Assembly (NCBI GenBank): GCA_040882285.1
Contig: JBBEBQ010000006.1
Location: 62,001 to 126,000 of the forward strand
Direction: 5' to 3'
Length of the DNA stretch: 64,000 bases
Source of the DNA: Gemmatimonadaceae bacterium
GTDB taxonomy: Bacteria; Gemmatimonadota; Gemmatimonadetes; Gemmatimonadales; Gemmatimonadaceae
Shown: positions 1-64,000 of the stretch, in pieces
Layout of the letters: every line of letters begins with the position of its first letter
How positions within the stretch are numbered: the first letter of the stretch is position 1
The notes under the pieces: model-generated
Told to the model about the DNA's origin: nothing
Database searches by the model: none
Seen by the model: only the letters and a program-made list of their open reading frames with translations
Made by a program: the position numbers and the translations under genes

Positions 1-2184
1 GTGGCCGCGTTGCTGTTCGACGCGATGGATTACGATTTCTCCGACCCGCTGTGCGAGCGCGCGGACATCATATCCTACGCGGCCGGCCACAAGGCGCTCG
101 GTCTGTACTCCATGTGGGCGCTCAGGAACGAGATCATCCGCATCGGCGACGCGTCGCTGCTGCCGTCCGACGTCGCCCTGCAGCTGCGCCTTGAGGACCT
201 GCTCGGCTTCCGCCGGAATCCGGCCGGACCCGCGCCGCTCGCGCGCTCGTTCGCGTCGAAGCCGCTGGACGGGCACCCGACGCCGGCGACTCCGTTCGTG
301 CGGCTTGCGACCGGTGCGTCGGGAGTCGGACTCGCGTCGTCCATCGGACTCGCGTTCGCCGCGGCCGACTGCTACCCGGACGATCCTCCGCGCGTGCACA
401 TCGTGGAAGGCGAGGGCGGCCTGACGCCGGGACGCGTCGCCGAAGCGCTCGCCGCCGCGGGCACCGCCTCGCTCGGCAACGTCGTCGTGCATCTCGACTG
501 GAATCAGGCGTCGATCGATTCCGATCATGTCACGCGCGAAGGCGTGACTCCCGGCGACTACGTGCAGTGGACGCCGGGCGAGCTGTTCTACCTCAACGAC
601 TGGAACGTCATCTCCGTTCCGGACGGCACCAGCTTCCAGCAGATCGTGGCCGCGCAGCGAGCCGCGCTCAGCATCGACAACGGCCAGCCGACTGCGATCA
701 TCTATCGCACGACCAAGGGCTGGCGGTACGGCATCGAAGGCCGCGCCTCACACGGCGCGGGGCACAAGCTGTGCGCGGCGGGCTTCTACGAGGCCATGTC
801 GCCGCTGTTCCCGGAGAGCCCCGCTGGTCTGCCGGCGTGCGATCCGGCGAATCCTCGCTGCGGCGCCGGCGCGCGCCCCGAGATCGTCGAAGGATGCTAC
901 TGGCAGGCGCTGTCCGCGATCGGTAAAGCGCTGGCGGAGAACCGGCAGCTCGTAGCGCGAATGGTCGAGCGCATAGCGGCGGCCCGCGAGCGGCTGTACG
1001 ACCGCGGCAGACGCCTCTCGAAGTCGTCGCCGGACATTCTCCGAGTGTTCGCGCTGGCGCAGGAGGACGGTCCGCCGGCGTCGCTCGAGCTCGCGCCGGG
1101 CACGGCTACGACGCTGCGCGGCCAGCTCGGCAAGGTGTTCGGCTATCTCAACCGCGAGAGCCACGGCGCGCTGTTCATATCCGCCGCGGATCTGCTCGGC
1201 TCGACGAGCCTGAACGAAGCGACCGTTGGTCTGGCGCCGGGCTACTTCAACGCGCGCACCAACCCCGCGTCCCGCACGCTCGCTCTTGGCGGAATCTGCG
1301 AGGACGCCACGGCCGGAATACTGTCCGGCGTCTCCACGTTCGGGCACCACATCGGAGTGGGCTCGTCCTACGCCGCTTTCATCGCGCCGCTCGGACACAT
1401 CGCCGCCCGGCTCCACGCCATCGGAAACCAGGCGCGGCAGGCGATCGACCCCGGTCCATATCGCCCGTTCATACTCGTCTGCGCGCACGCGGGACTGAAG
1501 ACCGGCGAGGACGGACCGACGCACGCCGATCCGCAGCCGCTGCAGCTGTTGCAGGAGAACTTCCCGACGGGGGCGATGATCACGCTCACCCCGTGGGAGC
1601 CGCAGGAGATCTGGCCGCTCATGGCCGCGGCGCTGCGCAGCTCGCCGGCGGTCATCGCGCCGTTCGTCAGCCGCCCCACCGAGCTCGTGCCGGACAGGAA
1701 GGCGCTCGGCCTCGCGCCGGCGTCGGATGCGGTGCAGGGCGTGTACAAGCTGCTGAGCGCGAACGGGAAGCGCGAAGGGTCGATAGTCTTGCAGGAGTCC
1801 GGCGTCGCGTACGCCTTCGTCGAGCAGACGCTCCCGCTGCTCGCCGCGTGGGGAATCAATCTCGACGTGTACTACGTCGCGAGCGCGGAGCTGTTCGATC
1901 TGCGCTCACCGCTGGAGCGCGAGGAGGTGTTCCCCGAGCGGGTCGCGATGGAGGCGATGGGACTGACCGGGTTCACGCTCCCGACGATGTACCGCTGGAT
2001 TCGCTCCGATCTCGGCAGGTCGCTGACGCTGCATCCGTTCTACCACGGACGGTATCCGGGGAGCGGGCCGGGGGATCGGGTCATCGCCGAGGCCGGCCTC
2101 GACGGCGAGGGGCAGCTCGCGGCGATTCTCCGGTACGTCACGCAACGCGCGAGCCTGCCGACTCCGGCCGATTGGCGCGGCTGA
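1..2184 (+). CDS. Transketolase-like thiamine-diphosphate enzyme, 5' truncated by window edge
   Basis: Transketolase family protein that would move two-carbon ketol units in the pentose phosphate pathway using thiamine diphosphate. The readable 727 residues contain a GASGVG stretch near residue 106 where transketolases have TGPLGQG, an acidic GEGG cofactor-loop motif near 137, and GEDGPTH near 502-508, which is the family signature of the central pyrimidine-binding domain. The beginning resembles sequence that lies well inside other transketolases (the AGH motif near residue 28), so the true start is probably upstream of the window. The family assignment is firm. The exact substrate is not, because the glycine loops deviate from classical transketolase. 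Confidence 0.8.
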   Translation: MAALLFDAMDYDFSDPLCERADIISYAAGHKALGLYSMWALRNEIIRIGDASLLPSDVALQLRLEDLLGFRRNPAGPAPLARSFASKPLDGHPTPATPFVRLATGASGVGLASSIGLAFAAADCYPDDPPRVHIVEGEGGLTPGRVAEALAAAGTASLGNVVVHLDWNQASIDSDHVTREGVTPGDYVQWTPGELFYLNDWNVISVPDGTSFQQIVAAQRAALSIDNGQPTAIIYRTTKGWRYGIEGRASHGAGHKLCAAGFYEAMSPLFPESPAGLPACDPANPRCGAGARPEIVEGCYWQALSAIGKALAENRQLVARMVERIAAARERLYDRGRRLSKSSPDILRVFALAQEDGPPASLELAPGTATTLRGQLGKVFGYLNRESHGALFISAADLLGSTSLNEATVGLAPGYFNARTNPASRTLALGGICEDATAGILSGVSTFGHHIGVGSSYAAFIAPLGHIAARLHAIGNQARQAIDPGPYRPFILVCAHAGLKTGEDGPTHADPQPLQLLQENFPTGAMITLTPWEPQEIWPLMAAALRSSPAVIAPFVSRPTELVPDRKALGLAPASDAVQGVYKLLSANGKREGSIVLQESGVAYAFVEQTLPLLAAWGINLDVYYVASAELFDLRSPLEREEVFPERVAMEAMGLTGFTLPTMYRWIRSDLGRSLTLHPFYHGRYPGSGPGDRVIAEAGLDGEGQLAAILRYVTQRASLPTPADWRG

Positions 2185-2275
2185 CGCGAAGGACGAGCTC
2201 CTCGAGCGTTCGCAGGCGGCCGAGGTCGGTCGGCTCGAACTCGACGCGGAAGCGCTCCTCGACGATTAAGTGAGG
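2138..2275 (-). pseudogene. Possible acyl-carrier-protein C-terminal relic
   Basis: Read on the minus strand, about 30 codons resemble the last helices of an acyl carrier protein (EERFRVEFEP then DLGRLRTLEEL) and end at a TGA at 2138-2140 inside the transketolase gene. The similarity stops at the degenerate repeat around 2258-2290, and no start or phosphopantetheine serine (DSL) motif precedes it. I read it as the remnant of a gene cut at the repeat. This is a weak call made by eye. Confidence 0.3.
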
Positions 2276-2292
2276 ACGGAGGAAGAGCGGGG
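2258..2292. repeat. Degenerate 7-nt-period repeat copy (GATTAAGTGAGGAC type)
   Basis: The motif CGACGATTAAGTGAGGAC recurs in both arms of the inverted repeat at 25592-25795. Reading in sevens gives CGATTAA, GTGAGGA, CGGAGGA, AGAGCGG, a decayed heptamer ladder. It lies between the end of the transketolase gene and the next CDS. The rest of the 2293-2370 gap shows nothing else. Confidence 0.4.
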
Positions 2293-2370
2293 CACGAAAC
2301 GAAAGCCTTTCTTCTTGGCCGGAGGGCAGCCCATGGCGTAGTTTCAGCCAATCGCGGCAAGTCCCGAACG

Positions 2371-3918
2371 GTGACGTGTAACGTGAACAGATTTGATCGA
2401 CAACTGATTGCGCGGAACGCGCTTCTCGCGGGGCTTGTTGTGGCGGGCATTGGTGCCTTGTCTCCCGCGGGCGCGCAGGTCGCTTCCGGCCAACGCTACG
2501 ACCGCCTCGCGATCCGCAACGCCACGATCGTCAACGGCAACGGCACACCCGCTTCCGGCCCCGCCGACATAGTGATCCAGGGGAACACGATCGCCGAGAT
2601 AGTCTGGCTCGATCCCGTCGCCGTGCGCGAGGGCAGGGCCCGCCGCCCCGCGGCGGACGCCGAGATCGACGCGACCGGAAAGTTCGTGCTGCCGGGATTG
2701 ATCAACGCCCACGGGCACGTGCAGGAGGAGCGCGGCGGAATCCCCCAGCCGCTCGACTACGAGCTCAAGCTCTGGCTCGCGTCGGGCATCACCACGGTGA
2801 GAGACGTGGGGTCGCCCACGGAGCGGACTCTCGCGTTGCGAGAGCAGAGCCGCCAGAACCAGATCGCCGCGCCCCGGCTGTACGTGTACGCGCAGTTCGG
2901 CCGCCGCCCGACGCCCACGAATCCGGCGCTGGCCCGCGCGCGCGTGCGCGAGCTCAAGGCGCTCGGCGTGGACGGCATCAAGACGACCGGAATCGACCGC
3001 GACATACTTGCCGCGCTGCTCGATGAAGCGCGCAAGGTCGGGCTCAAAGTTGCGCACCACGCCGGGGTCGAGGAGAGCAATGCGTGGGACGACATCCGCG
3101 GCGGCACCAGCAGCATCGAGCACTGGTACGGCGTCCCCGACGCCGCGATCCCCGGCGGGGTGCAGAACTTTCCGGCCGACTACGATTACCGCGACGAGGT
3201 CGATCGCTTCCGCTACGCGGGCCGCCTCTGGCGCGAGGCGGACTCCACGAGACTGGTAGCGGTGCTCGACTCGATGGTCGCCGCGAAAGTTGCCTGGGTG
3301 CCCACGCTCGTCATCTACGAAGCGAGCAGGGACCTGCAGCGCGCGCAGACGCAGCCGTGGTTCGCCGACTACCTGCACCCGACGCTCGAGCGCTACTTCC
3401 GCCCTGACCCGGCCAACCACGGCTCGTACTTCTTCGGCTGGACCACCACCGACGAGACTTTCTGGAAGGAGAATTACCGCATCTGGATGCGCGCGCTGCG
3501 CGACTTCGAGCGGCGAGGCGGACTCATCGGCGCGGGCGAGGACGCGGGGTTCATCTACCAGATGTACGGCTTCGGCCTGATCCGCGAGCTGGAGCTGCAC
3601 GAGGAAGCGGGCTTCCACCCCATCAAGGTCATTCAGCACGCCACCGGCAACAACGCGCGCATTCTTGGCGAGGAGCACCGGCTCGGGCGGATCCGCGCCG
3701 GCTACCTTGCCGACTTGATCGTCGTGAACGGGAATCCGCTGGCCAACCTCAAGGTGCTGTATCCGACGGGCGTGGAGGAAATTCGGGACGGAAAGGCGAT
3801 CCGAACCGGCGGTATCGAATGGACGATCAAGGATGGAATTCCCTATCACGGCCCCACGTTGTTGCGCGAGGTGGCGGAGATTGTGGCCGCTGCGAGGGCG
3901 GGGGCTGCACGTGACTAG
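2371..3918 (+). CDS. Exported amidohydrolase family protein
   Basis: Metal-dependent hydrolase of the amidohydrolase superfamily (imidazolonepropionase/prolidase-like branch) that probably acts on amide or cyclic substrates outside the cytoplasm. An N-terminal hydrophobic segment at residues 16-35 ending in AGAQ is a signal peptide. The metal-binding H-G-H lies at 114-116, further histidines occur in a VAHHAG motif near 230, and a GAGEDAG motif near 390 carries the late aspartate. The start is GTG; a second in-frame GTG lies 12 nt downstream. The TAG stop falls inside the heptamer array that follows. Together with the next gene it forms a tandem of secreted amidohydrolases. Substrate unknown. 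Confidence 0.8.
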   Translation: MTCNVNRFDRQLIARNALLAGLVVAGIGALSPAGAQVASGQRYDRLAIRNATIVNGNGTPASGPADIVIQGNTIAEIVWLDPVAVREGRARRPAADAEIDATGKFVLPGLINAHGHVQEERGGIPQPLDYELKLWLASGITTVRDVGSPTERTLALREQSRQNQIAAPRLYVYAQFGRRPTPTNPALARARVRELKALGVDGIKTTGIDRDILAALLDEARKVGLKVAHHAGVEESNAWDDIRGGTSSIEHWYGVPDAAIPGGVQNFPADYDYRDEVDRFRYAGRLWREADSTRLVAVLDSMVAAKVAWVPTLVIYEASRDLQRAQTQPWFADYLHPTLERYFRPDPANHGSYFFGWTTTDETFWKENYRIWMRALRDFERRGGLIGAGEDAGFIYQMYGFGLIRELELHEEAGFHPIKVIQHATGNNARILGEEHRLGRIRAGYLADLIVVNGNPLANLKVLYPTGVEEIRDGKAIRTGGIEWTIKDGIPYHGPTLLREVAEIVAAARAGAARD

Positions 3919-3965
3919 TCACAAGTCACTAGTCACTAGTCACCAATGAATGGTCACCAGTCAAT
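3911..3965. repeat. Heptamer array, AGTCACN family (8 units)
   Basis: Read in sevens from 3917: AGTCACA, AGTCACT, AGTCACT, AGTCACC, AATGAAT, GGTCACC, AGTCAAT, preceded by GTGACT. The GTGACTAGTCAC at the left edge is a perfect palindrome. The array supplies the TAG stop of the upstream gene (3916-3918) and runs into the start region of the downstream gene. Confidence 0.85.
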
Positions 3966-6084
3966 GAACCGACTCCTCCTCGTCAGCCTCGCATCCGCCT
4001 GTATAGCGACAGGACTCCGCGCCCAATCCCCCGCCGAGCTCATCGTCACGGCGGATCGCATCTACACCGTCGAGCCGGGGCCGCACGTCCACGCCGTCGC
4101 CATTTCGAACGGGCGCTTCGTGTACGCGGGCTCGCGGCAGGGAGTAGAGCGGTATCGCGGGCCGAACACGCGCTCCATGGATTTCCCGGGCGCGTACATC
4201 TACCCAGGGTTGGCGGACGCGCACGCGCACATCAGTGGACTCGGCACGGCGCTCGAGCGCGTGCGGCTGGACGAAACGCGCACCTACGAGGAGGTCATAG
4301 CGCGCGTCGTGGAGCGCGCGGCGGCGCTTCCGCCCGGCGAATGGATCCTGGGCCGCGGGTGGGATCAGACGCGCTGGCCGGTGAAGGACTTTCCGACTCA
4401 CGACGCGCTGACTCGCGCGGTACCGAATCACCCGGTCGTGCTCACGCGCGTGGACGGACACGCGCTGCTGGCGAACGCGCGCGCGATGGAGCTCGCCGGC
4501 ATCACCGCCGCGACCCGTGATCCCGCGGGCGGCCGGATCGTCCGCGACGCATCCGGCCGGCCGACCGGAGTCTTCGTCGACAACGCCAAGAACCTGGTCA
4601 ACCGGGTAGTGCCGCGTGCCACGCCCGCGCAGACGCGACGGCGGCTGCTCGCGGCCGCGCGGGAAGTGCATAAATGGGGGCTGACCAGCGTGCACGACGC
4701 CGGCGAGTCGCGCGGCACGATCGACTTGATCGAGTCCATGGCGGCGCAAGGCGACTTCGATCTGCGCACCTACATAATGATCTCGGCCGACACCGCGGAC
4801 GAGCGGCACTACTTCAGCCGCGGGCTCGTGAACGGCGCGCACGGCAACCGCGTCTGGATCCGCTCCGTCAAGGTGTACGCCGACGGCGCGCTCGGCTCGC
4901 GCGGAGCCGCGCTGCTCGCGCCTTACGCCGACGACCCGGGCAACACCGGGCTGCTCGTCACTCCGCCCGAGCGCATTCAGAGTCTCGTGCACTCCGCGCT
5001 CGCCGCCGGCTTCCAGGTCGCGACGCACGCGATCGGCGACCGCGGCAACCGCATAGCGCTGGATGCGTACGAGGCGGGCCTCCGCCGCGCGCCGGCGCGC
5101 GATCACCGCTTCCGCGTGGAGCACGCGCAGGTGATCGCGCTCACTGACATTCCCCGGTTCGCGCGGCTCGGAGTCATCCCGTCCATGCAGGCGAGTCATC
5201 AGCGCAGCGATATGCGCTGGGCGGAGGAGCGGGTGGGACCGCAGCGGATCCGCGGCGCGTATGCCTGGAGGAAGCTGCTGCGGACCGGCGTGATCATTCC
5301 CAACGGCAGCGACGCGCCGGTGGAATCGGTGAATCCGCTCATCTCGTTCTACGCCGCCGTCACGCGGCAGGACGAGAGCGGCTACCCGCCCGGCGGCTGG
5401 TATCCCGCCGAGCGCATGACCAGGACCGAAGCATTGAAGGCGATGACGATCTGGCCGGCGTTCGCGGGCTTTCAGGAGTCGCTCATCGGCTCGATCAAGA
5501 CGGGGAAGCTCGCGGACTTCACCGTGCTCGACCGCGACATAATGACGGTACCGGCGAATCAGATCCTCTCCGCCAACGTGGTCGCGACGTTCGTGGGCGG
5601 CCGCCAGGTGTACAGCCGCGCCGTCGCGCAGCAGGTGCGGCAACCTCCCGAGCCACGCATCCATCCGGAGCCGCTCTTTCCGCTGCTCCCGCCGGGATTC
5701 GCGCTGGATTCCGCCGCGGTCGTGAGCGCGGTGGAGCGCTTTCACGCCGCGCTCGCGGCCGGTGACAGCGCGGCCGCGCTGTCGTATCTGGACGGGGACG
5801 TCGTCGTGCTCGAGTCCGGCGGCGTGGAGACGCGCGAGGAGTACAGGTCGCACCATCTCCCGGCCGACATCGCGTTCGCGCGCGCCGTCCCGGCCAATCG
5901 CGGACCGATGCGCGTGCGCGTCGAGGGTAACGCCGCGTGGGTCTCGTCCACGAGCGTCATGCAGGGGCAGTTCAACGGCAGGGCGGTCAATTCCGCCGGC
6001 GCCGAGCTGATGGTGCTCCGGCGGACGGAAGCCGGCTGGAAGATCAGCGCGATTCACTGGTCGTCGCGGGCGAGGAGACCTTAG
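3964..6084 (+). CDS. Exported amidohydrolase (YtcJ-like) with C-terminal SnoaL/DUF4440-like domain
   Basis: The amidohydrolase_3/YtcJ-type TIM barrel spans roughly residues 25-570: the H-A-H metal pair is at 87 and 89, followed by the family-typical YADGALGSRGA and THAIGDRGN motifs. From about residue 581 to 706 there is a second domain starting AVERFHAALAAGDS, typical of DUF4440/SnoaL-like folds. An ATG at 3946 is also open, but the ATG at 3964 begins a clean signal peptide (hydrophobic LLLVSLASACIATG ending in RAQ), so it is preferred. The protein is probably periplasmic or secreted. Fusion of an amidohydrolase with a SnoaL-like tail is less common. Substrate unknown. Confidence 0.8.
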   Translation: MNRLLLVSLASACIATGLRAQSPAELIVTADRIYTVEPGPHVHAVAISNGRFVYAGSRQGVERYRGPNTRSMDFPGAYIYPGLADAHAHISGLGTALERVRLDETRTYEEVIARVVERAAALPPGEWILGRGWDQTRWPVKDFPTHDALTRAVPNHPVVLTRVDGHALLANARAMELAGITAATRDPAGGRIVRDASGRPTGVFVDNAKNLVNRVVPRATPAQTRRRLLAAAREVHKWGLTSVHDAGESRGTIDLIESMAAQGDFDLRTYIMISADTADERHYFSRGLVNGAHGNRVWIRSVKVYADGALGSRGAALLAPYADDPGNTGLLVTPPERIQSLVHSALAAGFQVATHAIGDRGNRIALDAYEAGLRRAPARDHRFRVEHAQVIALTDIPRFARLGVIPSMQASHQRSDMRWAEERVGPQRIRGAYAWRKLLRTGVIIPNGSDAPVESVNPLISFYAAVTRQDESGYPPGGWYPAERMTRTEALKAMTIWPAFAGFQESLIGSIKTGKLADFTVLDRDIMTVPANQILSANVVATFVGGRQVYSRAVAQQVRQPPEPRIHPEPLFPLLPPGFALDSAAVVSAVERFHAALAAGDSAAALSYLDGDVVVLESGGVETREEYRSHHLPADIAFARAVPANRGPMRVRVEGNAAWVSSTSVMQGQFNGRAVNSAGAELMVLRRTEAGWKISAIHWSSRARRP

Positions 6085-6088
6085 AAAC

Positions 6089-6123
6089 GGTGACTAGTGA
6101 CTAGTGACTGGTGACTAGTAAGG
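6089..6123. repeat. Heptamer array, AGTGACT family (5 units)
   Basis: GGTGACT, AGTGACT, AGTGACT, GGTGACT, AGTAAGG read in sevens, immediately after the stop of the amidohydrolase gene. The heptamer is the reverse complement of the AGTCACT unit found at 3911-3965. Confidence 0.85.
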
Positions 6124-6160
6124 GCAGCGGGCGTTGATAAACCATGCACCAAAGGGAGCC

Positions 6161-6679
6161 ATGACGAACCCGCGTTTCCCCATCGGCGAGTTTCAGCAGC
6201 CCGACAAGCTTTCTGAAGCCGAGCGCGTGGCGGCCATCGCGAAGATCGACGCGATGCCCGCGACGCTCCGCGCCGCGGTGGCAGGCATGTCCGACGCGCA
6301 GCTCGACAGCACTTACCGGGAAGGGAGCTGGACGCTGCGACAGGTGGTGCACCACCTCGCCGACAGCCATGTCAATTCCTACACTCGTTTTCGCCTGGCG
6401 CTGACGGAGGATCACCCCAGGATAAAGCCGTACGACGAAGGGAAGTGGGCCGAGCTGGAGGACGCGCGCACGCTGCCCGTGGAAGTTTCGCTCGAGCTGC
6501 TCGAGGCGCTGCACTCGCGCTGGGTGGCGCTGTTACGCTCGCTGAAGCCGAAGGATTTCGCGCGGACCATCGATCACCCCGAAAACGGCACCATGTCCGT
6601 CGATCAGCTGCTCGCGATGTACGCCTGGCACGGCGAGCACCATATCGCGCACATTAGGCTGGCGCATGAACAGCAGTGA
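6161..6679 (+). CDS. DinB/YfiT-type putative metal-dependent hydrolase
   Basis: A 172-residue DinB_2 superfamily four-helix protein, close to the YfiT (bacillithiol transferase-like) branch by its opening PIGEF motif. The expected histidine triad is visible as VVHHLADSH around residues 62-71 and HGEHHIAHI around 158-166. The ATG at 6161 is preceded by AAAGGGAGCC, a good ribosome binding site, which decides the start against an upstream in-frame ATG. The TGA stop lies within an AGTGACT repeat unit, so gene end and repeat coincide. Convergent with the next gene with no gap. Cytoplasmic; substrate unknown. Confidence 0.8.
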   Translation: MTNPRFPIGEFQQPDKLSEAERVAAIAKIDAMPATLRAAVAGMSDAQLDSTYREGSWTLRQVVHHLADSHVNSYTRFRLALTEDHPRIKPYDEGKWAELEDARTLPVEVSLELLEALHSRWVALLRSLKPKDFARTIDHPENGTMSVDQLLAMYAWHGEHHIAHIRLAHEQQ

Positions 6680-6688
6680 CTAGTCACC
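6675..6688. repeat. Two-unit heptamer palindrome shared by two convergent stop codons
   Basis: AGTGACT followed by AGTCACC forms a near-perfect palindrome. It contains the TGA of the plus-strand DinB gene (6677-6679) and the TAG of the minus-strand gene (6680-6682). Confidence 0.75.
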
Positions 6689-7879
6689 GGTTTTCCCGTG
6701 CGCCGCCCGCAGCATCTCGCGCGCGCCGGCGCTCAGCTCCACATGCCTCCGCGCCATCATCCTCTCCGCCACCACCAGAAACTTGTCGATCTCGTACCGC
6801 TCGCCGTCGCCCCAGGCGAACGGCGGCACCGATTTCGGCGGCATGCCCGTGGCGAACACGTTCGCGCCCGCGCCCACGATCGTGCCGGTCGTCAGCATCG
6901 TGCCGATGCCGGTCTTGGAGTAGTCGCCGAAGAAAGATCCGAGGAACTGCTGCTTCGTCCCCTGCAGACCGTTCGCGGTCTGCAGCTGCACCGGGCCGTA
7001 GGTGTTCTTCATGTTGCTTGTGGTCGTGCCGGCGCCGAGGTTGACCCAGCGGCCGAGATAGGAGTGGCCGAGGAAGCCGGTGTGTCCCTTGTTGCTGTGG
7101 CCGAGCACGATCGTGTTGCTGACTTCGCCGCGCACTTTGCTCACCTCGCCGAGCGAGCTCGACGCTATCCGGTCGCCGACGAGCACGCAATTCTCCCCGA
7201 TGTAGCACGGCCCAGTGATCCGCGTGAACGCCGGGACCTCGGTGCCGCGCCGGATCAGAACCGGTCCGCTCGTGAGATCGAACACCACTTGCGGCTCGAC
7301 CTTCGCGCCCGCTTCGCAGAACAACGGGTGCTCGCCGAGCACGATGCAGTCGCGCGGAGTCGCCACCTCGAGCTCGATACCCAGAATCGGGATGTCTTCC
7401 TGCAGCTGATCCACCAGCGTGCCGATGAGATCCCAGACGTTCTCGATCCACCGGCCGGCGACCTCCACACCCTTTGCGCGCTCCTGCGCCAGCTCCTCCA
7501 GCGAAAGCTGTCCCTCGCCGAACCGGGATGCGTGATGGCTGGAGTTGAGGCGTACGGCGACGACTTTGCCGCCGTTCTTCCAGACTCGCGTCTTCGGATC
7601 GACCTTGGCGGCCCTCAACGCGGGCACGAAGCGGGAGTTGGCTACGAGACTGCCCGGCACGACGTCCGAGTCCGAGCATACGGCGGGCGGCGCCTCCGGC
7701 TCGTCGAACGCCGCGAGGTGCGCCGCGCCGATGAATCCCGTGACTTTCACGCCGAACGCGCGCTCCCATCTTTTCCGGATCAGCTCGGCACCGGCCCGTA
7801 GCTCGGACGCGGGACGCGTCAGCGCGAACGGCTCGAACGCGCGCGCCGCCGCATCGTCGTACAGAAAGAAGTCGCTCAT
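6680..7879 (-). CDS. GlmU-like sugar-nucleotide/left-handed beta-helix protein
   Basis: A 399-residue protein of the putative sugar nucleotidyltransferase group (GlgC/GlmU-like). The N-terminal half is a degenerate nucleotidyltransferase-type region starting FFLYDD. The C-terminal part (about 200-370) has left-handed beta-helix hexapeptide repeats, including VLVGDRIASSSLGEVSKV, and a GAGTTTSNMKNTYGP motif characteristic of this family. Its start overlaps the stop of the upstream manC-like gene by ATGA, so the two are translationally coupled and probably work in one nucleotide-sugar pathway for envelope polysaccharide. The stop codon lies in a GTGACTAG repeat. Confidence 0.75.
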   Translation of the reverse strand: MSDFFLYDDAAARAFEPFALTRPASELRAGAELIRKRWERAFGVKVTGFIGAAHLAAFDEPEAPPAVCSDSDVVPGSLVANSRFVPALRAAKVDPKTRVWKNGGKVVAVRLNSSHHASRFGEGQLSLEELAQERAKGVEVAGRWIENVWDLIGTLVDQLQEDIPILGIELEVATPRDCIVLGEHPLFCEAGAKVEPQVVFDLTSGPVLIRRGTEVPAFTRITGPCYIGENCVLVGDRIASSSLGEVSKVRGEVSNTIVLGHSNKGHTGFLGHSYLGRWVNLGAGTTTSNMKNTYGPVQLQTANGLQGTKQQFLGSFFGDYSKTGIGTMLTTGTIVGAGANVFATGMPPKSVPPFAWGDGERYEIDKFLVVAERMMARRHVELSAGAREMLRAAHGKTGD

Positions 7880-8916
7880 GAGATGCTCTTGATCTCCGGC
7901 GGCAGGGAGTCGACGAGCTTCTTCAGATCCCCGGACTTCTCCACCGTGGTTACGAGCGTCAATCCCGGCCGGCTCACCACCACCAGGCCGTCCACGCCAT
8001 ACATCACCACCGCGCCGCCCTCGGCGTGCACGACATTCTGGCGCGCCTCGAGCAGATGCGTGCGGCCGCTCCGCACGTTGCCCGCCTCGTCCGCCGCGCG
8101 CGCGCGGCGGAGCGCGCTCCACGTGCCTATGTCGTCCCACCCGAACTCGCCGCGCATGACCAGCACGTTCGAGCTGCGCTCGAGCACGCCCACGTCCACC
8201 GACACGGATTTCACGAACGCGAAGAACTCGTCGCGCGAGCGTCCGCGCGGGAGGGCGTGCCGCTCCAGCGCGGGCGTCACCTCCGGCGAGTGTCGCCGCA
8301 GCTCGTCGATGAAATCGGAGGCCCGCCAGCAGAATATCCCCGAGTTCCACAGCGCGCCGGATCCGACGAGCAGCTTCGCGCCCTCACTGTCCGGCTTCTC
8401 GATGAACCGCCGCACCCGGAACCCTGCGTCCACCGCCGCTCCCGGCTCGATGTAGCCGAATCCCGTGTCGGGCCGGGTCGGCACGATTCCGACCGTCACC
8501 AGCGCGCGCTTCGATTCCGCGAGGGTCGCCGCGTTTCGCAGCGTTTCCGCGAACAAGGCGTCGTCCCTGATCGCCCAGTCCGCGTGAATGCAGATCATCG
8601 TGCCGTCCTTCTCGCGCGCGACGATCTCCGACGCCGCCCACGCGAGCGCTGCGGTGGTCCCGCTCGGCCGCGGCTCGGGGATGACGTTCTCCGGCGGGAT
8701 CTGCGGGAGCGTGCGCACGACGGCGTCCCGCAGCTCGGCGTTGGTGAGCACCAGCGTGTTGGCGGGCTCCGCGACCAGCGCCATGCGGCGCGCGGCGTTG
8801 GCCAGCAGCGGCTCTCCGTTAATCAGCGGCAGGAGCTGCTTCGGGCGCGACGGCGTGCTCAGCGGCCAGAAGCGGGAGCCGATGCCGCCGGCCAGTATCA
8901 CCGCCCACCTCGTCAC
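7876..8916 (-). CDS. Mannose-1-phosphate guanylyltransferase-type NTP transferase
   Basis: Nucleotidyltransferase that charges a hexose-1-phosphate with NTP, most likely GDP-mannose synthesis. The 346-residue sequence opens with the family signature LAGGIGSRFWPLS (residues 8-20) followed by PKQLLPL. Further ManC-type motifs are RPSGTTAAL near 83, GYIEPG near 154, RFIEKP near 170 and GWDDIGTW near 269. There is no fused phosphomannose isomerase domain, so this is the short form. The start is GTG at 8916. It lies upstream of, and overlaps, the GlmU-like gene. Confidence 0.85.
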   Translation of the reverse strand: MTRWAVILAGGIGSRFWPLSTPSRPKQLLPLINGEPLLANAARRMALVAEPANTLVLTNAELRDAVVRTLPQIPPENVIPEPRPSGTTAALAWAASEIVAREKDGTMICIHADWAIRDDALFAETLRNAATLAESKRALVTVGIVPTRPDTGFGYIEPGAAVDAGFRVRRFIEKPDSEGAKLLVGSGALWNSGIFCWRASDFIDELRRHSPEVTPALERHALPRGRSRDEFFAFVKSVSVDVGVLERSSNVLVMRGEFGWDDIGTWSALRRARAADEAGNVRSGRTHLLEARQNVVHAEGGAVVMYGVDGLVVVSRPGLTLVTTVEKSGDLKKLVDSLPPEIKSIS

Positions 8917-8944
8917 CGCCGGGTCCCCGCTGCGACGCGACGCA

Positions 8945-9382
8945 TCAGCCCTTGTCCAGGCTGGACTGCTCGCCGGTGGTCGACGGCGGCACCGGAACTC
9001 CGAGCAGCTGGGCGACCATCGTGTACAGCTTCTTGGGACTGAACGGCTTGGTGAGGAACTCCGTGGCGCCCAGCCGCATGGCCTTGCGCTGCTGCTCCTC
9101 CTCGCCGGCCGCGGTCAGGATCACGGTCGGGAGCGCGTGCGTCGCCTCGTTGGCGCGCACGCGGGCGAGCACATCGAGCCCGCTGAGCTTCGGCATCATC
9201 AGATCGAGGACGACCAGGGAAATGGCGGGGTCGCGCTCGATCGCCTCCAGAGCGGCCTCTCCATCCTCAGCCAGCAGCACCTCGAAGGGGCCCTGTTCCA
9301 GCTTCATCTGGATGATCCGGCCGATGTGCGGCTCGTCGTCAGCCACCAGAATCCGCCGCTTCCCGCTGGTAGCAGCCGTCAT
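8945..9382 (-). CDS. Single-domain response regulator (CheY-like)
   Basis: A 145-residue receiver domain without an output domain. The acidic pair is D15-D16 in VADDEP, the phosphoacceptor is D60 in LVVLDLMMP, and the conserved lysine is in TKPFSPKKL near residue 110. The ATG at 9382 is chosen because the receiver fold begins eight residues later; the longer upstream extension is Arg-rich and unlike protein. No kinase is adjacent on this strand. The nearest kinase is the membrane histidine kinase at 11.5 kb on the other strand, so pairing is only possible, not shown. Confidence 0.85.
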   Translation of the reverse strand: MTAATSGKRRILVADDEPHIGRIIQMKLEQGPFEVLLAEDGEAALEAIERDPAISLVVLDLMMPKLSGLDVLARVRANEATHALPTVILTAAGEEEQQRKAMRLGATEFLTKPFSPKKLYTMVAQLLGVPVPPSTTGEQSSLDKG

Positions 9383-9604
9383 GTGAGCCAGACCACCGCC
9401 GGGAGCGTAGGCATCGGTGTCAAATGGAAGAGGTGGCTCGGCCCGTCTCCGCTGGCGCCGCGCCGATAGTCCAAAACTAACAGCGGGTAACAACCGGGGG
9501 ACTCGGATAGTTGTCAAATTGCAATCGCTTGAAGTGCCGTGACTTAGGCAATACGTTACAACTCTTAACCGGAGCCACACCTGTCAACCGTTTCCAATCC
9601 GCGC

Positions 9605-10216
9605 ATGCGCTGCGGTTCGCGCGTCGCTCGCGCCCGTGTCGGCGCTCTTGCCACAGTCTTCTCGCTCACGCTCGCCGGGGGAGTCATCGCGGCTTGCGGT
9701 GACGTCACCGGTATCGAAGCCAGGGCCGAGACCCGGCTCGACACGCTCACCGTTTTTCCGCTCACCGGGTCGGGCACGCTGACGCCGACGGCGCTCAACA
9801 CGCCGTTCGGGACCGTCACGCCGATCAACTCCACCGCCAACTTCGACGTCGTCTTCGATCTCGACTCCCAGCGGCGCGTAGTCATCTACCCGGTCAAGCT
9901 GATCGTGCTGCCGCTGACCGGGATCAACGAGGTCGGCCTGCTCAAGGTCGCCGGCTCGTTCGAGAGCGTCCAGCGAGCGCCCACCGGCGATTACGAGACG
10001 GAAGAGCCGCTGACGGTGAGTGTCGGGGAGGTGGTAGTGATCGAAGCGCGCCGCAACCGGCAGAACGACCTTTGCAGCTTTTCGCTGTCGCCCAACGTCT
10101 ACTCCAAGATCGTGGTGGACAGCGTGTCCGCGGGCACGAATGCGATCTGGTTCCGCCTGGTCGCGAACCCGAACTGCGGCTTCCGCTCCCTCGCCCCGGG
10201 CCTTCCCAAGAACTGA
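9605..10216 (+). CDS. Putative lipoprotein of unknown function
   Basis: 203 residues with a type II signal peptide: an Arg-rich start, hydrophobic residues 12-30 and a lipobox VIAAC with the lipidated cysteine at 31. The mature part is rich in Thr, Val and Pro, with beta-sandwich character and two later cysteines, and no motif I recognise. Its TGA is followed directly by the ATG of serS, so the two may be co-transcribed although functionally unrelated. The 220 bp upstream separating it from the divergent response regulator gene probably holds promoters for both; I see no clear consensus. Confidence 0.65.
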   Translation: MRCGSRVARARVGALATVFSLTLAGGVIAACGDVTGIEARAETRLDTLTVFPLTGSGTLTPTALNTPFGTVTPINSTANFDVVFDLDSQRRVVIYPVKLIVLPLTGINEVGLLKVAGSFESVQRAPTGDYETEEPLTVSVGEVVVIEARRNRQNDLCSFSLSPNVYSKIVVDSVSAGTNAIWFRLVANPNCGFRSLAPGLPKN

Positions 10217-11491
10217 ATGCACGACCTTCGCGCGCTGCGCGAGCAGGCCGGTGAATTGCGCGCGGCGATGCGTCACCGCGGGCAGGAGCAGACGCTGGCC
10301 CCGACGATCGACCGCGCCGTCGAGCTGGACCGCGACCGCCGCGCGACGATCCAGGCCGTAGAGGAGCGCAAGGCGGCGCGCAACGCGCTCAGCCACGAAG
10401 TAGCGCGCAGGAAGAAAGCGGGGGAGCTTGCCGACGACGCGCAGGCCAGCTCCCGTGCGCTCGGCGAAGAGATCGCCCGGCTCGAGACGGAGCTGGCCGC
10501 GTCCGAGGGCGAGCTCGAGCAATTGCTTCTCCAGCTCCCGAACGCCGTGCTCGACGACGTGCCCGCCGGCGGCGAGGAGAGCAATAAGGTCGTGCGCGAA
10601 TGGGGGAGGCCGCGCGCGGCCGACGGCGTAGCGCCGCACTGGGAGGTCGGCGAGAAGCTCGGCCTGATCGACATGGCGCGCGGCGCGAAGATCGCCGGCT
10701 CCGGCTTCATCGTTTTCCGCGGCGAAGGCGCCCGGCTCGTGCGCGCGCTGCTCAACCTCATGCTCGATCTGCACACGCGCGAGCACGGCTACGAGGAGAC
10801 GTGGGTGCCGGTCCTCGCGAACCGCGCGGCCATGACCGGCACGTCGCAGCTGCCGAAGTTCGAGGACGACATGTACGCGCTCAAGGAAGACGACCTCTTC
10901 CTCATCCCCACGGCGGAAGTCCCGCTGACGAATCTGTACCGCGAAGAGATCCTGCTCGAGTCCGACCTGCCGAAGAGCTTCGCCGCGTACTCGCCGTGCT
11001 TCCGGCGTGAGGCTGGATCCCACGGCAAGGACACCCGCGGTCTGCTGCGCGTGCACGAGTTCGACAAGGTCGAGCTGGTCCGCTACGCCGTGCCGGAGCG
11101 GTCCCGGGACGAGCTGGAGCTGCTGACCGGACACGCCGAGCGCGTGCTGCAGCTGCTGGAGCTGCCGTACCGGGTGGTGCTGCTCGCGGCGGGCGACACC
11201 GGCTTCGCGAGCGCCAAGACCTACGACCTCGAGGTGTTCGCGCCGGGCGTGGGGAAGTGGCTCGAGGTCTCGTCGTGCAGCAACTTCACCGACTTCCAGG
11301 CGCGCCGCGCCGACATCCGCTACCGGCCGGCCGACGGCGGCAAGCCGCGCTTCGTGCACACGCTCAACGGGTCGGGGCTGGCGCTCCCGCGGATCATCGC
11401 GGCGCTGCTCGAGCACGGCCAGCAGGCGAACGGGAGCGTGCTGCTTCCGGAAGCACTCCGCCCGTACGCCCGGACCGACCGGCTGACCTAG
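10217..11491 (+). CDS. serS: Seryl-tRNA synthetase
   Basis: Class II aminoacyl-tRNA synthetase that charges tRNA-Ser, and in a selenocysteine-using organism also tRNA-Sec, with serine. At 424 residues it has the usual length. An N-terminal coiled-coil arm (about 30-105) grips the long variable arm of the tRNA. Motif 2 is CFRREAGSHGKDTRGL near residue 257 and motif 3 is NGSGLALPRIIAALLE near 384. The serine-site TAEVPLTN motif is present near 232. It directly abuts the lipoprotein gene and is followed after 3 nt by the histidine kinase. The nearby selD and tRNA-Sec give this enzyme its second likely substrate. Confidence 0.95.
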   Translation: MHDLRALREQAGELRAAMRHRGQEQTLAPTIDRAVELDRDRRATIQAVEERKAARNALSHEVARRKKAGELADDAQASSRALGEEIARLETELAASEGELEQLLLQLPNAVLDDVPAGGEESNKVVREWGRPRAADGVAPHWEVGEKLGLIDMARGAKIAGSGFIVFRGEGARLVRALLNLMLDLHTREHGYEETWVPVLANRAAMTGTSQLPKFEDDMYALKEDDLFLIPTAEVPLTNLYREEILLESDLPKSFAAYSPCFRREAGSHGKDTRGLLRVHEFDKVELVRYAVPERSRDELELLTGHAERVLQLLELPYRVVLLAAGDTGFASAKTYDLEVFAPGVGKWLEVSSCSNFTDFQARRADIRYRPADGGKPRFVHTLNGSGLALPRIIAALLEHGQQANGSVLLPEALRPYARTDRLT

Positions 11492-11494
11492 CAG

Positions 11495-12634
11495 ATGCGG
11501 CGCAGCGCTCCGGCAATGCTCGCCATCGTTGGAGTGATCGCGCTGCTGACGTGGTACGTCGTGTACACGCAGACGGTGGTGCGCGATCTGCGCCGCGAGG
11601 CATCGCGCGTGGGACAGATGTACGCCCGCGTGTACGACGCGCTGAACGACACCAATCCTGACGCGGCCAACTCGGCGCTGCTCGACCTGTCGATGCACAT
11701 ACGCGAAGCGGGCGTGCCGCTGGTCCTCACGGACACCGCCGGTATCCCGACGCACGCGGTAAATCTTCCGTTCGAGGAGCCGTACGATCCGGAGCGGGTG
11801 AAGGAGTACGTCCGCCGGCTCGACATCGAGAACACGCCGGTGACGGAGCCCGGTGTGGGCACGGTGCATTACGGCAACACTCCGTTGGTGCGCGGGCTGA
11901 AGGTGGTGCCGTACCTGCTCTCCGGAGTGCTCCTTACCCTGCTGATCGCGGGAGCGTATGCCCTGCGCACGCGGTCGCGCGCCGATCGCGAGCAGATCTG
12001 GGCCGGCATGGCGCGCGAGTCGGCGCACCAGCTGGGGACTCCGCTGTCCAGTCTCAGCGGCTGGATCGAGCTGCTCGGCGAGCAGGACACCGATTCGATC
12101 ACCACCAACGCCGTCGCGCACATGGCCGGCGATCTCGAGCGGCTCGGGCGGATCTCGCATCGCTTCGAGCGGATCGGGCGGCCTCCCAAGAACGAGCGCG
12201 TGGACGTGGCCGAGATCGCGGAGCGCGTCGCGCAGTACTTCCGCCGGCGCGTTCCGACGCTGGCGCAGCGCGTCACGATCGAGTCGTCCAGCGACGGCAC
12301 GGCCATCGTCGAGGGCGATCCGGTTCTCCTCGAATGGGCGATCGAGGCGGTGACCAAGAACGCGATCGACGCGCTCGGCGGCCGCGGCGGCCGCGTGTCG
12401 ATCTCCAGCACGACGCTGCCGGAGGGCGGTGTCCGCGTCCGCATCGCCGACGACGGGCCCGGAGTCGCGCGCGAGATCCGCAAGGAGATATTCGAGGCGG
12501 GGTTCTCGACGAAGGAGAAGGGATGGGGGATCGGGTTGTCGCTCGCGCGGAGGATCGTGCGGGACAATCACGGGGGGAAGCTCACTCTCGTGCCGACGGA
12601 GACGGGCGCGACGTTTGACATCATTCTTGGGTAG
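11495..12634 (+). CDS. Membrane sensor histidine kinase
   Basis: 379-residue kinase with two transmembrane segments (about 8-24 and 138-156) enclosing a periplasmic region of roughly 110 residues. The phosphoacceptor is H178 in ARESAHQLGTPLSSL, which matches the variant H-box seen in kinases with an HQLGTPLSS signature. The N box has N289 in EAVTKNAIDAL, and the G boxes are ADDGPGV near 318 and GWGIGLSLARRIV near 345. No response regulator is adjacent. The start lies 3 nt after serS. A large inverted repeat follows the stop and may terminate this transcript. Confidence 0.9.
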   Translation: MRRSAPAMLAIVGVIALLTWYVVYTQTVVRDLRREASRVGQMYARVYDALNDTNPDAANSALLDLSMHIREAGVPLVLTDTAGIPTHAVNLPFEEPYDPERVKEYVRRLDIENTPVTEPGVGTVHYGNTPLVRGLKVVPYLLSGVLLTLLIAGAYALRTRSRADREQIWAGMARESAHQLGTPLSSLSGWIELLGEQDTDSITTNAVAHMAGDLERLGRISHRFERIGRPPKNERVDVAEIAERVAQYFRRRVPTLAQRVTIESSSDGTAIVEGDPVLLEWAIEAVTKNAIDALGGRGGRVSISSTTLPEGGVRVRIADDGPGVAREIRKEIFEAGFSTKEKGWGIGLSLARRIVRDNHGGKLTLVPTETGATFDIILG

Positions 12635-12641
12635 GCGTACT

Positions 12642-12778
12642 CCGGGGATTTGGACGGGGAATCCAAGTTCGGAGTGTGGCGGTTCGGAGTTGGCAGTAGG
12701 GGGTTGAGCGGTATCGCTCCGAACTGACCCCTCCAAACTGCCACACTCCAAACTTGGATTCCCTTGACGAATCCCAGG
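12642..12778. repeat. Large inverted repeat (about 48-bp arms) between kinase and helicase genes
   Basis: The left arm (12642-12689) and the reverse complement of the right arm (12731-12778) agree at about four of five positions, including the shared cores GGGAATCCAAGTT and GGAGTGTGGC. The inner part continues with GGGGGTT/AACTGACCCC and ends in an AGCG-GTAT-CGCT apex, so the single strand could fold into one hairpin of about 137 nt. Within each arm the phrase GGAG/CTCC recurs with a spacing near 14-15 nt, twice the heptamer period seen elsewhere. It could act as a terminator. Confidence 0.75.
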
Positions 12779-12813
12779 ACTCTCCCTCTCTGACGGCATC
12801 TTATCTTTGATCG

Positions 12814-15092
<2,279 letters not shown>

Positions 15093-15093
<1 letters not shown>

Positions 15094-15407
15094 TGGCCGT
15101 CACGCGGCAGGACGTCCTGAAGGTCGCGAAGCTGGCGAACCTCGCGGTCGACGAAGGCAGGCTCGAGGCGCTCGCGCGCGAGCTGAATTTGATTCTCGGG
15201 CACATGGAACAGCTCGCCAAGGTGAATACGGAGCGCATTCTTCCCGCCGAGGGGCTCAGCTCGGGAGGCCAGCGTCTCCGTGCCGATCACGGCCCGGCGG
15301 ATGCACTCGTGCACGCGCCCGCGACCTTCGCGCCCGAGATGCGCGATGGATTTATTATCGTACCGCGGCTGGCCACCCACGAGGGATCGTCCGAGCGCAC
15401 CCCGTGA
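15093..15407 (+). CDS. gatC: Asp/Glu-tRNA amidotransferase subunit C
   Basis: 104-residue small subunit that stabilises the GatAB transamidosome. It shows the family pattern DVLKVAKLANLAVDEGRLE at the N terminus, LNLILGHMEQLAKVNTE in the middle, and the RADHGPADA segment that wraps GatA. The start ATG overlaps the helicase stop. The end overlaps the GTG of gatA by four bases (GTGA). Together with gatA and gatB it allows Gln-tRNA and/or Asn-tRNA to be made by amidation of mischarged tRNA. Confidence 0.93.
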
Positions 15408-16912
15408 AGTCACCTCCACCGCGCGCGCCGGCCTCGGCCGCGAAGCTGCTGTCGCGGCCGCTCACCGAATGCGTCGCCAGCGTTCGCGAAGGCGCGGCGC
15501 TCCCGTCCGATCTGGTGAGCGCCGCCTTCGACCGCGCGGACGACATCGGCGCCGGCGGCGAATCGCTCAACGTATTTCTCGCCACTGATCGCGACCGCGC
15601 GACCGGGCACGCGCAGGAGCTGACCGCGCTCATCGGGCGCGCGGAAGCGCCGGGCAATCTCGCGGGCGTTCCCGTGGCGGTGAAGGACAACATCGCGACG
15701 CTGAACATGCCCACTACCTGCGGCTCGCGGATTCTCGAGGGCTACGTCAGCCCGTTCGAGGCGACGGTCGTGCGCCGGCTGCGCGCCAACGGCGCGGTGA
15801 TCATCGGCAAGACCAACATGGACGAGTTCGCGATGGGCTCGTCCACCGAGAACAGCGCCTACGGCCCGACCAGGAATCCCGTGGACATCCGGCGGGTGCC
15901 GGGCGGCTCGTCCGGGGGCTCGGCCGCCGCGGTTGCCGGCGGAATAGTCCGGCTCGCGCTGGGCTCCGAGACCGGCGGATCGGTGCGGCAGCCGGCGTCG
16001 TTCTGCGGCATCGTCGGCGTGAAGCCGACGTACGGGCGAGTGAGCAGGTACGGGCTCGTCGCTTTCGGCTCCTCGCTCGACCAGGTCGGAGTGCTGGCCC
16101 GCACCGTGGAGGACGCGGCGATCGGACTCGAGGTGATCGCGGGCTGCGACCAGTTCGACTCCACCAGCGCCGACGTCCCGGTGCCGAGGTACGAGCTGGA
16201 GAAGAACGCCGGACTGAAGGGGCTCGTGATCGGAAAGCCGCGCGAGTATTTCCCCGAGGGTCTCAACCCGCGCATCGCGCAGGAATGCGAGCGCGCGCTG
16301 GAGGCGTATCGCGAGCTGGGCGCGAAAGTGCGCGAGGTGTCGCTGCCGAACACGGCGTACTCGATTCCCGTGTACTACATCGTCGCGCCGGCGGAAGCGT
16401 CGTCCAACCTCGCGCGCTTCGACGGCGTCAGGTACGGTCTGCGCGTTCCGTCGGAGCGCGGCCTCACCGGGATGTACGAGGCGACGCGCGCGCGCGGCTT
16501 CGGCCCCGAGGTGACGCGGCGCATCCTGCTGGGCACGTACGTGCTCTCGGCCGGCTACTACGACGCATACTATAAGAAGGCGCAGTCGGTGCGCGCGCTC
16601 ATCGCGCAGGACTTCCGGGACGTGTTCGCGAGCGGGGTGGACGTGCTGTTTACGCCGACCACGCCTACGCCGGCGTTCGAGCTGGGCGCGGTGAAGGACC
16701 CGTACGAGATGTACCTGAGCGACATCTTCACCGCGTCCGCCAACCTCGCCGGCGTTCCCGCGATGTCGATTCCGATCGGCGGCGCGAGGGGCCTTCCCGT
16801 CGGCGGACAGATCATCGCTCCGCACTTCGCCGAGTCGGTGATGTTCCGCGCCGCGTTCGGGCTCGAGCGCGCGCTGGCCGGCGAGCTCCTCCCCGGAGAG
16901 AAGAGCGCATGA
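15404..16912 (+). CDS. gatA: Asp/Glu-tRNA amidotransferase subunit A
   Basis: Amidase-signature subunit that releases ammonia from glutamine for transamidation. 502 residues. The Ser-cisSer-Lys triad is visible: K94 in [10 protein letters not shown], the cis-serine S169 in [13 protein letters not shown], and the nucleophile S193 in [12 protein letters not shown], with the same spacing as in characterised GatA. The GTG start at 15404 overlaps the gatC stop. The end overlaps gatB by ATGA. The gene lies in the order C-A-B that is typical of bacteria. Confidence 0.95.
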
Positions 16913-18363
16913 GCGCGGCCGCGAGCGCGGACTACGAGATGGTCGTCGGCCTGGAAGTGCACGTGCAGCTCAAGACGCGCACCAAGGCCTTCTGCGGCTG
17001 CTCCGCGGATTTCGGCGCGCCGCCCAACACCAACGTGTGTCCCGTCTGCCTGGCGCTGCCGGGCGCGCTTCCCGTGCTCAACCAGCACGCGGTGGAGCTC
17101 GCGGTGGGCGCGGCGCTCGCGCTGGACTGCAAGGTCAACGCGACATCGGTTTTCGCGCGCAAGAACTACTTCTATCCGGATCTTCCCAAGGGCTACCAGA
17201 TCTCGCAGTACGATCGCCCGCTTGCGGAGAAGGGGTGGCTGACGATCGGGGAGCTGGACGACGGGACGCCGGTGCGGGTCGGAATCACGCGCGTGCACAT
17301 GGAGGAGGACGCGGGCAAGTCGGTGCACGACAGGTATGCCGGCGCCACCGCGATAGACCTGAACCGCGCCGGCGTGCCGCTAATCGAGATCGTGAGCGAG
17401 CCCGACATGCGGTCCGCGGCTGACGCGGGCGCGTACCTGCGGCTGCTCAAGCAGATACTCAGCTACTCCGGGGTCAGCGACGTCAGCATGGAAGCGGGAA
17501 GTCTGCGCGTCGACGCCAACGTGAGCGCGCGCATCCGCGGGACAACGGAGCTGGGCACGAAGACCGAGGTCAAGAACATGAACTCGTTCTCGGCGGTGGA
17601 GCGTGCGCTCGACGCCGAGTTCGCGCGCCAGGTAGCGCTCCTCGAGAGCGGCGGCACGGTGACGCAGCAGACGATGCTGTGGGACGGCGCGAAGGGCGAG
17701 ACCCGCCCGGCCCGGAGCAAGGAGGAGAGCCACGACTATCGCTACTTCCCCGAGCCGGATCTGCCGCCGCTGGTGCTGGACATGGAATGGGTGGCGCGCG
17801 TCGGTCGCGCGATTCCCGAGCTGCCCGACGCCCGGCGCAAGCGCATGATCGAGGACTACGAGATCTCCGCCGCCGACGCCGAGCTGCTCACCGCGAGCGC
17901 GGGGATGAGCGAGTACTTCGAGGCGGTCGCTCGCGCGTCGCTCGACCCGAAGGCCGCGCTCAACTGGGTGATGGGCGAGGTGTCGGCCGCGGTGAACGCC
18001 GCCGGAGTGCCGATCGACGAATTCCCGGTGCGTCCCGCCGATCTGGCTGAGCTGCTGCGGATGGTGCGCGAGGAGGTGGTCAGTCATACGGCCGCGAAGC
18101 GCGTCTTCGCACGCATGGTGGAGACCGGCAAGCCCGCCGCGCAGGTTGCCGCGGAAGAAGGACTCCAGAAGGTCGGCGACGACGCTGCCCTGGTGGGGTG
18201 GATCGACGAGGTGCTGCTGGAAAATCCGGCCGAAGCCGCGCGCTATCGGAGCGGCGAGACGAAGCTGCAGGGCGTGCTCGTGGGACTCGTCATGAAGAAA
18301 TCGAAGGGGCGCGCCGATCCCAGGAAAGTGAATCAGCTACTGCCGGAGCGGGCGCGCGCTTGA
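16909..18363 (+). CDS. gatB: Asp/Glu-tRNA amidotransferase subunit B
   Basis: Kinase/tRNA-binding subunit that phosphorylates the misacylated aminoacyl-tRNA and receives ammonia from GatA. 484 residues. The N-terminal cradle begins [14 protein letters not shown], the zinc-type cysteine cluster reads FCGCSADFG and CPVCLALPG, and [16 protein letters not shown] and the GatB signature [17 protein letters not shown] follow. The helical and YqeY-like tail is complete (ending [11 protein letters not shown]). Last gene of the gatCAB set. The following 550 bp carry only the remnant of another gene. Confidence 0.95.
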
Positions 18364-18384
18364 GCATCTCGCGACTCGGATCGA

Positions 18385-18915
18385 TGCCGCGCATTATCGC
18401 CGCCGCTGTATCCGGGAGTCCGGGTCTCGCTCCACGCGGGCGAGCTGGCGAGCGGGCTCGTTCCCCCGGAAGGACTGCGCTTTCACGTGCGCGAAGCCGT
18501 CGAGATAGCCGGCGCGTCGCGGATCGGGCACGGCGTGTCGGTGATGCACGAGGACCGGCCGTACGAGCTGCTCGCGGAAATGGCGCGGCGCGGCGTACTC
18601 GTGGAGATCAACCTCACCAGCAATGACGTGATCCTTGGCGTGAAGGGCAGGGATCATCCTCTGCGCGCGTACCTGAGGGCCGGAGTACCGGTCGCGCTGT
18701 CCACCGACGACGAGGGTGTCGCGAGGTCGGAGATGACAATGGAATACGTTCGCGCGGTGCAGGAGCAGTTGCCGGGCTATCCCCAGCTCAAGGCGATGGC
18801 CCGGGCGTCGCTGCGCCACTCGTTTGCCGACGAGTTCACGAAAACACGGTTAATGGGCGGTCTCGAAGCCTCGTTCGTACGGTTCGAGCGCGCGATCGCG
18901 CAGACAGCGCGTTAA
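18385..18915 (+). pseudogene. Adenosine deaminase-like gene, N-terminal half missing
   Basis: The reading frame from about 18385 encodes the C-terminal half of an adenosine/AMP deaminase-type enzyme: the catalytic HAGE motif, SRIGHGVSV, and the metal-binding STDDEGV are all in order and undamaged. The N-terminal half of the barrel, including the first metal-binding HxH, is absent. Upstream the frame runs directly into the end of gatB with no ATG, GTG or TTG in a sensible place. This looks like a deletion joining the gatB end to the middle of a deaminase gene, or an assembly join. The intact codons suggest it is recent. As drawn it cannot be active. Confidence 0.7.
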
Positions 18916-19032
18916 CACGATGCGAGTGCCCGGCATGCATCACATTTCTTGGCAGCGCCGCCAGCTGATTCGTCCGTTTGTCCACGAAAAACTGTTGCCT
19001 ATTCCGTAAAAAAACGTCTTCGGCACACAAGG

Positions 19033-19085
19033 CGCGTGGGGGCTGGCGAAGACCGGCTCCGTGACCCAAGCTGGTGACTCACGCG
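19033..19085 (+). promoter_or_regulatory. Candidate structured leader upstream of bactofilin gene
   Basis: CGCGTG (19033-19038) pairs with CACGCG (19080-19085) to close a domain. Inside it, GGGGCTGG (19039-19046) pairs with CCGGCTCC (19053-19060) around a CGAAGA loop, and a small ACC/GGT hairpin follows, giving a three-way-junction layout. It ends 30 nt before the bactofilin ATG. The surrounding text (GGCACACAAGGC, GTGACCCAAGC) faintly recalls a c-di-GMP-I aptamer, but the second stem and receptor do not match, so no class is assigned. Confidence 0.3.
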
Positions 19086-19114
19086 AAGCGGTTTTACGTG
19101 GAGGACGGCAGACA

Positions 19115-19549
19115 ATGAAGCTTTTTGGTGCGCGTGCGCAAAAGCGTCCCCCGGGACTCTCGATCATCGATGACCGCCTCACTCTGCGAGGCGAGATCGA
19201 CACCGACGGCACGATCCGGGTGGACGGCCATGTGGAGGGCGGCGTGCATCGCGCCGGAATGCTCATCGTCGGGTCGGGCGGCGGTGTCATCGGCGACGTC
19301 GAGGCGGGCGACGTGATCGTCGCCGGCACGATACACGGCAACGTGCACGCGACCGGCCGCGTCGAGATCGAGCCGGGCGCCGCGGTGCACGGAGAGATCC
19401 GCGCCAACAACATGCTGCTGCGCGAAGGGGCGATGCTGCACGGCCAGGTTTCGATCGGCGCCGCGCCGGTGTCCACGGCTACGCCCGGTGCGTCGCGCCG
19501 GCTGGAGCTCGCGCAGACGCCGGCGCAGCCCGTCAGGGCCCGCGTTTGA
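19115..19549 (+). CDS. Bactofilin (first of three)
   Basis: Polymer-forming cytoskeletal protein, 144 residues. A short basic N-terminal tail leads into the repetitive beta-helix domain (about 18-120), with Gly/Val ladders such as IRVDGHVEGGVHRAGMLIV and GDVEAGDVIVAGTIHGNV. The ATG at 19115 follows GTGGAGGAC and gives the usual bactofilin N-terminus; an upstream GTG at 19061 is less likely because it lies in the putative leader. The TGA overlaps the TTG start of an M23 peptidase, the classic bactofilin/LytM pairing used to place cell-wall remodelling. Confidence 0.88.
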   Translation: MKLFGARAQKRPPGLSIIDDRLTLRGEIDTDGTIRVDGHVEGGVHRAGMLIVGSGGGVIGDVEAGDVIVAGTIHGNVHATGRVEIEPGAAVHGEIRANNMLLREGAMLHGQVSIGAAPVSTATPGASRRLELAQTPAQPVRARV

Positions 19550-20277
19550 GAAAAGCACCGAGGCGCGAGCGCAGGCGCTCGTGGACGCTCATCCTCGTCC
19601 CGCCGCGTCCCGGCGCCCCCACCCGTCAGCTCAGCATTCGCGCGCGCACCGTCGGTGTGCTCGGAAGCCTGCTCTTCGTTACCGTGGCAACGGCGGCGAC
19701 CTGGACTCGCGAGACGACGTTCATCGCGGCCGCCAGCGCCGACAAGCTGGCCGAGTCGCAGCGGCTGGTGGTCGGTCTGCTCGACAGCGTGGACGCGTTG
19801 GGGGCAATAGTGGCGAAAGAGCGCGCCGCGCGCCTTCCTCCCCGCAACATGGTGATGCCGGTCTCGGGCCGGATCTCCAGCCGCTTCGCCACGTCGCGCA
19901 TGCACCCGATCCTCGACATCTTCCGCGCGCACAAGGGAGTCGACCTCGCGGCGCCGCACGGGACGCGAATCGTCGCGCCGGCTTCCGGCCGCGTTCGCTA
20001 CGTTGGCTGGCGCGTTGGGTACGGTCTCACGGTCGAGCTGGAGCACTCGGGCGGCGTAGTCACCCGTCTGGCGCACTGTGGCCGGGCGCTGGTGAAGGCA
20101 GGCGACCGCGTCGAGATGGGTACCGCGGTCGCGACGGTCGGCGCCACGGGCGTGGCGACGGGCCCGCACGTGCACTTCGAGGTCCTTACGCGGGGGCGGT
20201 CCGTGGATCCGATCCAGTTCCTCGCGTCCAGCCGCGGCGCCGTCGTGCCGGACCAGCCGACCGCCAAAAACGAGTAG
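19546..20277 (+). CDS. M23 family peptidoglycan endopeptidase (LytM-like)
   Basis: 243 residues: a very basic N terminus, one transmembrane anchor (about 33-52), a short linker, and a C-terminal M23 domain from about residue 98. The zinc ligands are visible as HKGVD near 129-133 and GPHVHFE near 206-212. It therefore faces the periplasm tethered to the inner membrane. The start is TTG within a TTGA overlap with the bactofilin stop, implying coupled translation. By analogy with known bactofilin-M23 pairs, the filament probably localises this hydrolase for cell-shape control. Confidence 0.88.
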   Translation: MRKAPRRERRRSWTLILVPPRPGAPTRQLSIRARTVGVLGSLLFVTVATAATWTRETTFIAAASADKLAESQRLVVGLLDSVDALGAIVAKERAARLPPRNMVMPVSGRISSRFATSRMHPILDIFRAHKGVDLAAPHGTRIVAPASGRVRYVGWRVGYGLTVELEHSGGVVTRLAHCGRALVKAGDRVEMGTAVATVGATGVATGPHVHFEVLTRGRSVDPIQFLASSRGAVVPDQPTAKNE

Positions 20278-20314
20278 TTAAGCGCCCGGCACGCGAGGTA
20301 GCTGCCCTCCAGGG

Positions 20315-20343
20315 TTGACACCCGCTCTCCGCGGCCGTACTTC
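20315..20343 (+). promoter_or_regulatory. Probable sigma-70-type promoter for second and third bactofilin genes
   Basis: A perfect -35 TTGACA (20315-20320), a 17-bp spacer and a weaker -10 TACTTC (20338-20343). It lies about 65 bp before the next start codon, in the gap after the M23 gene. Confidence 0.5.
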
Positions 20344-20406
20344 TGGCTCCCCCCGCCACGGGGAACTCGCTCATTTGGGCGGTGCTGCCACCGCAAGGAG
20401 AAGCTG

Positions 20407-20868
20407 ATGTTCCGGGACAAGAAGACCCCCCACAAGGCCATGCCTGCCGTCACGCCCGAGAACGGCAAGCCGGTATCGATCACTCTGCTCACCGTCGTCG
20501 GCGAGCACGCCCGCATGGAAGGCAAGTTCGACATCACCGACTCGATCCAGGTCGAGTGCGAGGTCGGCGGCGAGCTGAACGTCGGCGGCAAGCTCGTCAT
20601 CGGCCAGAAGGGCGTCGTGAACGCCAACGTGCAGACGGTCGACGCGATCATCATGGGCCACTACGAGGGCAACATGGTCGCGACCGGCAACGTCGAGATC
20701 GCCGAGATGGGACGGGTGACCGGCAACATCCAGACGGACTCGCTGGTGATCTCGAAGGGCGGCTTCTTCAACGGCAACATCACCAAGATGAACGAGCAGG
20801 CCGAGCGCGTCATCGCGATCGACGAGAAGCGCAACACCGGACCGCAGCAGCAGTTCGGCTCGCGCTGA
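20407..20868 (+). CDS. Bactofilin (second of three)
   Basis: 153-residue bactofilin-domain protein. The beta-helix core spans about residues 24-135, with repeats such as GGELNVGGKLVIGQKGVVNANV and GNMVATGNVEIAEMGRVTGNI broken into short rungs. It has polar tails on both sides and no membrane segment, so it should polymerise in the cytoplasm. A strong ribosome binding site (AAGGAGAAGCTG) precedes the ATG. It is followed after 16 nt by the third bactofilin gene. Confidence 0.88.
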   Translation: MFRDKKTPHKAMPAVTPENGKPVSITLLTVVGEHARMEGKFDITDSIQVECEVGGELNVGGKLVIGQKGVVNANVQTVDAIIMGHYEGNMVATGNVEIAEMGRVTGNIQTDSLVISKGGFFNGNITKMNEQAERVIAIDEKRNTGPQQQFGSR

Positions 20869-20884
20869 TCGCGGAGGGCGGTAA

Positions 20885-21316
20885 GTGCCCTGGAGGAAGC
20901 AGGACAAGCCGCAGGTGAAGGAAGCCGGACCGACGACCTACCTCGAGGAAGGATCGGAGATCGACGGCAAGCTCAGCTTCACCGGCACGGTCGTGCTCAA
21001 CGGCCGGCTCCACGGCGAGATCGTTTCCAACGACAACCTGGTCATCGGTGAGAAAGGAGTCGTCAACGCGAACGTCCGCGCGGGCATCGTGCAGATCTCA
21101 GGCGAGGTGGTGGGCAACGTCGTCGCGTCGGACCGCGTCGAGCTGAAGGAAAAGTGTCGCGTGTACGGCGACGTCAGCGCGCCCGTGGTGATCATCGCCG
21201 AGGGCGCGCTGTTCGAAGGGCAGTGCACGATGACCAACGGGCGGCCGCCGGAGGCGACGCAGGCGCCCGTACGGGACCTGTCGCTGGTCAAGCAGAGGTC
21301 GGAGCTGCCAAGGTAA
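20885..21316 (+). CDS. Bactofilin (third of three)
   Basis: 143-residue bactofilin-domain protein starting with GTG (MPWRKQDKP after initiation). It shows the characteristic IGEKGVVNANVRAGIVQISG ladder, and its core is closest to the second bactofilin, suggesting tandem duplication. The C-terminal tail (RPPEATQAPVRDL) is polar and proline-containing. The gene ends 4 bp before an eight-copy GCTGCGT heptamer array. Confidence 0.87.
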   Translation: MPWRKQDKPQVKEAGPTTYLEEGSEIDGKLSFTGTVVLNGRLHGEIVSNDNLVIGEKGVVNANVRAGIVQISGEVVGNVVASDRVELKEKCRVYGDVSAPVVIIAEGALFEGQCTMTNGRPPEATQAPVRDLSLVKQRSELPR

Positions 21317-21319
21317 GGC

Positions 21320-21375
21320 GCTGCGTGCTGCGTGCTGCGTGCTGCGTGCTGCGTGCTGCGTGCTGCGTGCTGCGT
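21320..21375. repeat. Heptamer array, exactly eight GCTGCGT units
   Basis: Fifty-six bases of perfect GCTGCGT tandem repeat between the third bactofilin gene and ggt, starting 4 bp after the bactofilin stop. The same heptamer occurs on one strand or the other at 29427-29468, 34063-34097 and 34688-34708. It lies 46 bp upstream of the ggt ATG. Confidence 0.95.
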
Positions 21376-21421
21376 GCTAACTTCATCGCGCAAGGCAGCG
21401 CCTCTCAATTTGGACCGACCA

Positions 21422-23311
21422 ATGAGAACACGTAGAATCCTCTCGCTCTGCGCCGCGGCGGTCTCACTCGCCGCACTCTCTTCGCCGCTGCTCGCCCAGC
21501 GCACCATGAAGCCGCCGTTGCACGGCCGCCACTGGATGGCCATCACCGGCAAGCCGCTCGGCGCGACCGCGGGCGCGATGATCTTCCAGAAGGGCGGCAA
21601 CGCCGTGGACGCCGCGTGCGCCATGCTCGCCGCCACCGCGACGATGTGGGACGTGCTGCATTGGGGCGGGGAGACGCAGGCGCTCATCTACCATCCCGGC
21701 CTGAAGAAGGTCATCGGCATCAACGCGCTCGGCGTCGCGCCAACGGGCGCAACCGCGGAGTACTACCGGTCGAGAGGATTCACCTACCCGCCCGAGTACG
21801 GTCCGCTCGCCGCGATCACGCCCGGCACTCCCGGCGGGCTGATGGTAATGCTCGCCGAATACGGCAAGCTGACCCTCGAGGAAGTTCTCGCGCCCGCGAT
21901 TCAGCTCGCCGACGGCTACCCGATCGAGGCGCAGACCGCGAACTCGATCCATCGCATGCGCGACACGATCGCGCAGTGGAAGTATTCGCGCGCCGTGATG
22001 CTCCCGCACGCGAATCGTGAGCGCGCGGCGCCGGAGGCCGGAGAGATATTCGTGCAGGCGGATCTTGCGGCGACGCTGCGCAAGCTGGTCGAAGCCGAGC
22101 GGCAGGCGCGGGCCGCGGGGAAGAATCGCAGGGAGGCGATCCTCGCGGCGTACGACCGCTTCTACAAGGGTGACATCGCCGCGGAGATCGTGCGCGGGAC
22201 GCGCGAGGAGGGCGGGCTGTTCACCATGCGCGACCTCGCCGACTGGCGCGTGATCCTCGAGGAGCCCGTCAGCACGACGTACAAGGGGATCACCGTGTAC
22301 AAGCTCCCCTTCTGGCAGCAGGGGCCGGTGCTGCTCCAGGCGCTCAACATCCTGGAGAACGTGGACGTGAAGGCGATGGTGTACAACTCGCCGCGGTACA
22401 TGCACACGATCTACCAGGCGATGAACCTCGCGTACGCCGACCGCGATTTCTACTACGGCGATCCGTACTTCCCGCCGGAGGAGCCGGTGCGTGGGCTGCT
22501 GTCCAAGGACTACGCGCGCCTGCGATTCTCCCAGATCAACTGGGAGCGGAACGATCCGGGCGTGAAGCCGGGCGATCCGTATCCGTTCCAGAACGGGACG
22601 AACCCGTTCGCGGATCTGCTTAGGGGATGGACGATCTCGCCCGCGCCCGACACGTTGCCGAAGAGCGGCGGGCAGGACCGGCCGCCCGGAACCGCGCTCG
22701 ACGATGCCGCATTCATGCGCGGCTTCTACGCCGGCACGACTACGGTCGAGGCTGCCGACGCGGAAGGGTGGGTCGTCTCGATCACGCCGAGCGGCGGGTG
22801 GATTCCGGCGGTGATCGCGGGCCGGACCGGCGTCGGCCTCAGCCAGCGCGCGCAGCAGTTCGTCACGCGCGCCGCGGACAATCCTTACAACGTGATCGAG
22901 CCGGGCAAGCGCCCGCGCGTGACACTGACACCGACGATGGCGCTCAAGGACGGCGCGCCGTACCTGTCGTTCGCCGTGCAGGGCGGGGACTCGCAGGACC
23001 AGAACCTGCTGCAGTTTTTCCTGAACGTCGTCGAGTTCGGCATGACCGTACAGCAGGCGAGCGAGGCCGCGAACATCAACAGCTACCAGATGCGCTCGTC
23101 GTTTGGCGCGCACGAGTCACGGCCGGGGCGGATGCTCGTCGCAACGTCGACGCCCGACTCCGTGCGCACCGAGCTGACGCGGATGGGCTACACACTGGAA
23201 TTTGCGCGGCTCACGTCCGGCCCGATCAACGCGATCCTGTTCGACCGCAAGCACGGCAGCATGTGGGGCGGGTCGAGCAACCACGGTGAGGACTACGGCA
23301 TAGCGTGGTAA
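21422..23311 (+). CDS. ggt: Exported gamma-glutamyltransferase family protein
   Basis: 629-residue Ntn-hydrolase precursor that would cleave gamma-glutamyl bonds (for example in glutathione) in the periplasm. The ATG at 21422 starts a signal peptide (RRILSLCAAAVSLAALS ending LLAQ); the longer frame begins inside the heptamer array and is rejected. The large-subunit motif GGNAVDAACAMLA is near residue 58, and the autoprocessing threonine is T439 in AGTTTVEAAD. The usual GTTH is GTTT here, a deviation from the commonest form. The tail ends SSNHGEDYGIAW. A diverged second copy of this tail is found at 25505-25590. Confidence 0.88.
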   Translation: MRTRRILSLCAAAVSLAALSSPLLAQRTMKPPLHGRHWMAITGKPLGATAGAMIFQKGGNAVDAACAMLAATATMWDVLHWGGETQALIYHPGLKKVIGINALGVAPTGATAEYYRSRGFTYPPEYGPLAAITPGTPGGLMVMLAEYGKLTLEEVLAPAIQLADGYPIEAQTANSIHRMRDTIAQWKYSRAVMLPHANRERAAPEAGEIFVQADLAATLRKLVEAERQARAAGKNRREAILAAYDRFYKGDIAAEIVRGTREEGGLFTMRDLADWRVILEEPVSTTYKGITVYKLPFWQQGPVLLQALNILENVDVKAMVYNSPRYMHTIYQAMNLAYADRDFYYGDPYFPPEEPVRGLLSKDYARLRFSQINWERNDPGVKPGDPYPFQNGTNPFADLLRGWTISPAPDTLPKSGGQDRPPGTALDDAAFMRGFYAGTTTVEAADAEGWVVSITPSGGWIPAVIAGRTGVGLSQRAQQFVTRAADNPYNVIEPGKRPRVTLTPTMALKDGAPYLSFAVQGGDSQDQNLLQFFLNVVEFGMTVQQASEAANINSYQMRSSFGAHESRPGRMLVATSTPDSVRTELTRMGYTLEFARLTSGPINAILFDRKHGSMWGGSSNHGEDYGIAW

Positions 23312-23361
23312 TCAATCGCGCTGCATTTTTCCCCGTTAACGATCTCGGGCCTTCCCGAAAA

Positions 23362-25455
23362 ATGGACCTTCCGATGACTCATCTCCCCTGCATTCTGCTA
23401 GTCGTCGCGTCGTCCGTGACGCTCGTCGCTTCTCCAGCACCCGCACAGCAGGCGCCGTCCTCCGACAGCGTTTTCACCGTCGCCAGGTATCTCGACTATG
23501 AGACGGTCAGCGACGCCAAGCTCTCGCCGAGCGGAGCGCAACTGGTCTATACACGCCGCTGGGTCGACAAGCAGGACGACGAATGGAAGACAGCGCTCTG
23601 GATCATGAACGCCGACGGCACGCGCAACCGGTTCCTGACGCGCGGCTCGAATGCAGTATGGTCGCCCGATGGGACGCGGATCGCGTACTTGGTGGAAGGG
23701 GAGCCCAGGGGGACACAAGTTTGGGTGCGGTGGATGGACGTTGAGAGCGCGCCTTCGCAAGTCACGCGAGCGACCGAGTCGATCGGCGACCTGCGCTGGT
23801 CCCCCGATGGACGCAACCTCGGCTTCAGTATGTTCGTGCCCGCGAAGGCGCCGTGGAAGATCGATTTGCCCGCGGCGCCTCAGGGTGCGAAGTGGGCGGA
23901 GCCTCCCCGGCACGTTGACAGGCTGCACTACCGGTTCGACCGGCGCGGGTTCCTGCGGCCCGGCTTTCGCCATCTCTTCACTGTTTCCGCCGACGGCGGC
24001 GCCATACGCCAGCTAACACGCGGAGAATGGAGTGTCGGCTACACGGCGGAAGGCGACGGATCGGGTGTCAGATGGGATTGGTCTCCCGACGGTCGCACCA
24101 TTCTCTTTGACGGTTTCCGCGAACCGGAGAGCCAGCGCACGTATCGCAGCGGCAACATTTACGCGCTGGATATCGCGAGCGGTGCAATCACGCGGCTTAC
24201 GCGCGAAACGGGCGCATGGCAGTCCCCGGTAATTTCGCCGGACGGCCGAAGGATTGCGTTCGTCGGCACCCCGACGGCGTCATACAGTTACCGCGTATCC
24301 GACGTGTATGTGATGGACGCGGACGGGAGCGACGTGCGGAAGCTTTCGGGTGGGTTGGACCGCGATGCGTCGAGCCTACACTGGGCGCCCGATGGCAGCG
24401 GCGTGTACTTCACCGCCGACGATCGCGGTACGCGCAACGTGCATTTCGCCTCGCTCGCCGGCGGGGTTCGACCGGTCACTCGCGGAACGCATGTGCTCAC
24501 CCTCGGATCGCTAGCGCGCAACGGTTCGGCCGCAGGGATCGCGGCCAGCTACCACAGCCCGTCCGATGTGGTCCGGATCGACTTGCGGCGCGCCGGCGAG
24601 CTGACGCCGCTTACGCGAGTGAACGGAACCCTCCTCAGCGGCATCAGGCTCGGCGAAGTCGAGGAAATGTGGTATCCATCGCAAGACGGCACGCGCATCC
24701 AGGGTTGGATCGTGAAGCCACCCGGATTTGATGGATCGCGCAAGTATCCGTTGATCATGGAGATCCACGGCGGTCCGCACGCGATGTACAGCGTTGCCTT
24801 CAATCCCATGTTCCAGAACTTCGCAGCGCACGGATACGTGGTGATCTACACTAATCCGCGCGGCAGCACGGGGTATGGGTCCGAGTTCGGCAATGCGATT
24901 CAGCGCGCGTATCCAAGTGTCGACCATCACGATCTCATGGCCGGCGTCGACGAGCTAGTCAGGCGCGGGTACATCGATACGAATCGAATGTTCGTGGGCG
25001 GCTGCAGTGGCGGCGGCGTGCTATCGAGCTGGGCAATCGCTCACACGGACCGGTTCGCCGCCGCCGCGGTACGCTGCCCCGTGACCAACTGGTTGAGCAT
25101 GGCGGGGCAGACGGACATTCCGCTATTCACGTTCAACTTCTTTGAAAAACCTTTCTGGGAAGATCCCGCACGCTGGCTCGAGCAGTCGCCCCTGATGCAC
25201 GTAGGCCGGGTAAAAACTCCGACGTTACTGATGACCGGGGAGCTCGATCTCCGAACACCGATGTCGCAGACCGAAGAGTATTATGCCGCGCTCAAGATGC
25301 GCGGCGTGCCGTCCGAGCTACTCCGTTTCCAGGGCGAGTATCACGGCACCGGATCAAAGCCGTCGAACTGGATGCGAACGCAGCTCTACATGATGAGCTG
25401 GTATGAGCGGCATGGAAATGCGAGGGCTGCGGCGGCGGGCGGATCGGTGCAGTAA
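23362..25455 (+). CDS. Exported S9 prolyl-oligopeptidase/DPP-IV-like serine peptidase
   Basis: About 697 residues: signal peptide (hydrophobic CILLVVASSVTLVAS ending in PAPAQ), a beta-propeller assembled from WSPDGTRIAY-like TolB repeats (about 40-420), and an alpha/beta-hydrolase domain from about 440. The catalytic triad is visible: S549 in GGCSGGGV, D629 in TGELDLRTP, H661 in GEYHGTG. The start could also be ATG 23374, or a GTG at 23305 overlapping the ggt stop. Codons here use more A/T third positions than in ggt on either side, and the gene sits between ggt and a leftover ggt tail, suggesting insertion of foreign DNA. Confidence 0.87.
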   Translation: MDLPMTHLPCILLVVASSVTLVASPAPAQQAPSSDSVFTVARYLDYETVSDAKLSPSGAQLVYTRRWVDKQDDEWKTALWIMNADGTRNRFLTRGSNAVWSPDGTRIAYLVEGEPRGTQVWVRWMDVESAPSQVTRATESIGDLRWSPDGRNLGFSMFVPAKAPWKIDLPAAPQGAKWAEPPRHVDRLHYRFDRRGFLRPGFRHLFTVSADGGAIRQLTRGEWSVGYTAEGDGSGVRWDWSPDGRTILFDGFREPESQRTYRSGNIYALDIASGAITRLTRETGAWQSPVISPDGRRIAFVGTPTASYSYRVSDVYVMDADGSDVRKLSGGLDRDASSLHWAPDGSGVYFTADDRGTRNVHFASLAGGVRPVTRGTHVLTLGSLARNGSAAGIAASYHSPSDVVRIDLRRAGELTPLTRVNGTLLSGIRLGEVEEMWYPSQDGTRIQGWIVKPPGFDGSRKYPLIMEIHGGPHAMYSVAFNPMFQNFAAHGYVVIYTNPRGSTGYGSEFGNAIQRAYPSVDHHDLMAGVDELVRRGYIDTNRMFVGGCSGGGVLSSWAIAHTDRFAAAAVRCPVTNWLSMAGQTDIPLFTFNFFEKPFWEDPARWLEQSPLMHVGRVKTPTLLMTGELDLRTPMSQTEEYYAALKMRGVPSELLRFQGEYHGTGSKPSNWMRTQLYMMSWYERHGNARAAAAGGSVQ

Positions 25456-25504
25456 GGCTCCTGCAACTCCTCAAAAAACCGCCGCCACCGCCGCTCCCGT
25501 CACA

Positions 25505-25590
25505 ACGCGATCTTCTTCGACCGCGCGCACGGCACGTTCTGGGGCGGGTCGAGCAACCACGGCGAGGACTACGGGATCGCCTGGCAGGGT
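25505..25590 (+). pseudogene. Relic of the 3' end of a second ggt gene
   Basis: About 28 codons reading NAIFFDRAHGTFWGGSSN then HGEDYGIAWQ closely match the last codons of the intact ggt (23228-23308), with several silent and a few missense differences. The frame has lost its stop and runs into the inverted repeat that begins at 25592. Nothing else of this second copy remains. Confidence 0.8.
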
Positions 25591-25591
25591 T

Positions 25592-25795
25592 GCGGATTGT
25601 GGATTAAGGACTTTGCGGCCTCAGGACTAACCGCAATCGACGATCGACGATTAAATGAGGACCGCGGAGAGAAGCGTCTCGCCGCGTCGTCCCCCCCTGA
25701 GTTCCGCTCATCCTCAGCCCTCACTTAATCGCCGATCCGCAATGGCCGTTGGTCCTGAGGCCGCAAAGTCCTCAATCCGAAGTCGCAAGCAATGG
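25592..25795. repeat. About 200-bp inverted repeat filling the gap after the ggt relic
   Basis: The outer arms share GGACTTTGCGGCCTCAGGAC (left arm near 25611-25630, right arm near 25755-25775 on the other strand) and extend into GGATT/AATCC sequences. A nested inner pair reads CGACGATTAAATGAGGAC on the left and its near complement (CCTCACTTAATCGCCG) on the right. Parts read in sevens (ATCGACG, ATCGACG, ATTAAAT). The 360-bp gap 25456-25817 contains only this element and the ggt relic. Confidence 0.8.
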
Positions 25796-25817
25796 CAAAA
25801 CTCCACAACTGCCTACC

Positions 25818-26666
25818 TCATTCAGGCGCTTTCCGCCCTGAGACGACGTACGCCAGCATCGGCGCACGCAGGGGCCCGTCACCCAGCTCGCGCGCGAGCG
25901 CCGCGGCGATGGCTTCGATGATCTCGTCGGCGCCGACCGTGCCGCGCTCCTCGATCGCCGCCAGGACGGGATTGCCCCGCACCAGCCCGATCGCCGCGTG
26001 CCGCGCCGACGCCGCTTCGGCCGCGAATGGCAGCGGAATGACGGTGACGTCCGAGAACCCCGCGCCCGCGACCAGCTCGCGCGTGCTCTCCTCCTCGTGC
26101 ATGCTGAACGGCACCTTGTAAAACTGGGGCGGGTCGTCGGTGAAGTAGCTGGTGATCGTCTCGTGCGCGATGCGCGGAATGGGATTCTCTTCCAGGCTGC
26201 CCCACACGTTGAACAGCCAGCGGCCGCCCGGCGCGAGCACGCGATGCGTCTCGCTCGCTGCCCGCGGCTTGTCCGGGAAGAACATGCAGCCGAACTGACA
26301 GACGACGGCGTCGAAAGAGCCGTCGGAGAAAGGGAGAGTCGTCGCGTCCGCCTCGCGCCACTCGATGCGCGAGCCGGAAGCTTCACCTTGCAAGCGCTTC
26401 TGAGCCACGGCAAGCATCGGCGGATTCAGGTCAGTCGCGACGATGCTTGCCTCCGCCGGCAGCAGCCGCGCGAGCTGCTCGGTGAGTATGCCGGTGCCGG
26501 CCGCGATCTCCAGAACCTTTCTGACCGGTCGCTCGCTCGCGGCCAAACGTGTCGCCAGATCGCGCGCGTACTGTCCAAAGAACAGCGGCCCGAGATGCAA
26601 GTCGTAGATCTCCGGCACGCTGTCGACGAACCGCGCGTCGGCTGCGGAGGGATTGAGCTCGCTCAT
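25818..26666 (-). CDS. Class I SAM-dependent methyltransferase
   Basis: 282-residue UbiE/Methyltransf_11-type enzyme. The SAM-binding motif I is VLEIAAGTGILTEQLAR near residue 50, motif II acid VATDLNPPML near 73, and post-motif DGSFDAVVCQFGCMFFPD near 115. The ATG at 26666 is chosen because it gives a normal N terminus; the longer open frame upstream is an arginine/serine-rich artefact. The acceptor is unknown. It is downstream of the NmrA-type gene with a 13-bp gap and is probably co-transcribed with it. Confidence 0.82.
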   Translation of the reverse strand: MSELNPSAADARFVDSVPEIYDLHLGPLFFGQYARDLATRLAASERPVRKVLEIAAGTGILTEQLARLLPAEASIVATDLNPPMLAVAQKRLQGEASGSRIEWREADATTLPFSDGSFDAVVCQFGCMFFPDKPRAASETHRVLAPGGRWLFNVWGSLEENPIPRIAHETITSYFTDDPPQFYKVPFSMHEEESTRELVAGAGFSDVTVIPLPFAAEAASARHAAIGLVRGNPVLAAIEERGTVGADEIIEAIAAALARELGDGPLRAPMLAYVVSGRKAPE

Positions 26667-26679
26667 GTGGCGCCTCCGC

Positions 26680-27627
26680 CTATTCGAGCGGGATCTTCTC
26701 CTTGTTGCGCGCCAGCCACTGGTCGAACGTCTGCAGCTCCGGATTGAGCGCTCGCGTCTTCGCGAGGTCACGCGCGTCCGCGAGCGGCTGCTCGAACTCC
26801 GCGTAGACCTGGAACATGTTGCCGAGGTCGTCCGCGCCGGGGAAGCCAAGATTCCTGAACACCTCGAACGGAACGGCGGTGTATGTGACGTCCTGCCCGA
26901 GCGCCTTGGACATCTTCACCGCGATCTCCGCGCCCGACAGGTGCTCTCCCGCGATTCCGATCCGCTTGCCGGCGGTCGCGGCCGGTCCCTTCTTGAAGAT
27001 CGCGTACGCGGTCTTGCCGATGTCCTCCGCGGCGATTCCGGCGAGCTTCGCGCCGGCCATCGGGAGCGAGAGGGTGAGCTTCCCATCGGCGCCTTTCTTG
27101 GGGTTCATGCCGAAGTAGATGAAGTTCTCCCAGTAGAACGACGTGACCAGATACGTCACCGGCACGCCGCTGGCCGCGAACAGCGCATCCGCTTCCCCCT
27201 TCACGTCGAAGTGGGGGACCTTGTACTTGCCCATGAGCGTGGGCATGCGGTTGTCGCTCAACGGCACGAGCTTTCGCGTGTCCTCGAGCGTGGACCATAT
27301 CACGTGCTGCAGCCGGGCGCTCTTCGCGGCCTCCGCCATGCTGCGCGCCTCGGCCAGCTCCGCCTCGGTGGACATGTGCGCCCAGAAGAACGTCACGCAA
27401 TAGGCGCCATACGCGCCCTCGAATGCCCGTCTGACGCTGGCCGGATCGTGCAGGTCGGCCTGCACCACTTCCGCGCCGAGGTCGGCGAGCGCTTTCGCCT
27501 TGTCGGAGCCCGGATCTCTCGTGAGCGCGCGCGCAGCGAATCCGCCGCTCCTATCGGCGAGAATCGCGCGCACGACGCCGCCACCCTGCGCGCCCGTCGC
27601 GCCCGCAACCGCAATGATTTTGCTCAT
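26680..27627 (-). CDS. NmrA-like NAD(P)-binding protein
   Basis: 315-residue atypical short-chain dehydrogenase fold. The dinucleotide motif is AVAGATGAQGGGVVRAIL at residues 5-22, followed by ALTRDP (phosphate pocket) near 37. There is no catalytic YxxxK, which suggests a redox sensor/regulator or NAD(P)H:quinone-type reductase of the NmrA family rather than a classical dehydrogenase. The start is an ATG at 27627 behind AGGAGAAACG. It is followed by the methyltransferase on the same strand. Confidence 0.82.
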   Translation of the reverse strand: MSKIIAVAGATGAQGGGVVRAILADRSGGFAARALTRDPGSDKAKALADLGAEVVQADLHDPASVRRAFEGAYGAYCVTFFWAHMSTEAELAEARSMAEAAKSARLQHVIWSTLEDTRKLVPLSDNRMPTLMGKYKVPHFDVKGEADALFAASGVPVTYLVTSFYWENFIYFGMNPKKGADGKLTLSLPMAGAKLAGIAAEDIGKTAYAIFKKGPAATAGKRIGIAGEHLSGAEIAVKMSKALGQDVTYTAVPFEVFRNLGFPGADDLGNMFQVYAEFEQPLADARDLAKTRALNPELQTFDQWLARNKEKIPLE

Positions 27628-27656
27628 CGTTTCTCCTGGTGTCGTCGTTTGTCGCG

Positions 27657-29399
27657 TTAGAACCCGCTGCCACCGCCGCCGCCGCTGCCGCCGCCGCTCG
27701 ACCCTCCGCCTCCCGACCCGGACGAGCTCGGGCTCGACGACATAGTGCTGCTGGCCGCGCTCGAAAGGCTGCTCATTCTCGACGAGAAGTCGGCGGCGCT
27801 GAAATGTCCCATCCTGCTTCCCGTGTACCAGCTCGGCGGCTCGCGGTAGATGTCCTCGAACGCTCGCGCCCACTTCTCCTCCACCTGGAACGCCATCGCG
27901 TAGGGCAGGAACCGCTCGAACATCTGGGGCGACGTGATCATCCGCCTGTATCGGTCGCTCTCGACCCGATTCAGAAATTCGCGAAAGCCCAGCGACGCCT
28001 CACGCGCCCGCGCGCCGGACTCCGTCCGCGCGGGCATCAGGTTGGCGAACACGGCCAGCATCACCGCGCTTACGGCCGCTGCGGCGAACATCGCTACGGG
28101 AGAGATCCACTCCCACCCGCGGCTCGCGGAGAAAAACGCCAGCGCTCCGCCGATCACGAGAACGAGACCGGCCAGGCCGAGCCAGTTGTTCTTGACCGTG
28201 TCGGGTCGCTGCACGTAATGCCCGTGCTCGATCAGCTGCTCGTACAGGGCTTCGCGAATCTCCGGCAGCGACTTGTAGAACTTGTTCTGCAGGTCCGAGA
28301 GCCTGACGGAGTCGGCGCCGGCGAAGAGCGCGTCGAGATACCGCTCCTCGTGTTTGGTCAGCCCGCTCCACGTCCTGCGCGGCTGCAGCAGAAAGAACTC
28401 GAAATCGGTATCGGTCAGGAGGCCGAGCAGCCTCTTCTCGTTGTGCTCCTCGATCCTGACGAACCCGCGCACCGCGAGATCGACGAGGGTGGCCGTGATG
28501 TCGTGCATTTCGGCCCGGTGATCCACGAGCGTGCCGATCTCCGCGGGCGACAGATTCCCGACGGGCTCGTAGGTGACGGCGATGGACTGCTCCGCTGGAT
28601 CACGGCCGCGCTTGCGCCACGTCCTGAAGGCGAGAAAAAAGGCGAGGAAGGGAAGCAAAACCGGCCACCAGCGCAGTACTTCGCGTGCCGCGTACTCCGT
28701 CTCGGAGGGACGCGACGCGATGTGTCCTGCCGGCCAGCCCACCCCGATCGTCATTCCCTCGAAAGGCTGGAGCTCCCGCCTGCTCGTGAACGTCACTACG
28801 CTGCCCGCCGTATCTATGTCGGCCTCTGCGGCCGTCGAGCCGAGCCCGCCGGTGTAGACCGCGGCCCGCGTGGGGCGCACACCCGGCGGCAGCGTCACCC
28901 TGGCACGGACGCGCGCGATGGGCATGTCCCAGAAATTGCCGGTGACGTTCCAGTATAGCTCGTCCAGTGCGCCCGCGTCGCTGTCATCGTAGAAAAAACG
29001 AATCGCGTTCGACACGCGGTAGCGGATGACGACCAGCCGCTCGGCGTCTGCCGCGCCCGGCACGTAGATGCGCAGCTTGCGTGTCCCGTCGCCGCTCTCG
29101 CGCTCCACGTGCAGAGGGCTTCCCGCGCCGTCCGTGATCTCGCCGACGTCGAGATCGAGCCGCACCGCGCGGCCCTGGGCCGTGTTGTGCCGCAGCGAGA
29201 GCTCGCGAACGATTCCGTTCCACTGGCCGCTGAAGGCGACAGTCAGGCGCTCCGTGACATCCATGACCCCGTCGGCGCCGACTTCCAGCACTGCATCGAA
29301 CTCGGAGAGCCGGATGGACCTCTCCTGCGCGCCCGGGACGGACGCGAGGAGCACGGCCGCAACCAGTGCAGCCGCCCAAGCCGAAACGCAGCGCCTCAC
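27657..29399 (-). CDS. DUF2207 membrane protein with glycine/serine-rich tail
   Basis: About 580 residues: signal segment (AALVAAVLLASVPGA), an extracytoplasmic beta-rich DUF2207 domain with DVTERLTVAFSG (about 25-215), a transmembrane helix near 245, a cytoplasmic winged-helix-like part, two more transmembrane helices near 415-460, and a C-terminal tail ending in a glycine/serine run followed by SGF. The upstream open frame continues through a heptamer array to a GTG at 29462; the GTG at 29399 gives a proper signal peptide and is preferred. It is paired with lemA, a very common arrangement. Function unknown. Confidence 0.8.
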   Translation of the reverse strand: MRRCVSAWAAALVAAVLLASVPGAQERSIRLSEFDAVLEVGADGVMDVTERLTVAFSGQWNGIVRELSLRHNTAQGRAVRLDLDVGEITDGAGSPLHVERESGDGTRKLRIYVPGAADAERLVVIRYRVSNAIRFFYDDSDAGALDELYWNVTGNFWDMPIARVRARVTLPPGVRPTRAAVYTGGLGSTAAEADIDTAGSVVTFTSRRELQPFEGMTIGVGWPAGHIASRPSETEYAAREVLRWWPVLLPFLAFFLAFRTWRKRGRDPAEQSIAVTYEPVGNLSPAEIGTLVDHRAEMHDITATLVDLAVRGFVRIEEHNEKRLLGLLTDTDFEFFLLQPRRTWSGLTKHEERYLDALFAGADSVRLSDLQNKFYKSLPEIREALYEQLIEHGHYVQRPDTVKNNWLGLAGLVLVIGGALAFFSASRGWEWISPVAMFAAAAVSAVMLAVFANLMPARTESGARAREASLGFREFLNRVESDRYRRMITSPQMFERFLPYAMAFQVEEKWARAFEDIYREPPSWYTGSRMGHFSAADFSSRMSSLSSAASSTMSSSPSSSGSGGGGSSGGGSGGGGGSGF

Positions 29400-29426
29400 T
29401 CTACTCTCGGCTCGATGCCGCGAGGA

Positions 29427-29468
29427 CGCAGCACGCAGCACGCAGCACGCAGCACGTAGCACGCAGCG
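29427..29468. repeat. Heptamer array, CGCAGCA (6 units), with conserved flank
   Basis: Six units CGCAGCA (one CGTAGCA, last CGCAGCG), the complement of the GCTGCGT array at 21320. On the right it runs into GCGCTTTTCCC and on the left into CTCGATGCCGCGAG. These flanks recur at 34098-34108 and 34672-34710, marking a composite element. Confidence 0.9.
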
Positions 29469-29487
29469 CTTTTCCCGGCCGCGTTCG

Positions 29488-30045
29488 TTAGAACTGCACC
29501 TGAGGCAAGACCTTGTCCTCCGCCTCGGCCTCGAAGAACTGGAGAGGCTGGAACCCCATCGGCCCCGCGAGCATGTTCGACGGGAACGTCATGATGGAGG
29601 TATTGAGATCCCGCACGACCGCGTTGTAGTACCGCCGCGAGCTCTGCACCGACTCCTCTATGGTGGTGAGCTGCGCCTGCAGATCGCGAAACCCGCCCGA
29701 CGCCTGCAGCTCAGGATACGCCTCCACCGCGATGCTGAGCCCGCGGAGCGCGGACGTGAGCTGCGCCTCGGCGACGGCGCGCTCCGCGGGTCCGGCTCCC
29801 TGGGCGGCCACCGCGCGCGTGCGGGCCTGCGTGACCGCGTCCAGCGTTCCACGCTCGTGCGAGGCGTAGCCCTTCACCGTGTTCACGAGATTGGGAATCA
29901 AGTCGGCCCGCCGCTTGAGCTGCACGTCTATGTCCGACCACGCGTTCTGCGCGCGGACCCGCAGGCCGACGAGCTTGTTGTACAGCGCGATGACGCCGAA
30001 CACGAGCAGTGCGGCGACGACGAGGATCACGATCAGCGTTGTCAC
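29488..30045 (-). CDS. lemA: LemA family protein
   Basis: 185-residue LemA protein: an N-terminal transmembrane helix (TTLIVILVVAALLVFGVIAL) followed by the long coiled helical domain with the signature YNKLVGLRVRAQNAWSDIDV, RRADLIPNLVNTVKGY and the tail FPSNMLAGPMGF. The frame opens with TTG at 30051, but GTG at 30045 has a GGGAG ribosome binding site at correct spacing. It sits upstream of the DUF2207 gene. LemA and DUF2207/TPM proteins are thought to act together at the membrane, though the process is not defined. Confidence 0.88.
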   Translation of the reverse strand: MTTLIVILVVAALLVFGVIALYNKLVGLRVRAQNAWSDIDVQLKRRADLIPNLVNTVKGYASHERGTLDAVTQARTRAVAAQGAGPAERAVAEAQLTSALRGLSIAVEAYPELQASGGFRDLQAQLTTIEESVQSSRRYYNAVVRDLNTSIMTFPSNMLAGPMGFQPLQFFEAEAEDKVLPQVQF

Positions 30046-30108
30046 TGGCAACTCCCGGGTGAGTGTCGCGGTGGCGCTACACCCCGGAAGTTAAGTCTTA
30101 TCCCCCCG

Positions 30109-30774
30109 TCATGCTCGGCTCGCGGTGTTTTTTCGGGCGTCGGGATCGTTGCGCCAGATGACGTACGAGTAAGCGAACACCAGGACCGAGATACACACGG
30201 CGCCCGTGACCAGCACGGCGTTCGAGATCGATGGGAAAAACAACGAGGCGAGCACGATGACCACGCCCGTCGCCACGAAGAGCCGGCCGCCGAACCGGTG
30301 CGTGCGCTCCCACACGCGGTCGCTCGACAGGGTCCATGGCGTGCGGATACCCACGAACCAGTTCGACCTCGTCCGCGGCATGAGGTTGCCCAGCACTATC
30401 AGCAGTAGGCCGATGCCGGCGGGCATGAGGCGGTTCACCGACACGTCCTTGCCGAGCGCGGCGGCGAGCATCACCAGATGCACGCCAAGAATGAATACCA
30501 TCGAGGTGAGAATCAGCGTCTCGTAAGTGCCCTTGAACTTGGCATAGTTGGGCCCCCTGGGGTCGATCCTCGGCAGCAGGTGGAACATCGCCAGCAAGCC
30601 CACGAGGATCAGCGGCATGATGAACGCGCCCCACTCGCGGCTCATCCAGCCGTCCACCTCGCCCGCGAGATTCCAGTGCGAGGGGACGCGGTCCGGAAGC
30701 TGGGAGTAGACGGCGACGGAGGCGCCGAAGGCCAGCACGATGACGACGAAAGGAATCCATTTGCGCATGGTCAT
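30109..30774 (-). CDS. SdpI-family multispanning membrane protein
   Basis: 221-residue SdpI/YhfL family protein: DUF1648-like N terminus with SQLPDRVPSHWNLAGEVDGW after the first membrane helix, then about five further helices and the SdpI signature (WFVGIRTPWTLSSDRVWERT) near 155. In Bacillus the homologue gives immunity to the SdpC toxin and signals to SdpR. Here its start ATG overlaps the stop of the upstream ArsR-type gene by ATGA, reproducing the SdpR-SdpI operon. No SdpC-like toxin gene is seen in the window. Confidence 0.85.
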   Translation of the reverse strand: MTMRKWIPFVVIVLAFGASVAVYSQLPDRVPSHWNLAGEVDGWMSREWGAFIMPLILVGLLAMFHLLPRIDPRGPNYAKFKGTYETLILTSMVFILGVHLVMLAAALGKDVSVNRLMPAGIGLLLIVLGNLMPRTRSNWFVGIRTPWTLSSDRVWERTHRFGGRLFVATGVVIVLASLFFPSISNAVLVTGAVCISVLVFAYSYVIWRNDPDARKNTASRA

Positions 30775-31034
30775 TTCCCGGGCTTGAGCCACTTGACGAG
30801 GTGCTCTACGACTTCGTGGAAGACGGTGGTGTTGAGCTCGTACACGATGTGCTGTCCGTCGCGCTCCGCCAGTATCAGGTCGGCGTCGCGCAGCACGCTC
30901 AGGTGGCGCGACACGGTGGCCCAGCTGGTGGAGAACTCTTCGGCGATCTCGCCCGACGTGCGAGGTCCCTTGCGCAGCAGCTCGAGGATCTCGCGCCGGG
31001 TCGGATCGGCCAGCGCGCGGAAAACGTCGTTCAT
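30771..31034 (-). CDS. ArsR-family repressor of SdpR type
   Basis: 87-residue winged-helix regulator, the same size as SdpR of Bacillus. Motifs: DPTRREILELLRKGPRTSG, the recognition helix SWATVSRHLSVLRDADL, and the wing followed by VYELNTTVFHEVVEHLVKWL. It has no metal-binding cysteines. The start at MNDVFRAL is chosen over a 21-residue longer frame because SdpR proteins begin there. It probably represses its own operon with the SdpI gene; a dyad at 31069-31084 is a candidate operator. Confidence 0.85.
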   Translation of the reverse strand: MNDVFRALADPTRREILELLRKGPRTSGEIAEEFSTSWATVSRHLSVLRDADLILAERDGQHIVYELNTTVFHEVVEHLVKWLKPGK

Positions 31035-31068
31035 GGTGTCCGGAGTTACGGGCGGCGTACTTACATAA

Positions 31069-31084
31069 TTAGCCAACGGTCTAA
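31069..31084 (-). promoter_or_regulatory. Candidate SdpR-type operator dyad
   Basis: On the minus strand TTAGAC-CGTT-GGCTAA is an imperfect palindrome with one mismatch per arm. It lies 35 bp before the repressor start, within an AT-rich stretch (TAATTATGTAAG) expected to hold the promoter. Confidence 0.35.
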
Positions 31085-31119
31085 ATATGTCCTGCACCCG
31101 CCGCGTGTGTCAAGCCTTT

Positions 31120-34029
31120 TCAGATCGCGGGGCGGGGGACGACCTGCATCTCGTCGAGGAAACGTTTGCCGCCCGTCGGCGCTCCCCGGCGAACGTCCAC
31201 CCGCGTGAGCACCAGGCGGTCCTTGGTGCGCGTCATCCCCACGTACAGCAGTCTGCGGGATTCCTCGATCTCGCGCTTGCTCGGCCCGGGGTTTCTCCCC
31301 AGTCCCCCAGGCAACTGCGCATCCTCGACGCCCACGATGTAGATGCGCGAGAACTCCAGCCCTTTAGTCGAATGGAGAGTGAGCAGGTTGACGCGGCCGG
31401 TGCTCAGCTCGACGTCGCGGCTGGACAGAACGACCCGCTCGAGAAAGCTGGAGATCTGCTCGCGCAGCGGCTTGTCGGCGAACTGCTCGATGAGCGGCCG
31501 CAGGCGGTTCATCGCCGCCGGATAGCGGTCCTCGGCGCTCTTGTCGGACTGGATCTTGGCCATCCGGCTCTCGCCGCCCAGCAGCTCGATCACGTCCTCC
31601 ACGGGCGGAAGCCGGTCGTCGCCGGCGAGCTCGCGCTCCCCGCGATACAGCTCCAGACAGTCGCTGCGCTTGCTCAGGGAGTAGAAGGGCGTAAGCCGCC
31701 GGAGGAGCTTCGCCTCGGCGCAGAGGGTTTCCTGATCGGCGAGCGCGAGCGCGATGCCGAGCTGGTCGAGGAGGTTCACCAGCGCGGTCTTTCGCGCGCG
31801 CGCCACCTTGCCTTCACCCAGCGCGAGGAAGACGCGCGCCAGCGTACGCGTGTCGTCGAGCGCTCTGTGCGACTGGCCGGTGTCGATGCCGTAGCGGCCC
31901 GCGACGTCGGGGAGCTTGGCGCTGCCCTGGTGCAGCTCCCGCGCAAGCGGAAGCGTGTCGTACGTGCACAGCCGCGGCGCGTCCAGCGCGGCGGTCATCC
32001 GACGCAGTACCGGGAAGTCGAACCGATACCCGTTATGCGCGACCAGCACGTCGGCGCCGCAGAACTCGCGGAACCGCGGCCACACCTCCTCGAAGTGCGA
32101 CGCGGCCGCGACGTCGTCATCGCTGATTCCGTGCGCGCGCCGCGCGCCCGCCGTGATGGGCACCCTTGGCTTCACCAGCGTCCCCAGCTCGTCGACGATC
32201 TTGCCGTCCCGCACGCGAACCGCGGCGATCTCCACGATCTCGGCGGTCGCGATGTCCTTGTCGGTCGTCTCGAGATCGATGGCGGTGAAGTCGCGGAACC
32301 GGTTGCTGAATCCGCTGGTGCGAATGAGCTGCGCCGCCTTGAACGTGCCGAGCGCGATGCCCAGCTCGGGGACGGCGCCGGCCGTAACGACCTCCGCGTT
32401 CGCCGGAGGAGCGCCGCCGAACCGCACGTCGACCAGTCCAATGGCAAGCAGCATTCCCTTGAGCGCGATCTCCGCGCCGCCCATCGGCGCGAGCCACACG
32501 GGCCGGCTCGTCGCCAACGCGTCCGAGAGCCGTCCGGCGAGGCGCACGACGTCCGGATCCTCCGCGGGATCGGACAACTCGTCGTGGTGCTCCTCCAGCA
32601 CGGTCCGGTACTCGCCGACACGCTGCGACAGCAGCTCCTCCACGAGCGATCCCAGCTCGGTGTGCTTGCTGCCGAGCGCCGCGAGATTCTCGAGCGCGTA
32701 ATGCGCGCGCCAGAGCTTCTTCGCGTCGCCGTGGTCCCGGGGCAGCGCGCGGGCCAGCTCGGTGAGCTTGTCCACCAGCTCCCGGCCGGTTTCCTCCGCC
32801 TGGGCGCGCACGTCGTCGAACAGCGCCTTGGGAAGCACGACCTGCAGGAAATTCTCCTGGTGAATCTCGTCCTCCGGCTGCAGAATGACGCGCAGCGCGG
32901 CGATGACGTAGCCCACCACGGGGTCTTCGGAGAGCGCGCGCCCCTGCGCGAGGCGGCAGGGAATCCCCGCGGACAGGAACGCCGCTTCGGCGGCGCTACC
33001 CATCTCGTTGGTGCGGTAGAGCAGGGCGAACTCGTCCCAGGGGAGCGAATGCTGCTCCCGATCCCGGCGCACGTCCTCCAAAACCCAGGCGATCTCGGAG
33101 TCGTCGTCGGGGAACGACCAGGCCACCACCGGGAACGGTGACTCCCGATCAGCTCCTTCGGCATGCACGCGGTCGCGGAAGATCGGCGTGTTGATCGTGA
33201 CCAGGCGGCGCGCGAGCGTGACGACCTCGCGCGGGCAGCGGCGGTTCTCCCCCAGCTCCGCGCGCGCGGCGCCGAAATCCTCCTGGAACAGAACGAAGAC
33301 TTCCGGGTCGGCGCCGGCCCAGGAGTAGATCGACTGCTCGTCGTCGCCGACGGCGAAGATGTTGCGATGCTCGCGCGCCAGCTCGCGGATGATCCCGTAC
33401 TGAATGCGATTGAGGTCCTGGAACTCGTCTACCAGCACGCAGTCCCAGCGCGAGCGTATCAATTGCGCCGCTTCCTTGTCGCGCAGCAGCTCGGCGGTTC
33501 TGAGCACGAGCATGTCGAAGTCGAGCAGGTTGCGCTGCTCGAGAAAGCGGCGGTACTTGTCGTACAGCTCCTGGTCGTTGCGCCGGAGCTCGTCGCCGCG
33601 GAACCGGTGGGCCGAAAAGCGCGTGAGCACGCTGCGATGCCAGGGCCGGTGGCCCTCGAGCCGCCGCAGCACCGAGCGCTGGTAATCCTCGTCCACGATC
33701 CCGAACCCCGGCTCCAGATCGATGTGGGAGCCCAGCTCGCGGAGGAGCTCAGCACAGAACGAGTGAATGGTGCCGCGCTTGATGTGCTCGGCGCGCTCGC
33801 CGAGCTGGCGCTCGAGGCGCGAGGCGATCTCGCCGGCGGCCTTGTTGGTGAAGGTGAACGCGCAGATCCGCTCGGGGGCCATACCGAGGGTCTCGATCAG
33901 ATACTGGATGCGAGCGATCAGGCAGAACGTCTTGCCGGCGCCGGGGCCGGCGAGGACGAGCATCGGGCCGACGGCCGCTTCTATAGCGGCGCGTTGCGAT
34001 TCCGAGGGAGAAGGCTGGTTCGAGTCCAT
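31120..34029 (-). CDS. UvrD-like helicase with embedded DEDDh 3'-5' exonuclease domain
   Basis: 969-residue superfamily 1 helicase. N-terminal motifs: Walker A GPGAGKT (28-34), FTFTNKAAGE, VDEFQDLNRIQ (about 203), GDDEQSIYSWAGAD (about 230), and RRCPREVV. Between the helicase halves, at about 575-735, lies a complete DnaQ-type exonuclease: ExoI AIDLETTD, ExoII NGYRFDFPVL, ExoIII HRALDDTR. The helicase then resumes with LLTLHSTKGLEFSRIYIVG (about 880) and LLYVGMTRTKDRLVLTR. The protein thus joins unwinding and proofreading-like degradation in one chain. It is distinct from the PcrA at 12.8 kb. Frame and motifs are intact throughout. Confidence 0.88.
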   Translation of the reverse strand: MDSNQPSPSESQRAAIEAAVGPMLVLAGPGAGKTFCLIARIQYLIETLGMAPERICAFTFTNKAAGEIASRLERQLGERAEHIKRGTIHSFCAELLRELGSHIDLEPGFGIVDEDYQRSVLRRLEGHRPWHRSVLTRFSAHRFRGDELRRNDQELYDKYRRFLEQRNLLDFDMLVLRTAELLRDKEAAQLIRSRWDCVLVDEFQDLNRIQYGIIRELAREHRNIFAVGDDEQSIYSWAGADPEVFVLFQEDFGAARAELGENRRCPREVVTLARRLVTINTPIFRDRVHAEGADRESPFPVVAWSFPDDDSEIAWVLEDVRRDREQHSLPWDEFALLYRTNEMGSAAEAAFLSAGIPCRLAQGRALSEDPVVGYVIAALRVILQPEDEIHQENFLQVVLPKALFDDVRAQAEETGRELVDKLTELARALPRDHGDAKKLWRAHYALENLAALGSKHTELGSLVEELLSQRVGEYRTVLEEHHDELSDPAEDPDVVRLAGRLSDALATSRPVWLAPMGGAEIALKGMLLAIGLVDVRFGGAPPANAEVVTAGAVPELGIALGTFKAAQLIRTSGFSNRFRDFTAIDLETTDKDIATAEIVEIAAVRVRDGKIVDELGTLVKPRVPITAGARRAHGISDDDVAAASHFEEVWPRFREFCGADVLVAHNGYRFDFPVLRRMTAALDAPRLCTYDTLPLARELHQGSAKLPDVAGRYGIDTGQSHRALDDTRTLARVFLALGEGKVARARKTALVNLLDQLGIALALADQETLCAEAKLLRRLTPFYSLSKRSDCLELYRGERELAGDDRLPPVEDVIELLGGESRMAKIQSDKSAEDRYPAAMNRLRPLIEQFADKPLREQISSFLERVVLSSRDVELSTGRVNLLTLHSTKGLEFSRIYIVGVEDAQLPGGLGRNPGPSKREIEESRRLLYVGMTRTKDRLVLTRVDVRRGAPTGGKRFLDEMQVVPRPAI

Positions 34030-34055
34030 CTACTGAATGTTATCCGGATTGCATG

Positions 34056-34185
34056 GAAAAGCGCTGCGTGCTGCGTGCTGCGTGCTGCGTGCTGCGTCCT
34101 CGCGGCATCAGGGCGGGCAGAGCCGACGGTGGTGCCTCGCAGGGGAAAAGCAGCTATCAGCTATCAGCTATCAGCAGTCAGTGGA
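34056..34185. repeat. Composite heptamer element, left copy
   Basis: Order: GGAAAAGC, five GCTGCGT units (34063-34097), CTCGCGGCATC, about 25 variable bases, GGTGGTGCCTCGCAGGGGAA, then a second array of CAGCTAT, CAGCTAT, CAGCTAT, CAGCAGT. The same module order appears inverted at 34603-34712. It lies between the exonuclease-helicase start and the small membrane-protein gene. Confidence 0.85.
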
Positions 34186-34241
34186 ATCGCACAATCCTTT
34201 TCCCCGCGCCGTACTCGCGCGCACGCAGCAAGCGGCGCTTT

Positions 34242-34601
34242 TTAGCTGATCCAGGTGCCGAGCATGACCGCGAGGAAGCCAAATAGCAGCGCCAAGCCCC
34301 CGATCACACCCAGGACCATCGCCGCTGCCCGTGCCGTAAGCAGTAGTCCGCCTCCAATGGGGCCGATTGTTGCCCGGCGCTCGGCGAGCTCCCGGTCGGT
34401 GATCCCCCAGAGACCGAACGCGACGAAGCAAGTTCCGGCGGCTGCCAGGAGCAGGCTCGCGGACGAGCGGGCTACCGTCGCCGCCGCGGCTACCGCGATG
34501 AGTCCTCCGGCCACGTCGAGCGCCAACCGGCCGTCCGAAGCGTTCCGCGCGCGCTGCGCGAGGAACCGGGGCAGGGACTCGCGCGCCGAATCTTCACTCA
34601 T
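34242..34601 (-). CDS. Small multispanning membrane protein of unknown function
   Basis: 119 residues with a polar Arg-containing N terminus and about four hydrophobic helices (near 28-48, 50-68, 82-100 and 98-118) rich in Ala, Gly and Leu. A central ITDRELAERRATIGP loop separates them. I do not recognise the family. The gene is bracketed by two inverted copies of the composite heptamer element, so it could have moved as a unit or be cargo of that element. The ATG at 34601 overlaps the edge of the right-hand array. Confidence 0.6.
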   Translation of the reverse strand: MSEDSARESLPRFLAQRARNASDGRLALDVAGGLIAVAAAATVARSSASLLLAAAGTCFVAFGLWGITDRELAERRATIGPIGGGLLLTARAAAMVLGVIGGLALLFGFLAVMLGTWIS

Positions 34602-34602
34602 C

Positions 34603-34712
34603 ACTGCCAACTGATAACTGACGACTCGTTACTGTTTTTCCCCTGCGAGGCACCACCATTGCCTCCCGCGCCTCGATGCCGCGAGCACGCAGCACGCAGC
34701 ACGCAGCGCTTT
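34603..34712. repeat. Composite heptamer element, right (inverted) copy
   Basis: Array ACTGCCA, ACTGATA, ACTGACG, ACTCGTT, ACTGTTT, then TTCCCCTGCGAGGCACCACC, a variable part, GATGCCGCGAG, three CGCAGCA-type units (34688-34708) and CGCTTTT. Its reverse complement follows the module order of the copy at 34056-34185. The two copies face each other across one gene. Confidence 0.85.
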
Positions 34713-34713
34713 T

Positions 34714-36246
34714 CTACCAGTCTGTCGGCACGTAATCTTTCAAGAACTTCCCCCACACATGCTCCCCGTCGTTGAACCCCGCAATAATCGGATCCACGAT
34801 CCGGGCCGCGCCGTCCACGATGTCCAACGGCGGATGAAACCTGTGCTCCGCCGTCTTCCTCGCCGCGATCTCCACCGGATCCTCGTCCGTCACCCAGCCG
34901 GTGTCCACGCTGTTCATGTGGATGCCGTCGGCGTGGTAGTCCGCGGCCGAGGTCCGCGTCATCATGTTCAGCGCGGCCTTGGCCATGTTGGTGTGCGGGT
35001 GGCGCGTAGTCTTGAACCGGCGGTAGAACTGTCCCTCCACCGCGGACACGTTCACGATGTGCTTGTCGCGCTCCGGCGTGCGCGTCATCAGCGGCTTGAG
35101 CCGCGCGTTGAGGAGAAATGGAGCGATCGCGTTCACCAGATGCACCTCGAGCAGCTCCACCGACGGCACCTCGTCCAGCAGCAGCCGCCAAGAGTTGCGG
35201 CCTCGGAGATCCACCTGCTGAAGGTCCTTGTCGAGCTGGCCCTGGGGGAAGAGCCGCTTGTCCGCCGCGATGTCTTCCGGGAGCAGCGGCACCTGCGACA
35301 GTGCCGCCGCGTGCGTCAGACCGATCAGCTCGCCCGCGGCTCGCCGCGGGACGGGCGCTTCGCCGCCGCCGAGGATGTTCGCGCTGCGCAGCCCATCGTG
35401 CGCGCCGAGCAGCCGGCGCGCCGCTTCCGGCAGCGTGGACAGCGCGACCTGCTCGTCCTCTATCATGTGCTCGTAGAAGTCGGGCGGACGCCGAACGGTC
35501 TGGCAGGCATTGTTGATGATGAAGTCGAGTCGCTCTTCCGTGGCTAGCAGATGCTGGCAGAACGCTTCCACGCTCGGTGTGTGCCGCAGGTCGAGCCCGA
35601 AGATCTGCAGCCGGTCGCCCCACTCGGCAAAGTCGGCCTCGCGCGCGTAGCGCGCGGCCGAGTCGCGCGGGAAGCGGGTCGTGACGATGAGCCGCGCGCC
35701 GGAGCGGAGCAGCTTGATGCCCGCCTGATACCCGATCTTGACGCGTCCGCCCGTCAGCAGCGCGACGCGGCCGCTCAGGTCCGCCAGCTCGGTGCGCTTG
35801 AAGTAGTTGAACTCCGCGCACTCCGGACACAGCTGGTCGTAGAAGTGGTGGATCCGCGAGTAGTGCTTCTTGCAGACGTAGCAGTGCTGCGGCTCCAGTG
35901 TCTCTCGGAAATCCGGATCATCCTCGACTTCCCGCTGCTCGAAGTCGGCCGGCGCCGTCGCATTCGGCGTGTTGAACACCGGCGCGCTGCGGAGCTTGCG
36001 GATGCCGGTGGCCGCAAAAGTGTTCTCCTCGCGCTGGACTTTCTCCGCCTTGCGCTTGCGGTTCGACGCCTTGAGCAGCCGCCGGCGATCGATCGCGTCT
36101 GGGCGCGAGACCTTGCCCGCGGCCTGCAGCAGCCGCTTGCGCTCGTCGTCAGGGATTCCGGCGAGCGTGGCGCGGTCGTCCACTATGGATTCGAGCAGCT
36201 CCACCGCGGCGCGGAGCTGGGCAGGATCGATCGGCTTGGGCGTCAT
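34714..36246 (-). CDS. Short-chain dehydrogenase with N-terminal zinc-ribbon
   Basis: 510 residues. An N-terminal charged helical region (1-110) leads to a Cys4-type zinc ribbon, CYVCKKHY then LCPECAEFN (about 122-145). The Rossmann domain starts at [15 protein letters not shown] (about 158); NAC replaces the usual NAG (near 246), and an S...Y/K-type site is not in its textbook form: the segment [25 protein letters not shown] carries the candidate residues. This is much larger than the usual 250-residue SDR. Its start overlaps the stop of the ArfB-like gene (ATGA), so they are coupled. Substrate unknown. Confidence 0.75.
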
Positions 36247-36653
36247 TCGTCGCCGGTGTCGCGGCGCAGCTTCTTCTTCAGCGACCGCCGCTTCTTTGCC
36301 TCGACTCGAGCGCGGAGCGCCGAGCGCGAGGGTTTGGTGGGCTTTCGCTTCTTGGGCCGCGTCAGGGCGGCGCGCACGACCTCGGCCATCCGGTCCATGG
36401 CGATGTCGCGGTTGCGCAGTTGGCTGCGCGTGTCGCTGACCACGACGCGCAGGCCGCCGTCGGCCGATAGGCGGCTGGCGAGCTTGCGAAGCAGCCAGCT
36501 GCGGTCTTCCGGAGAGAGCGCGCGCGAGGAGGCGACGTTCCAGACCACCTCCACGCGCGAAGACGTCTTGTTCACATGCTGGCCGCCGGCGCCGGAAGCG
36601 CGGGAAGCCCTCACCGTCAGCTCACCAGGTGGAATCTCGAAGGCGGAAGGCAC
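36243..36653 (-). CDS. arfB: ArfB/YaeJ-like peptidyl-tRNA hydrolase (ribosome rescue)
   Basis: 136 residues with a release-factor type GGQ motif in [18 protein letters not shown] (residues about 17-34) and a strongly basic C-terminal tail ([19 protein letters not shown], then [12 protein letters not shown]) that in ArfB inserts into the empty mRNA channel. It would hydrolyse peptidyl-tRNA on stalled ribosomes. It is the first gene of a coupled pair with the zinc-ribbon SDR, an unusual partner. Confidence 0.88.
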
Positions 36654-36686
36654 GCGCCGTTCGGCGAAGCCGGAGCTCGCTCGTCC

Positions 36687-36869
36687 TCAGTCCTGATCCG
36701 GCGTCGCCGGTCCGGGATCCTCGGACTCGGTTGTCGCGGGCGGATACTCTTCATCCACAATGCCTGCTTCCTTCCGTCGCAGTTTTTCGTCACGCTTGGC
36801 GTCCTTCTTCGCCTTGCGGTCCATTTCCTTTCTGCGCTTCTCGAAATCGTAGTTGGGTTTTCTCGCCAA
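36687..36869 (-). CDS. Small conserved charged protein
   Basis: 60 residues opening ARKPNYDFEKRRKEMDRK and continuing with a Lys/Arg/Glu-rich helix, then an acidic, proline-containing tail (EEYPPATTESEDPGP). The opening motif is one I associate with short conserved hypothetical proteins in many Gram-negative bacteria. The start is TTG at 36869, supported by GGAGG eight bases upstream. Function unknown. Confidence 0.65.
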   Translation of the reverse strand: MARKPNYDFEKRRKEMDRKAKKDAKRDEKLRRKEAGIVDEEYPPATTESEDPGPATPDQD

Positions 36870-36920
36870 TTAGAGAGCCTCCGCTCCGTCCTGATTATCG
36901 GTGACCTGCGGCATCAAAGC

Positions 36921-36926
36921 ATTATA
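36921..36926 (-). promoter_or_regulatory. Consensus -10 hexamer before the small charged protein gene
   Basis: A perfect TATAAT on the minus strand in otherwise GC-rich DNA, about 50 bp upstream of the TTG start at 36869. No good -35 is found 16-18 bp upstream. Confidence 0.4.
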
Positions 36927-36963
36927 AGCGACGCGCCCGACGACGCGCGCGTTTTTCGCGGCG

Positions 36964-37527
36964 CTATGCCGCGGGCCACATCGAGCCGAACACGCCCGCG
37001 GTGGCCAGCGCGTACGCCAGGCCGTCGATGATCGAGCGGAACGTCGCGCCGCCGTCCTTCATGTACCATATCCAGTTCTGCACGAGCGCGAGCGCGTACC
37101 CCATGAACGCCGCCGTACCCACGATGCGGAACACCTGCAGATACTCGGTGCCTGGGGAAAGCGTCCGGCTCGCGACGTAAGCGGCGAACAGCGATACGAC
37201 GACACAGTAGATGAACCACTTGGTGAGCGTGACTGACATCGGCGGCGGAGCCCCGGGGCTCGTGGTCATGATCACAGTCGGCCCTTTTGCGCGCTTCTCG
37301 AGGAACGCGGGATCCTTCATCGCCGCTGGGGAGTCCGCGTGCGGCGCGGCGTAGTCTCCCGCCGGCAGATTGAACCCGCGGATCGCGGCCAGGAACTCGT
37401 CCTCCCGCGGAACCTTCCTGATGTCGTTCTTATGGAACGGAATGACCATGTGCAGGACGAAGCTCACCAGGAACACGACGACAGCCGACACGAGAATCGG
37501 GATCCACAGCGACGTCAGCGAAACCAT
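36964..37527 (-). CDS. Four-helix membrane protein of unknown function
   Basis: 187 residues: hydrophobic helices at about 5-27, 108-126, 136-158 and 165-183, with a 70-residue soluble loop that contains KNDIRKVPREDEFLAAIRG and VIMTTSPGAPPPMS. AGGAGG precedes the ATG at 37527 and decides the start against a longer frame. I do not know the family. The GC-rich hairpin-like CGCGC/GCGCG before the TTTTT at 36951 lies just beyond its 3' end. Confidence 0.65.
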   Translation of the reverse strand: MVSLTSLWIPILVSAVVVFLVSFVLHMVIPFHKNDIRKVPREDEFLAAIRGFNLPAGDYAAPHADSPAAMKDPAFLEKRAKGPTVIMTTSPGAPPPMSVTLTKWFIYCVVVSLFAAYVASRTLSPGTEYLQVFRIVGTAAFMGYALALVQNWIWYMKDGGATFRSIIDGLAYALATAGVFGSMWPAA

Positions 37528-37617
37528 GAGGCCTCCTCGGCAGATCGGTGGGCACAGCCCTAACGGGACGCCAGCGGGGACGAATAGAACGTGTCCGGGC
37601 CGCCCGCGCAATGGCGC

Positions 37618-37676
37618 GGCTTGCGACTTCTGACTGAGGCCAGAAAAGTTCTCAATCCGCAATCGCTCAGGGAAGG
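37618..37676. repeat. Degenerate heptamer-period repeat related to 25592-25795
   Basis: TTGCGACTTCTGACTGAGGCC followed by AGTTCTCAATCCGCAATCGC resembles the right arm of the inverted repeat at 25.7 kb (TGAGGCC, then AAGTCCTCAATCCG). The end reads in sevens as CAATCCG, CAATCGC. It lies between the membrane protein start and the 3' end of the HhH lipoprotein gene. Confidence 0.5.
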
Positions 37677-38179
37677 ATTATGTACCGCTCCAGACGCGCC
37701 GCTTCTTCCGGGCCGAGCTGCTCGCCGATGTCCCTCCGGAACTCCTCGATTCCGTCGTACGGCCGATACTCCTCGAGCTCGTACCGGAGGCGCGTGTCCA
37801 CTCCCGGGATGAGCATGATCTCGTCGGAGCTCGCCGTGTTGAGATCCAACGGAATCCACAGGCGGGCGTACACCGAGTCCCGCCACGGGGCGCTCAGGTG
37901 GCGGGAGAGTACTCTGTCGAGCGCGAGATTGCTGCTGTACGGCCGGCCGGCGATAACCGCCAGCGTCACCGAGTCGCTTATGCCGGGCAGCGAGCTGAGC
38001 GCCGCGGTGGTCGCCAGATTCGGATCGAGAAAGCCGGAACCGGACGTCGGCTCGGAGTCTTCCATCTCCGCGGCGTCGGAGTACGCGCTCGCCGGAGCCG
38101 GCGCGTCCTCCGGCGCCGCGCACCCAGCCGCGGCCAGCACGCCGCAGCAGAGCGCACGGAAAGCCCGCGCTGTGATCAT
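37667..38179 (-). CDS. Lipoprotein with two helix-hairpin-helix (ComEA-like) motifs
   Basis: 170 residues. Lipobox LAAAGC with the cysteine at 19, then an acidic/serine linker. Two HhH units follow: ALSSLPGISDSVTLAVIAG (about 60-78) and LNTASSDEIMLIPGVDTRL (about 112-130) ending in RLERYIIL. HhH units of this kind bind DNA in ComEA, the periplasmic DNA receptor for natural transformation, but this protein is lipid-anchored and lacks the ComEA membrane helix. A DNA-uptake role is a guess. Confidence 0.7.
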   Translation of the reverse strand: MITARAFRALCCGVLAAAGCAAPEDAPAPASAYSDAAEMEDSEPTSGSGFLDPNLATTAALSSLPGISDSVTLAVIAGRPYSSNLALDRVLSRHLSAPWRDSVYARLWIPLDLNTASSDEIMLIPGVDTRLRYELEEYRPYDGIEEFRRDIGEQLGPEEAARLERYIILP

Positions 38180-38217
38180 GGCATAACGCTAGCGCCGGTC
38201 AGCGCGAGCTGAAAGTG

Positions 38218-38577
38218 CTATCTCGCGCTCCGCAGCACGTCGATGCGCGTGGCGTACAGCTCGTTGTTCTGCGTCTGCTGCAGCTGGATCCGCACGATGT
38301 CGCCGCGCTCGAGCGCCGTCACGGGATATTGCTGGTTGTTGTACACAACCTGCGTCCGGCTGTCCACACGGATCGTCCCCGTCTGGCCGTCCTGCGTCCG
38401 AACGTACAGTCGTCCACCGCTGGCGTCGACCTGCTGGATCTCGGCGTCGATCTGCTGTTGCTGCGCGCCCTGTCCGCCGAGGACGCTGCCGAGGATGTTG
38501 CCGATCGATCCGAGATTGCTGCAGCCGCCCGTTACCAGCAGAGCGGCGCCGAGTGCGAGCATGTACGTCCTGCGCAT
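38218..38577 (-). CDS. Small lipoprotein with beta-rich (OB-like) domain
   Basis: 119 residues. Signal peptide with lipobox VTGGC (cysteine at 19), a Gln-rich linker (GGQGAQQQQIDAEIQQ), then a compact beta domain RLYVRTQDGQTGTIRVDSRT and ALERGDIVRIQL. A ribosome binding site (GGAGGCC) precedes the ATG at 38577; the longer upstream frame is antisense to the symporter and rejected. Envelope localisation is expected. Function unknown. Confidence 0.7.
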   Translation of the reverse strand: MRRTYMLALGAALLVTGGCSNLGSIGNILGSVLGGQGAQQQQIDAEIQQVDASGGRLYVRTQDGQTGTIRVDSRTQVVYNNQQYPVTALERGDIVRIQLQQTQNNELYATRIDVLRSAR

Positions 38578-38752
38578 AATGGCCTCCGGGATGGCGCTCG
38601 TTAAGAAAGTCCGATGACCCTCCAGAGGCAATCCGAGTGCCAGTATCGCGAACGCGCGCCGCCCGGTAGGGACCTTCAACGCCGACGAACTGACCTGCTG
38701 CATGGCCCTCCGCCACGTTTCGCGGCTGGGCGCGAGCGCGTACAATTCCGCG

Positions 38753-40180
38753 ATGTCACGCGGCCAGGCCATTCTCATAACACTCGTCGCGTACAATGCG
38801 GCGCTCGTGGCGATGGGGCTGTGGGCCAGCCGCCGGACGCGCGACGAGGGCGACTTCTTTCTCGGCGGACGGCGACTCGGCGCGTGGGTCGCGGGGCTGA
38901 GCGCGTCGGCCAGCTCGTCGTCGGCATGGACGCTGCTCGGCGTCAGCGGCGCCGCGTACGCCTGGGGGCTTTCGGCGCTGTGGCTGTTTCCGGCCACGCT
39001 CACCGGTTTTCTGATCAACTGGGTCTGGGTCGCGCCCCGGCTGATGCGGCTGAGCCGCGCGCGCGCGAGCCTGACGCTGACGGAGTTCATAGCCGGCGAT
39101 TCCACGCACCGCCTGTATCCGCTGACGATCCGGTTCTGCTCCGCCGCGGTGCTCGTGGCGTTCATGTTCTACATCGCGTCGCAGTTCCAGGGCGCGGGGC
39201 ACGCGTTCGCGTCCGCGTTCGGCCTGTCGAGCACCCTCAGCATCGCCGTCGGCGCGGCGGTGATCCTCTCGTACACGCTGCTCGGCGGCTTCTGGGCGGT
39301 GAGCGTCACGGACATGCTGCAGGGAGGATTGATGGCTCTGGCAGCCGTCATCCTGCCGGTCGCGGCCTTGGTGCATCTCGGCGGCTTCGCCGAGCTGGGG
39401 GAAGGACTGCGGCTCGCCGCCGGCGAGTCGGGCGCGTCGCTCACTCGCGAGTATCGTGGCGTTCTGGCTCTGGCGTTCGTGCTCGGCACGATGGGGATCG
39501 GGCTCGGCTATCCGGGGCAGCCGCACGTGGTGAACCGGTTCATGGCACTGCGCGATACGCGCTCGCTGGCGCAGGGACGCGCGATCGCGATCACGTGGGC
39601 GGTCGTCATCTACAGCGGAATGCTGCTGGTAGGCCTGTGCGCGCGGGCGCTGTGGAGGGAGCTGCCGGATGGCGAGCAGGTCATCTTTCACGCCGCGAAC
39701 GCGACGCTACCGCCCATGGTGGCGGGACTGATGATCGCGGCCGTGCTATCGGCGATCATGTCCACCGCCGACAGCCAACTGCTCGTCGCGGCTTCGTCCG
39801 TGTCCTGGGACCTGCGGCGCGCGGCGCGGCGGCCGGTGAGCGAGATCGGCGGGCTCGGGACGTCGCGCGTCGTCGTCGTGGTGCTCAGCCTCCTCGCGAT
39901 GGCGCTCGCGATCGTTGCGCCGGCGGCGATCTTCTCGCGCGTCCTGTTCGCCTGGCACGCGCTCGGCTCGGCATTCGGCCCCGTGCTGGTGCTGCGACTG
40001 GCCGGGTACCGGCTCGAGGCGCGCGGAGTGCTCGCGTCGATCGTGGCGGGGTTCGGCCTGACCGTCGTGTTCTACCTGCTGCCGGATACTCCGGGGGACT
40101 GGATGGAGCGGCTCGTCCCCCTGATCGTGGCGTTTGTCATTGCGTTTGCGAGCAGACGCGGGCGCGAAGCTACGACATAG
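38753..40180 (+). CDS. Sodium:solute symporter (SSS family, PutP-like)
   Basis: About 475 residues, twelve or thirteen hydrophobic segments, family motifs FFLGGRRLGAWVAGLSASASS near 43-63 and the SSS signature GYPGQPHVVNRFMALRD near 256. The sodium-site region AVLSAIMSTADSQLLV near 335 is well conserved and close to PutP (proline uptake). ATG 38753 is preferred over ATG 38702 because membrane helix one follows directly. The substrate is probably an amino acid or small carboxylate. Ends at a strong hairpin shared with the convergent receptor gene. Confidence 0.88.
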   Translation: MSRGQAILITLVAYNAALVAMGLWASRRTRDEGDFFLGGRRLGAWVAGLSASASSSSAWTLLGVSGAAYAWGLSALWLFPATLTGFLINWVWVAPRLMRLSRARASLTLTEFIAGDSTHRLYPLTIRFCSAAVLVAFMFYIASQFQGAGHAFASAFGLSSTLSIAVGAAVILSYTLLGGFWAVSVTDMLQGGLMALAAVILPVAALVHLGGFAELGEGLRLAAGESGASLTREYRGVLALAFVLGTMGIGLGYPGQPHVVNRFMALRDTRSLAQGRAIAITWAVVIYSGMLLVGLCARALWRELPDGEQVIFHAANATLPPMVAGLMIAAVLSAIMSTADSQLLVAASSVSWDLRRAARRPVSEIGGLGTSRVVVVVLSLLAMALAIVAPAAIFSRVLFAWHALGSAFGPVLVLRLAGYRLEARGVLASIVAGFGLTVVFYLLPDTPGDWMERLVPLIVAFVIAFASRRGREATT

Positions 40181-40181
40181 C

Positions 40182-40227
40182 ACAGCCAAGCTGCGAGCTT
40201 CCGGCTGGCTGCTCGCAGCTTGGCTGT
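40182..40227. terminator. Bidirectional hairpin between convergent genes
   Basis: A perfect 17-bp stem: ACAGCCAAGCTGCGAGC at 40182-40198 pairs with 40211-40227 around a 12-nt loop. It begins 2 bp after the symporter stop and ends 18 bp before the receptor stop. No T run follows on the plus side; on the minus side the element is read toward the symporter. It may be a factor-dependent or processing hairpin. Its second half reads loosely in sevens (CTTCCGG, CTGGCTG, CTCGCAG, CTTGGCT). Confidence 0.75.
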
Positions 40228-40245
40228 TCTAAGTGGCAGTTATTC

Positions 40246-42714
40246 TTACTGCGCGAACCCGGTCTGCGGCTCCGGCGGCGTCTGAATCGTCGGCTGCCGA
40301 ACCCTCGGCGCCTGCCCGAAGGTCATCTGGTACGACAGGTACACCGCCCGCAGGCCGAACCTGCGCTCGGTGAACTGCGTGAGGTCGTCGTTGCTGACCT
40401 TCGCACGGAAGAGCTGGGAGTTGAACGGATCCGTGAAGCGCAGCGCGACGCTGCTCTTGTCGCCGTTGATCTTCTTCCGCAGGACGATGTTCGCGAACTG
40501 CATCCCCGAGAACTTGTATCCTTCCGCCTGCATCGGCGCGCGATAGAAGTACATCGCCTGCAGGCTCAGGTCCGGGCGAAGCTGGGTCGTGCCGTTGATG
40601 CGCGCCGCCCAGGTCACTCCACCCGAAGCCAGCGCCGACTGCGAGCCGCCGTCGGTCACCATCTTGTAGATGTTGAATCCGCCGAAGCCGGTGAACTTGG
40701 GACCGAGTCTGAGCGAGCCGTTCACGTCCGTCCCCCACGACGTGCCCGTAGCCAGGTTCTTGAAGTTGATCGAGGTAACCTCCCGTCCCTGGAACGTGTC
40801 GTTGGCGTCGATCTCGACGCGGATGATGTCGGTCGTGCGACGATAGAACGGCGACACCTGCATCGTGCCGAGCTTGAACATCCGGGTGTAGCCGGCTTCG
40901 AACGCGTCGGTGTACTCCGGGTTCAGATCCGGGTTGCCGATGAACACGTTCTGCACGTCGAAGAACTGCGGGAACGGGTTCAGCTCCTGCGTGCCGGGAC
41001 GGCGCACGCGGCGCGAGTACGCCAGCTTGAGCTGCGTGGCGTCGCTCACCTTATAGCTCACCACCGCGCTCGGGAAGAGGCTGGTGTAGTTGTACGGGTA
41101 GCTCTCGTCCGCCAGCTGGAAATCGCGGTTGGCACGCTCGGCCCGGAGCCCTCCCTGGAGCTCGAACTTGCCCACGCCCTGGCTGAGCACGCCGTACGCG
41201 GCATGGACCTGCTCGTCGAACTGGAAGGAATTGGTCAGGCTTCCGTCCAGGGTCCAGTCACCCGAGCCGGCCGCGTCCTTGAAGACCGAGTAATCGCGGT
41301 CCAGCCAGCGGGCCGTGCCCTTGTAGCCCGTCTCGAGCTTGGTGCGCTCGCGAAGCGTGCGGGTGTAATCCACCTGCGCGATCGCCTGCCTGGTGACGGC
41401 GTCGAGCTCGTTGCGCTCGCCTTCGGTCCGCGCGTTGCCGGGGATCGCCTGGTGCCAGAGCGTGTTGTCGTCGTCGTCCGACGAGCGGTTGAGTCTCATC
41501 TCCGCGCCGAGCTCGTGCTTCCGCGCTTCGAACGTCCGCCTGAACGCGAGCGTGTAGTCCGCGACGAAGCCCGTGACTCCCGCGTCGCGGACCCGGTTGT
41601 ACCGGTCCGTCTCCGTCCGCGACCCGTCCCGCTCCGTGTAGCCATTGATGGACTCGTCCGTGGAACGGCGCCGATTTACCGACAGGATGTTGGAGATGAC
41701 GTCACGCTTGTTCGGCTTGAAGTCGAGGTTGACGTTGAAGTTGTGTCCAGCGTTGCCCGCCTCACTGGCGATGTCCTGCTCGGTAAACGAGCGCGGGTTT
41801 GACAGGGCGTCGTACCGCTCGCGGTCGTTGATTCCGACGATGTCTCTCTTGTCGGAGTTGAACCCGTAGCTCGTGAAGAGCGTGAGCCGTCCTTCCTGGT
41901 AGCCCAGGTTGCCGCTCGCGTTGTAGCGCTGCGACGGCGAAGCGCCGGCCATAAAGCCGCCGCTCAGGCCGAGGTCCACGTTGTCCTTGAGCACGATGTT
42001 GATGATGCCGGCCATTCCTTCGGGATCGTGCCGGGCGGATGGCGTCGGTACGACCTCGATGCGCTCGACGATGTTCGCGGGGAGCCCCTTCAGGTACGCG
42101 CCGAGCTGCTCGCCGCGGATCGGAGCCGGGCGGCCGTTGATCTGGATCGCCACGTTCTCGTTACCGCGTAGGCTGACCTTGCCGTCGCCGTCGACTTCGA
42201 CGGACGGAGTGGCCTGGAGGACTTCGCTCGCGCTGGTGGCGGCGGGCGCAACCTGCTTGGCCTGGTAGCTGTTGCGGTCGGGCTCGATCACCACGGCCGC
42301 GCGCTCCGTCGAGACTTCGACGGTCGACAGCTCTATCGCGACGCGCGGAAGCTGAATGCCGGTGATGGTCGTGGACGGCTTCTCCGGCGTCACGCTGAAA
42401 TCGGGCGTGGTGCGCGGAGCATAGCCGAGCTGGGTGATCCGGAGGTAATACGTTCCCGGACGCAGTCCCTGCACGCGGAAGCTGCCGTCGTCGCCCGCGA
42501 TGGCGCCGGTGACCAGGGAAGAATCGCGCTTGCTGCGGACGGTGATCGTGGCACCGGCGACGGGGGCGTTGTCGCCCTCGGTCAGGACGGTGCCGCGGAC
42601 TTCGCCGGGACCGGCCGGCGGCGGGCCGGCGGGTCTCGCGGGCGCCTGAGCCTGAACTGGCGCGGCGGCGATCAGGGTTACGAGCCCGAGCAGGGCAACG
42701 ATTGGGCGCTTCAT
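40246..42714 (-). CDS. TonB-dependent outer-membrane receptor with carboxypeptidase-regulatory-like N-terminal domain
   Basis: 822 residues. Signal peptide (ALLGLVTLIAAAPVQAQ), a CarboxypepD_reg-like beta sandwich (about 42-125, with VLTEGDNAPVAGATITVRSK), a plug domain (about 160-245: APAATSASEVLQATPSVEV, GNENVAIQINGRPAPIRG), then a 22-strand-type barrel whose C-terminal half includes LNPFPQFFDVQNVFIGNPDLNPE, typical of the SusC-unlike, outer membrane beta-barrel receptor family. It would import a siderophore, peptide or glycan using TonB energy. A 48-codon membrane-protein gene and a promoter lie upstream. Confidence 0.88.
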   Translation of the reverse strand: MKRPIVALLGLVTLIAAAPVQAQAPARPAGPPPAGPGEVRGTVLTEGDNAPVAGATITVRSKRDSSLVTGAIAGDDGSFRVQGLRPGTYYLRITQLGYAPRTTPDFSVTPEKPSTTITGIQLPRVAIELSTVEVSTERAAVVIEPDRNSYQAKQVAPAATSASEVLQATPSVEVDGDGKVSLRGNENVAIQINGRPAPIRGEQLGAYLKGLPANIVERIEVVPTPSARHDPEGMAGIINIVLKDNVDLGLSGGFMAGASPSQRYNASGNLGYQEGRLTLFTSYGFNSDKRDIVGINDRERYDALSNPRSFTEQDIASEAGNAGHNFNVNLDFKPNKRDVISNILSVNRRRSTDESINGYTERDGSRTETDRYNRVRDAGVTGFVADYTLAFRRTFEARKHELGAEMRLNRSSDDDDNTLWHQAIPGNARTEGERNELDAVTRQAIAQVDYTRTLRERTKLETGYKGTARWLDRDYSVFKDAAGSGDWTLDGSLTNSFQFDEQVHAAYGVLSQGVGKFELQGGLRAERANRDFQLADESYPYNYTSLFPSAVVSYKVSDATQLKLAYSRRVRRPGTQELNPFPQFFDVQNVFIGNPDLNPEYTDAFEAGYTRMFKLGTMQVSPFYRRTTDIIRVEIDANDTFQGREVTSINFKNLATGTSWGTDVNGSLRLGPKFTGFGGFNIYKMVTDGGSQSALASGGVTWAARINGTTQLRPDLSLQAMYFYRAPMQAEGYKFSGMQFANIVLRKKINGDKSSVALRFTDPFNSQLFRAKVSNDDLTQFTERRFGLRAVYLSYQMTFGQAPRVRQPTIQTPPEPQTGFAQ

Positions 42715-42810
42715 GACATTTCTCGCGTTGTTGGTGACGTCTTCCGGGGAGCGGCCCGCCTGGGCGTGGTCATCTCACTGGGCTACCTACGCGCGCCGGC
42801 GCCGGAGGTT

Positions 42811-42957
42811 TCAGGAGCCGGCGAGCAGGGTGAGGTCGTCACGGCGGCGCGGCTCCGCGACCAGCAAGGCGATCACCAAGCCGGCGATTGGCGGGATGAT
42901 GAAGATCCACTTCCACCATCGCGGGCGAGGCGTGGAAGTCAGCACGGACTCGGTCAT
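42811..42957 (-). CDS. 48-residue single-span membrane protein
   Basis: Short frame between the receptor gene and a minus-strand promoter: TESVLTSTPRPRWWKWIF, then IIPPIAGLVIALLVAE as one hydrophobic helix, then RRRDDLTLLAGS. The positive-inside residues predict a cytoplasmic C terminus. The WWKW before the helix is typical of interfacial residues. It lies 97 bp upstream of the receptor start on the same strand. No family recognised. Coding status is inferred from the sensible membrane topology and the promoter position. The rest of the 42715-43155 gap holds no other gene. Confidence 0.5.
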   Translation of the reverse strand: MTESVLTSTPRPRWWKWIFIIPPIAGLVIALLVAEPRRRDDLTLLAGS

Positions 42958-42990
42958 GGTACTTTCGGTGAAATAACCGTCACGCCAAGT

Positions 42991-43020
42991 ACTTTACACT
43001 ACAAAGCAACCGCTTGTCAA
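42991..43020 (-). promoter_or_regulatory. Sigma-70-type promoter for the small membrane protein and probably the receptor
   Basis: On the minus strand, -35 TTGACA (43015-43020), an 18-bp spacer and -10 TAAAGT (42991-42996), 33 bp upstream of the small gene start. Confidence 0.5.
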
Positions 43021-43155
43021 TGGCTGAGGAGCCGGGCTGATCAAGCGGCGAACGCGCCCTCCTCGCCGCCTCCTCCGCCTGCGTGTCGCGGTGCAGTGTC
43101 AGCCGAGGTGGACCACGGTCTATCTTGCGAGTTACCTGAAGCCAAGGAGCCACGC

Positions 43156-44214
43156 ATGACGATTCTCGACGCGATCTTCGTCGCCAACTCGCCGCGCCAG
43201 TGGGCGCTGGCACTCGTCGTCGGCCTCGCAACCTTCCTCGCGCTGAGCCTTGCGCTACGGATCATACGCGGCCGCGCCGCCAAGTACGCGGCCCGGACCA
43301 CGACCGGATGGGACGACGTCGTCGTTTTGGCGCTGGCCAAGACGCACCCGCTCTTCATTCCGATACTGTCGCTGTCGGCGGCGCTGGGCGCGCTCGAGGT
43401 GCCGGCTCGCTTTCGCAACGTCGTCGAGATCGCGGCGGTGCTGTCGCTGCTGCTGCAGCTCGGACTGTGGACCTCCGCCGGGTTCGGCGGGTGGCTCCGG
43501 CGCTATACCGCGCGCGAGATGACCGGCGACGCCGCGGCGGCCACTACCATGAGCGCGCTGGCTTTCGCCATCAGGCTCGTGCTCTGGACGGTGATTCTGC
43601 TGCTGGCGCTCGACAACCTCGGCATCAACATCACCGCGCTGGTCGCCGGGCTCGGCGTCGGCGGAATCGCGATCGCGCTCGCCACCCAGAACATTCTGGG
43701 CGACCTGTTCGCGTCGCTGTCGATCGTGCTGGACAAGCCGTTCGTGCTCGGCGACTTCGTGGCGGTGGACGATCTCATGGGGAACATCGAGCACATCGGG
43801 CTCAAGACGACGCGTGTCCGCAGCCTGTCGGGCGAGCAGCTCGTATTCTCCAACAGCGATCTGCTCGGCAGCCGCCTGCGCAACTTCGGGCGCATGGCGC
43901 ATCGCCGCGTGGTGTTTCCCGTCGGCGTCACGTACCAGACACCGCGGCACAAGCTCATGCTGATCCCCGCCATCGTGCGCGCGGCGATCGAGGAGCAGGA
44001 GAAGACGCGGTTCGACAGGTCGCACTTCAAGGAGTTCGGCGATTTCTCCCTGAACTTCGAGTCCGTGTACTACGTGCTGTCGCGGGAGTTCAACGACTAC
44101 ATGGACATCCAGCAGGCCGTCAATCTGCGCGTGCACGAGCAGTTCGAGGCGGAGGGAATCGAGTTCGCGTATCCTACGCAGACGCTGTTCGTGGCTGCCA
44201 ATTCTTCGACGTGA
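43156..44214 (+). CDS. MscS-family mechanosensitive channel
   Basis: 352 residues. Membrane helices near 16-37, 62-82, 92-112, 130-148 and the pore helix near 155-182 with the glycine/alanine pattern ALVAGLGVGGIAIALATQNILGD broken over the TM3 region; then the MscS beta domain (DKPFVLGDFVAVDDLMGNIE and GLKTTRVRSLSGEQLVFSNS) and an alpha/beta C-terminal domain. It would release solutes on hypo-osmotic shock. AAGGAG precedes the ATG at 43156 and fixes the start; a longer frame upstream is not supported. Confidence 0.88.
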   Translation: MTILDAIFVANSPRQWALALVVGLATFLALSLALRIIRGRAAKYAARTTTGWDDVVVLALAKTHPLFIPILSLSAALGALEVPARFRNVVEIAAVLSLLLQLGLWTSAGFGGWLRRYTAREMTGDAAAATTMSALAFAIRLVLWTVILLLALDNLGINITALVAGLGVGGIAIALATQNILGDLFASLSIVLDKPFVLGDFVAVDDLMGNIEHIGLKTTRVRSLSGEQLVFSNSDLLGSRLRNFGRMAHRRVVFPVGVTYQTPRHKLMLIPAIVRAAIEEQEKTRFDRSHFKEFGDFSLNFESVYYVLSREFNDYMDIQQAVNLRVHEQFEAEGIEFAYPTQTLFVAANSST

Positions 44215-44405
44215 TCTCGAAGACGAGACTCTCCCGACCGCCCCAGTGAGCCCGCGCCAGGAACGTCCACCCGATCTCGATCTCCCCCGCAGCTGGATCG
44301 TAACCGTGAGAGCGGGTTGATCCGATCATCCGCCCGGTCTTCCGGGCGAAGCGGTCGCAGCTCGGCGAGCTCCCCCGCGAGGGTGGGCTGCGGCTCGAAG
44401 CGCAT
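44215..44405 (-). pseudogene. Degraded GNAT acetyltransferase gene
   Basis: On the minus strand, ATG at 44405 opens RFEPQPTLAGELAELRPLRP, a typical GNAT N terminus. About 30 codons later the frame changes and GYDPAAGEIEIGWTFLARAH (from about 44305 down to 44245) appears, which in intact relatives lies about 60 residues further on. The C-terminal third is absent. So an internal deletion with frameshift and a 3' deletion have left a relic between convergent mscS and phospholipase-like genes. Confidence 0.6.
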
Positions 44406-44419
44406 CCGCCTTGGTATGG

Positions 44420-45352
44420 TTAGGTCGCCGAGCCGCCCTTCGCCAGCTCGTAAATCGAGCCGCCCACCTTGTCCACGTACGCGAGCTCGGTGGCCGGCAT
44501 CGCGAAGTGCTTGAGCGCGGCACTCTCCACCTTCTCCTCGCCGCCCCCCTTGTTCAGCGCCGCGCGGCGGATGCGCTTCGCCTGCCGGAGCGGGCTCGTG
44601 CCCGCCGGATCGAGCGCGAACACCTCCGACGAGCCGAACCGGCTCAGGAAGTCCACGATGTAGTTGAACGACCGGTCCATGTACGCGCCCGACTCCTGCT
44701 CGCCGAGGTCCCAGCGGCTGTTCTCCGAGATCATCTGGAAGATGCGCTGCCAGCCGTCGGAGTCCGCTACTCGCACCATGCCGCGGAAAATCCGCCGGTT
44801 GGTCGGCGTGCTGAAGATCGTGGGGCTCAGAATGCGGTCGAGATGCGCGTCGGAGTGCTCGTGGTCGCGCAGGATCACCTCCCGCGCGAGCCGTGAGAAC
44901 CGCTCGCCCAGGTGCATCTCGAACCGGCTCTCCCAGTAGCTGTGCCCGATGGCGCTGGTAGTGGAGGTGACGGTGAGCTGGCGCGGGACGAAGTAGTTGT
45001 GCGCCACGGAATCGGCGGCGAGGTGCGCCAGGTAGCCCAGCGCGAAGCTGCGGACAGGGTCGTTCCGCGCGCGCTCGTGAATCTCCAGCCCGACCTTCCA
45101 CGAGTGACAGTGCCGGCCCGCCAGCGCGTACTTCTTGGCCATGCTCGTGTCGGCTGCGATGGACCCGTACAGGAAGTCGTGGGGAAACGCGGAGATCAGA
45201 GCCGCGATGTTCCCCGGCACGAGGTGCAGCGACTTCAGCAGCGCCTCGCCGAGGAAGATGTGCGTGCCCGGGGTCCACGCGTACGCGACGTCGGGCGTGA
45301 GGGCGAGGAGAGCTACCGCGGCAAGGCCCGCGAACGCGAAAAGTCTGGACAA
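44420..45352 (-). CDS. Zinc-dependent phospholipase C-like exported protein
   Basis: About 310 residues. A signal peptide (LFAFAGLAAVALLALT ending VAYA) precedes mature AWTPGTHIFLGEALL, the start of the Zn_dep_PLPC fold, with histidines in ISAFPHDFLYGSI, HCHSWKVG, YLAHLAADSVAHNYF and HLGERFSR that would bind two or three zincs. It could hydrolyse phospholipids or related esters. TTG at 45352 gives a compact signal peptide; GTG at 45376 is the alternative but lies inside a large hairpin. A GNAT relic separates it from mscS. Confidence 0.75.
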   Translation of the reverse strand: MSRLFAFAGLAAVALLALTPDVAYAWTPGTHIFLGEALLKSLHLVPGNIAALISAFPHDFLYGSIAADTSMAKKYALAGRHCHSWKVGLEIHERARNDPVRSFALGYLAHLAADSVAHNYFVPRQLTVTSTTSAIGHSYWESRFEMHLGERFSRLAREVILRDHEHSDAHLDRILSPTIFSTPTNRRIFRGMVRVADSDGWQRIFQMISENSRWDLGEQESGAYMDRSFNYIVDFLSRFGSSEVFALDPAGTSPLRQAKRIRRAALNKGGGEEKVESAALKHFAMPATELAYVDKVGGSIYELAKGGSAT

Positions 45353-45367
45353 TGCTACGATGCGGAG

Positions 45368-45457
45368 GGCCGGCACCGGCTCCGTCCCCGCAGGTCGCGT
45401 CTTAGCTCGCGCGGTTTGCGAGCGTAGCGACCGAAGGGGATGGCGCCGGTGCCGGCC
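45368..45457. repeat. Nested 90-nt hairpin (22 + 6 + 6 bp) downstream of ytxH-like gene
   Basis: 45368-45389 pairs with 45436-45457 over 22 positions with one mismatch and one G-T pair. Then GGTCGC (45393-45398) pairs with GCGACC (45427-45432), and GCTCGC (45405-45410) with GCGAGC (45418-45423). It lies 14 bp after the stop of the YtxH-like gene and before the phospholipase-like start. Confidence 0.85.
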
Positions 45458-45470
45458 TGCGCGACGAACC

Positions 45471-45974
45471 CTAAATCCCGATCCGCTTTCGCTGCCGCCG
45501 GATGGCTTTGCGCAGATCACGCGCTTCGTGCTCGACCGTCTCGTTGATGGCTTCGCGCGCCGCATCCACGTAATCACGCACCGTATCCGTCACCTCGTCC
45601 AGTGCGGGCAGCCGCTCGAGCAACGGCTCGCTGTGCTCGCGGGCCCAGCGCGCGCCGCGGGTCGCGGTCTTGCGCGCGCGCCTGGCGTACGGCGGGATCG
45701 TGTCGCCCGCCCACCGCGCGCCCTCGAGTCCCATCGCCCCGCTCCACTTCGCGCCGCGGCCGACCGCGTCCATCACCGGCCGCAGCGGCCGGTTTCCGCT
45801 CGGCCCTCGGCGCACCAGCAGCGCGATGCCGGCGCCGATCGCCACTCCGATGACCGCCGCGGTCAGGAGATCGAACTGCTCTTCGCGATCGTCGTCGCTG
45901 AAATCATCCACGGGGGCGGATGCGCGGCGTTTCTGACCGGCCGTCGGCCCCTTGGTCTCCGATGATGCCACCAT
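45471..45974 (-). CDS. YtxH-like membrane protein
   Basis: 167 residues: acidic N terminus (PVDDFSDDDREEQF), one short hydrophobic helix LLTAAVIGVAIGAGIALLV near 41-60, then a long amphipathic Ala/Arg-rich region with coiled character. The architecture matches YtxH/gas-vesicle-like stress proteins. The ATG at 45974 is chosen. The start of this gene overlaps the end of the DUF948 gene by about 70 bp in another frame. The pair recalls the YtxG-YtxH operon of Bacillus, linked there to general stress. Confidence 0.68.
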   Translation of the reverse strand: MVASSETKGPTAGQKRRASAPVDDFSDDDREEQFDLLTAAVIGVAIGAGIALLVRRGPSGNRPLRPVMDAVGRGAKWSGAMGLEGARWAGDTIPPYARRARKTATRGARWAREHSEPLLERLPALDEVTDTVRDYVDAAREAINETVEHEARDLRKAIRRQRKRIGI

Positions 45975-46596
45975 TGTCCAGCCCCTCCTCGTCAAAAGAC
46001 TCGTCTGCGAAAGATTCATCGAGCGCGTCACCCACCCGCTCCACCGCCTCCACCAGCCCCGGATCGCGCAGCGTGCGCCGCCGCCGGCCCTTCCGCGCCC
46101 GCCCCTTGGCGAACGTCGCCGCGCCCGTGCCGACGCCCTTGATCGTCGAGACCGACGCGACGAACACCGCTTCGATCTCCTCCTGCGCCACTTCCAGAAG
46201 CGCGTTCAGCTCGTTGATCCTGTCCTCGGCCAGCTCCGCCGCTTTCAGCAGCTTCTGGTTCGCCGACGCGACCGTCTGATTCACCTGCTGCACGTCCACC
46301 CGGAGCGACGTCGAGATGTAGTCCAGGTTGTCGGTGATCGAGCTGGCGTGGCGCATGATCGGATTGATGTCGCCGTAAATCCGGTCCAACATGTCGCTGA
46401 TCTTCTTCTGCGTCTTCCTCACGTTCAGCGCGGCCGGGATGAGCGCGGCCGCGAGCGCCAGGACGGTCAGCGACAGGACGAAGCTCGCGATGCCCGTGAC
46501 GCGTTGCCACCAGCTCGGGTCCTCCGCGACCTGCTTGGTGAAGATCGTGTCGGGCAGCGCCGCGGCCTGCTGCGCGAGCAAATCGATGATCGCCAT
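45904..46596 (-). CDS. DUF948 (YtxG-like) membrane protein
   Basis: 230 residues: N-terminal leader, a membrane helix (VTGIASFVLSLTVLALAAALI, about 34-54 with short breaks), then a long heptad-type helix (LDRIYGDINPIMRHASSITD, LDYISTSLRVDVQQVNQTV) typical of DUF948, and a basic then acidic tail. The ATG at 46596 follows directly after a short spurious extension. Its 3' end overlaps the YtxH-like start. It probably forms a membrane-anchored coiled coil. Confidence 0.7.
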   Translation of the reverse strand: MAIIDLLAQQAAALPDTIFTKQVAEDPSWWQRVTGIASFVLSLTVLALAAALIPAALNVRKTQKKISDMLDRIYGDINPIMRHASSITDNLDYISTSLRVDVQQVNQTVASANQKLLKAAELAEDRINELNALLEVAQEEIEAVFVASVSTIKGVGTGAATFAKGRARKGRRRRTLRDPGLVEAVERVGDALDESFADESFDEEGLDNGGIIGDQGADGRSETPRIRPRG

Positions 46597-46649
46597 CGTC
46601 CAGGTGTTCACGCGCACGATGTGTGCAAGGGAAGGGCCACTTGAAGCTC

Positions 46650-46745
46650 TTGGCTGTTGGCTGTTAGCTGTTGGTCTCCGCGACGAAATCTACTGGCTGC
46701 GGTCCGCGGCGCAGTCAAGCCAATAGCCAAGAGCCAATAGCCAAC
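46650..46745. repeat. Inverted pair of heptamer arrays before murA
   Basis: Left array TTGGCTG, TTGGCTG, TTAGCTG, TTGGTCT (46650-46677); right array AGCCAAT, AGCCAAG, AGCCAAT, AGCCAAC (46718-46745). The two are reverse complements and could fold around a 40-nt loop. They fill most of the 46597-46791 gap between divergent genes, so the murA and DUF948 promoters must lie in or near them. Confidence 0.88.
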
Positions 46746-46791
46746 GGCTGCTTCTCGTAGATATTTCAGCATCACCTCCATCCAGAAATCC

Positions 46792-48117
46792 ATGCCCGCA
46801 GTCCAGTACGTAGTCGAAGGCAGGGCGACACTCAAGGGATCCATCCGGCCGTCGGGCAACAAGAACGCGGCACTGCCGATACTCGCGGCCGCGCTCCTGT
46901 CGCGCCATCCGGTCCGGCTCGAGAACGTCCCCCGGATCCGCGACATGGAGACGCTCGTCGCGCTGATCCGCTCGATGGGAGTGACCATCGACTGGGAGGG
47001 ACGGAACACGCTCGAGGTGCACGCGGCCAAGCTGGACGGCGGCAACCTGGACCCGGTTCTGTGCGCCACGATCCGCGCGTCGATTCTGCTTGCGGCGCCG
47101 CTGCTGGCGCGGTGCGGCGAGGTCTCGCTTCCCGCGCCCGGGGGCGACGTGATCGGGCGCCGGCGGCTCGACACCCACTTCCTTGCCCTCCAGGCGCTGG
47201 GCGCGAAGATCAACGCGAGCGACCAGTTCGAGCTTTCCGCCAAGCAGTTCACGGGCGCGGACGTTTTCCTCGACGAGCCGAGCGTGACCGCCACCGAGAA
47301 CGCGCTGATGGCCGCCGCGGCCGCCGAGGGGACCACGGTCCTCCGGAACTGCGCGAGCGAGCCGCACGTGCAGGACCTGGCGTGGTTTCTCGGGAAGCTG
47401 GGAGCGAAGATCGACGGCATAGGCACCAACACGATGACCATTCACGGCCAGCAGGAGCTCGGCAACGGGCCCGTCACGCACGCCATCGGCCCCGACCACA
47501 TCGAGGTCGGCTCCTTCATCGGGCTCGCGGCGGTGACCGGCTCGGAGCTCCGGATCGTGGACGCCGGCGTGGAGCACCTTCGCTCGACGCGCATGGGCTT
47601 CGCCAAGATGGGCGTCGAGTGCGTCGTGGAAGGCGACGACCTGATCGTGCCGGCGACGCAGTCCAAGGAGATTCAGCCGGATCACGGCGGGCACATCTCG
47701 AAGCTCGAGGACCAGCCGTGGCCCGCGTTTCCCGCCGACACCATGTCGATCGCGATCGTGACGGCGACGCAGTGCAAGGGGCTGATCATGATGCACGAGA
47801 AGATGTTCGAGTCGCGGCTCTTCTTCGTCGACAAGCTGATCGCGATGGGCGCGCGCATCGTGCTGTGCGACCCGCACCGGGCGCTCATCACCGGGCCGCA
47901 GCGGCTGCACGGCGCGTACATGGACTCGCCCGACATCCGCGCAGGCATGGCGCTGCTGCTCGCGGCGATGTGCGCGGACGGGACCAGCCGGATCAACAAC
48001 GTGCAGCAGATCGAGCGCGGCTACGAGCGGATCGACGAGCGGCTGAACGCGCTCGGCGCCAACATCCGCCGGGTGGAGGATCGGCGCGGGGAGCCGCCCG
48101 CCGGGCGCGTAGTCTGA
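46792..48117 (+). CDS. murA: UDP-N-acetylglucosamine 1-carboxyvinyltransferase (Asp-type)
   Basis: First committed enzyme of peptidoglycan synthesis, transferring enolpyruvate from PEP to UDP-GlcNAc. 441 residues. The substrate motif SGNKNAALPILAAALL is at 21-36, and the active-site loop reads LPAPGGDVIGRRRLD, with D119 at the position of the usual fosfomycin-reactive cysteine (C115 in E. coli). This Cys-to-Asp form is known from mycobacteria and chlamydiae and predicts intrinsic fosfomycin insensitivity. The tail DIRAGMALLLAAM is normal. pgeF follows with an overlapping start. Confidence 0.95.
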   Translation: MPAVQYVVEGRATLKGSIRPSGNKNAALPILAAALLSRHPVRLENVPRIRDMETLVALIRSMGVTIDWEGRNTLEVHAAKLDGGNLDPVLCATIRASILLAAPLLARCGEVSLPAPGGDVIGRRRLDTHFLALQALGAKINASDQFELSAKQFTGADVFLDEPSVTATENALMAAAAAEGTTVLRNCASEPHVQDLAWFLGKLGAKIDGIGTNTMTIHGQQELGNGPVTHAIGPDHIEVGSFIGLAAVTGSELRIVDAGVEHLRSTRMGFAKMGVECVVEGDDLIVPATQSKEIQPDHGGHISKLEDQPWPAFPADTMSIAIVTATQCKGLIMMHEKMFESRLFFVDKLIAMGARIVLCDPHRALITGPQRLHGAYMDSPDIRAGMALLLAAMCADGTSRINNVQQIERGYERIDERLNALGANIRRVEDRRGEPPAGRVV

Positions 48118-48812
48118 CGGTCCCGCACGAGCCAGTCGCCGAGCTCGATGAGCTCGGCATCCGCGCCTTCACGACGACCCGCGAGGCCGGGACGTTCGGC
48201 CTGTCCGGCGGCGACCCCGAGAGCGAGGCGCTGGGGCGCTGGGCGGCGCTGGAGCGGGAGATAGCCGGTGAGGCTACGGCCATCGTGCTCGCGCGGCAGG
48301 TGCACGGCACGAAGATCCTCGAGCACGACGGCGGCAAGCAGGGCTGGGTCCGCGTGGGAGAAGGCGACGGGCACATCACCTCGGAGCGCGGCCTCGCGCT
48401 CGCGGTGTCGATCGGGGATTGCGTCCCGGTGTTCATGGCGCACCCGTCGGGGACGATCGCGCTGCTGCATTCCGGATGGAAAGCGACCGCCGCGGGCTTC
48501 GTGACGCGCGCCGCTGCCGCGTTCTCGATGCTCGGCAAGCCGCCGGAGGAGTTGCGCGTGCACCTGGGCCCGGCTATCTGCGGGCGCTGCTACGAGGTCG
48601 GCGCGGACGTCAGGGAGCAGCTCACGGGGAACCCGGCCACCCGGCCGGGGCAGGTGGATCTGCGGTCACTCCTCGCGGAGCAAGCCTCGGCCGCCGGCGT
48701 GCGGCAAATCAGCATGAGCCCGTGGTGCACGCGGCATGACAATGAGCGGTTCTTCTCGTACCGGGCGGGGGATGCAGGCCGACAGGTCGCGGTGATGACG
48801 CTGAGATTGTAG
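48114..48812 (+). CDS. pgeF: Purine nucleoside phosphorylase/peptidoglycan editing factor, YfiH family (DUF152)
   Basis: 232 residues of the multicopper-fold DUF152 family: ARQVHGTKIL near 63, SIGDCVPVFMAHPSGTIALLHSGWK (split; CVPVF and HSGWK near 103-122) and GPAICGRCYEVG near 151 provide the His/Cys zinc ligands. Members correct wrongly incorporated serine in peptidoglycan precursors or cleave purine nucleosides. No ATG, GTG or TTG lies at the expected N terminus; the frame fits a CTG at 48114 that overlaps the murA stop (CTGA). Its position behind murA suits the precursor-editing role. Confidence 0.85.
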   Translation: MTVPHEPVAELDELGIRAFTTTREAGTFGLSGGDPESEALGRWAALEREIAGEATAIVLARQVHGTKILEHDGGKQGWVRVGEGDGHITSERGLALAVSIGDCVPVFMAHPSGTIALLHSGWKATAAGFVTRAAAAFSMLGKPPEELRVHLGPAICGRCYEVGADVREQLTGNPATRPGQVDLRSLLAEQASAAGVRQISMSPWCTRHDNERFFSYRAGDAGRQVAVMTLRL

Positions 48813-48819
48813 AGGGCTC

Positions 48820-48851
48820 GGGGAAAAGCGCAGCACGCAGCGCTCTTCCCC
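48820..48851 (+). terminator. Hairpin after pgeF
   Basis: GGGGAAAAGCGC pairs with GCGCTCTTCCCC (12 bp, one mismatch) around an AGCACGCA loop, 7 bp after the pgeF stop. The loop and stem contain remnants of the ACGCAGC heptamer and of the GGGGAAAAGCG module of the composite repeat. It ends the murA-pgeF unit before the next promoter. Confidence 0.7.
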
Positions 48852-48854
48852 TGA

Positions 48855-48883
48855 TTGCGGCAACGCCGCTCGAAGACTATTAT
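48855..48883 (+). promoter_or_regulatory. Promoter of the rimP-nusA-infB operon
   Basis: -35 TTGCGG (48855-48860), exactly 17 bp, -10 TATTAT (48878-48883). It lies between the pgeF hairpin and an intrinsic terminator in the rimP leader, so transcription would start near 48890. Confidence 0.6.
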
Positions 48884-48913
48884 TAAGGTTGTCGCGCTGA
48901 TCGTTGCGAGACG

Positions 48914-48944
48914 AATGTGGGGGAAGTTCGCCCCACATTTTTTT
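48914..48944 (+). terminator. Intrinsic terminator/attenuator in the rimP leader
   Basis: AATGTGGGG (48914-48922) pairs with CCCCACATT (48931-48939) around an 8-nt loop and is followed by a run of seven T. It lies downstream of the promoter and 28 bp before the rimP ATG. Placed there it would stop most transcripts of the operon unless read through, an attenuator-like arrangement. Confidence 0.8.
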
Positions 48945-48971
48945 GTTCTCTGGAACTACATCATAAAGTAA

Positions 48972-49433
48972 ATGAAGTCAGAGCTGGAACCAATTGTGAA
49001 GGACGCACTTGCAGAGGTTGGGCTTGAGCTTTTTGAGCTACGTCGCGGGGGCACCCGGAATCGCCCGATCGTCGACGTGCGGATCGACCGGACCGACGGG
49101 CAGAACATCAGTATCGAGGATTGCGCGCGGGCGTCGCGGGCGATCGAGGCGAAGCTGGACGTGGACGAGGACGGGCTGCGGTACGTGCTGGAGGTGTCGT
49201 CGCCGGGGATCGAACGGCCGCTGCGGGACGCGGCGGACTGGAAGCGGTTCGTGGGGAAGAAGGCGAACGTGAAGAGCGACCTGCTTGGCGGATTGGCCGA
49301 GGTCGAGATAGTGGGAATCGAGCACGATGATTGGCGCGAGATCGCGGTCGTGCGCACGGCGAAGGGCGAGGAGCTGCGGCTGCCGCTCAACGAAGTGCGG
49401 GAAGCGCGCCTCGCGTTTAACTGGAATCGATAG
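48972..49433 (+). CDS. rimP: Ribosome maturation factor RimP
   Basis: 153-residue factor for 30S subunit assembly. N-terminal domain with ELEPIVKDALAEVGLELFELRR, central ISIEDCARASRAIEAKLD and the signature LRYVLEVSSPGIERPLRD (about 68-86), and an Sm-like C-terminal domain. First gene of the operon rimP-nusA-ylxQ-infB-rbfA-truB-ribF; nusA follows after 8 bp. The ATG lies just after an intrinsic terminator, so expression probably depends on antitermination or readthrough. Confidence 0.94.
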   Translation: MKSELEPIVKDALAEVGLELFELRRGGTRNRPIVDVRIDRTDGQNISIEDCARASRAIEAKLDVDEDGLRYVLEVSSPGIERPLRDAADWKRFVGKKANVKSDLLGGLAEVEIVGIEHDDWREIAVVRTAKGEELRLPLNEVREARLAFNWNR

Positions 49434-49441
49434 AGGCCCAG

Positions 49442-51025
49442 ATGTCGGCAGATATTTTGATCGCGCTCCGCGAGCTGACCAACTCGAAGCAGCTGGACCG
49501 CTCGGAGCTGCACGGACTGATTCAGGACGGCATCTATGCCGCCCTCGCCAAGCGGCACGGGCCTACGGTCCAGGCCGAAGTGGACATCGACGAGTCGAAG
49601 GGGTCGATCAAGATCGTGCTGCTCAAGACGGTCGTGGAGGAAGTCACCGACCCCGCGCGCGAGATCGCGCTCGAGGAAGCGCGGATGACCGACGAGGAGT
49701 TCCAGGTCGGCGACATGATGGAGGAGCCGGTGAACTTCGCCGAGTTCGGGCGCACGGCGGTGCAGGCGGCCAAGCAGCGCATCATCCAGCGCGTGCGCGA
49801 AGGCGAGCGCACCCGCATCCGCGACGAGTTCACCAGCCGCGTCGGCGAGCTGCTCTCCGGGGAAGTCCAGCAGATCGAGCGCGGCAAGCTCGTCGTCATG
49901 CTGAACAAGTTCCGCGAGGCGGAGGCAATCATTCCGTACCGCGAGCAGAACCACCGCGAGCACTTCCATCAGGGCGAGCCCGTGCGCGCCGTGCTGAAGC
50001 GCGTCGAGGAGACGCCCAAGGGGCCGCGCCTCGTGCTCAGCCGCTCGGACGCGATGTTCGTGCAGGCGCTGTTCAAGCTCGAGGTCCCGGAGATCCAGCA
50101 GGGAATCGTGGAGATTCGCGCCGCGGCCCGTGAAGTGGGCAGCCGCACCAAGATCGCGGTGTTCTCCCGGGACGACGCCGTTGATCCCGTGGGCGCGTGC
50201 GTCGGCATCAAGGGCTCGCGCGTACAGGCCGTGGTGAACGAGCTGGCCGGCGAGCGGATAGACATCGTGCCCTGGTCGCAGGACCCCGAGCGGTTCGCCA
50301 AGCTGGCGCTCGCGCCCGCGCGCGTTGCGCGCGTGTTCAGCGATCCCGCCACCAAGACGATCCAGGCCGTCGTGGACGAGGACCAGCTGTCGCTCGCGAT
50401 CGGCCGCAACGGGCAGAACGTGCGGCTCGCGTCCGAGCTCACCGAGTGGAAGATCGATCTCTACTCCAGCCGCGAGTGGATGGAGCGCGCCGGCGATCAG
50501 CCGATCTTCGCGCCGCTCCCCGAGGATTCCGCGGTCAACCCGCGTCTCGCCGAGATCGACGGTATCTCCGCGGCGACGTCGGCCGTGCTGGAGGAAGCGG
50601 GTTACAAGAGATTGGACGACATTATCGATCTCGAGCGGGAAGATTTCCTGCGACTCGCGGGAATCGCGCCCGAGGAGGCCGACCGCCTCATGTCCATCAT
50701 CAACGAGCTGACCACCGACGACGCCGCGGCCGACGCCGCGGCCGAAGCGGCGGCCGGCGCCGCGGGCGAGGCGGCGGAAAACGAAGGGATGGCGGAGGAT
50801 CCGGCCGGGGAGTCCGCCGTCGGGATCGATCCGCGCGCGGCGCCGCTCCCCGGCAACGAGGAAGCGCTGCGCGAGATCAACGAAGGAACCGCCGACACCG
50901 AGGACTTCGGTCCGCCGGTCCCCGGAGGAGAGGACGCGAACGAGATGGCCAAGGACGAGCCGCTGGCTGAAGCCGAGCCCAAGGCGAAGCCGAAGGCGAA
51001 AGGCAAAGTGAAGGCGGAGGGCTGA
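49442..51025 (+). CDS. nusA: Transcription termination/antitermination factor NusA
   Basis: 527 residues: N-terminal RNA polymerase-binding domain (1-125), S1 domain (about 130-200), KH1 with VGACVGIKGSRVQAVVNEL (about 238-258), KH2 with LAIGRNGQNVRLASELTEW (about 319-337), a helix-hairpin-helix segment (NPRLAEIDGISAATSAVLEE, about 364-420), and an Ala/Glu/Lys-rich acidic C-terminal tail of about 100 residues. It modulates pausing and termination, including probably at its own operon leader. The TGA overlaps the CTG start proposed for ylxQ. Confidence 0.95.
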   Translation: MSADILIALRELTNSKQLDRSELHGLIQDGIYAALAKRHGPTVQAEVDIDESKGSIKIVLLKTVVEEVTDPAREIALEEARMTDEEFQVGDMMEEPVNFAEFGRTAVQAAKQRIIQRVREGERTRIRDEFTSRVGELLSGEVQQIERGKLVVMLNKFREAEAIIPYREQNHREHFHQGEPVRAVLKRVEETPKGPRLVLSRSDAMFVQALFKLEVPEIQQGIVEIRAAAREVGSRTKIAVFSRDDAVDPVGACVGIKGSRVQAVVNELAGERIDIVPWSQDPERFAKLALAPARVARVFSDPATKTIQAVVDEDQLSLAIGRNGQNVRLASELTEWKIDLYSSREWMERAGDQPIFAPLPEDSAVNPRLAEIDGISAATSAVLEEAGYKRLDDIIDLEREDFLRLAGIAPEEADRLMSIINELTTDDAAADAAAEAAAGAAGEAAENEGMAEDPAGESAVGIDPRAAPLPGNEEALREINEGTADTEDFGPPVPGGEDANEMAKDEPLAEAEPKAKPKAKGKVKAEG

Positions 51026-51345
51026 TCGCCACCGATTCCGCGAAGCTGCTTCGTCTCATCGGGCTGGGCGTCCGCGGCCGCACGGTCGTGATCGGCGTGG
51101 ACCAGGTGAGGCGCTCGGTGCTGAAGGGGAAAGTGAAGCTGGCGGTGGTGGCGCCTGACGCCGCGCGCAACAGCTTGGACAAGGTGCTGCCGCTGCTGGA
51201 AGCGCGGCACGTGCGGGTGATGGAAGCGCCGAGCGCGCGGGAGCTGGGCGCGGCGGTGGGTAGAGCATCAACGGCTGCGGTCGGGGTTCTCGATGCGCAG
51301 CTGGCGAGGGGGATGTTGGTGACTGAAGGGCATGCTGGTGACTAG
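51022..51345 (+). CDS. YlxQ-like L7Ae/L30e RNA-binding protein
   Basis: About 107 residues of the L7Ae/L30e/YlxQ fold: AKLLRLIGLGVRGRTVVIG, VDQVRRSVLKGKVKLAVVAPDA, then KVLPLLEARHVRV. This RNA-binding family normally sits between nusA and infB, as here (the usual YlxR gene is absent). There is no ATG, GTG or TTG at the right place; CTG at 51022, overlapping the nusA stop, gives the full domain. The TAG stop is contributed by a GTGACTAG heptamer array. Confidence 0.75.
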   Translation: MIATDSAKLLRLIGLGVRGRTVVIGVDQVRRSVLKGKVKLAVVAPDAARNSLDKVLPLLEARHVRVMEAPSARELGAAVGRASTAAVGVLDAQLARGMLVTEGHAGD

Positions 51346-51357
51346 TCACTAGTCACA
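51337..51357. repeat. Heptamer array, GGTGACT/AGTCACT (3 units)
   Basis: GGTGACT, AGTCACT, AGTCACA read in sevens. It holds the TAG stop of the ylxQ-like gene (51343-51345) and lies 26 bp before the infB start. The same heptamer is used at 3.9, 6.1 and 6.7 kb. Confidence 0.8.
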
Positions 51358-51382
51358 TTTCTAAGCAGTGGAGAACCACCAG

Positions 51383-54059
<2,677 letters not shown>

Positions 54060-54067
<8 letters not shown>

Positions 54068-54491
54068 CACGCGGCGCGCGGATCGTGTCTCCGAGGCGAT
54101 CCGCGAGGTAGTCGCCACCTTCCTCGCCGAGGGCGGCGGAGCGAAGGATCCTCGGATAACGGGGCTCGTCACGGTGACGGGAGTGGACATCACGTCCGAC
54201 CTCCGGCACGCGAAGGTCTACGTCAGCGTGCTCGGCACGGAGACGGAGAAGGCAGCCACGTTCGAGGGGCTGAGCAGCGTAGCCGGCCACCTCCGCTCGC
54301 AGATCGCGAAGACGCTGCAGCTGCGCGTCGCCCCGCAGATCACGTTCAAGGTGGACGAGAGCGTCGCGCACGCCGCGCGCATCGAGTCGCTACTCGAGCA
54401 GATCAAGAACGAGACGCCCGCGCGGGTGGAGCCTCCGGCCGGCGGCGACGCCGCGGCGGGAGCGTCCGACGATGAAGACCGCCAGCCCTGA
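54060..54491 (+). CDS. rbfA: Ribosome-binding factor A
   Basis: 143-residue KH-fold protein for 16S rRNA maturation. It has the RbfA opening RNTRRADRVSEAIREVVA, DPRITGLVTVTGVDITSDLRHAKVYVSV (in pieces) and the tail RVAPQITFKVDESVAHAARI. The only initiation-like codon giving this N terminus is CTG at 54060, overlapping the infB TAA (54065-54067). Starting at the first GTG (54174) would delete a third of the fold. It overlaps truB by 20 bp. C-terminal extension is Ala/Gly/Asp-rich. Confidence 0.88.
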
Positions 54492-55164
54492 GGGGCTCCT
54501 GCTCGTGGACAAGCCCGCGGGGATCACGTCGCACGACGTCGTGGACCGCGTGCGCGGCGCGTACGGCGAGCGGAGCGTCGGGCACCTCGGCACGCTGGAT
54601 CCGTTCGCGACCGGACTGCTGGTGCTGCTGGTGGGCCGGGCGACGCGGCTCGCGACCTTTCTCGACGTCGAGCCGAAGGTGTACGAGGCGGTCATAGCGT
54701 TCGGCACGGAGACCGACACCGACGATTCGACCGGTGAAGTCACGCGCTCGGCGGCGCCGCCGTCGGAAGCGAACGTGCGCGCGGCGATCGTCACGCTGAC
54801 CGGCGAGATTCAGCAGGTGCCGCCGGCGTACTCGGCGAAGAAGGTCGCGGGCCGGCGCGCCTACGCGGCCGCGCGGAGCGGCGAGGCGCTGGAGCTCGCT
54901 CCCGCGAGCGTCGTGGTGCATCGCTGGGAGCTCGGCGCGTTCATCGGCGAGGCTTTCAGCGCGACCATCACCTGCGGCGGCGGCACTTACATCAGGTCCC
55001 TGGCGCGCGACCTCGGGCGCTCCTCCGGGAGCGCGGCGCACCTGCGGTCGCTGCGGCGCACGCGGATCGGCAGGTTCGACGTCGCCGACGCCACTCCGGT
55101 GGACGCTCTCGCCGCGTCGCCCCCGCCGCTGAAGCGGCTCGAGGTGACCGTTGCCGCGGCCTGA
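54472..55164 (+). CDS. truB: tRNA pseudouridine-55 synthase
   Basis: 230 residues, a short TruB. Catalytic D43 in GHLGTLDPFATGLL, preceded by LLVDKPAGITSHDVV (10-24). Also FLDVEPKVYEAVIAFGTETD, VPPAYSAKKVAG and ITCGGGTYIRSLARDLG. It makes pseudouridine 55 in the T loop of tRNAs. The last PUA-type domain is minimal. It overlaps rbfA at the start and ribF at the end (TTG start of ribF lies inside). Confidence 0.94.
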   Translation: MKTASPEGLLLVDKPAGITSHDVVDRVRGAYGERSVGHLGTLDPFATGLLVLLVGRATRLATFLDVEPKVYEAVIAFGTETDTDDSTGEVTRSAAPPSEANVRAAIVTLTGEIQQVPPAYSAKKVAGRRAYAAARSGEALELAPASVVVHRWELGAFIGEAFSATITCGGGTYIRSLARDLGRSSGSAAHLRSLRRTRIGRFDVADATPVDALAASPPPLKRLEVTVAAA

Positions 55165-56176
55165 CCCGCGCATGCACGAGTCCGGTCTTCCGCCGACTGT
55201 GACGGCGACGGTGGTGACCGTCGGCACCTTCGACGGCATGCACCGCGGGCACCGCGACGTCGTGCAGCGGTTGGTGGATCGCGCGGCCACGGCCGGTTTG
55301 CCGAGCCTGCTGCTCACGTTCGACCCGCATCCGCTCGAGGTCGTGAATCCGGCCGCCGCGCCCCAGCTGCTCACCAGCCGGGAGGAGAAGATCGAGATCC
55401 TGGCCGAGACGGGGCTCGACTACGTCGCCGTGCTTCCGTTCACCCGGCAGCTCGCGGACTATTCCGCGGAGGAGTTCGTGGAGCTGGTGTTGCGCGCGCG
55501 ATTCCGGATGCGGCAGCTCCTCATCGGCTACGACCACGGCTTCGGACGCTCGCGGGCGGGCGACGTGAGCGTGCTCAAGTCGCTCGGCAAGCGCGACGGG
55601 TTCGACGTCGAGGTGGTGCGGGCGGTGGAGGCCCCGGACGGGCACAGCATCTCTTCCACCGCGATCCGGCGCGCGGTCGCCGGAGGCGATCTCGACCGCG
55701 CCGCGGATTCGCTCGGCCGGCTGTATTCCGTCGGCGGAAAGGTCGGCCGCGGCGACCAGCGCGGGCGCAGGCTCGGGTTTCCGACCATCAACCTCGTCCC
55801 GCCGCCGCACAAGCTCCTGCCCCCGGAAGGCGTGTACGCCGCGCGCGTTCAGACTTCGCGCGGGACCTTCGGCGCGATGGTGAATCTTGGCCCGCGACCG
55901 ACGTTCGGCGACTCCAGTGTGGGCCTGGAGGCGTACCTGTTCGACACCGAAGTCGATCTGTACGGCGCGCACGTGCGGCTCGAGTTCGTGGCCCGCCTGC
56001 GCGACACCCGCGCGTTTCCCGACGCCGCGGCGCTCATCGAGCAGATCAAGGATGACGAGACGTCCGCGCGATCCGCGTTGACTGTCCTCTCCGTGGCCGG
56101 TAACGTTCGCACTGCTCAAAACGCCGCCGGGACCGCGCGTCCCGCCGGCGTCACCTCAATCAGCTCCTCACAATGA
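55151..56176 (+). CDS. ribF: Bifunctional riboflavin kinase/FAD synthetase
   Basis: 341 residues. The N-terminal nucleotidyltransferase (FMN adenylyltransferase) half has TVGTFDGMHRGHRDVV, GYDHGFGRSRAGDV and SISSTAIRRAVAGGD. The C-terminal riboflavin kinase half starts YSVGGKVGRGDQRGRRLGFPT with PPEGVYAARV and LEAYLFD. It makes FMN and FAD. Start TTG 55151 overlaps truB; ATG 55172 is the alternative. The TGA overlaps the secD ATG. Confidence 0.94.
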   Translation: MPRPDPRMHESGLPPTVTATVVTVGTFDGMHRGHRDVVQRLVDRAATAGLPSLLLTFDPHPLEVVNPAAAPQLLTSREEKIEILAETGLDYVAVLPFTRQLADYSAEEFVELVLRARFRMRQLLIGYDHGFGRSRAGDVSVLKSLGKRDGFDVEVVRAVEAPDGHSISSTAIRRAVAGGDLDRAADSLGRLYSVGGKVGRGDQRGRRLGFPTINLVPPPHKLLPPEGVYAARVQTSRGTFGAMVNLGPRPTFGDSSVGLEAYLFDTEVDLYGAHVRLEFVARLRDTRAFPDAAALIEQIKDDETSARSALTVLSVAGNVRTAQNAAGTARPAGVTSISSSQ

Positions 56177-57867
56177 AGTTGAAGCATAGAATCGCGATCA
56201 TTCTGGCGCTCATCGCCGGCTCGCTGTGGACGCTTTATCCGCGCACGGTCGTCGAGCGCGTCAAGCGTGACGGCGTCTTCGTGTACGACACGGTTCAGCG
56301 GGTTCCGCTCAAGCGCGGGCTGGATCTCGTGGGCGGCATTCACATGGCGCTCGAGATCGACGAGTCCAAGGCGCCCGTAACGGACAAGGCCGCGGCGCTC
56401 ACCAACGCGCTGACCGTCCTGCGCAACCGTGTGGACGAATTCGGCGTGGCCGAGCCCGTGGTGCAGCGGGTGGGCGACGACCGGATCATCGTGGAGCTTC
56501 CCGGAATCGACGATCCCGTCCGCGCGCAGGACATCGTGCAGAAGTCGGCGTTCCTGGAGTTCCAGATAACCGACAAGTCGCAGGCATTGGACAAGGCGCT
56601 GCCGCGGCTCGACGGGATCATCCGCTCGCGCGGACTGACCACGCCCGGCGCGCCCGGCGCGCCCGGCGCGCCCGCGCGCGCCGCGGCGGCTCCGGCGCAG
56701 ATGCCGCGGACGCCGGCCGGGCTTGGCTCGCTGCTGCAGCGGGACACGACGGACACCGCGCGCGCGGCGGGAGACACGGGCACGCGCGACACGGCGGCCG
56801 TGGCGGCGGGCACGGGACCAGGGCCGCTCTCGAGTCTCATCCAGCAGGGATCCATGCCGGGCGAATATCTGGTCGCGGCAGAGAACGTCGGGCCGGTCGA
56901 GCACTATCTGTCGCTGCCCGAGATTCAGGCCGCGCTACCTCCCGGCAAGGTGGTGCGGTGGAGCAGCGATTCGATGGTCATCGCGAACAGCACGTACCGG
57001 CCGTTCTACGTGCTCGACGCGCGCCCGATCATCACCGGGCAGTACATCCAGGACGCGCAGCCCAACCAGGATCCGCTCGAGGGCACGCTCGTGACCTTCG
57101 AGCTGAACAATGAAGGCGGCCGCCAGTTCCGGCGGGAGACCAGCCGGCACATTCAGGACTACATGGCGATCGTGCTCGACCAGCGCGTCATGGGCCGCCC
57201 GCCGGTGATTCAGGGCGCCATCGGCACGCGCGGGCAGATAACCATGGGCGGACAGGATCTCGCCGCCGCGCAGGATCTCGCGCTGGTGCTGCGGGCCGGA
57301 GCGCTGCCCGTCCCGCTCAAGATCGTGGAGTCCGGGGCGATCGGGGCGAGCCTCGGGCAGGACGCGGTGCAGCAGGGAATCCGCGCCGGAATCCTCGGCC
57401 TCGCGCTCGTGATTCTGATAATGGTCGTGTACTACAAGCTGTCGGGCGTATTCGCCGTGGGCGGGCTGGCCGTGTACACGCTGATCACGCTCGCCGTGCT
57501 CGCGTCGTTCGGCGCGGTGCTCACGCTGCCGGGAATCGCCGGCTTCGTGCTCTCCATCGGAATGGCGCTGGACGCCAACTTCCTGATCTTCGAGCGCACG
57601 CGCGAGGAAATGGACGCCGGCAAGACTCCGCGCGCGGCGATCGACGAGGGCTTCCAGCACGCGTGGAGCGCGATCATCGACACGCACGTGACCACCGCGT
57701 TGACCGCGGCGATCCTGTACCAGTTCGGCACCGGTCCCGTCCAGGGATTCGCGGTCGCGTTGCTCGCCGGAATCGGCGCCTCGCTCGTCAGCGCCATCTT
57801 CGTGGTGCGGACGTTCTTCCTCATCTGGCTACACCGTACCGGCGGAACCAAGCCGGTCAGCATCTAA
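56173..57867 (+). CDS. secD: Protein translocase subunit SecD
   Basis: 564-residue membrane protein that, with SecF and the proton-motive force, helps complete Sec export. TM1 near 5-20, the RGLDLVGGIHMALEID motif near 45, and the P1 domain with VDEFGVAEPVVQRVGDDRI. An extra low-complexity segment (about 155-230) follows, opening with repeats of GAP and rich in Ala, Thr and Asp. Then TM2-6 with GIAGFVLSIGMALDANFLIFERTREE. secF follows after 7 bp. Confidence 0.94.
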   Translation: MKLKHRIAIILALIAGSLWTLYPRTVVERVKRDGVFVYDTVQRVPLKRGLDLVGGIHMALEIDESKAPVTDKAAALTNALTVLRNRVDEFGVAEPVVQRVGDDRIIVELPGIDDPVRAQDIVQKSAFLEFQITDKSQALDKALPRLDGIIRSRGLTTPGAPGAPGAPARAAAAPAQMPRTPAGLGSLLQRDTTDTARAAGDTGTRDTAAVAAGTGPGPLSSLIQQGSMPGEYLVAAENVGPVEHYLSLPEIQAALPPGKVVRWSSDSMVIANSTYRPFYVLDARPIITGQYIQDAQPNQDPLEGTLVTFELNNEGGRQFRRETSRHIQDYMAIVLDQRVMGRPPVIQGAIGTRGQITMGGQDLAAAQDLALVLRAGALPVPLKIVESGAIGASLGQDAVQQGIRAGILGLALVILIMVVYYKLSGVFAVGGLAVYTLITLAVLASFGAVLTLPGIAGFVLSIGMALDANFLIFERTREEMDAGKTPRAAIDEGFQHAWSAIIDTHVTTALTAAILYQFGTGPVQGFAVALLAGIGASLVSAIFVVRTFFLIWLHRTGGTKPVSI

Positions 57868-57874
57868 GGGACCC

Positions 57875-58873
57875 ATGCTTCGCGTACTGCACAACACGAA
57901 AATCAATTTTATCCGCCTGTGGCGCGTGTCCACGGCGTTCTCGCTGCTGCTGATCATTCCCGGCCTGATCTGGATCGCGCTCAGCGGGTTCCACTACAGC
58001 ATCGAGTTCACCGGCGGCACGCTCAAGCGGATCCAGTTCACCGATCCGCCGCCGAGCGTGGCGGACGTCCGCGCCGCCATGGCGGAGGGCGGCCTGCCGC
58101 AGGTGGAGATCCAGACCTTCGGTAGTCCGAACGAGCTGATCATGCGGGCGCAGGACCCGAGCACGGTCGCGCAGCAGGACGCCGGCGCCGAAGTCGTCTC
58201 GCGGCAGATTACCGCGGCGCTCGATGCGAAGTTCGGCGCTGACAAATACGAGGTGCTCCTCACCGAAGGGGTCGGGCCGAAGGTGGGTAGCGAGCTCCGG
58301 CGGAACGCCATGATCGCGCTGGCGATCGCGTTCATCACGACTTTGATCTACCTGGCGTGGCGGTTCGAGTGGCGGTTCGGGCTCGCCGCCGTGCTTGCGA
58401 CGGTCCACGACATTCTCGCGACGCTGGCGTTCATGAAGTACATGAACCTCGAGATATCGCTGTTCGTGGTCGGCGCGCTGCTGACCGTGATCGGTTACTC
58501 GCTGAACGACACGGTCGTGGTGTTCGACCGCGTGCGCGAGAACCTGAAGAAGTTCCCGAAGACGGGCCTGTACGACCTGCTCAACCGGTCGGTGAACGAG
58601 ACGCTGCCGCGGACGGTGCTGACCGGATCCACGACGCTGGCCACGCTGCTGTCGCTGCTCATCTTCGGCGGCACCGTGATCCGGCCGTTCGCCTGGGTGC
58701 TGACGTGGGGAATCATCATCGGAACGTTCAGCTCGGTGTACGTGGCCGGGCCGTTGCTCCTGTGGATCAACCACCAGTGGCCGCGGCACGCCGCGGCATC
58801 GGGACGCGCCGACCGCCTGGCCCAGGCCACGCGGCAGACCGAGCGGGAGAAGAGGCCCGCGCCCGCGCGATGA
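57875..58873 (+). CDS. secF: Protein translocase subunit SecF
   Basis: 332 residues, six membrane helices. N-terminal P1-like region with FTGGTLKRIQFTDPP, signature YSLNDTVVVFDRVRENLK near 207, and a NRSVNETLPRTVLTGSTTLATLL helix. A basic C-terminal tail ends in TEREKRPAPAR. It partners SecD. The TGA overlaps the ATG of the DUF4956 gene (ATGA), so the following gene is coupled to the translocase pair. Confidence 0.94.
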   Translation: MLRVLHNTKINFIRLWRVSTAFSLLLIIPGLIWIALSGFHYSIEFTGGTLKRIQFTDPPPSVADVRAAMAEGGLPQVEIQTFGSPNELIMRAQDPSTVAQQDAGAEVVSRQITAALDAKFGADKYEVLLTEGVGPKVGSELRRNAMIALAIAFITTLIYLAWRFEWRFGLAAVLATVHDILATLAFMKYMNLEISLFVVGALLTVIGYSLNDTVVVFDRVRENLKKFPKTGLYDLLNRSVNETLPRTVLTGSTTLATLLSLLIFGGTVIRPFAWVLTWGIIIGTFSSVYVAGPLLLWINHQWPRHAAASGRADRLAQATRQTEREKRPAPAR

Positions 58874-59922
58874 CGACGCCTGTCGGCGCCCACGGCCAGG
58901 CAACAAGCTCTTCGGCGCCGCCGCATTGGAAGCGCATGTGGGGCAACGTGGTGCTCCGCACCATTGTCTATTACGCGCTGCTCGTGGGCGTGGCCGCGCT
59001 CACCTGGGAGTATCTCCCGCCGACCGACGTCGGGGCCGCGGGAGGCGACGGCGCCACGCTGACCGGGAGCGCCGACATCATCGCGCGGATCGCCGATGAT
59101 TCGCTGACGCTGTCGGTGTTCCTCGCGATGGCGACCGCGGTGCTCGTGTCCATCCCGGTCGCGTGGATCTACACACTGACGCGGCAGAAGCGCGGCTTCC
59201 AGCAGTCGGTGGTGCAGATGCTGGTGCTGCTCCCGCCAGTCGTCGCCGGAATCGTGATGCTGGTCAAGCACAGCCTCGCGCTCGCCTTCAGCCTCGCGGG
59301 CGCGGCCGCGGCCGTCCGCTTCCGCAACACGCTCGACGACAGCAAGGACGCGGCATACGCCTTTCTCGCGATCGGGATCGGCATCGCCGCCGCGGTCGAG
59401 CTGCCGGTGGCGCTGGTGCTCTCGGTCGTGTTCAACGCGGTGATTCTGGGACTGTGGTACACCGACTTCGGCCGCGTGCCGGCCGCGCTGGAAGGGAAGG
59501 AAGCGCAGCGGAAGCTCGAGCGGGCGCTCGCCGTCGCGAGCCGGACGGGGACGTTCGTGGCGCGGCTCGACAAGGAGCTGTTCGAGCACATGTCGCCCGA
59601 GCAGCTCGAGGCCGCGGCGGACAAGGCGCAGCGCCGGCGCCGGCGCAACGCGCCCGATTTCATGGACGAGAACGTCGAGGCCGAGCGCGACAACCTGCTG
59701 CTGCGGGTCGCGACGTTCGACCCGCCGGCCGCGCGCAAGGCGGTGGAGCCGGTGCTCGACCAGCGGGTGAAGCGCTGGCGCTACGGCGGGCTGGTGCGCG
59801 AGCAGACCGGCGCCACGGTCATCGAGTACATGGTGGATCTCAAGCGGCGCGAGCCGGCGCAGAGCGTGCTCGACGCGCTGCGTGACCTTGGAGCGCACGT
59901 CGTGCGCGCGGAGCTGAAATGA
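58870..59922 (+). CDS. DUF4956 family membrane protein
   Basis: 350 residues: four membrane helices (about 38-56, 86-104, 114-130, 155-185) with the DUF4956 core VRFRNTLDDSKDAAYAFLAIG. A soluble C-terminal domain of about 150 residues contains a basic RRRRRNAPDFMDE loop and a YMVDLKRREPAQSVLDALRDL ferredoxin-like end. DUF4956 proteins often sit next to VTC-type and CotH-type genes, and the next gene may be CotH-like. Function unproven. Coupled to secF by ATGA, and its own TGA overlaps the next ATG. Confidence 0.82.
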   Translation: MTTPVGAHGQATSSSAPPHWKRMWGNVVLRTIVYYALLVGVAALTWEYLPPTDVGAAGGDGATLTGSADIIARIADDSLTLSVFLAMATAVLVSIPVAWIYTLTRQKRGFQQSVVQMLVLLPPVVAGIVMLVKHSLALAFSLAGAAAAVRFRNTLDDSKDAAYAFLAIGIGIAAAVELPVALVLSVVFNAVILGLWYTDFGRVPAALEGKEAQRKLERALAVASRTGTFVARLDKELFEHMSPEQLEAAADKAQRRRRRNAPDFMDENVEAERDNLLLRVATFDPPAARKAVEPVLDQRVKRWRYGGLVREQTGATVIEYMVDLKRREPAQSVLDALRDLGAHVVRAELK

Positions 59923-60971
59923 AAAAAGCTATTGGCTATTGGCTATTGGCTGTTGGCTATGCGGCCGTCGCCGGGGCGCAGGCGCCCGCGGACAGCGCGC
60001 CCAAGCCGTACGAGCTGCAGAAGCTTTTCTCGCACGACAGCGTCCTGCGGCTCACGCTCACCACCAACTTCCGGGCTCTGTCCCGCTCGCGGTCGGGTGC
60101 AGCGAGGTACTACGGCGCGAAGCTGACGTACAGCGACACCGGAGCTTCCCCGATCACGATTCCGCTGCGGGTGCGGGCGCGCGGACTCTGGCGCAGGGTG
60201 AACTGCGAGATGCCGCCGGTGCTGCTCAACTTCTGGACCGACAGCTCGAAGAAGACGCTGTTTGCGCGCCTCGATCGCGGCCGGCTGGTCGTGCACTGCC
60301 GCAACAACGACGCGTTCGAGCAGTACGTGCTCCAGGAATTCCAGCTGTACCGCATATACAACCTGCTGACGCCGTTCAGCCACCGCGCGCGGCTGGCGCA
60401 CGTGACGTACGTGGACAGCGCGTCCGGGAGGCAGACCGCCGCGCGGCACGGGTTCATACTCGAGGACGACGACGACATGGCCGCGCGCAACGGCGGCAAG
60501 CAGATGGAGCTGAAGGGCGCGAAGTCCGGAGACCTCGATCCGTTCACCGACGCGCTGGTGGGAGTGTTCCAGTATCTCATCGGCGGAAGCGACTGGTCGG
60601 TGGCCGGGCTGCACAACATTCAGCTGGTGAGCCAGCCCGAGGGCGTCGTCCGCGCGGTGGCGTACGACTTCGACTGGTCCGGCGCCGTCAACGCGAGCTA
60701 CGCCAAGCCCGATTACCGTTTGCCGATCACGGCCGTCCGGCAGCGCCTGTTCCGCGGCTACTGCGCGCCGCGGGAGCAGTTCACCCGGGTGTTCGCGCTG
60801 TTCAACGAACAGAAGCCGGCGATCTACGCGCTGTACTCCGATCACATCGGCCGGCTCATGAACCCCGATGTCGTACGGCGTACGCTCGCGTACTTCGACG
60901 AATTTTACGAGACGATAAACGATCCCAGGAGGGCGGCCGAGCTCGTCCGGAGCTGCAAGGAGGCGCAGTAA
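59919..60971 (+). CDS. Exported protein, distantly CotH-like, with repeat-encoded signal peptide
   Basis: 350 residues. The signal peptide KKAIGYWLLAVGYAAVAGAQA is largely encoded by the GCTATTG heptamer array at 59928-59962. The mature part has RARGLWRRVNCEMPPVLL (about 87-104), CRNNDAFEQYVLQEFQLYRI and an AYDFDWSGAVN motif, an order that recalls CotH-type kinases (basic RxRG, then a late D-x-D). I do not see a full CotH signature. The ATG overlaps the DUF4956 stop. Unsure between CotH-like kinase and an unnamed family. Confidence 0.65.
   Translation: MKKAIGYWLLAVGYAAVAGAQAPADSAPKPYELQKLFSHDSVLRLTLTTNFRALSRSRSGAARYYGAKLTYSDTGASPITIPLRVRARGLWRRVNCEMPPVLLNFWTDSSKKTLFARLDRGRLVVHCRNNDAFEQYVLQEFQLYRIYNLLTPFSHRARLAHVTYVDSASGRQTAARHGFILEDDDDMAARNGGKQMELKGAKSGDLDPFTDALVGVFQYLIGGSDWSVAGLHNIQLVSQPEGVVRAVAYDFDWSGAVNASYAKPDYRLPITAVRQRLFRGYCAPREQFTRVFALFNEQKPAIYALYSDHIGRLMNPDVVRRTLAYFDEFYETINDPRRAAELVRSCKEAQ
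59928..59962 (+). repeat. Heptamer array inside a signal-peptide coding region (5 units)
   Basis: GCTATTG, GCTATTG, GCTATTG, GCTGTTG, GCTATGC. Three units equal seven codons, so the array encodes alternating IGYWLLAVGY-type residues. Its reverse complement array lies at 61808-61838. Confidence 0.9.
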
Positions 60972-60975
60972 GGGC

Positions 60976-61758
60976 GTGACTGCGGTGGCTTCGTTCATCG
61001 ACAGTCACGCCCACCTCGTCGACCCGGCGTTCGATTCCGACCGGGCAGAGGCGATCGAGCGGGCCCGCCGGACCGGCTGCGAGGGGATCGTCGCGATAGG
61101 CACGTCACCGGCGGATTCCCGCGCGGCCCTCGAGCTCGCGCACGCCAATGCCGGCTTCGTGTACGCGACCGCCGGCCACCATCCACACGAGGCCCCCTCC
61201 TTCGACCCGGCGCGCGACGGCGAGCTGCTGCGCGAGCTGCTCGATCAGGGCGCGGTCGCGGTCGGCGAGTGCGGGTTGGACTACCACTACGATCACTCGC
61301 CGCGGGACGCGCAGCTACGCGCGTTCAGCGCCCAGCTCGCCCTGGCCGCCGAGCTGCGCAAGCCGGCGGTCGTGCACACGCGCGAGGCCGAGTCCGACAT
61401 GGAGGCCATGATCCGCGAGGCCGGCACCTCCGGGGTGATCGGCGTGCTGCACTGCTTCACCGGGCCGGCGCGGCTCGCCGACGCGGCGCTCGCGGCCGGC
61501 TGGTACGTCTCGTTCGCGGGGATCGTGACGTTCAGGAAGTGGGCCGGGGACGATCTCATTCGGGCCGTTCCCGACGATCGCATTCTCGTCGAATCCGACT
61601 CCCCCTACCTTGCCCCCGTCCCGCACCGCGGCAAGCGCAACGAGCCCGCGTACGTCAGCCTGACCCTCGCGAAAGTGGCGGAGGCGCGGGGAGTGCAGGC
61701 GCAAGCGCTCGGTGAGCGCGTAACGACTAACGCGCGCCGCCTATTCGGACTGGACTAG
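60976..61758 (+). CDS. TatD family metal-dependent hydrolase
   Basis: 260-residue TIM-barrel DNase/hydrolase. FIDSHAHLVD (7-16) supplies the first metal histidines; GHHPHEAP near 67, GECGLDYHYDHSP near 97 with the bridging glutamate, HTREAESD near 135, HCFTGPARLA near 159, and VESDSPYLAPVPHRG near 208 complete the site. It probably acts in nucleic acid turnover or repair. GTG start at 60976, 4 bp after the CotH-like gene stop. Confidence 0.92.
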   Translation: MTAVASFIDSHAHLVDPAFDSDRAEAIERARRTGCEGIVAIGTSPADSRAALELAHANAGFVYATAGHHPHEAPSFDPARDGELLRELLDQGAVAVGECGLDYHYDHSPRDAQLRAFSAQLALAAELRKPAVVHTREAESDMEAMIREAGTSGVIGVLHCFTGPARLADAALAAGWYVSFAGIVTFRKWAGDDLIRAVPDDRILVESDSPYLAPVPHRGKRNEPAYVSLTLAKVAEARGVQAQALGERVTTNARRLFGLD

Positions 61759-61807
61759 CTCTTGGCTGCACCGGTTCCCCGTGCGAGGTTTGATTCAGCA
61801 AGCGCAA

Positions 61808-61838
61808 AGCCAATAGCCAATAGCCAATAGCCAACAGC
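61808..61838. repeat. Heptamer array, AGCCAAT (4 units), before ridA
   Basis: AGCCAAT three times, AGCCAAC once, then AGCCC up to the ridA ATG at 61841. It is the reverse complement of the array at 59928 and matches the right arm at 46718. The TTCCCCGTGCGAGG 40 bp upstream resembles a module of the composite element near 34 kb. Confidence 0.9.
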
Positions 61839-61840
61839 CC

Positions 61841-62221
61841 ATGTCCCTCAAAATCATCCAGACGAGCGACGCACCCGCCGCGATCGGCCCGTACTCGCAG
61901 GCCGTGACCGCCGGCGGATTCCTATTCACGGCGGGACAGATCGCGCTCGATCCAAAAAGCGGCCAAGTGATCGACGGCGGCGTCGAGCAGCAGACCGAGC
62001 GAGTGATGACCAACCTCTCGGCGGTCCTGAAGGAGGCGGGCGCCGACTGGAGCAGCGCCGTGAAGACGACCGTGTACCTGCACGACATGGCCGACTTTCC
62101 CGCGATGAACGAGGTGTACGGCCGGCGGCTGGGCGACTCGCGTCCGGCGCGCTCCACGATCCAGGCGGCCGGCCTACCGCGCGGAGTGCTCGTCGAGATC
62201 GACGTAGTCGCCAAGCTGTAG
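61841..62221 (+). CDS. ridA: RidA/YjgF family reactive-intermediate deaminase
   Basis: 126-residue trimeric enzyme that hydrolyses enamine/imine intermediates from PLP enzymes. Motifs: APAAIGPYSQAVTAGGFLFTAGQIALDP (10-37 in pieces), TTVYLHDMADFPAMNEVYG, and SRPARSTIQAAGLPRGVLVEID with the substrate-binding Arg and Glu. The ATG directly follows the heptamer array, so no normal ribosome binding site is evident apart from repeat sequence. Confidence 0.93.
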   Translation: MSLKIIQTSDAPAAIGPYSQAVTAGGFLFTAGQIALDPKSGQVIDGGVEQQTERVMTNLSAVLKEAGADWSSAVKTTVYLHDMADFPAMNEVYGRRLGDSRPARSTIQAAGLPRGVLVEIDVVAKL

Positions 62222-62240
62222 CGCTGCCCTTCAGCGGATC

Positions 62241-63293
62241 ATGACCGACGCAGGCACCGCCAGGACGCGGGAGGAGCTGTTCCGGCTCACCGCGTTTGCG
62301 CGGTGCGCGGGTTGAGCTTCCAAGATGGGTCCAGGGGACCTTGCGGAGGTACTCGCTCCGATTCCGGGCGCGAGCGATGAGAGGATTCTGGTCGGGCGGG
62401 AGACGTTCGACGACGCCGGCGTGTTCTTCCTGTCCGACGAGTTGGCGCTCGTGCAGACGGTGGATTTCTTCGCGCCAATCGTGGACGACCCGTACACGTT
62501 CGGCCAGATAGCCGCCGCCAACGCGCTGTCGGACGTGTACGCCATGGGCGGTCAGCCGCTGACCGCGCTGAACATCGTCGCGTTTCCCAACGACAAGCTC
62601 CCGCACCGAATTCTCACCGACATTCTGCGCGGCGGGCTGGACAAGGTGCACGAAGCGGGCGCGCACATCATCGGCGGGCACACGATCCTGGACGAAGAGA
62701 TCAAATACGGTCTGGCCGTGACCGGCCGCGCGCATCCGAAGTTCCTGCTTACCAACGCCGGCGCCAGGCCGGGCGACAGGCTCATTCTTACGAAGCCGCT
62801 GGGCACCGGCATACTCGCCACGGCCATCAAGCGGGGGGAGCTCGCTCCGTCCGCGCAGGCCGAGGTCCTCGCGTCCATGACGACGCTGAACGGAGGTGCG
62901 AGCCGCGCCGCGCTCGCCGTCGGTTCCCGCTGCGCGACCGACGTCACCGGCTTCGGATTCCTCGGACACGCGTCGCACGTCGCGCGCGCGAGCGGCGTCA
63001 CGCTCCGGTTCTCCGTTGCAGAAATACGCGCGTTCGCGGGCGCCGCCGACGCGTGGGCGCGCGGAGTCAACACTGGCGGCGCGGAGCGAAATCTCGAGTA
63101 CGTGAACCCGCTCGTGGACTGGGGCAGCTCGACCGACGCGCAGCGCGCGCTGCTCGTGGACCCCCAGACCTCGGGCGGGTTACTCGTTGCCGTGGGGCCC
63201 GACCGTGTCGCCGCCTATCTTTCGCGGGTCGCCGGCGCAGTCGAGGTGGGTACCGTCACGGAGCGAGCCGAATTTGCGATCGTGCTGCAATAA
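62241..63293 (+). CDS. selD: Selenide, water dikinase, itself a selenoprotein (UGA at 62313-62315)
   Basis: Makes selenophosphate, the selenium donor for selenocysteine and selenouridine tRNA. Translated from ATG 62241 with TGA read as Sec (U), the 350-residue protein opens TDAGTARTREELFRLTAF then ARCAGUASKMGPG; U25 sits where other SelD proteins have the catalytic Cys or Sec, followed by the essential lysine K28. Then DDAGVFFLS, ANALSDVYAMGG, GLDKVHEAGAHIIGGHT and CATDVTGFGFLGHA match SelD throughout. A start at the later ATG 62325 would delete the active site. A tRNA-Sec gene follows 4 bp downstream. Confidence 0.92.
62313..62315 (+). other. In-frame TGA decoded as selenocysteine
   Basis: Codon 25 of selD. 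The upstream frame from ATG 62241 has no other stop and matches SelD, and the frame after the TGA continues the same protein, so this is a recoded codon rather than a nonsense mutation or frameshift. Confidence 0.88.
62321..62343 (+). other. Candidate bacterial SECIS hairpin of selD
   Basis: Five bases after the TGA, CAAG (62321-62324) pairs with CTTG (62340-62343); above a four-base ATGG bulge (containing a U in RNA) GTCC (62329-62332) pairs with GGAC (62336-62339) around an AGG loop. Position and bulged-U layout fit bacterial SECIS elements. Confidence 0.55.
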
Positions 63294-63297
63294 TCGC

Positions 63298-63394
63298 GGG
63301 GGTGGATGGGGCCTGGTGGCTTCCCCAGTCTTCAAAACTGGTGTGACCCGACTCAGTCGGGCCGGGTGGGTTCGATTCCCACACTCTCCCGCCA
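63298..63394 (+). tRNA. selC: tRNA-Sec (anticodon TCA)
   Basis: 97 nt including an encoded CCA end. Anticodon stem CCAGT/ACTGG with loop CTTCAAA, giving anticodon TCA for UGA. The D arm is the six-pair type of tRNA-Sec (GGGGCC/GGCTTC with loop TGGT), the long variable arm is CCCGAC-TCA-GTCGGG, and the T arm is GTGGG-TTCGATT-CCCAC. The 8-nt acceptor GGGGGTGG against ACTCTCCC contains a U-U and a G-A mismatch. The discriminator is G. It lies 4 bp after selD. Confidence 0.9.
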
Positions 63395-64000
63395 GCACGG
63401 CCGCTCTCGCTTTTCTCCTCTTCGCTGGTCTCGCCGCGCCACTCGCCGCGCAACAGGACACGCTGCGCCGTCCCATGCCTCCCCGCATAGACACTCTGTT
63501 TGTCGATTCGCTCGCGCGAATCGACACGGTCGTCGCCGTCCCGGTCGTCGTACAGCCGCTCGAAGCAACCCGCCCGATCTCTCCCGGCGGCGCGTTCCTC
63601 CAGTCGCTGCTCATTCCCGGCCGCGGCCAGATAACACTCGGCAAGAAGAACGCGTCCCGCTTCTACTTCCTGGTGGAAGCGCTCGGGATCGGCATGACGA
63701 TCAAGTCGTACGGCGACCTCCGCGAGGCCAAGCGCGGCGCCGACGACAGCACCGCCGTCGAGTGGGAAGTCGATCCCGTTACCGGCGACAGCACCCCGAC
63801 GAGATTCGAGCCCAGCCGCTTCACTCCCGAGCTGATCAACGCGCGCCGCACGCACGTGGAAGACTGGATCGCGCTGCTCATATTCAATCACCTGCTGTCC
63901 GCGGCCGACGCCTATGTCGCGGCCAATCTCTGGGATTTTCCGGCGAAGGTCAGCGTGCGGGCACGCCCGCCCGGAGCGCACGCCCGGGTCCGTGACGCCG
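63343..64000 (+). CDS. DUF5683-like exported protein, 3' end beyond window
   Basis: Frame 1 from 63343 reads a signal-like N terminus (TRLSRAGWVRFPHSPAS then AALAFLLFAGLAAPLAAQQ) and then LIPGRGQITLGKKNASRFYF, the SxxLPGxGQ-type motif of DUF5683 membrane proteins, and a hydrophobic LLIFNHLLSAADAYVAANLWDF near the end. The only start giving the signal peptide is GTG 63343, inside the tRNA-Sec variable arm. ATG 63475 would start downstream without a signal. The longer arginine-rich frame on this strand is a shadow. The protein continues past the window. Confidence 0.7.
   Translation, partial: MTRLSRAGWVRFPHSPASTAALAFLLFAGLAAPLAAQQDTLRRPMPPRIDTLFVDSLARIDTVVAVPVVVQPLEATRPISPGGAFLQSLLIPGRGQITLGKKNASRFYFLVEALGIGMTIKSYGDLREAKRGADDSTAVEWEVDPVTGDSTPTRFEPSRFTPELINARRTHVEDWIALLIFNHLLSAADAYVAANLWDFPAKVSVRARPPGAHARVRDA

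What the first reader, a model, noticed from the sequence alone, without database searches (positions are those of the whole stretch)
3911..61838. Family of tandem repeats with a strict 7-nt period, several different heptamers, placed at gene boundaries
At least a dozen intergenic sites carry 3-8 tandem units, always seven bases long, although the units differ: AGTCACT/AGTGACT (3.9, 6.1, 6.7, 51.3 kb), GCTGCGT/ACGCAGC (21.3, 29.4, 34.1, 34.7 kb), GCTATTG/CAATAGC (46.7, 59.9, 61.8 kb), CAGCTAT (34.15 kb) and ACTGNNN (34.6 kb). A fixed period with changing sequence points to a common generating mechanism, not copies of one element. Cyanobacterial STRR heptamers are the nearest described parallel that I know of; I do not know of one in this type of genome.
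Basis: seen in the sequence. Interest (0 to 1): 0.85.

Follow-up and report, generated by a model that had tools for sequence, protein, structure and literature searches.

The report
Four-heptad inverted elements between genes
This bacterium (family Gemmatimonadaceae) has hundreds of its gene-to-gene gaps filled by small hairpin-forming DNA elements whose arms are built of about four 7-letter words, and the same words and architecture recur in unrelated phyla, which suggests a widespread and still unexplained element rather than simple copying slippage.

Summary
In 462 kb of this genome lag 7 stands alone: 97 runs against 0-1 at lags 4, 5, 8, 10, 11 and 13, 98 of 106 arrays intergenic. They are not plain simple-sequence repeats. 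(1) All 28 same-family neighbouring pairs converge (forward arm, loop, reverse arm) and tested pairs fold as hairpins. (2) Arms are quantised at four heptads: GCTNTTR arrays of 3/4/5 units number 6/47/5 here and 35/73/35 in other phyla. (3) Five of seven positions are fixed while position 4 is free (adjacent-unit mismatch 0.51 against 0.01-0.04), and the two arms do not copy each other. (4) Occupied gaps are shared between congeners (odds ratio 112), yet 14 of 16 gaps shared with the closest relative carry a different heptad. (5) The same inverted GCTNTTR pair occurs in Bacteroidota, Acidobacteriota, Planctomycetota and others. Nearest known: Xanthomonas GGGANTN arrays (mostly four units, inverted pairs). 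Best explanation: MITE-like palindromic elements with four-heptad ends recognised by an unidentified protein; slippage only adjusts length. No transposase or target duplication was found.

The parts
3911..3966 (.). AGTCACT/GTGACTA element, mostly a reverse arm; its first unit contains the stop codon of gene 2383-3918
   Evidence: lag-7 array 3911-3943. The G001 ortholog has a complete inverted pair of AGTGATT type at this gap (50 site 54).
6090..6119 (+). GTGACTA array (forward arm), 6 bp after the stop of gene 3964-6084
   Evidence: the G001 ortholog is a full pair with AGTGATT (site 55)
21320..21378 (+). GCTGCGT array, 8.4 perfect units, between stop 21316 and the next gene (the called start at 21332 lies inside the array and is probably wrong)
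29423..29467 (-). GCTGCGT array (reads ACGCAGC on +), about 6 units
34063..34100 (+). GCTGCGT array (forward arm), 5 units, followed by about 50 nt and a second array
34151..34181 (+). CAGCTAT array (GCTATCA), 3.6 units, inner side of the same gap
34602..34640 (.). degenerate ACTGNNN heptads (ACTGCCA ACTGATA ACTGACG ACTCGTT ACTG)
   Evidence: seen in sequence; below the lag-7 threshold
34684..34707 (-). GCTGCGT array (reads AGCACGC on +); its flanking core is an inverted copy of that at 34063-34150
46646..46672 (+). GCTNTTR forward arm of an inverted pair
   Evidence: hairpin z -4.6
46718..46744 (-). GCTNTTR reverse arm of the same pair (45-nt loop)
51335..51356 (.). short AGTCACT stretch (about 2-3 units) overlapping the stop codon of gene 51088-51345
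   Evidence: score 10, below threshold
59928..59958 (+). GCTNTTR array of four units, 5 bp after stop 59922
61800..61839 (-). GCTNTTR reverse arm; a partial forward arm (GCTCTTGGCTG) lies at the stop codon near 61757

Best explanation
These are small (about 60-160 bp) palindromic intergenic elements: a forward arm of about four tandem heptads, a loop of 0-60 nt with a weak common core, and a converging reverse arm of about four heptads. They behave like non-autonomous, MITE-like elements whose arms are arrays of binding sites, one heptad per subunit or module, for a sequence-specific protein. Several families with different heptads coexist. They fill many of the tolerant gaps and are lost, decay and are replaced by another family at the same gap over short evolutionary times. 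Replication slippage and recombination act only secondarily, lengthening a minority of arrays to 6-13 units. Shown: period, pairing, convergence, quantisation at four, fixed and free positions, shared loop core, gap sharing, family replacement, spread across phyla. Inferred: that a protein reads the heptads, and that it is a transposase or recombinase that moves the elements.
For: Convergence 28/28, and interchange of GCTNTTR and GCTGCGT arms in the correct orientation. Peak at four units in G000, G003, G001 and other phyla. Fixed positions 1, 2, 3, 5, 6 with free position 4, found by motif-independent detection and repeated in three species. Arms agree at position 4 no more than shuffled arms (0.32 against 0.38), so they are not template-switch copies. 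Loops of GCTNTTR and AGTGAYT elements share GCGGAA..GGAAC..GGGG.TGTT (GCGGAA in 13 of 49 loops, about 1.1 expected). Lineage-specific bursts: GCTGCTA 82 matches in G001, 28 in G000, 0 in G002 and G003. Family replacement and near-empty gaps in congeners, with one probable nested case, site 33. GCTNTTR inverted pairs across phyla (about 0.01 expected by chance over the 257-Gb collection, own calculation). No preference for gap type (tandem 0.22, divergent 0.16, convergent 0.21 occupied) and presence in five tRNA spacers, as expected of insertions tolerated between genes.
Against: No transposase was linked: no Y1/RAYT domain in any of the four congeneric genomes, and other transposase families were not tested. 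No target-site duplication or clean empty/filled site was shown; losses look like imprecise deletions with remnants (site 9). Position 4 is scattered at random from element to element, which copies of one recent master would not show. Gap sharing could also mean in-situ rewriting rather than new insertion.
Confidence: 0.45

Rival explanations
1. Host-maintained recognition arrays: the four-heptad arms are binding sites for a chromosome-organising or regulatory protein, kept by selection; family changes reflect co-evolution of the protein's specificity.
For: Position-specific constraint kept between species whose loops diverged by about 17%; gaps shared by descent with the same family in G000 and G003 at 16 of 18 sites; parallel shift AGTGACT to AGTGATT across sites in G001 (genome-wide 101/26 against 26/87 matches).
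Against: Absent or decayed in most corresponding gaps of G002; no link to gap type; 14 of 16 shared gaps changed family in the closest relative, often with loop and flanks changed too; several unrelated heptads in one genome, even in one tRNA cluster.
Confidence: 0.22
2. Classical short tandemly repeated repeats: polymerase slippage at a favoured 7-nt step, with inverted pairs from template switching.
For: Heptameric repeats are known to be over-represented in bacteria and slippage at a 7-nt contact has been proposed (cited in PMC4692102); unit numbers differ between species at some sites; a few long arrays (21320-21378; 13 units in L003).
Against: Peak at four with few 3-unit and few exact 2-unit arrays; free position 4 beside fixed neighbours; arms not copies of each other; the same heptad in many phyla; 28/28 converging.
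Confidence: 0.13
3. RNA-level elements: bidirectional terminators or mRNA-stabilising hairpins at gene ends.
For: Strong hairpins, z -4.6 to -11 in six paired elements; many arrays start within a few bases of stop codons; some have A- and T-rich outer flanks.
Against: Nearly as frequent between divergent as between convergent genes; site 50 lies downstream of a separate conserved hairpin with a T-run that looks like an intrinsic terminator; compensatory pairing at position 4 is absent; some pairs have non-complementary arms (L013, L016, L017).
Confidence: 0.1
4. A templated writer (telomerase-like or reverse-transcriptase based) synthesises heptads at fixed gaps.
For: Fixed period with changing sequence; many arrays in a genome shift to a new heptad.
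Against: A template would give uniform units, not a free fourth position; no candidate enzyme was sought or found; arms of about four units on both strands need a second step.
Confidence: 0.07
5. Assembly artefact.
For: Some contigs end in arrays (C3, C11, C21 and C5 of G000).
Against: Independent assemblies of other species have arrays in the same gaps; unit heterogeneity; other phyla, including the named strain Hymenobacter busanensis MA3.
Confidence: 0.01

Closest known systems
GGGAATC / GGGANTN heptameric repeats of Xanthomonas (PMC4692102)
   Same: Period 7; intergenic; about 185 sites per genome; most sites have four units; fixed positions 1-4 and 6 with others variable; 70-75 converging inverted pairs; mostly between the same genes in two species with length and sequence variation.
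   Different: One G-rich, quadruplex-forming heptad there; here several non-G-rich heptads coexist, family replacement occurs at the same gap, loops share a core, and the same word occurs in many phyla. The four-unit peak here, without G-tracts, suggests that quadruplexes are not the reason.
TAACTGA direct repeats of Beggiatoaceae, some cyanobacteria and Bacteroidota (PMC4679880)
   Same: Intergenic heptads, scattered phylogeny, no mechanism known.
   Different: Numbers fall steadily (68, 40, 19, 1, 1 sets of 2-6 units) with no peak at four; one indirect repeat; single-base variants rare as repeats; mainly just before start codons.
Cyanobacterial STRR heptamers (from memory; cited in PMC4692102)
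   Same: 7-nt period, intergenic, several heptads in one genome.
   Different: Not compared here by sequence; in Nostoc few inverted pairs were reported.
REP/BIME palindromes with RAYT transposases (PMC3733652)
   Same: Short intergenic palindromes in high copy, often paired.
   Different: No heptad arms; RAYT (Y1_Tnp) absent from the genus; a GTAG-tagged end was not seen, though not searched for systematically.
MITEs (general knowledge)
   Same: Size about 100 bp, terminal inverted repeats of about 30 bp, short non-coding core, high copy, intergenic.
   Different: Target duplication and parent transposase not found; the inverted repeats are themselves direct-repeat arrays with a free position.

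Membership tests
Heptameric intergenic tandem repeats (STRR-like) | tandem 7-bp units concentrated in intergenic DNA | tested here: met
Heptameric intergenic tandem repeats (STRR-like) | array length free and set by slippage (falling length distribution) | tested here: not met
   peak at four units for GCTNTTR; GCTGCGT and GCTGCTA samples are too small or fall steadily
Xanthomonas-type GGGANTN elements | mostly four units and converging inverted pairs | tested here: met
Xanthomonas-type GGGANTN elements | G-rich, quadruplex-forming unit | tested here: not met
   units GCTNTTR, GTGAYTR, GCTGCGT, GCTGCTA contain no run of three G
MITE | terminal inverted repeats with short non-coding core | tested here: met
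MITE | target-site duplication | tested here: inconclusive
   filled/empty comparisons leave no unambiguous junction
MITE | related autonomous transposon with the same ends | not tested
   only Y1_Tnp was searched (none)
REP/RAYT | RAYT (Y1_Tnp) gene in genome | tested here: not met
   0 of 4 genomes, controls ring
Intrinsic terminator | placement after gene 3' ends and not between divergent genes | tested here: not met
Known Rfam RNA family | match above gathering score | tested here: not met
   only tRNA-Sec in the window

The most novel reading that the evidence does not exclude
A single kind of mobile or host-maintained element, defined by two converging four-heptad arms with one free position per heptad, is spread over many bacterial phyla and is read by an undescribed modular heptad-binding protein whose specificity changes between lineages; heptameric 'simple repeats' described so far (e.g. 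in Xanthomonas) would be members of it.
Probability: 0.35. Interest if true: 0.85.

Novelty: new variant of a known kind. Interest (0 to 1): 0.64.

Why it matters
Heptameric repeats have been noticed in bacterial genomes for decades and put down to slippage or quadruplexes. Arm length fixed at four, position-specific constraint, constant convergence, replacement of the word at conserved gaps and recurrence of one word across phyla argue for a recognised element instead. That makes the old question testable: find what binds four tandem heptads. It also bears on how intergenic DNA in compact genomes is filled and on why such assemblies break at these sites.

Tried and rejected
Tested and rejected: template-switch copying between arms, terminator-specific placement, RAYT mobilisation, known RNA family, assembly artefact. 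Only one viral contig of the IMG/VR collection carries the pair, so spread by viruses is not supported. A literature search with the sequences themselves gave only unrelated papers. A possible common core of all heptads was considered and dropped: with 14 registers per heptad such likeness is easily found by chance. The reversed-pattern control for AGTGATT is uninformative because that array is a mirror of itself. One search gives 100% identity at five positions by construction and is used only for the free position, the purine position, the loop and unit counts; one search likewise leaves position 4 free by construction and is not used as evidence.
Full report
CHECK OF THE OBSERVATION. The window is 67.6% G+C, about 93% coding by a simple gene finder, and lies in a 2.89-Mb genome of 27 contigs. 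Eleven lag-7 arrays occur in the window where 0.12 are expected, with none at other non-triplet lags except the multiples 14 and 21. In 462 kb of the genome, 98 of 106 arrays are intergenic; lag 7 gives 97 strong runs against 0-1 for lags 4, 5, 8, 10, 11 and 13.

ANATOMY. Most arrays belong to three families: GCTNTTR (59 arrays in the sample), GTGAYTR (25) and GCTGCGT (13). They often come as converging pairs: 65 of 104 family-assigned arrays have a partner within 110 bp, and of the 33 neighbouring pairs all 28 of the same family are forward-then-reverse, while three mixed pairs join GCTNTTR and GCTGCGT arms in the same orientation. Six paired elements fold as DNA hairpins far better than shuffled sequence (z -4.6 to -11); two unpaired arrays of the window do so weakly or not at all. 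Loops are 0-60 nt in most pairs and share a weak core, GCGGAA..GGAAC..GGGG.TGTT, in elements of both the GCTNTTR and GTGAYTR families. A cluster of seven tRNA genes has arrays of several families in or next to five of its spacers.

NOT ORDINARY SLIPPAGE. First, arm length is quantised: GCTNTTR arrays of 3, 4, 5 and 6 units number 6, 47, 5 and 8 in this genome, 1, 26, 0 and 1 in G003, 5, 14, 3 and 1 in G001, and 35, 73, 35 and 8 in loci of other phyla. Two-unit matches are left out of this comparison because with one mismatch allowed they include chance hits; exact two-unit runs number only 3, all intergenic. GTGAYTN arrays also peak at four in G000 and G001 (14 and 13), less sharply; GCTGCGT and GCTGCTA do not, in small samples. 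Second, GCTNTTR units are variable at one position: neighbouring units differ at position 4 in 51% of cases, at position 7 (a purine) in 21%, and at the other five in 1-4% (detection independent of the motif); the same holds in G001 and G003. Third, the free letter of one arm does not predict that of the other, so the arms were not made by copying each other, and hairpin pairing at that position is not conserved. Slippage would homogenise all positions alike and give a falling length distribution.

COMPARISON BETWEEN SPECIES. For four 20-kb stretches and one part of the window, orthologous gaps were read in the three congeners. Occupancy is shared: with G001 (95% identical in a test protein) the counts neither / only G001 / only G000 / both are 28/1/4/16 (odds ratio 112); with G003 (83%) they are 22/3/2/18; with G002 22/0/11/5. 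With the more distant G003, 16 of 18 shared gaps keep the family. With the closer G001, 14 of 16 differ: seven GCTNTTR to GCTGCTA, five AGTGACT to AGTGATT, one AGTGACT to GCTGCTA, and one GCTNTTR to AGTGATT where a remnant GAGCTTTTGGCTGTT lies inside the new pair (site 33). AGTGACT to AGTGATT is a one-letter change that can be in-situ rewriting; GCTNTTR to GCTGCTA often goes with a different loop and flanks and looks like replacement. Whole-genome counts agree: AGTGACT 101/26/0/10 and AGTGATT 26/87/2/0 in G000/G001/G002/G003; GCTGCTA 28/82/0/0. At site 9 the element with a homologous core is in G000, G002 and G003 and only a scrambled remnant in G001, so elements can be old and are lost imprecisely. 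At site 21 the four species carry AGTGACT, GTGATTG-type, degenerate GGTATTA-type and GGTATCA arrays. The arrays thus sit at persistent gaps while their words change.

SPREAD. Lag 7 dominates in most of these loci, and loops did not look alike across phyla by eye. Within the family, other genera lack this word but a few show other converging heptads, e.g. AGAGCGT in G018 and GGGCGNT in G016, and G044 in the same order has GGTTNTC repeats (control column). Most sampled relatives have few or none, so the heavy load is a trait of this genus. IMG/VR had one contig.

PLACEMENT AND FUNCTION. Occupancy depends little on gene orientation, and one array lies after a separate hairpin with a T-run that looks like an intrinsic terminator (site 50), so terminator or promoter roles are not the common denominator. 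The best-supported reading is a MITE-like element with four-heptad ends read by an unidentified protein. The chief rival is a host protein with arrays kept by selection. The first part (four-heptad converging element with position-specific constraint) is shown; the protein, the mobility and the route of replacement are inferred.

COMPARISON WITH THE KNOWN. The closest description is Rehm et al. 2015 (PMC4692102): Xanthomonas GGGANTN arrays, mostly four units, 70-75 converging pairs, positions 1-4 and 6 conserved, mostly between the same genes in two species. That work interpreted them as quadruplex-forming; the same architecture with non-G-rich words here suggests that the architecture is the essence. 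MacGregor 2015 (PMC4679880) describes TAACTGA repeats with a different, falling length distribution. REPs differ in structure and their RAYT enzyme is absent. I therefore call this a new variant of a known but unexplained kind.

LIMITS. Gene calls are from my own simple finder; the species are genome assemblies, three of them fragmented, with breaks at arrays; orthologous gaps were read for about 80 kb; other-phylum loci were chosen by a pattern that requires about two units per arm, which does not by itself produce a peak at four.

Noticed in passing
window 12658-12761; L007 10693-10786; L010 14472-14568; L015 2698-2791 and 3617-3717; L343 2035-2145: A second class of palindromes: outer stem GGAATCCAAG...CTTGGATTC enclosing 75-92 nt of inverted AGTNNGG-like or GCCAGAA-like words; at L018 about 650-690 the same stem has only a 10-nt loop in G000 while G003 has the long insert.
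   Followed up: partly
window 25456-25817, 2185-2382; G003 at site 30 of L002: Another inverted intergenic repeat with words such as GATTAAGTGAGGAC and GGACTGAGG, about 200 bp, present in G003 and absent from G000 at one orthologous gap.
   Followed up: no
L014 17509-17558; L018 4960-5066; L005 11001-11068: Short dispersed repeats of about 50 bp shared by all four congeners, including G002, which is poor in heptad arrays.
   Followed up: no
window 63298-63390: Selenocysteine tRNA gene (RF01852, 68.6 bits).
   Followed up: no
window 3911-3918, about 6676-6687, 51335-51345: AGTCACT-type units supply the stop codon of the upstream gene, each read as GAC TAG in frame, so these elements may reset gene ends.
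   Followed up: no
G000 contigs C3, C11, C21 (starts) and C5 (end); G001 C415: Contigs end inside heptad arrays, suggesting that longer arrays exist than the assembly shows.
   Followed up: no
G044 (same order), whole genome: The reversed control pattern GGTTNTC in tandem occurs 19 times there: another heptad family in a related order member.
   Followed up: no

Follow-up and report, generated by a model that had tools for sequence, protein, structure and literature searches.

A gene for an exported protein in a Gemmatimonadaceae bacterium carries, directly behind its start codon, a tandem array of the heptamer GCTATTG that codes for the core of its predicted signal peptide. A non-triplet tandem repeat directly after the start codon of an exported protein's gene is reminiscent of phase-variable contingency loci, and a preliminary description had proposed phase-variable export. 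Is the array an on/off switch, or is it a fixed coding part? The window analysed here, 64,000 nucleotides long, corresponds to contig C6:62001-126000 of a 2.89-Mb genome (G000). The relatives used for comparison were Gemmatimonadaceae MAGs; the other three species of the genus are designated G001, G002 and G003. Nucleotide identity over the locus is about 91.5% between G000 and G001, and about 80-82% between G000 and either G002 or G003.

The array and the gene that it opens

A gene for a DUF4956 membrane protein (58870-59922, forward strand; Pfam PF16316, E 1.4e-10), a neighbour kept in relatives, ends in a TGA stop codon (59920-59922, forward strand) that overlaps the ATG of the next gene as ATGA. 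The latter gene (59919-60971, forward strand), recognized by its open reading frame, coding score and orthologues, encodes a protein of 350 amino acids. Conservation of the ATG(A) overlap with the DUF4956 stop codon in all four species agrees with the start at 59919 assumed earlier. Downstream, a TatD-family DNase gene (60976-61758, forward strand; PF01026, E 1.5e-76) sits between two heptamer arms. The second arm, inverted and intergenic (61808-61839, reverse strand), belongs to the GCTRTTG family and lies 1-2 nt ahead of the start codon of a RidA-family gene (61841-62221, forward strand; PF01042, E 9.1e-40). Its placement is typical, with the 5' end of the arm at the start codon of the opposite-strand gene.

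Positions 59919-59962 read ATG AAA AAA GCT ATT GGC TAT TGG CTA TTG GCT GTT GGC TAT GC. The perfect array (59928-59951) comprises 3.4 units and, with a GCTGTTG variant, extends to 59960 as 4.7 units with a 92% match. The arm (59928-59960, forward strand) thus consists of GCTATTG x3, GCTGTTG and GCTAT, and codes for A-I-G-Y-W-L-L-A-V-G-Y. The array described at the start of the exported protein is therefore real and is translated after the start codon, occupying codons 4-14 rather than codons 4-15. The sequence GCTATTGGCTATTG occurs four times in the window and in none of 100 dinucleotide shuffles, which rules out chance. By period, the window contains nine perfect arrays of period 7, three of period 6 and one of period 9, and none of any other period in the range from 2 to 15.

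By sequence, the window protein matched no entry of Pfam, NCBIfam or PDB, so the family hint was taken from homologues and fold. Pfam CotH (PF08757) is matched by three of 30 aligned homologues (best 1.1e-6), the window protein itself being unmatched. The structure was predicted with confidence (pLDDT 88.7), and its top folds are HipA/PI3K-type kinases, weakly matched (TM about 0.35, best E 3e-3). Homologues were found in 35 of the 60 relatives searched, many of them adjoining a DUF4956 gene; orthologue identity is 79-88% within the genus and 34-52% further out. From these comparisons, the most apt description of the protein is that of an exported CotH-like protein.

The N terminus of the CotH-like protein reads MKKAIGYWLLAVGYAAVAGAQA..., of which MKKAIGYWLLAVGYAAVAGA (59919-59978, forward strand) is the predicted signal peptide. 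By inspection it has a K-K n-region, a hydrophobic core and a conserved AxA|Q, in support of the earlier view that the repeat serves as the signal-peptide core. Core hydropathy is 1.9 on the KD scale over 11 residues. Heptamer-coded cores are in general moderate, with KD values of about 1.9-2.4 versus a median of 2.5 for outgroup CotH-like N termini. Signal peptidase would more likely cut after A20, before Q21, as the AxA|Q position is common to the aligned CotH-like orthologues of the four species; cleavage after AGAQA, as suggested previously, would place a proline at +1.

Abundance, size and placement of the GCTRTTG element

All four genomes of the genus contain three tandem copies of GCTATTG, which are absent from the 175 other genomes of the family that were compared. 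The pattern GCTRTTGGCTRTTGGC has 289 matches in this genome, which by extrapolation correspond to perhaps 130 separate arms. We classified 93 arms in the stretches read around pattern matches, a sample biased to the sites of the pattern search, using gene calls from a home-made, simple codon-usage caller. The genomes are drafts; the arms, at ~28 bp, are short relative to reads and agree between independent assemblies. Exactly four units were present in 68 of the 93 arms. Most orthologous GCTRTTG arms likewise hold four units, while some differ (6 versus 4).

Outside called genes lay 88 of the 93 arms, a count that includes the arms of a lipoprotein and a PagL-like gene described below, whose starts the caller missed. 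Of these 88, 60 had their 5' end no more than 12 nt from a gene boundary, but only three had their 3' end so close. The 60 boundary-adjacent arms comprise 31 behind a same-strand stop codon and 29 ahead of an opposite-strand start codon. An inverted partner within 130 nt, forming a hairpin, accompanied 63 of the 88. Four such dyads of 110-130 nt folded with energies of -47 to -56 kcal/mol; the intergenic dyads are located precisely between stop and start codons and show vertical conservation. The longest arm seen, of 13 units (L045 6204-6294, G000:C5), is spanned by a naive ORF call and is probably intergenic.

Other heptamer families, of the GCTGCGT, ACTAGTC, GCTGCTA and GCTATCA types, occur in the same window and genome. 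GCTGCGT/ACGCAGC arrays lie between window genes at 21320-21378, 29426-29467, 34063-34097 and 34684-34707; unlike that of most GCTRTTG arms, their copy number differs between species, with 8.4 versus 3.4 units at 21320. Further heptamer arrays in the window are found at 3914-3963, 6090-6119, 34151-34175, 46646-46674 and 46718-46744 (ACTAGTC, GTGACTA, CAGCTAT, GCTGTTG, AGCCAAT). In an intergenic region of ~1.2 kb elsewhere in the genome (L047 5617-6482, G000:C5), four heptamer families account for five or more arrays, and one of these array sites holds yet another heptamer in G001 (GTGATTA/GTGATTG type). A dispersed repeat of ~195 bp (window about 25595-25790), with many copies in both orientations in the three sister genomes at ~70-85% identity, is probably a palindromic REP/MITE-like family.

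With regard to a possible MITE nature of the GCTRTTG element, arms had inverted partners in 63 of 88 cases, and the same sites hold different heptamer families in different species. REP/RAYT transposition was set aside, since a profile search for the Y1 transposase (PF01797) gave no match in the four genus genomes, whereas control genomes did match.

Coding arms at four exported proteins

To find coding arms, we looked for arms that continue the frame of an upstream start codon into a well-scoring coding sequence; these were read codon by codon and traced to their orthologues. The search yielded four loci, encoding the CotH-like protein, a Peptidase_M23/EnvC-like protein, a solute-binding lipoprotein and a PagL-like protein; all belong to exported families, an observation made on n = 4 genes. 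The EnvC/M23-like gene, directly behind FtsX, reads MKRCWLLAVGCWLSVGAATAVHAQ and has (GCTGTTG)x4 in all four species. The lipoprotein, with the same architecture in all four species, reads MRGAIGCWLLALGYLGAC in G001, MKRAIGCWLLAVGFLGAC in G002 and MRGAVGCWLLAVGFLGGC in G003, and in three species its arm continues directly into the lipobox LGAC/LGGC. The G000 copy (L187 2012-2150, G000:C10) has 78 nt more than that of G001, consisting of the rest of the dyad, in frame, before the lipobox. A nearer in-frame ATG or GTG was not found for it, and its true start is uncertain because the frame reads through the whole dyad. The PagL-like protein reads MKSSCWLLAVGCWLVPAAASA in G000; the arms of its sister species, including G002, are more or less degenerate. 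At the coding arms, inspection revealed the features of Sec signals: MKK, MRR or MKR starts, a WLLAVG core, and AxA|Q or a lipobox.

Several other candidates were rejected as signal peptides. Most of these ATG-R-array sites (L057, L060, L062-L064, L066-L068 and L071) are 15-42-codon frames behind a stop codon, that is, ordinary intergenic arms. The frame at L069 is implausible, and at L044 and L045/L058 the frame crosses a complete dyad and enters a gene that probably starts further downstream.

All four genes overlap the upstream gene by 4 nt at their start (ATGA or GTGA), which places each coding arm a few nucleotides behind a stop codon. The CotH arm, for example, begins 5 nt past the TGA of the DUF4956 gene, as intergenic arms do. 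The coding arms are read in different frames, the offset from the A of the ATG being 9 in the CotH-like and lipoprotein genes and 7 or 10 in the EnvC and PagL genes, and the same peptide results. Three units do make seven codons, as pointed out in the preliminary description; moreover, a stop-free tandem heptamer yields the same cyclic heptapeptide in all three frames, AIGYWLL for GCTATTG and AVGCWLL for GCTGTTG. No forward frame of (GCTRTTG)n contains a stop codon.

The start and frame of the CotH-like gene are kept in all four species, the total N-terminal length varying by multiples of three. Three species have GCTRTTG-type arrays of similar length at the CotH signal, and G001 has a GCTGCTA-type heptamer, in frame. 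The G001 arm, GCTGCTAGCTGCTAGCTGCTGGCT, recurs as an identical 24-mer in an intergenic arm of that genome (L160). In G001, the site ahead of RidA and several intergenic sites also carry another heptamer family, and it therefore seems that repeat families have replaced one another in the signal core without loss of frame. Replacement of GCTRTTG by GCTGCTA in the G001 CotH-like gene would be the parsimonious reading.

Outside the genus, the homologues have signal peptides of the ordinary kind, several of them at the same ATGA/GTGA overlap (CotH-like L028 and L034; EnvC L234, L235 and L237), which suggests that the overlap is the older feature and the repeat came later. In other genera, period-7 tracts of different sequence were seen near three of 44 EnvC or lipoprotein starts (L240, L242 and L248; GGGGACG, GTGAGAG and CAGTTCG types), a suggestive hint, and only that, of the same habit elsewhere in the order.

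Interpretation and relation to known repeats

We consider it probable (about 0.77) that the array belongs, as one arm, to a heptamer hairpin element that is specific to the genus and typically has four units, its arms being placed behind stop codons at gene overlaps and recurrently recruited and selected as signal cores. Arms normally start within ~12 nt of a gene boundary, behind a stop or ahead of an opposite-strand start. At four-base overlaps (ATGA/GTGA), an arm placed past the upstream stop would become approximately codons 3-14 of the downstream gene. There it would be acceptable wherever the downstream product requires a hydrophobic signal peptide, because it is stop-free and gives the same hydrophobic heptapeptide in three frames. 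It would then persist as the core of a Sec or lipoprotein signal, its frame and length maintained by selection. Three steps here are inferred: export as the function, displacement of an older signal core, and a selection filter.

A broader version of this mechanism is tentative, and we would rather bet against it than for it. Here the hairpin arms would be mobile or templated, boundary-targeting, frame-independent signal-peptide cassettes, with lineages swapping families while export is kept. Any hydrophobic, stop-free heptamer would serve as a signal core wherever it landed behind an overlapping start, and the CotH-like gene of the closest relative would exemplify a family swap at one site.

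Among the rival explanations, the one that survives best, improbable as it is, holds that the arm acts mainly as nucleic acid, as an mRNA hairpin or binding site in translational coupling or transcript stability, its coding role being a tolerated by-product. The great stability of the intergenic dyads, their position between stop and start codons and their vertical conservation are all in keeping with such a role. However, an inverted partner is mostly absent at the coding arms (CotH, EnvC, PagL and, in three species, the lipoprotein), so the dyad hairpin cannot form at most of them, and it is the amino-acid pattern and the frame that are kept.

Phase-variable export, in which slipped-strand mispairing would gain or lose a heptamer and so turn the gene off or on, is unlikely on comparative grounds, and we give it only a slim chance. 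The arithmetic of the original proposal is sound: 7 is not a multiple of 3. Translation shows that loss of one unit would truncate the CotH-like protein to 66 amino acids, and gain of one would give a 355-aa wrong-frame product. Unit number does vary at other heptamer sites (the array at 21320 and some GCTRTTG arms), and prokaryotes have an excess of simple repeats close to N termini (Lin and Kussell, as cited in PMC4692102). Nevertheless, the frame-shifting variation that switching predicts was absent where it was sought, all four CotH-like orthologues being in frame and every orthologue of the four loci open. Unlike the arrays of contingency loci, those studied here keep their frame between species and are short, with three to four perfect units broken by G/A variants, and the EnvC array has four units in each of the four species. 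That gene, of a cell-division type, would be an improbable target for random switching, and four units are the normal size of the element everywhere.

The least credible alternative is coincidence or codon-level convergence, in which Leu/Ala/Val-rich codons were duplicated locally and independently of the intergenic arrays: signal cores are simple in composition, and the tracts are rich in CTG and GCT and partly degenerate in G001 (CotH) and in the G002 PagL gene, but the exact heptamer belongs to a family with 289 pattern matches in this genome, GCTATTG x3 is missing from the 175 other family genomes, coding arms lie at the same distance behind a stop as intergenic arms, and the signal regions of the genus show no period but 7 (lag 7 in 11 of 12 loci, lags 4-6 and 8-11 in none of them).

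The reading as a recruited hairpin arm is preferred. Since all the species examined keep its reading frame, the array has the appearance of a fixed piece of coding sequence and not of an on/off switch.

Intergenic heptameric simple repeats are known from Xanthomonas (GGGAATC) and Nostoc (GGGGA(C/T)T) (Rehm et al. 2015, PMC4692102). Like them, the present element prefers four units, is mostly non-coding, forms some inverted pairs and lies in sense just behind stops and in antisense just ahead of starts. Unlike them, GCTRTTG is not G-rich, several lineage-specific families coexist, and arms are translated as conserved signal peptides. Tandems of GCTATTG or GCTGTTG contain GG at most and no GGG, so an explanation of the four units by G-quadruplexes is inapplicable here.

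The TAACTGA direct repeats of Beggiatoaceae, also abundant intergenic heptamers (MacGregor 2015, PMC4679880), resemble GCTRTTG in lying near gene boundaries, with some inside ORFs at protein edges, and in being translatable into a heptapeptide repeat (LSVISYQ in one orientation). They differ in heptamer and phylum, and a signal-peptide role is not reported there, the term being absent from PMC4679880. The YPAL/RU-2 MITE of Yersinia, as reviewed in PMC2229807, is an intergenic hairpin repeat from which the exported protein YPO1552 takes part of its predicted signal peptide (Delihas 2007). According to that review it is a 168-bp element with one putative protein, unlike the 28-bp arm at four established exported families, genus-wide, described here. 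Rickettsia palindromic elements are palindromic repeats in frame within conserved protein genes (PMC2229807). They insert in many kinds of protein, unlike the coding heptamer arms found here, which sit at signal peptides.

A search limited to open-licence papers found no literature on heptamer-coded signal peptides, and only a general study of frameshift genes that paired Gemmatimonadetes with heptamers and tandem repeats. While heptamers between genes and a single signal peptide derived from a MITE were already known, recurrent coding use as a signal core appears to add a new variation.

The preference for four units and the placement at gene boundaries of the Xanthomonas/Nostoc type also occur with a sequence unable to form G-quadruplexes, which argues for another cause. 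For this genus, the four loci offer a concrete comparative case in which non-coding repeat DNA would have become a working protein part several times, and a simple reason for the survival of the repeat at signal peptides.
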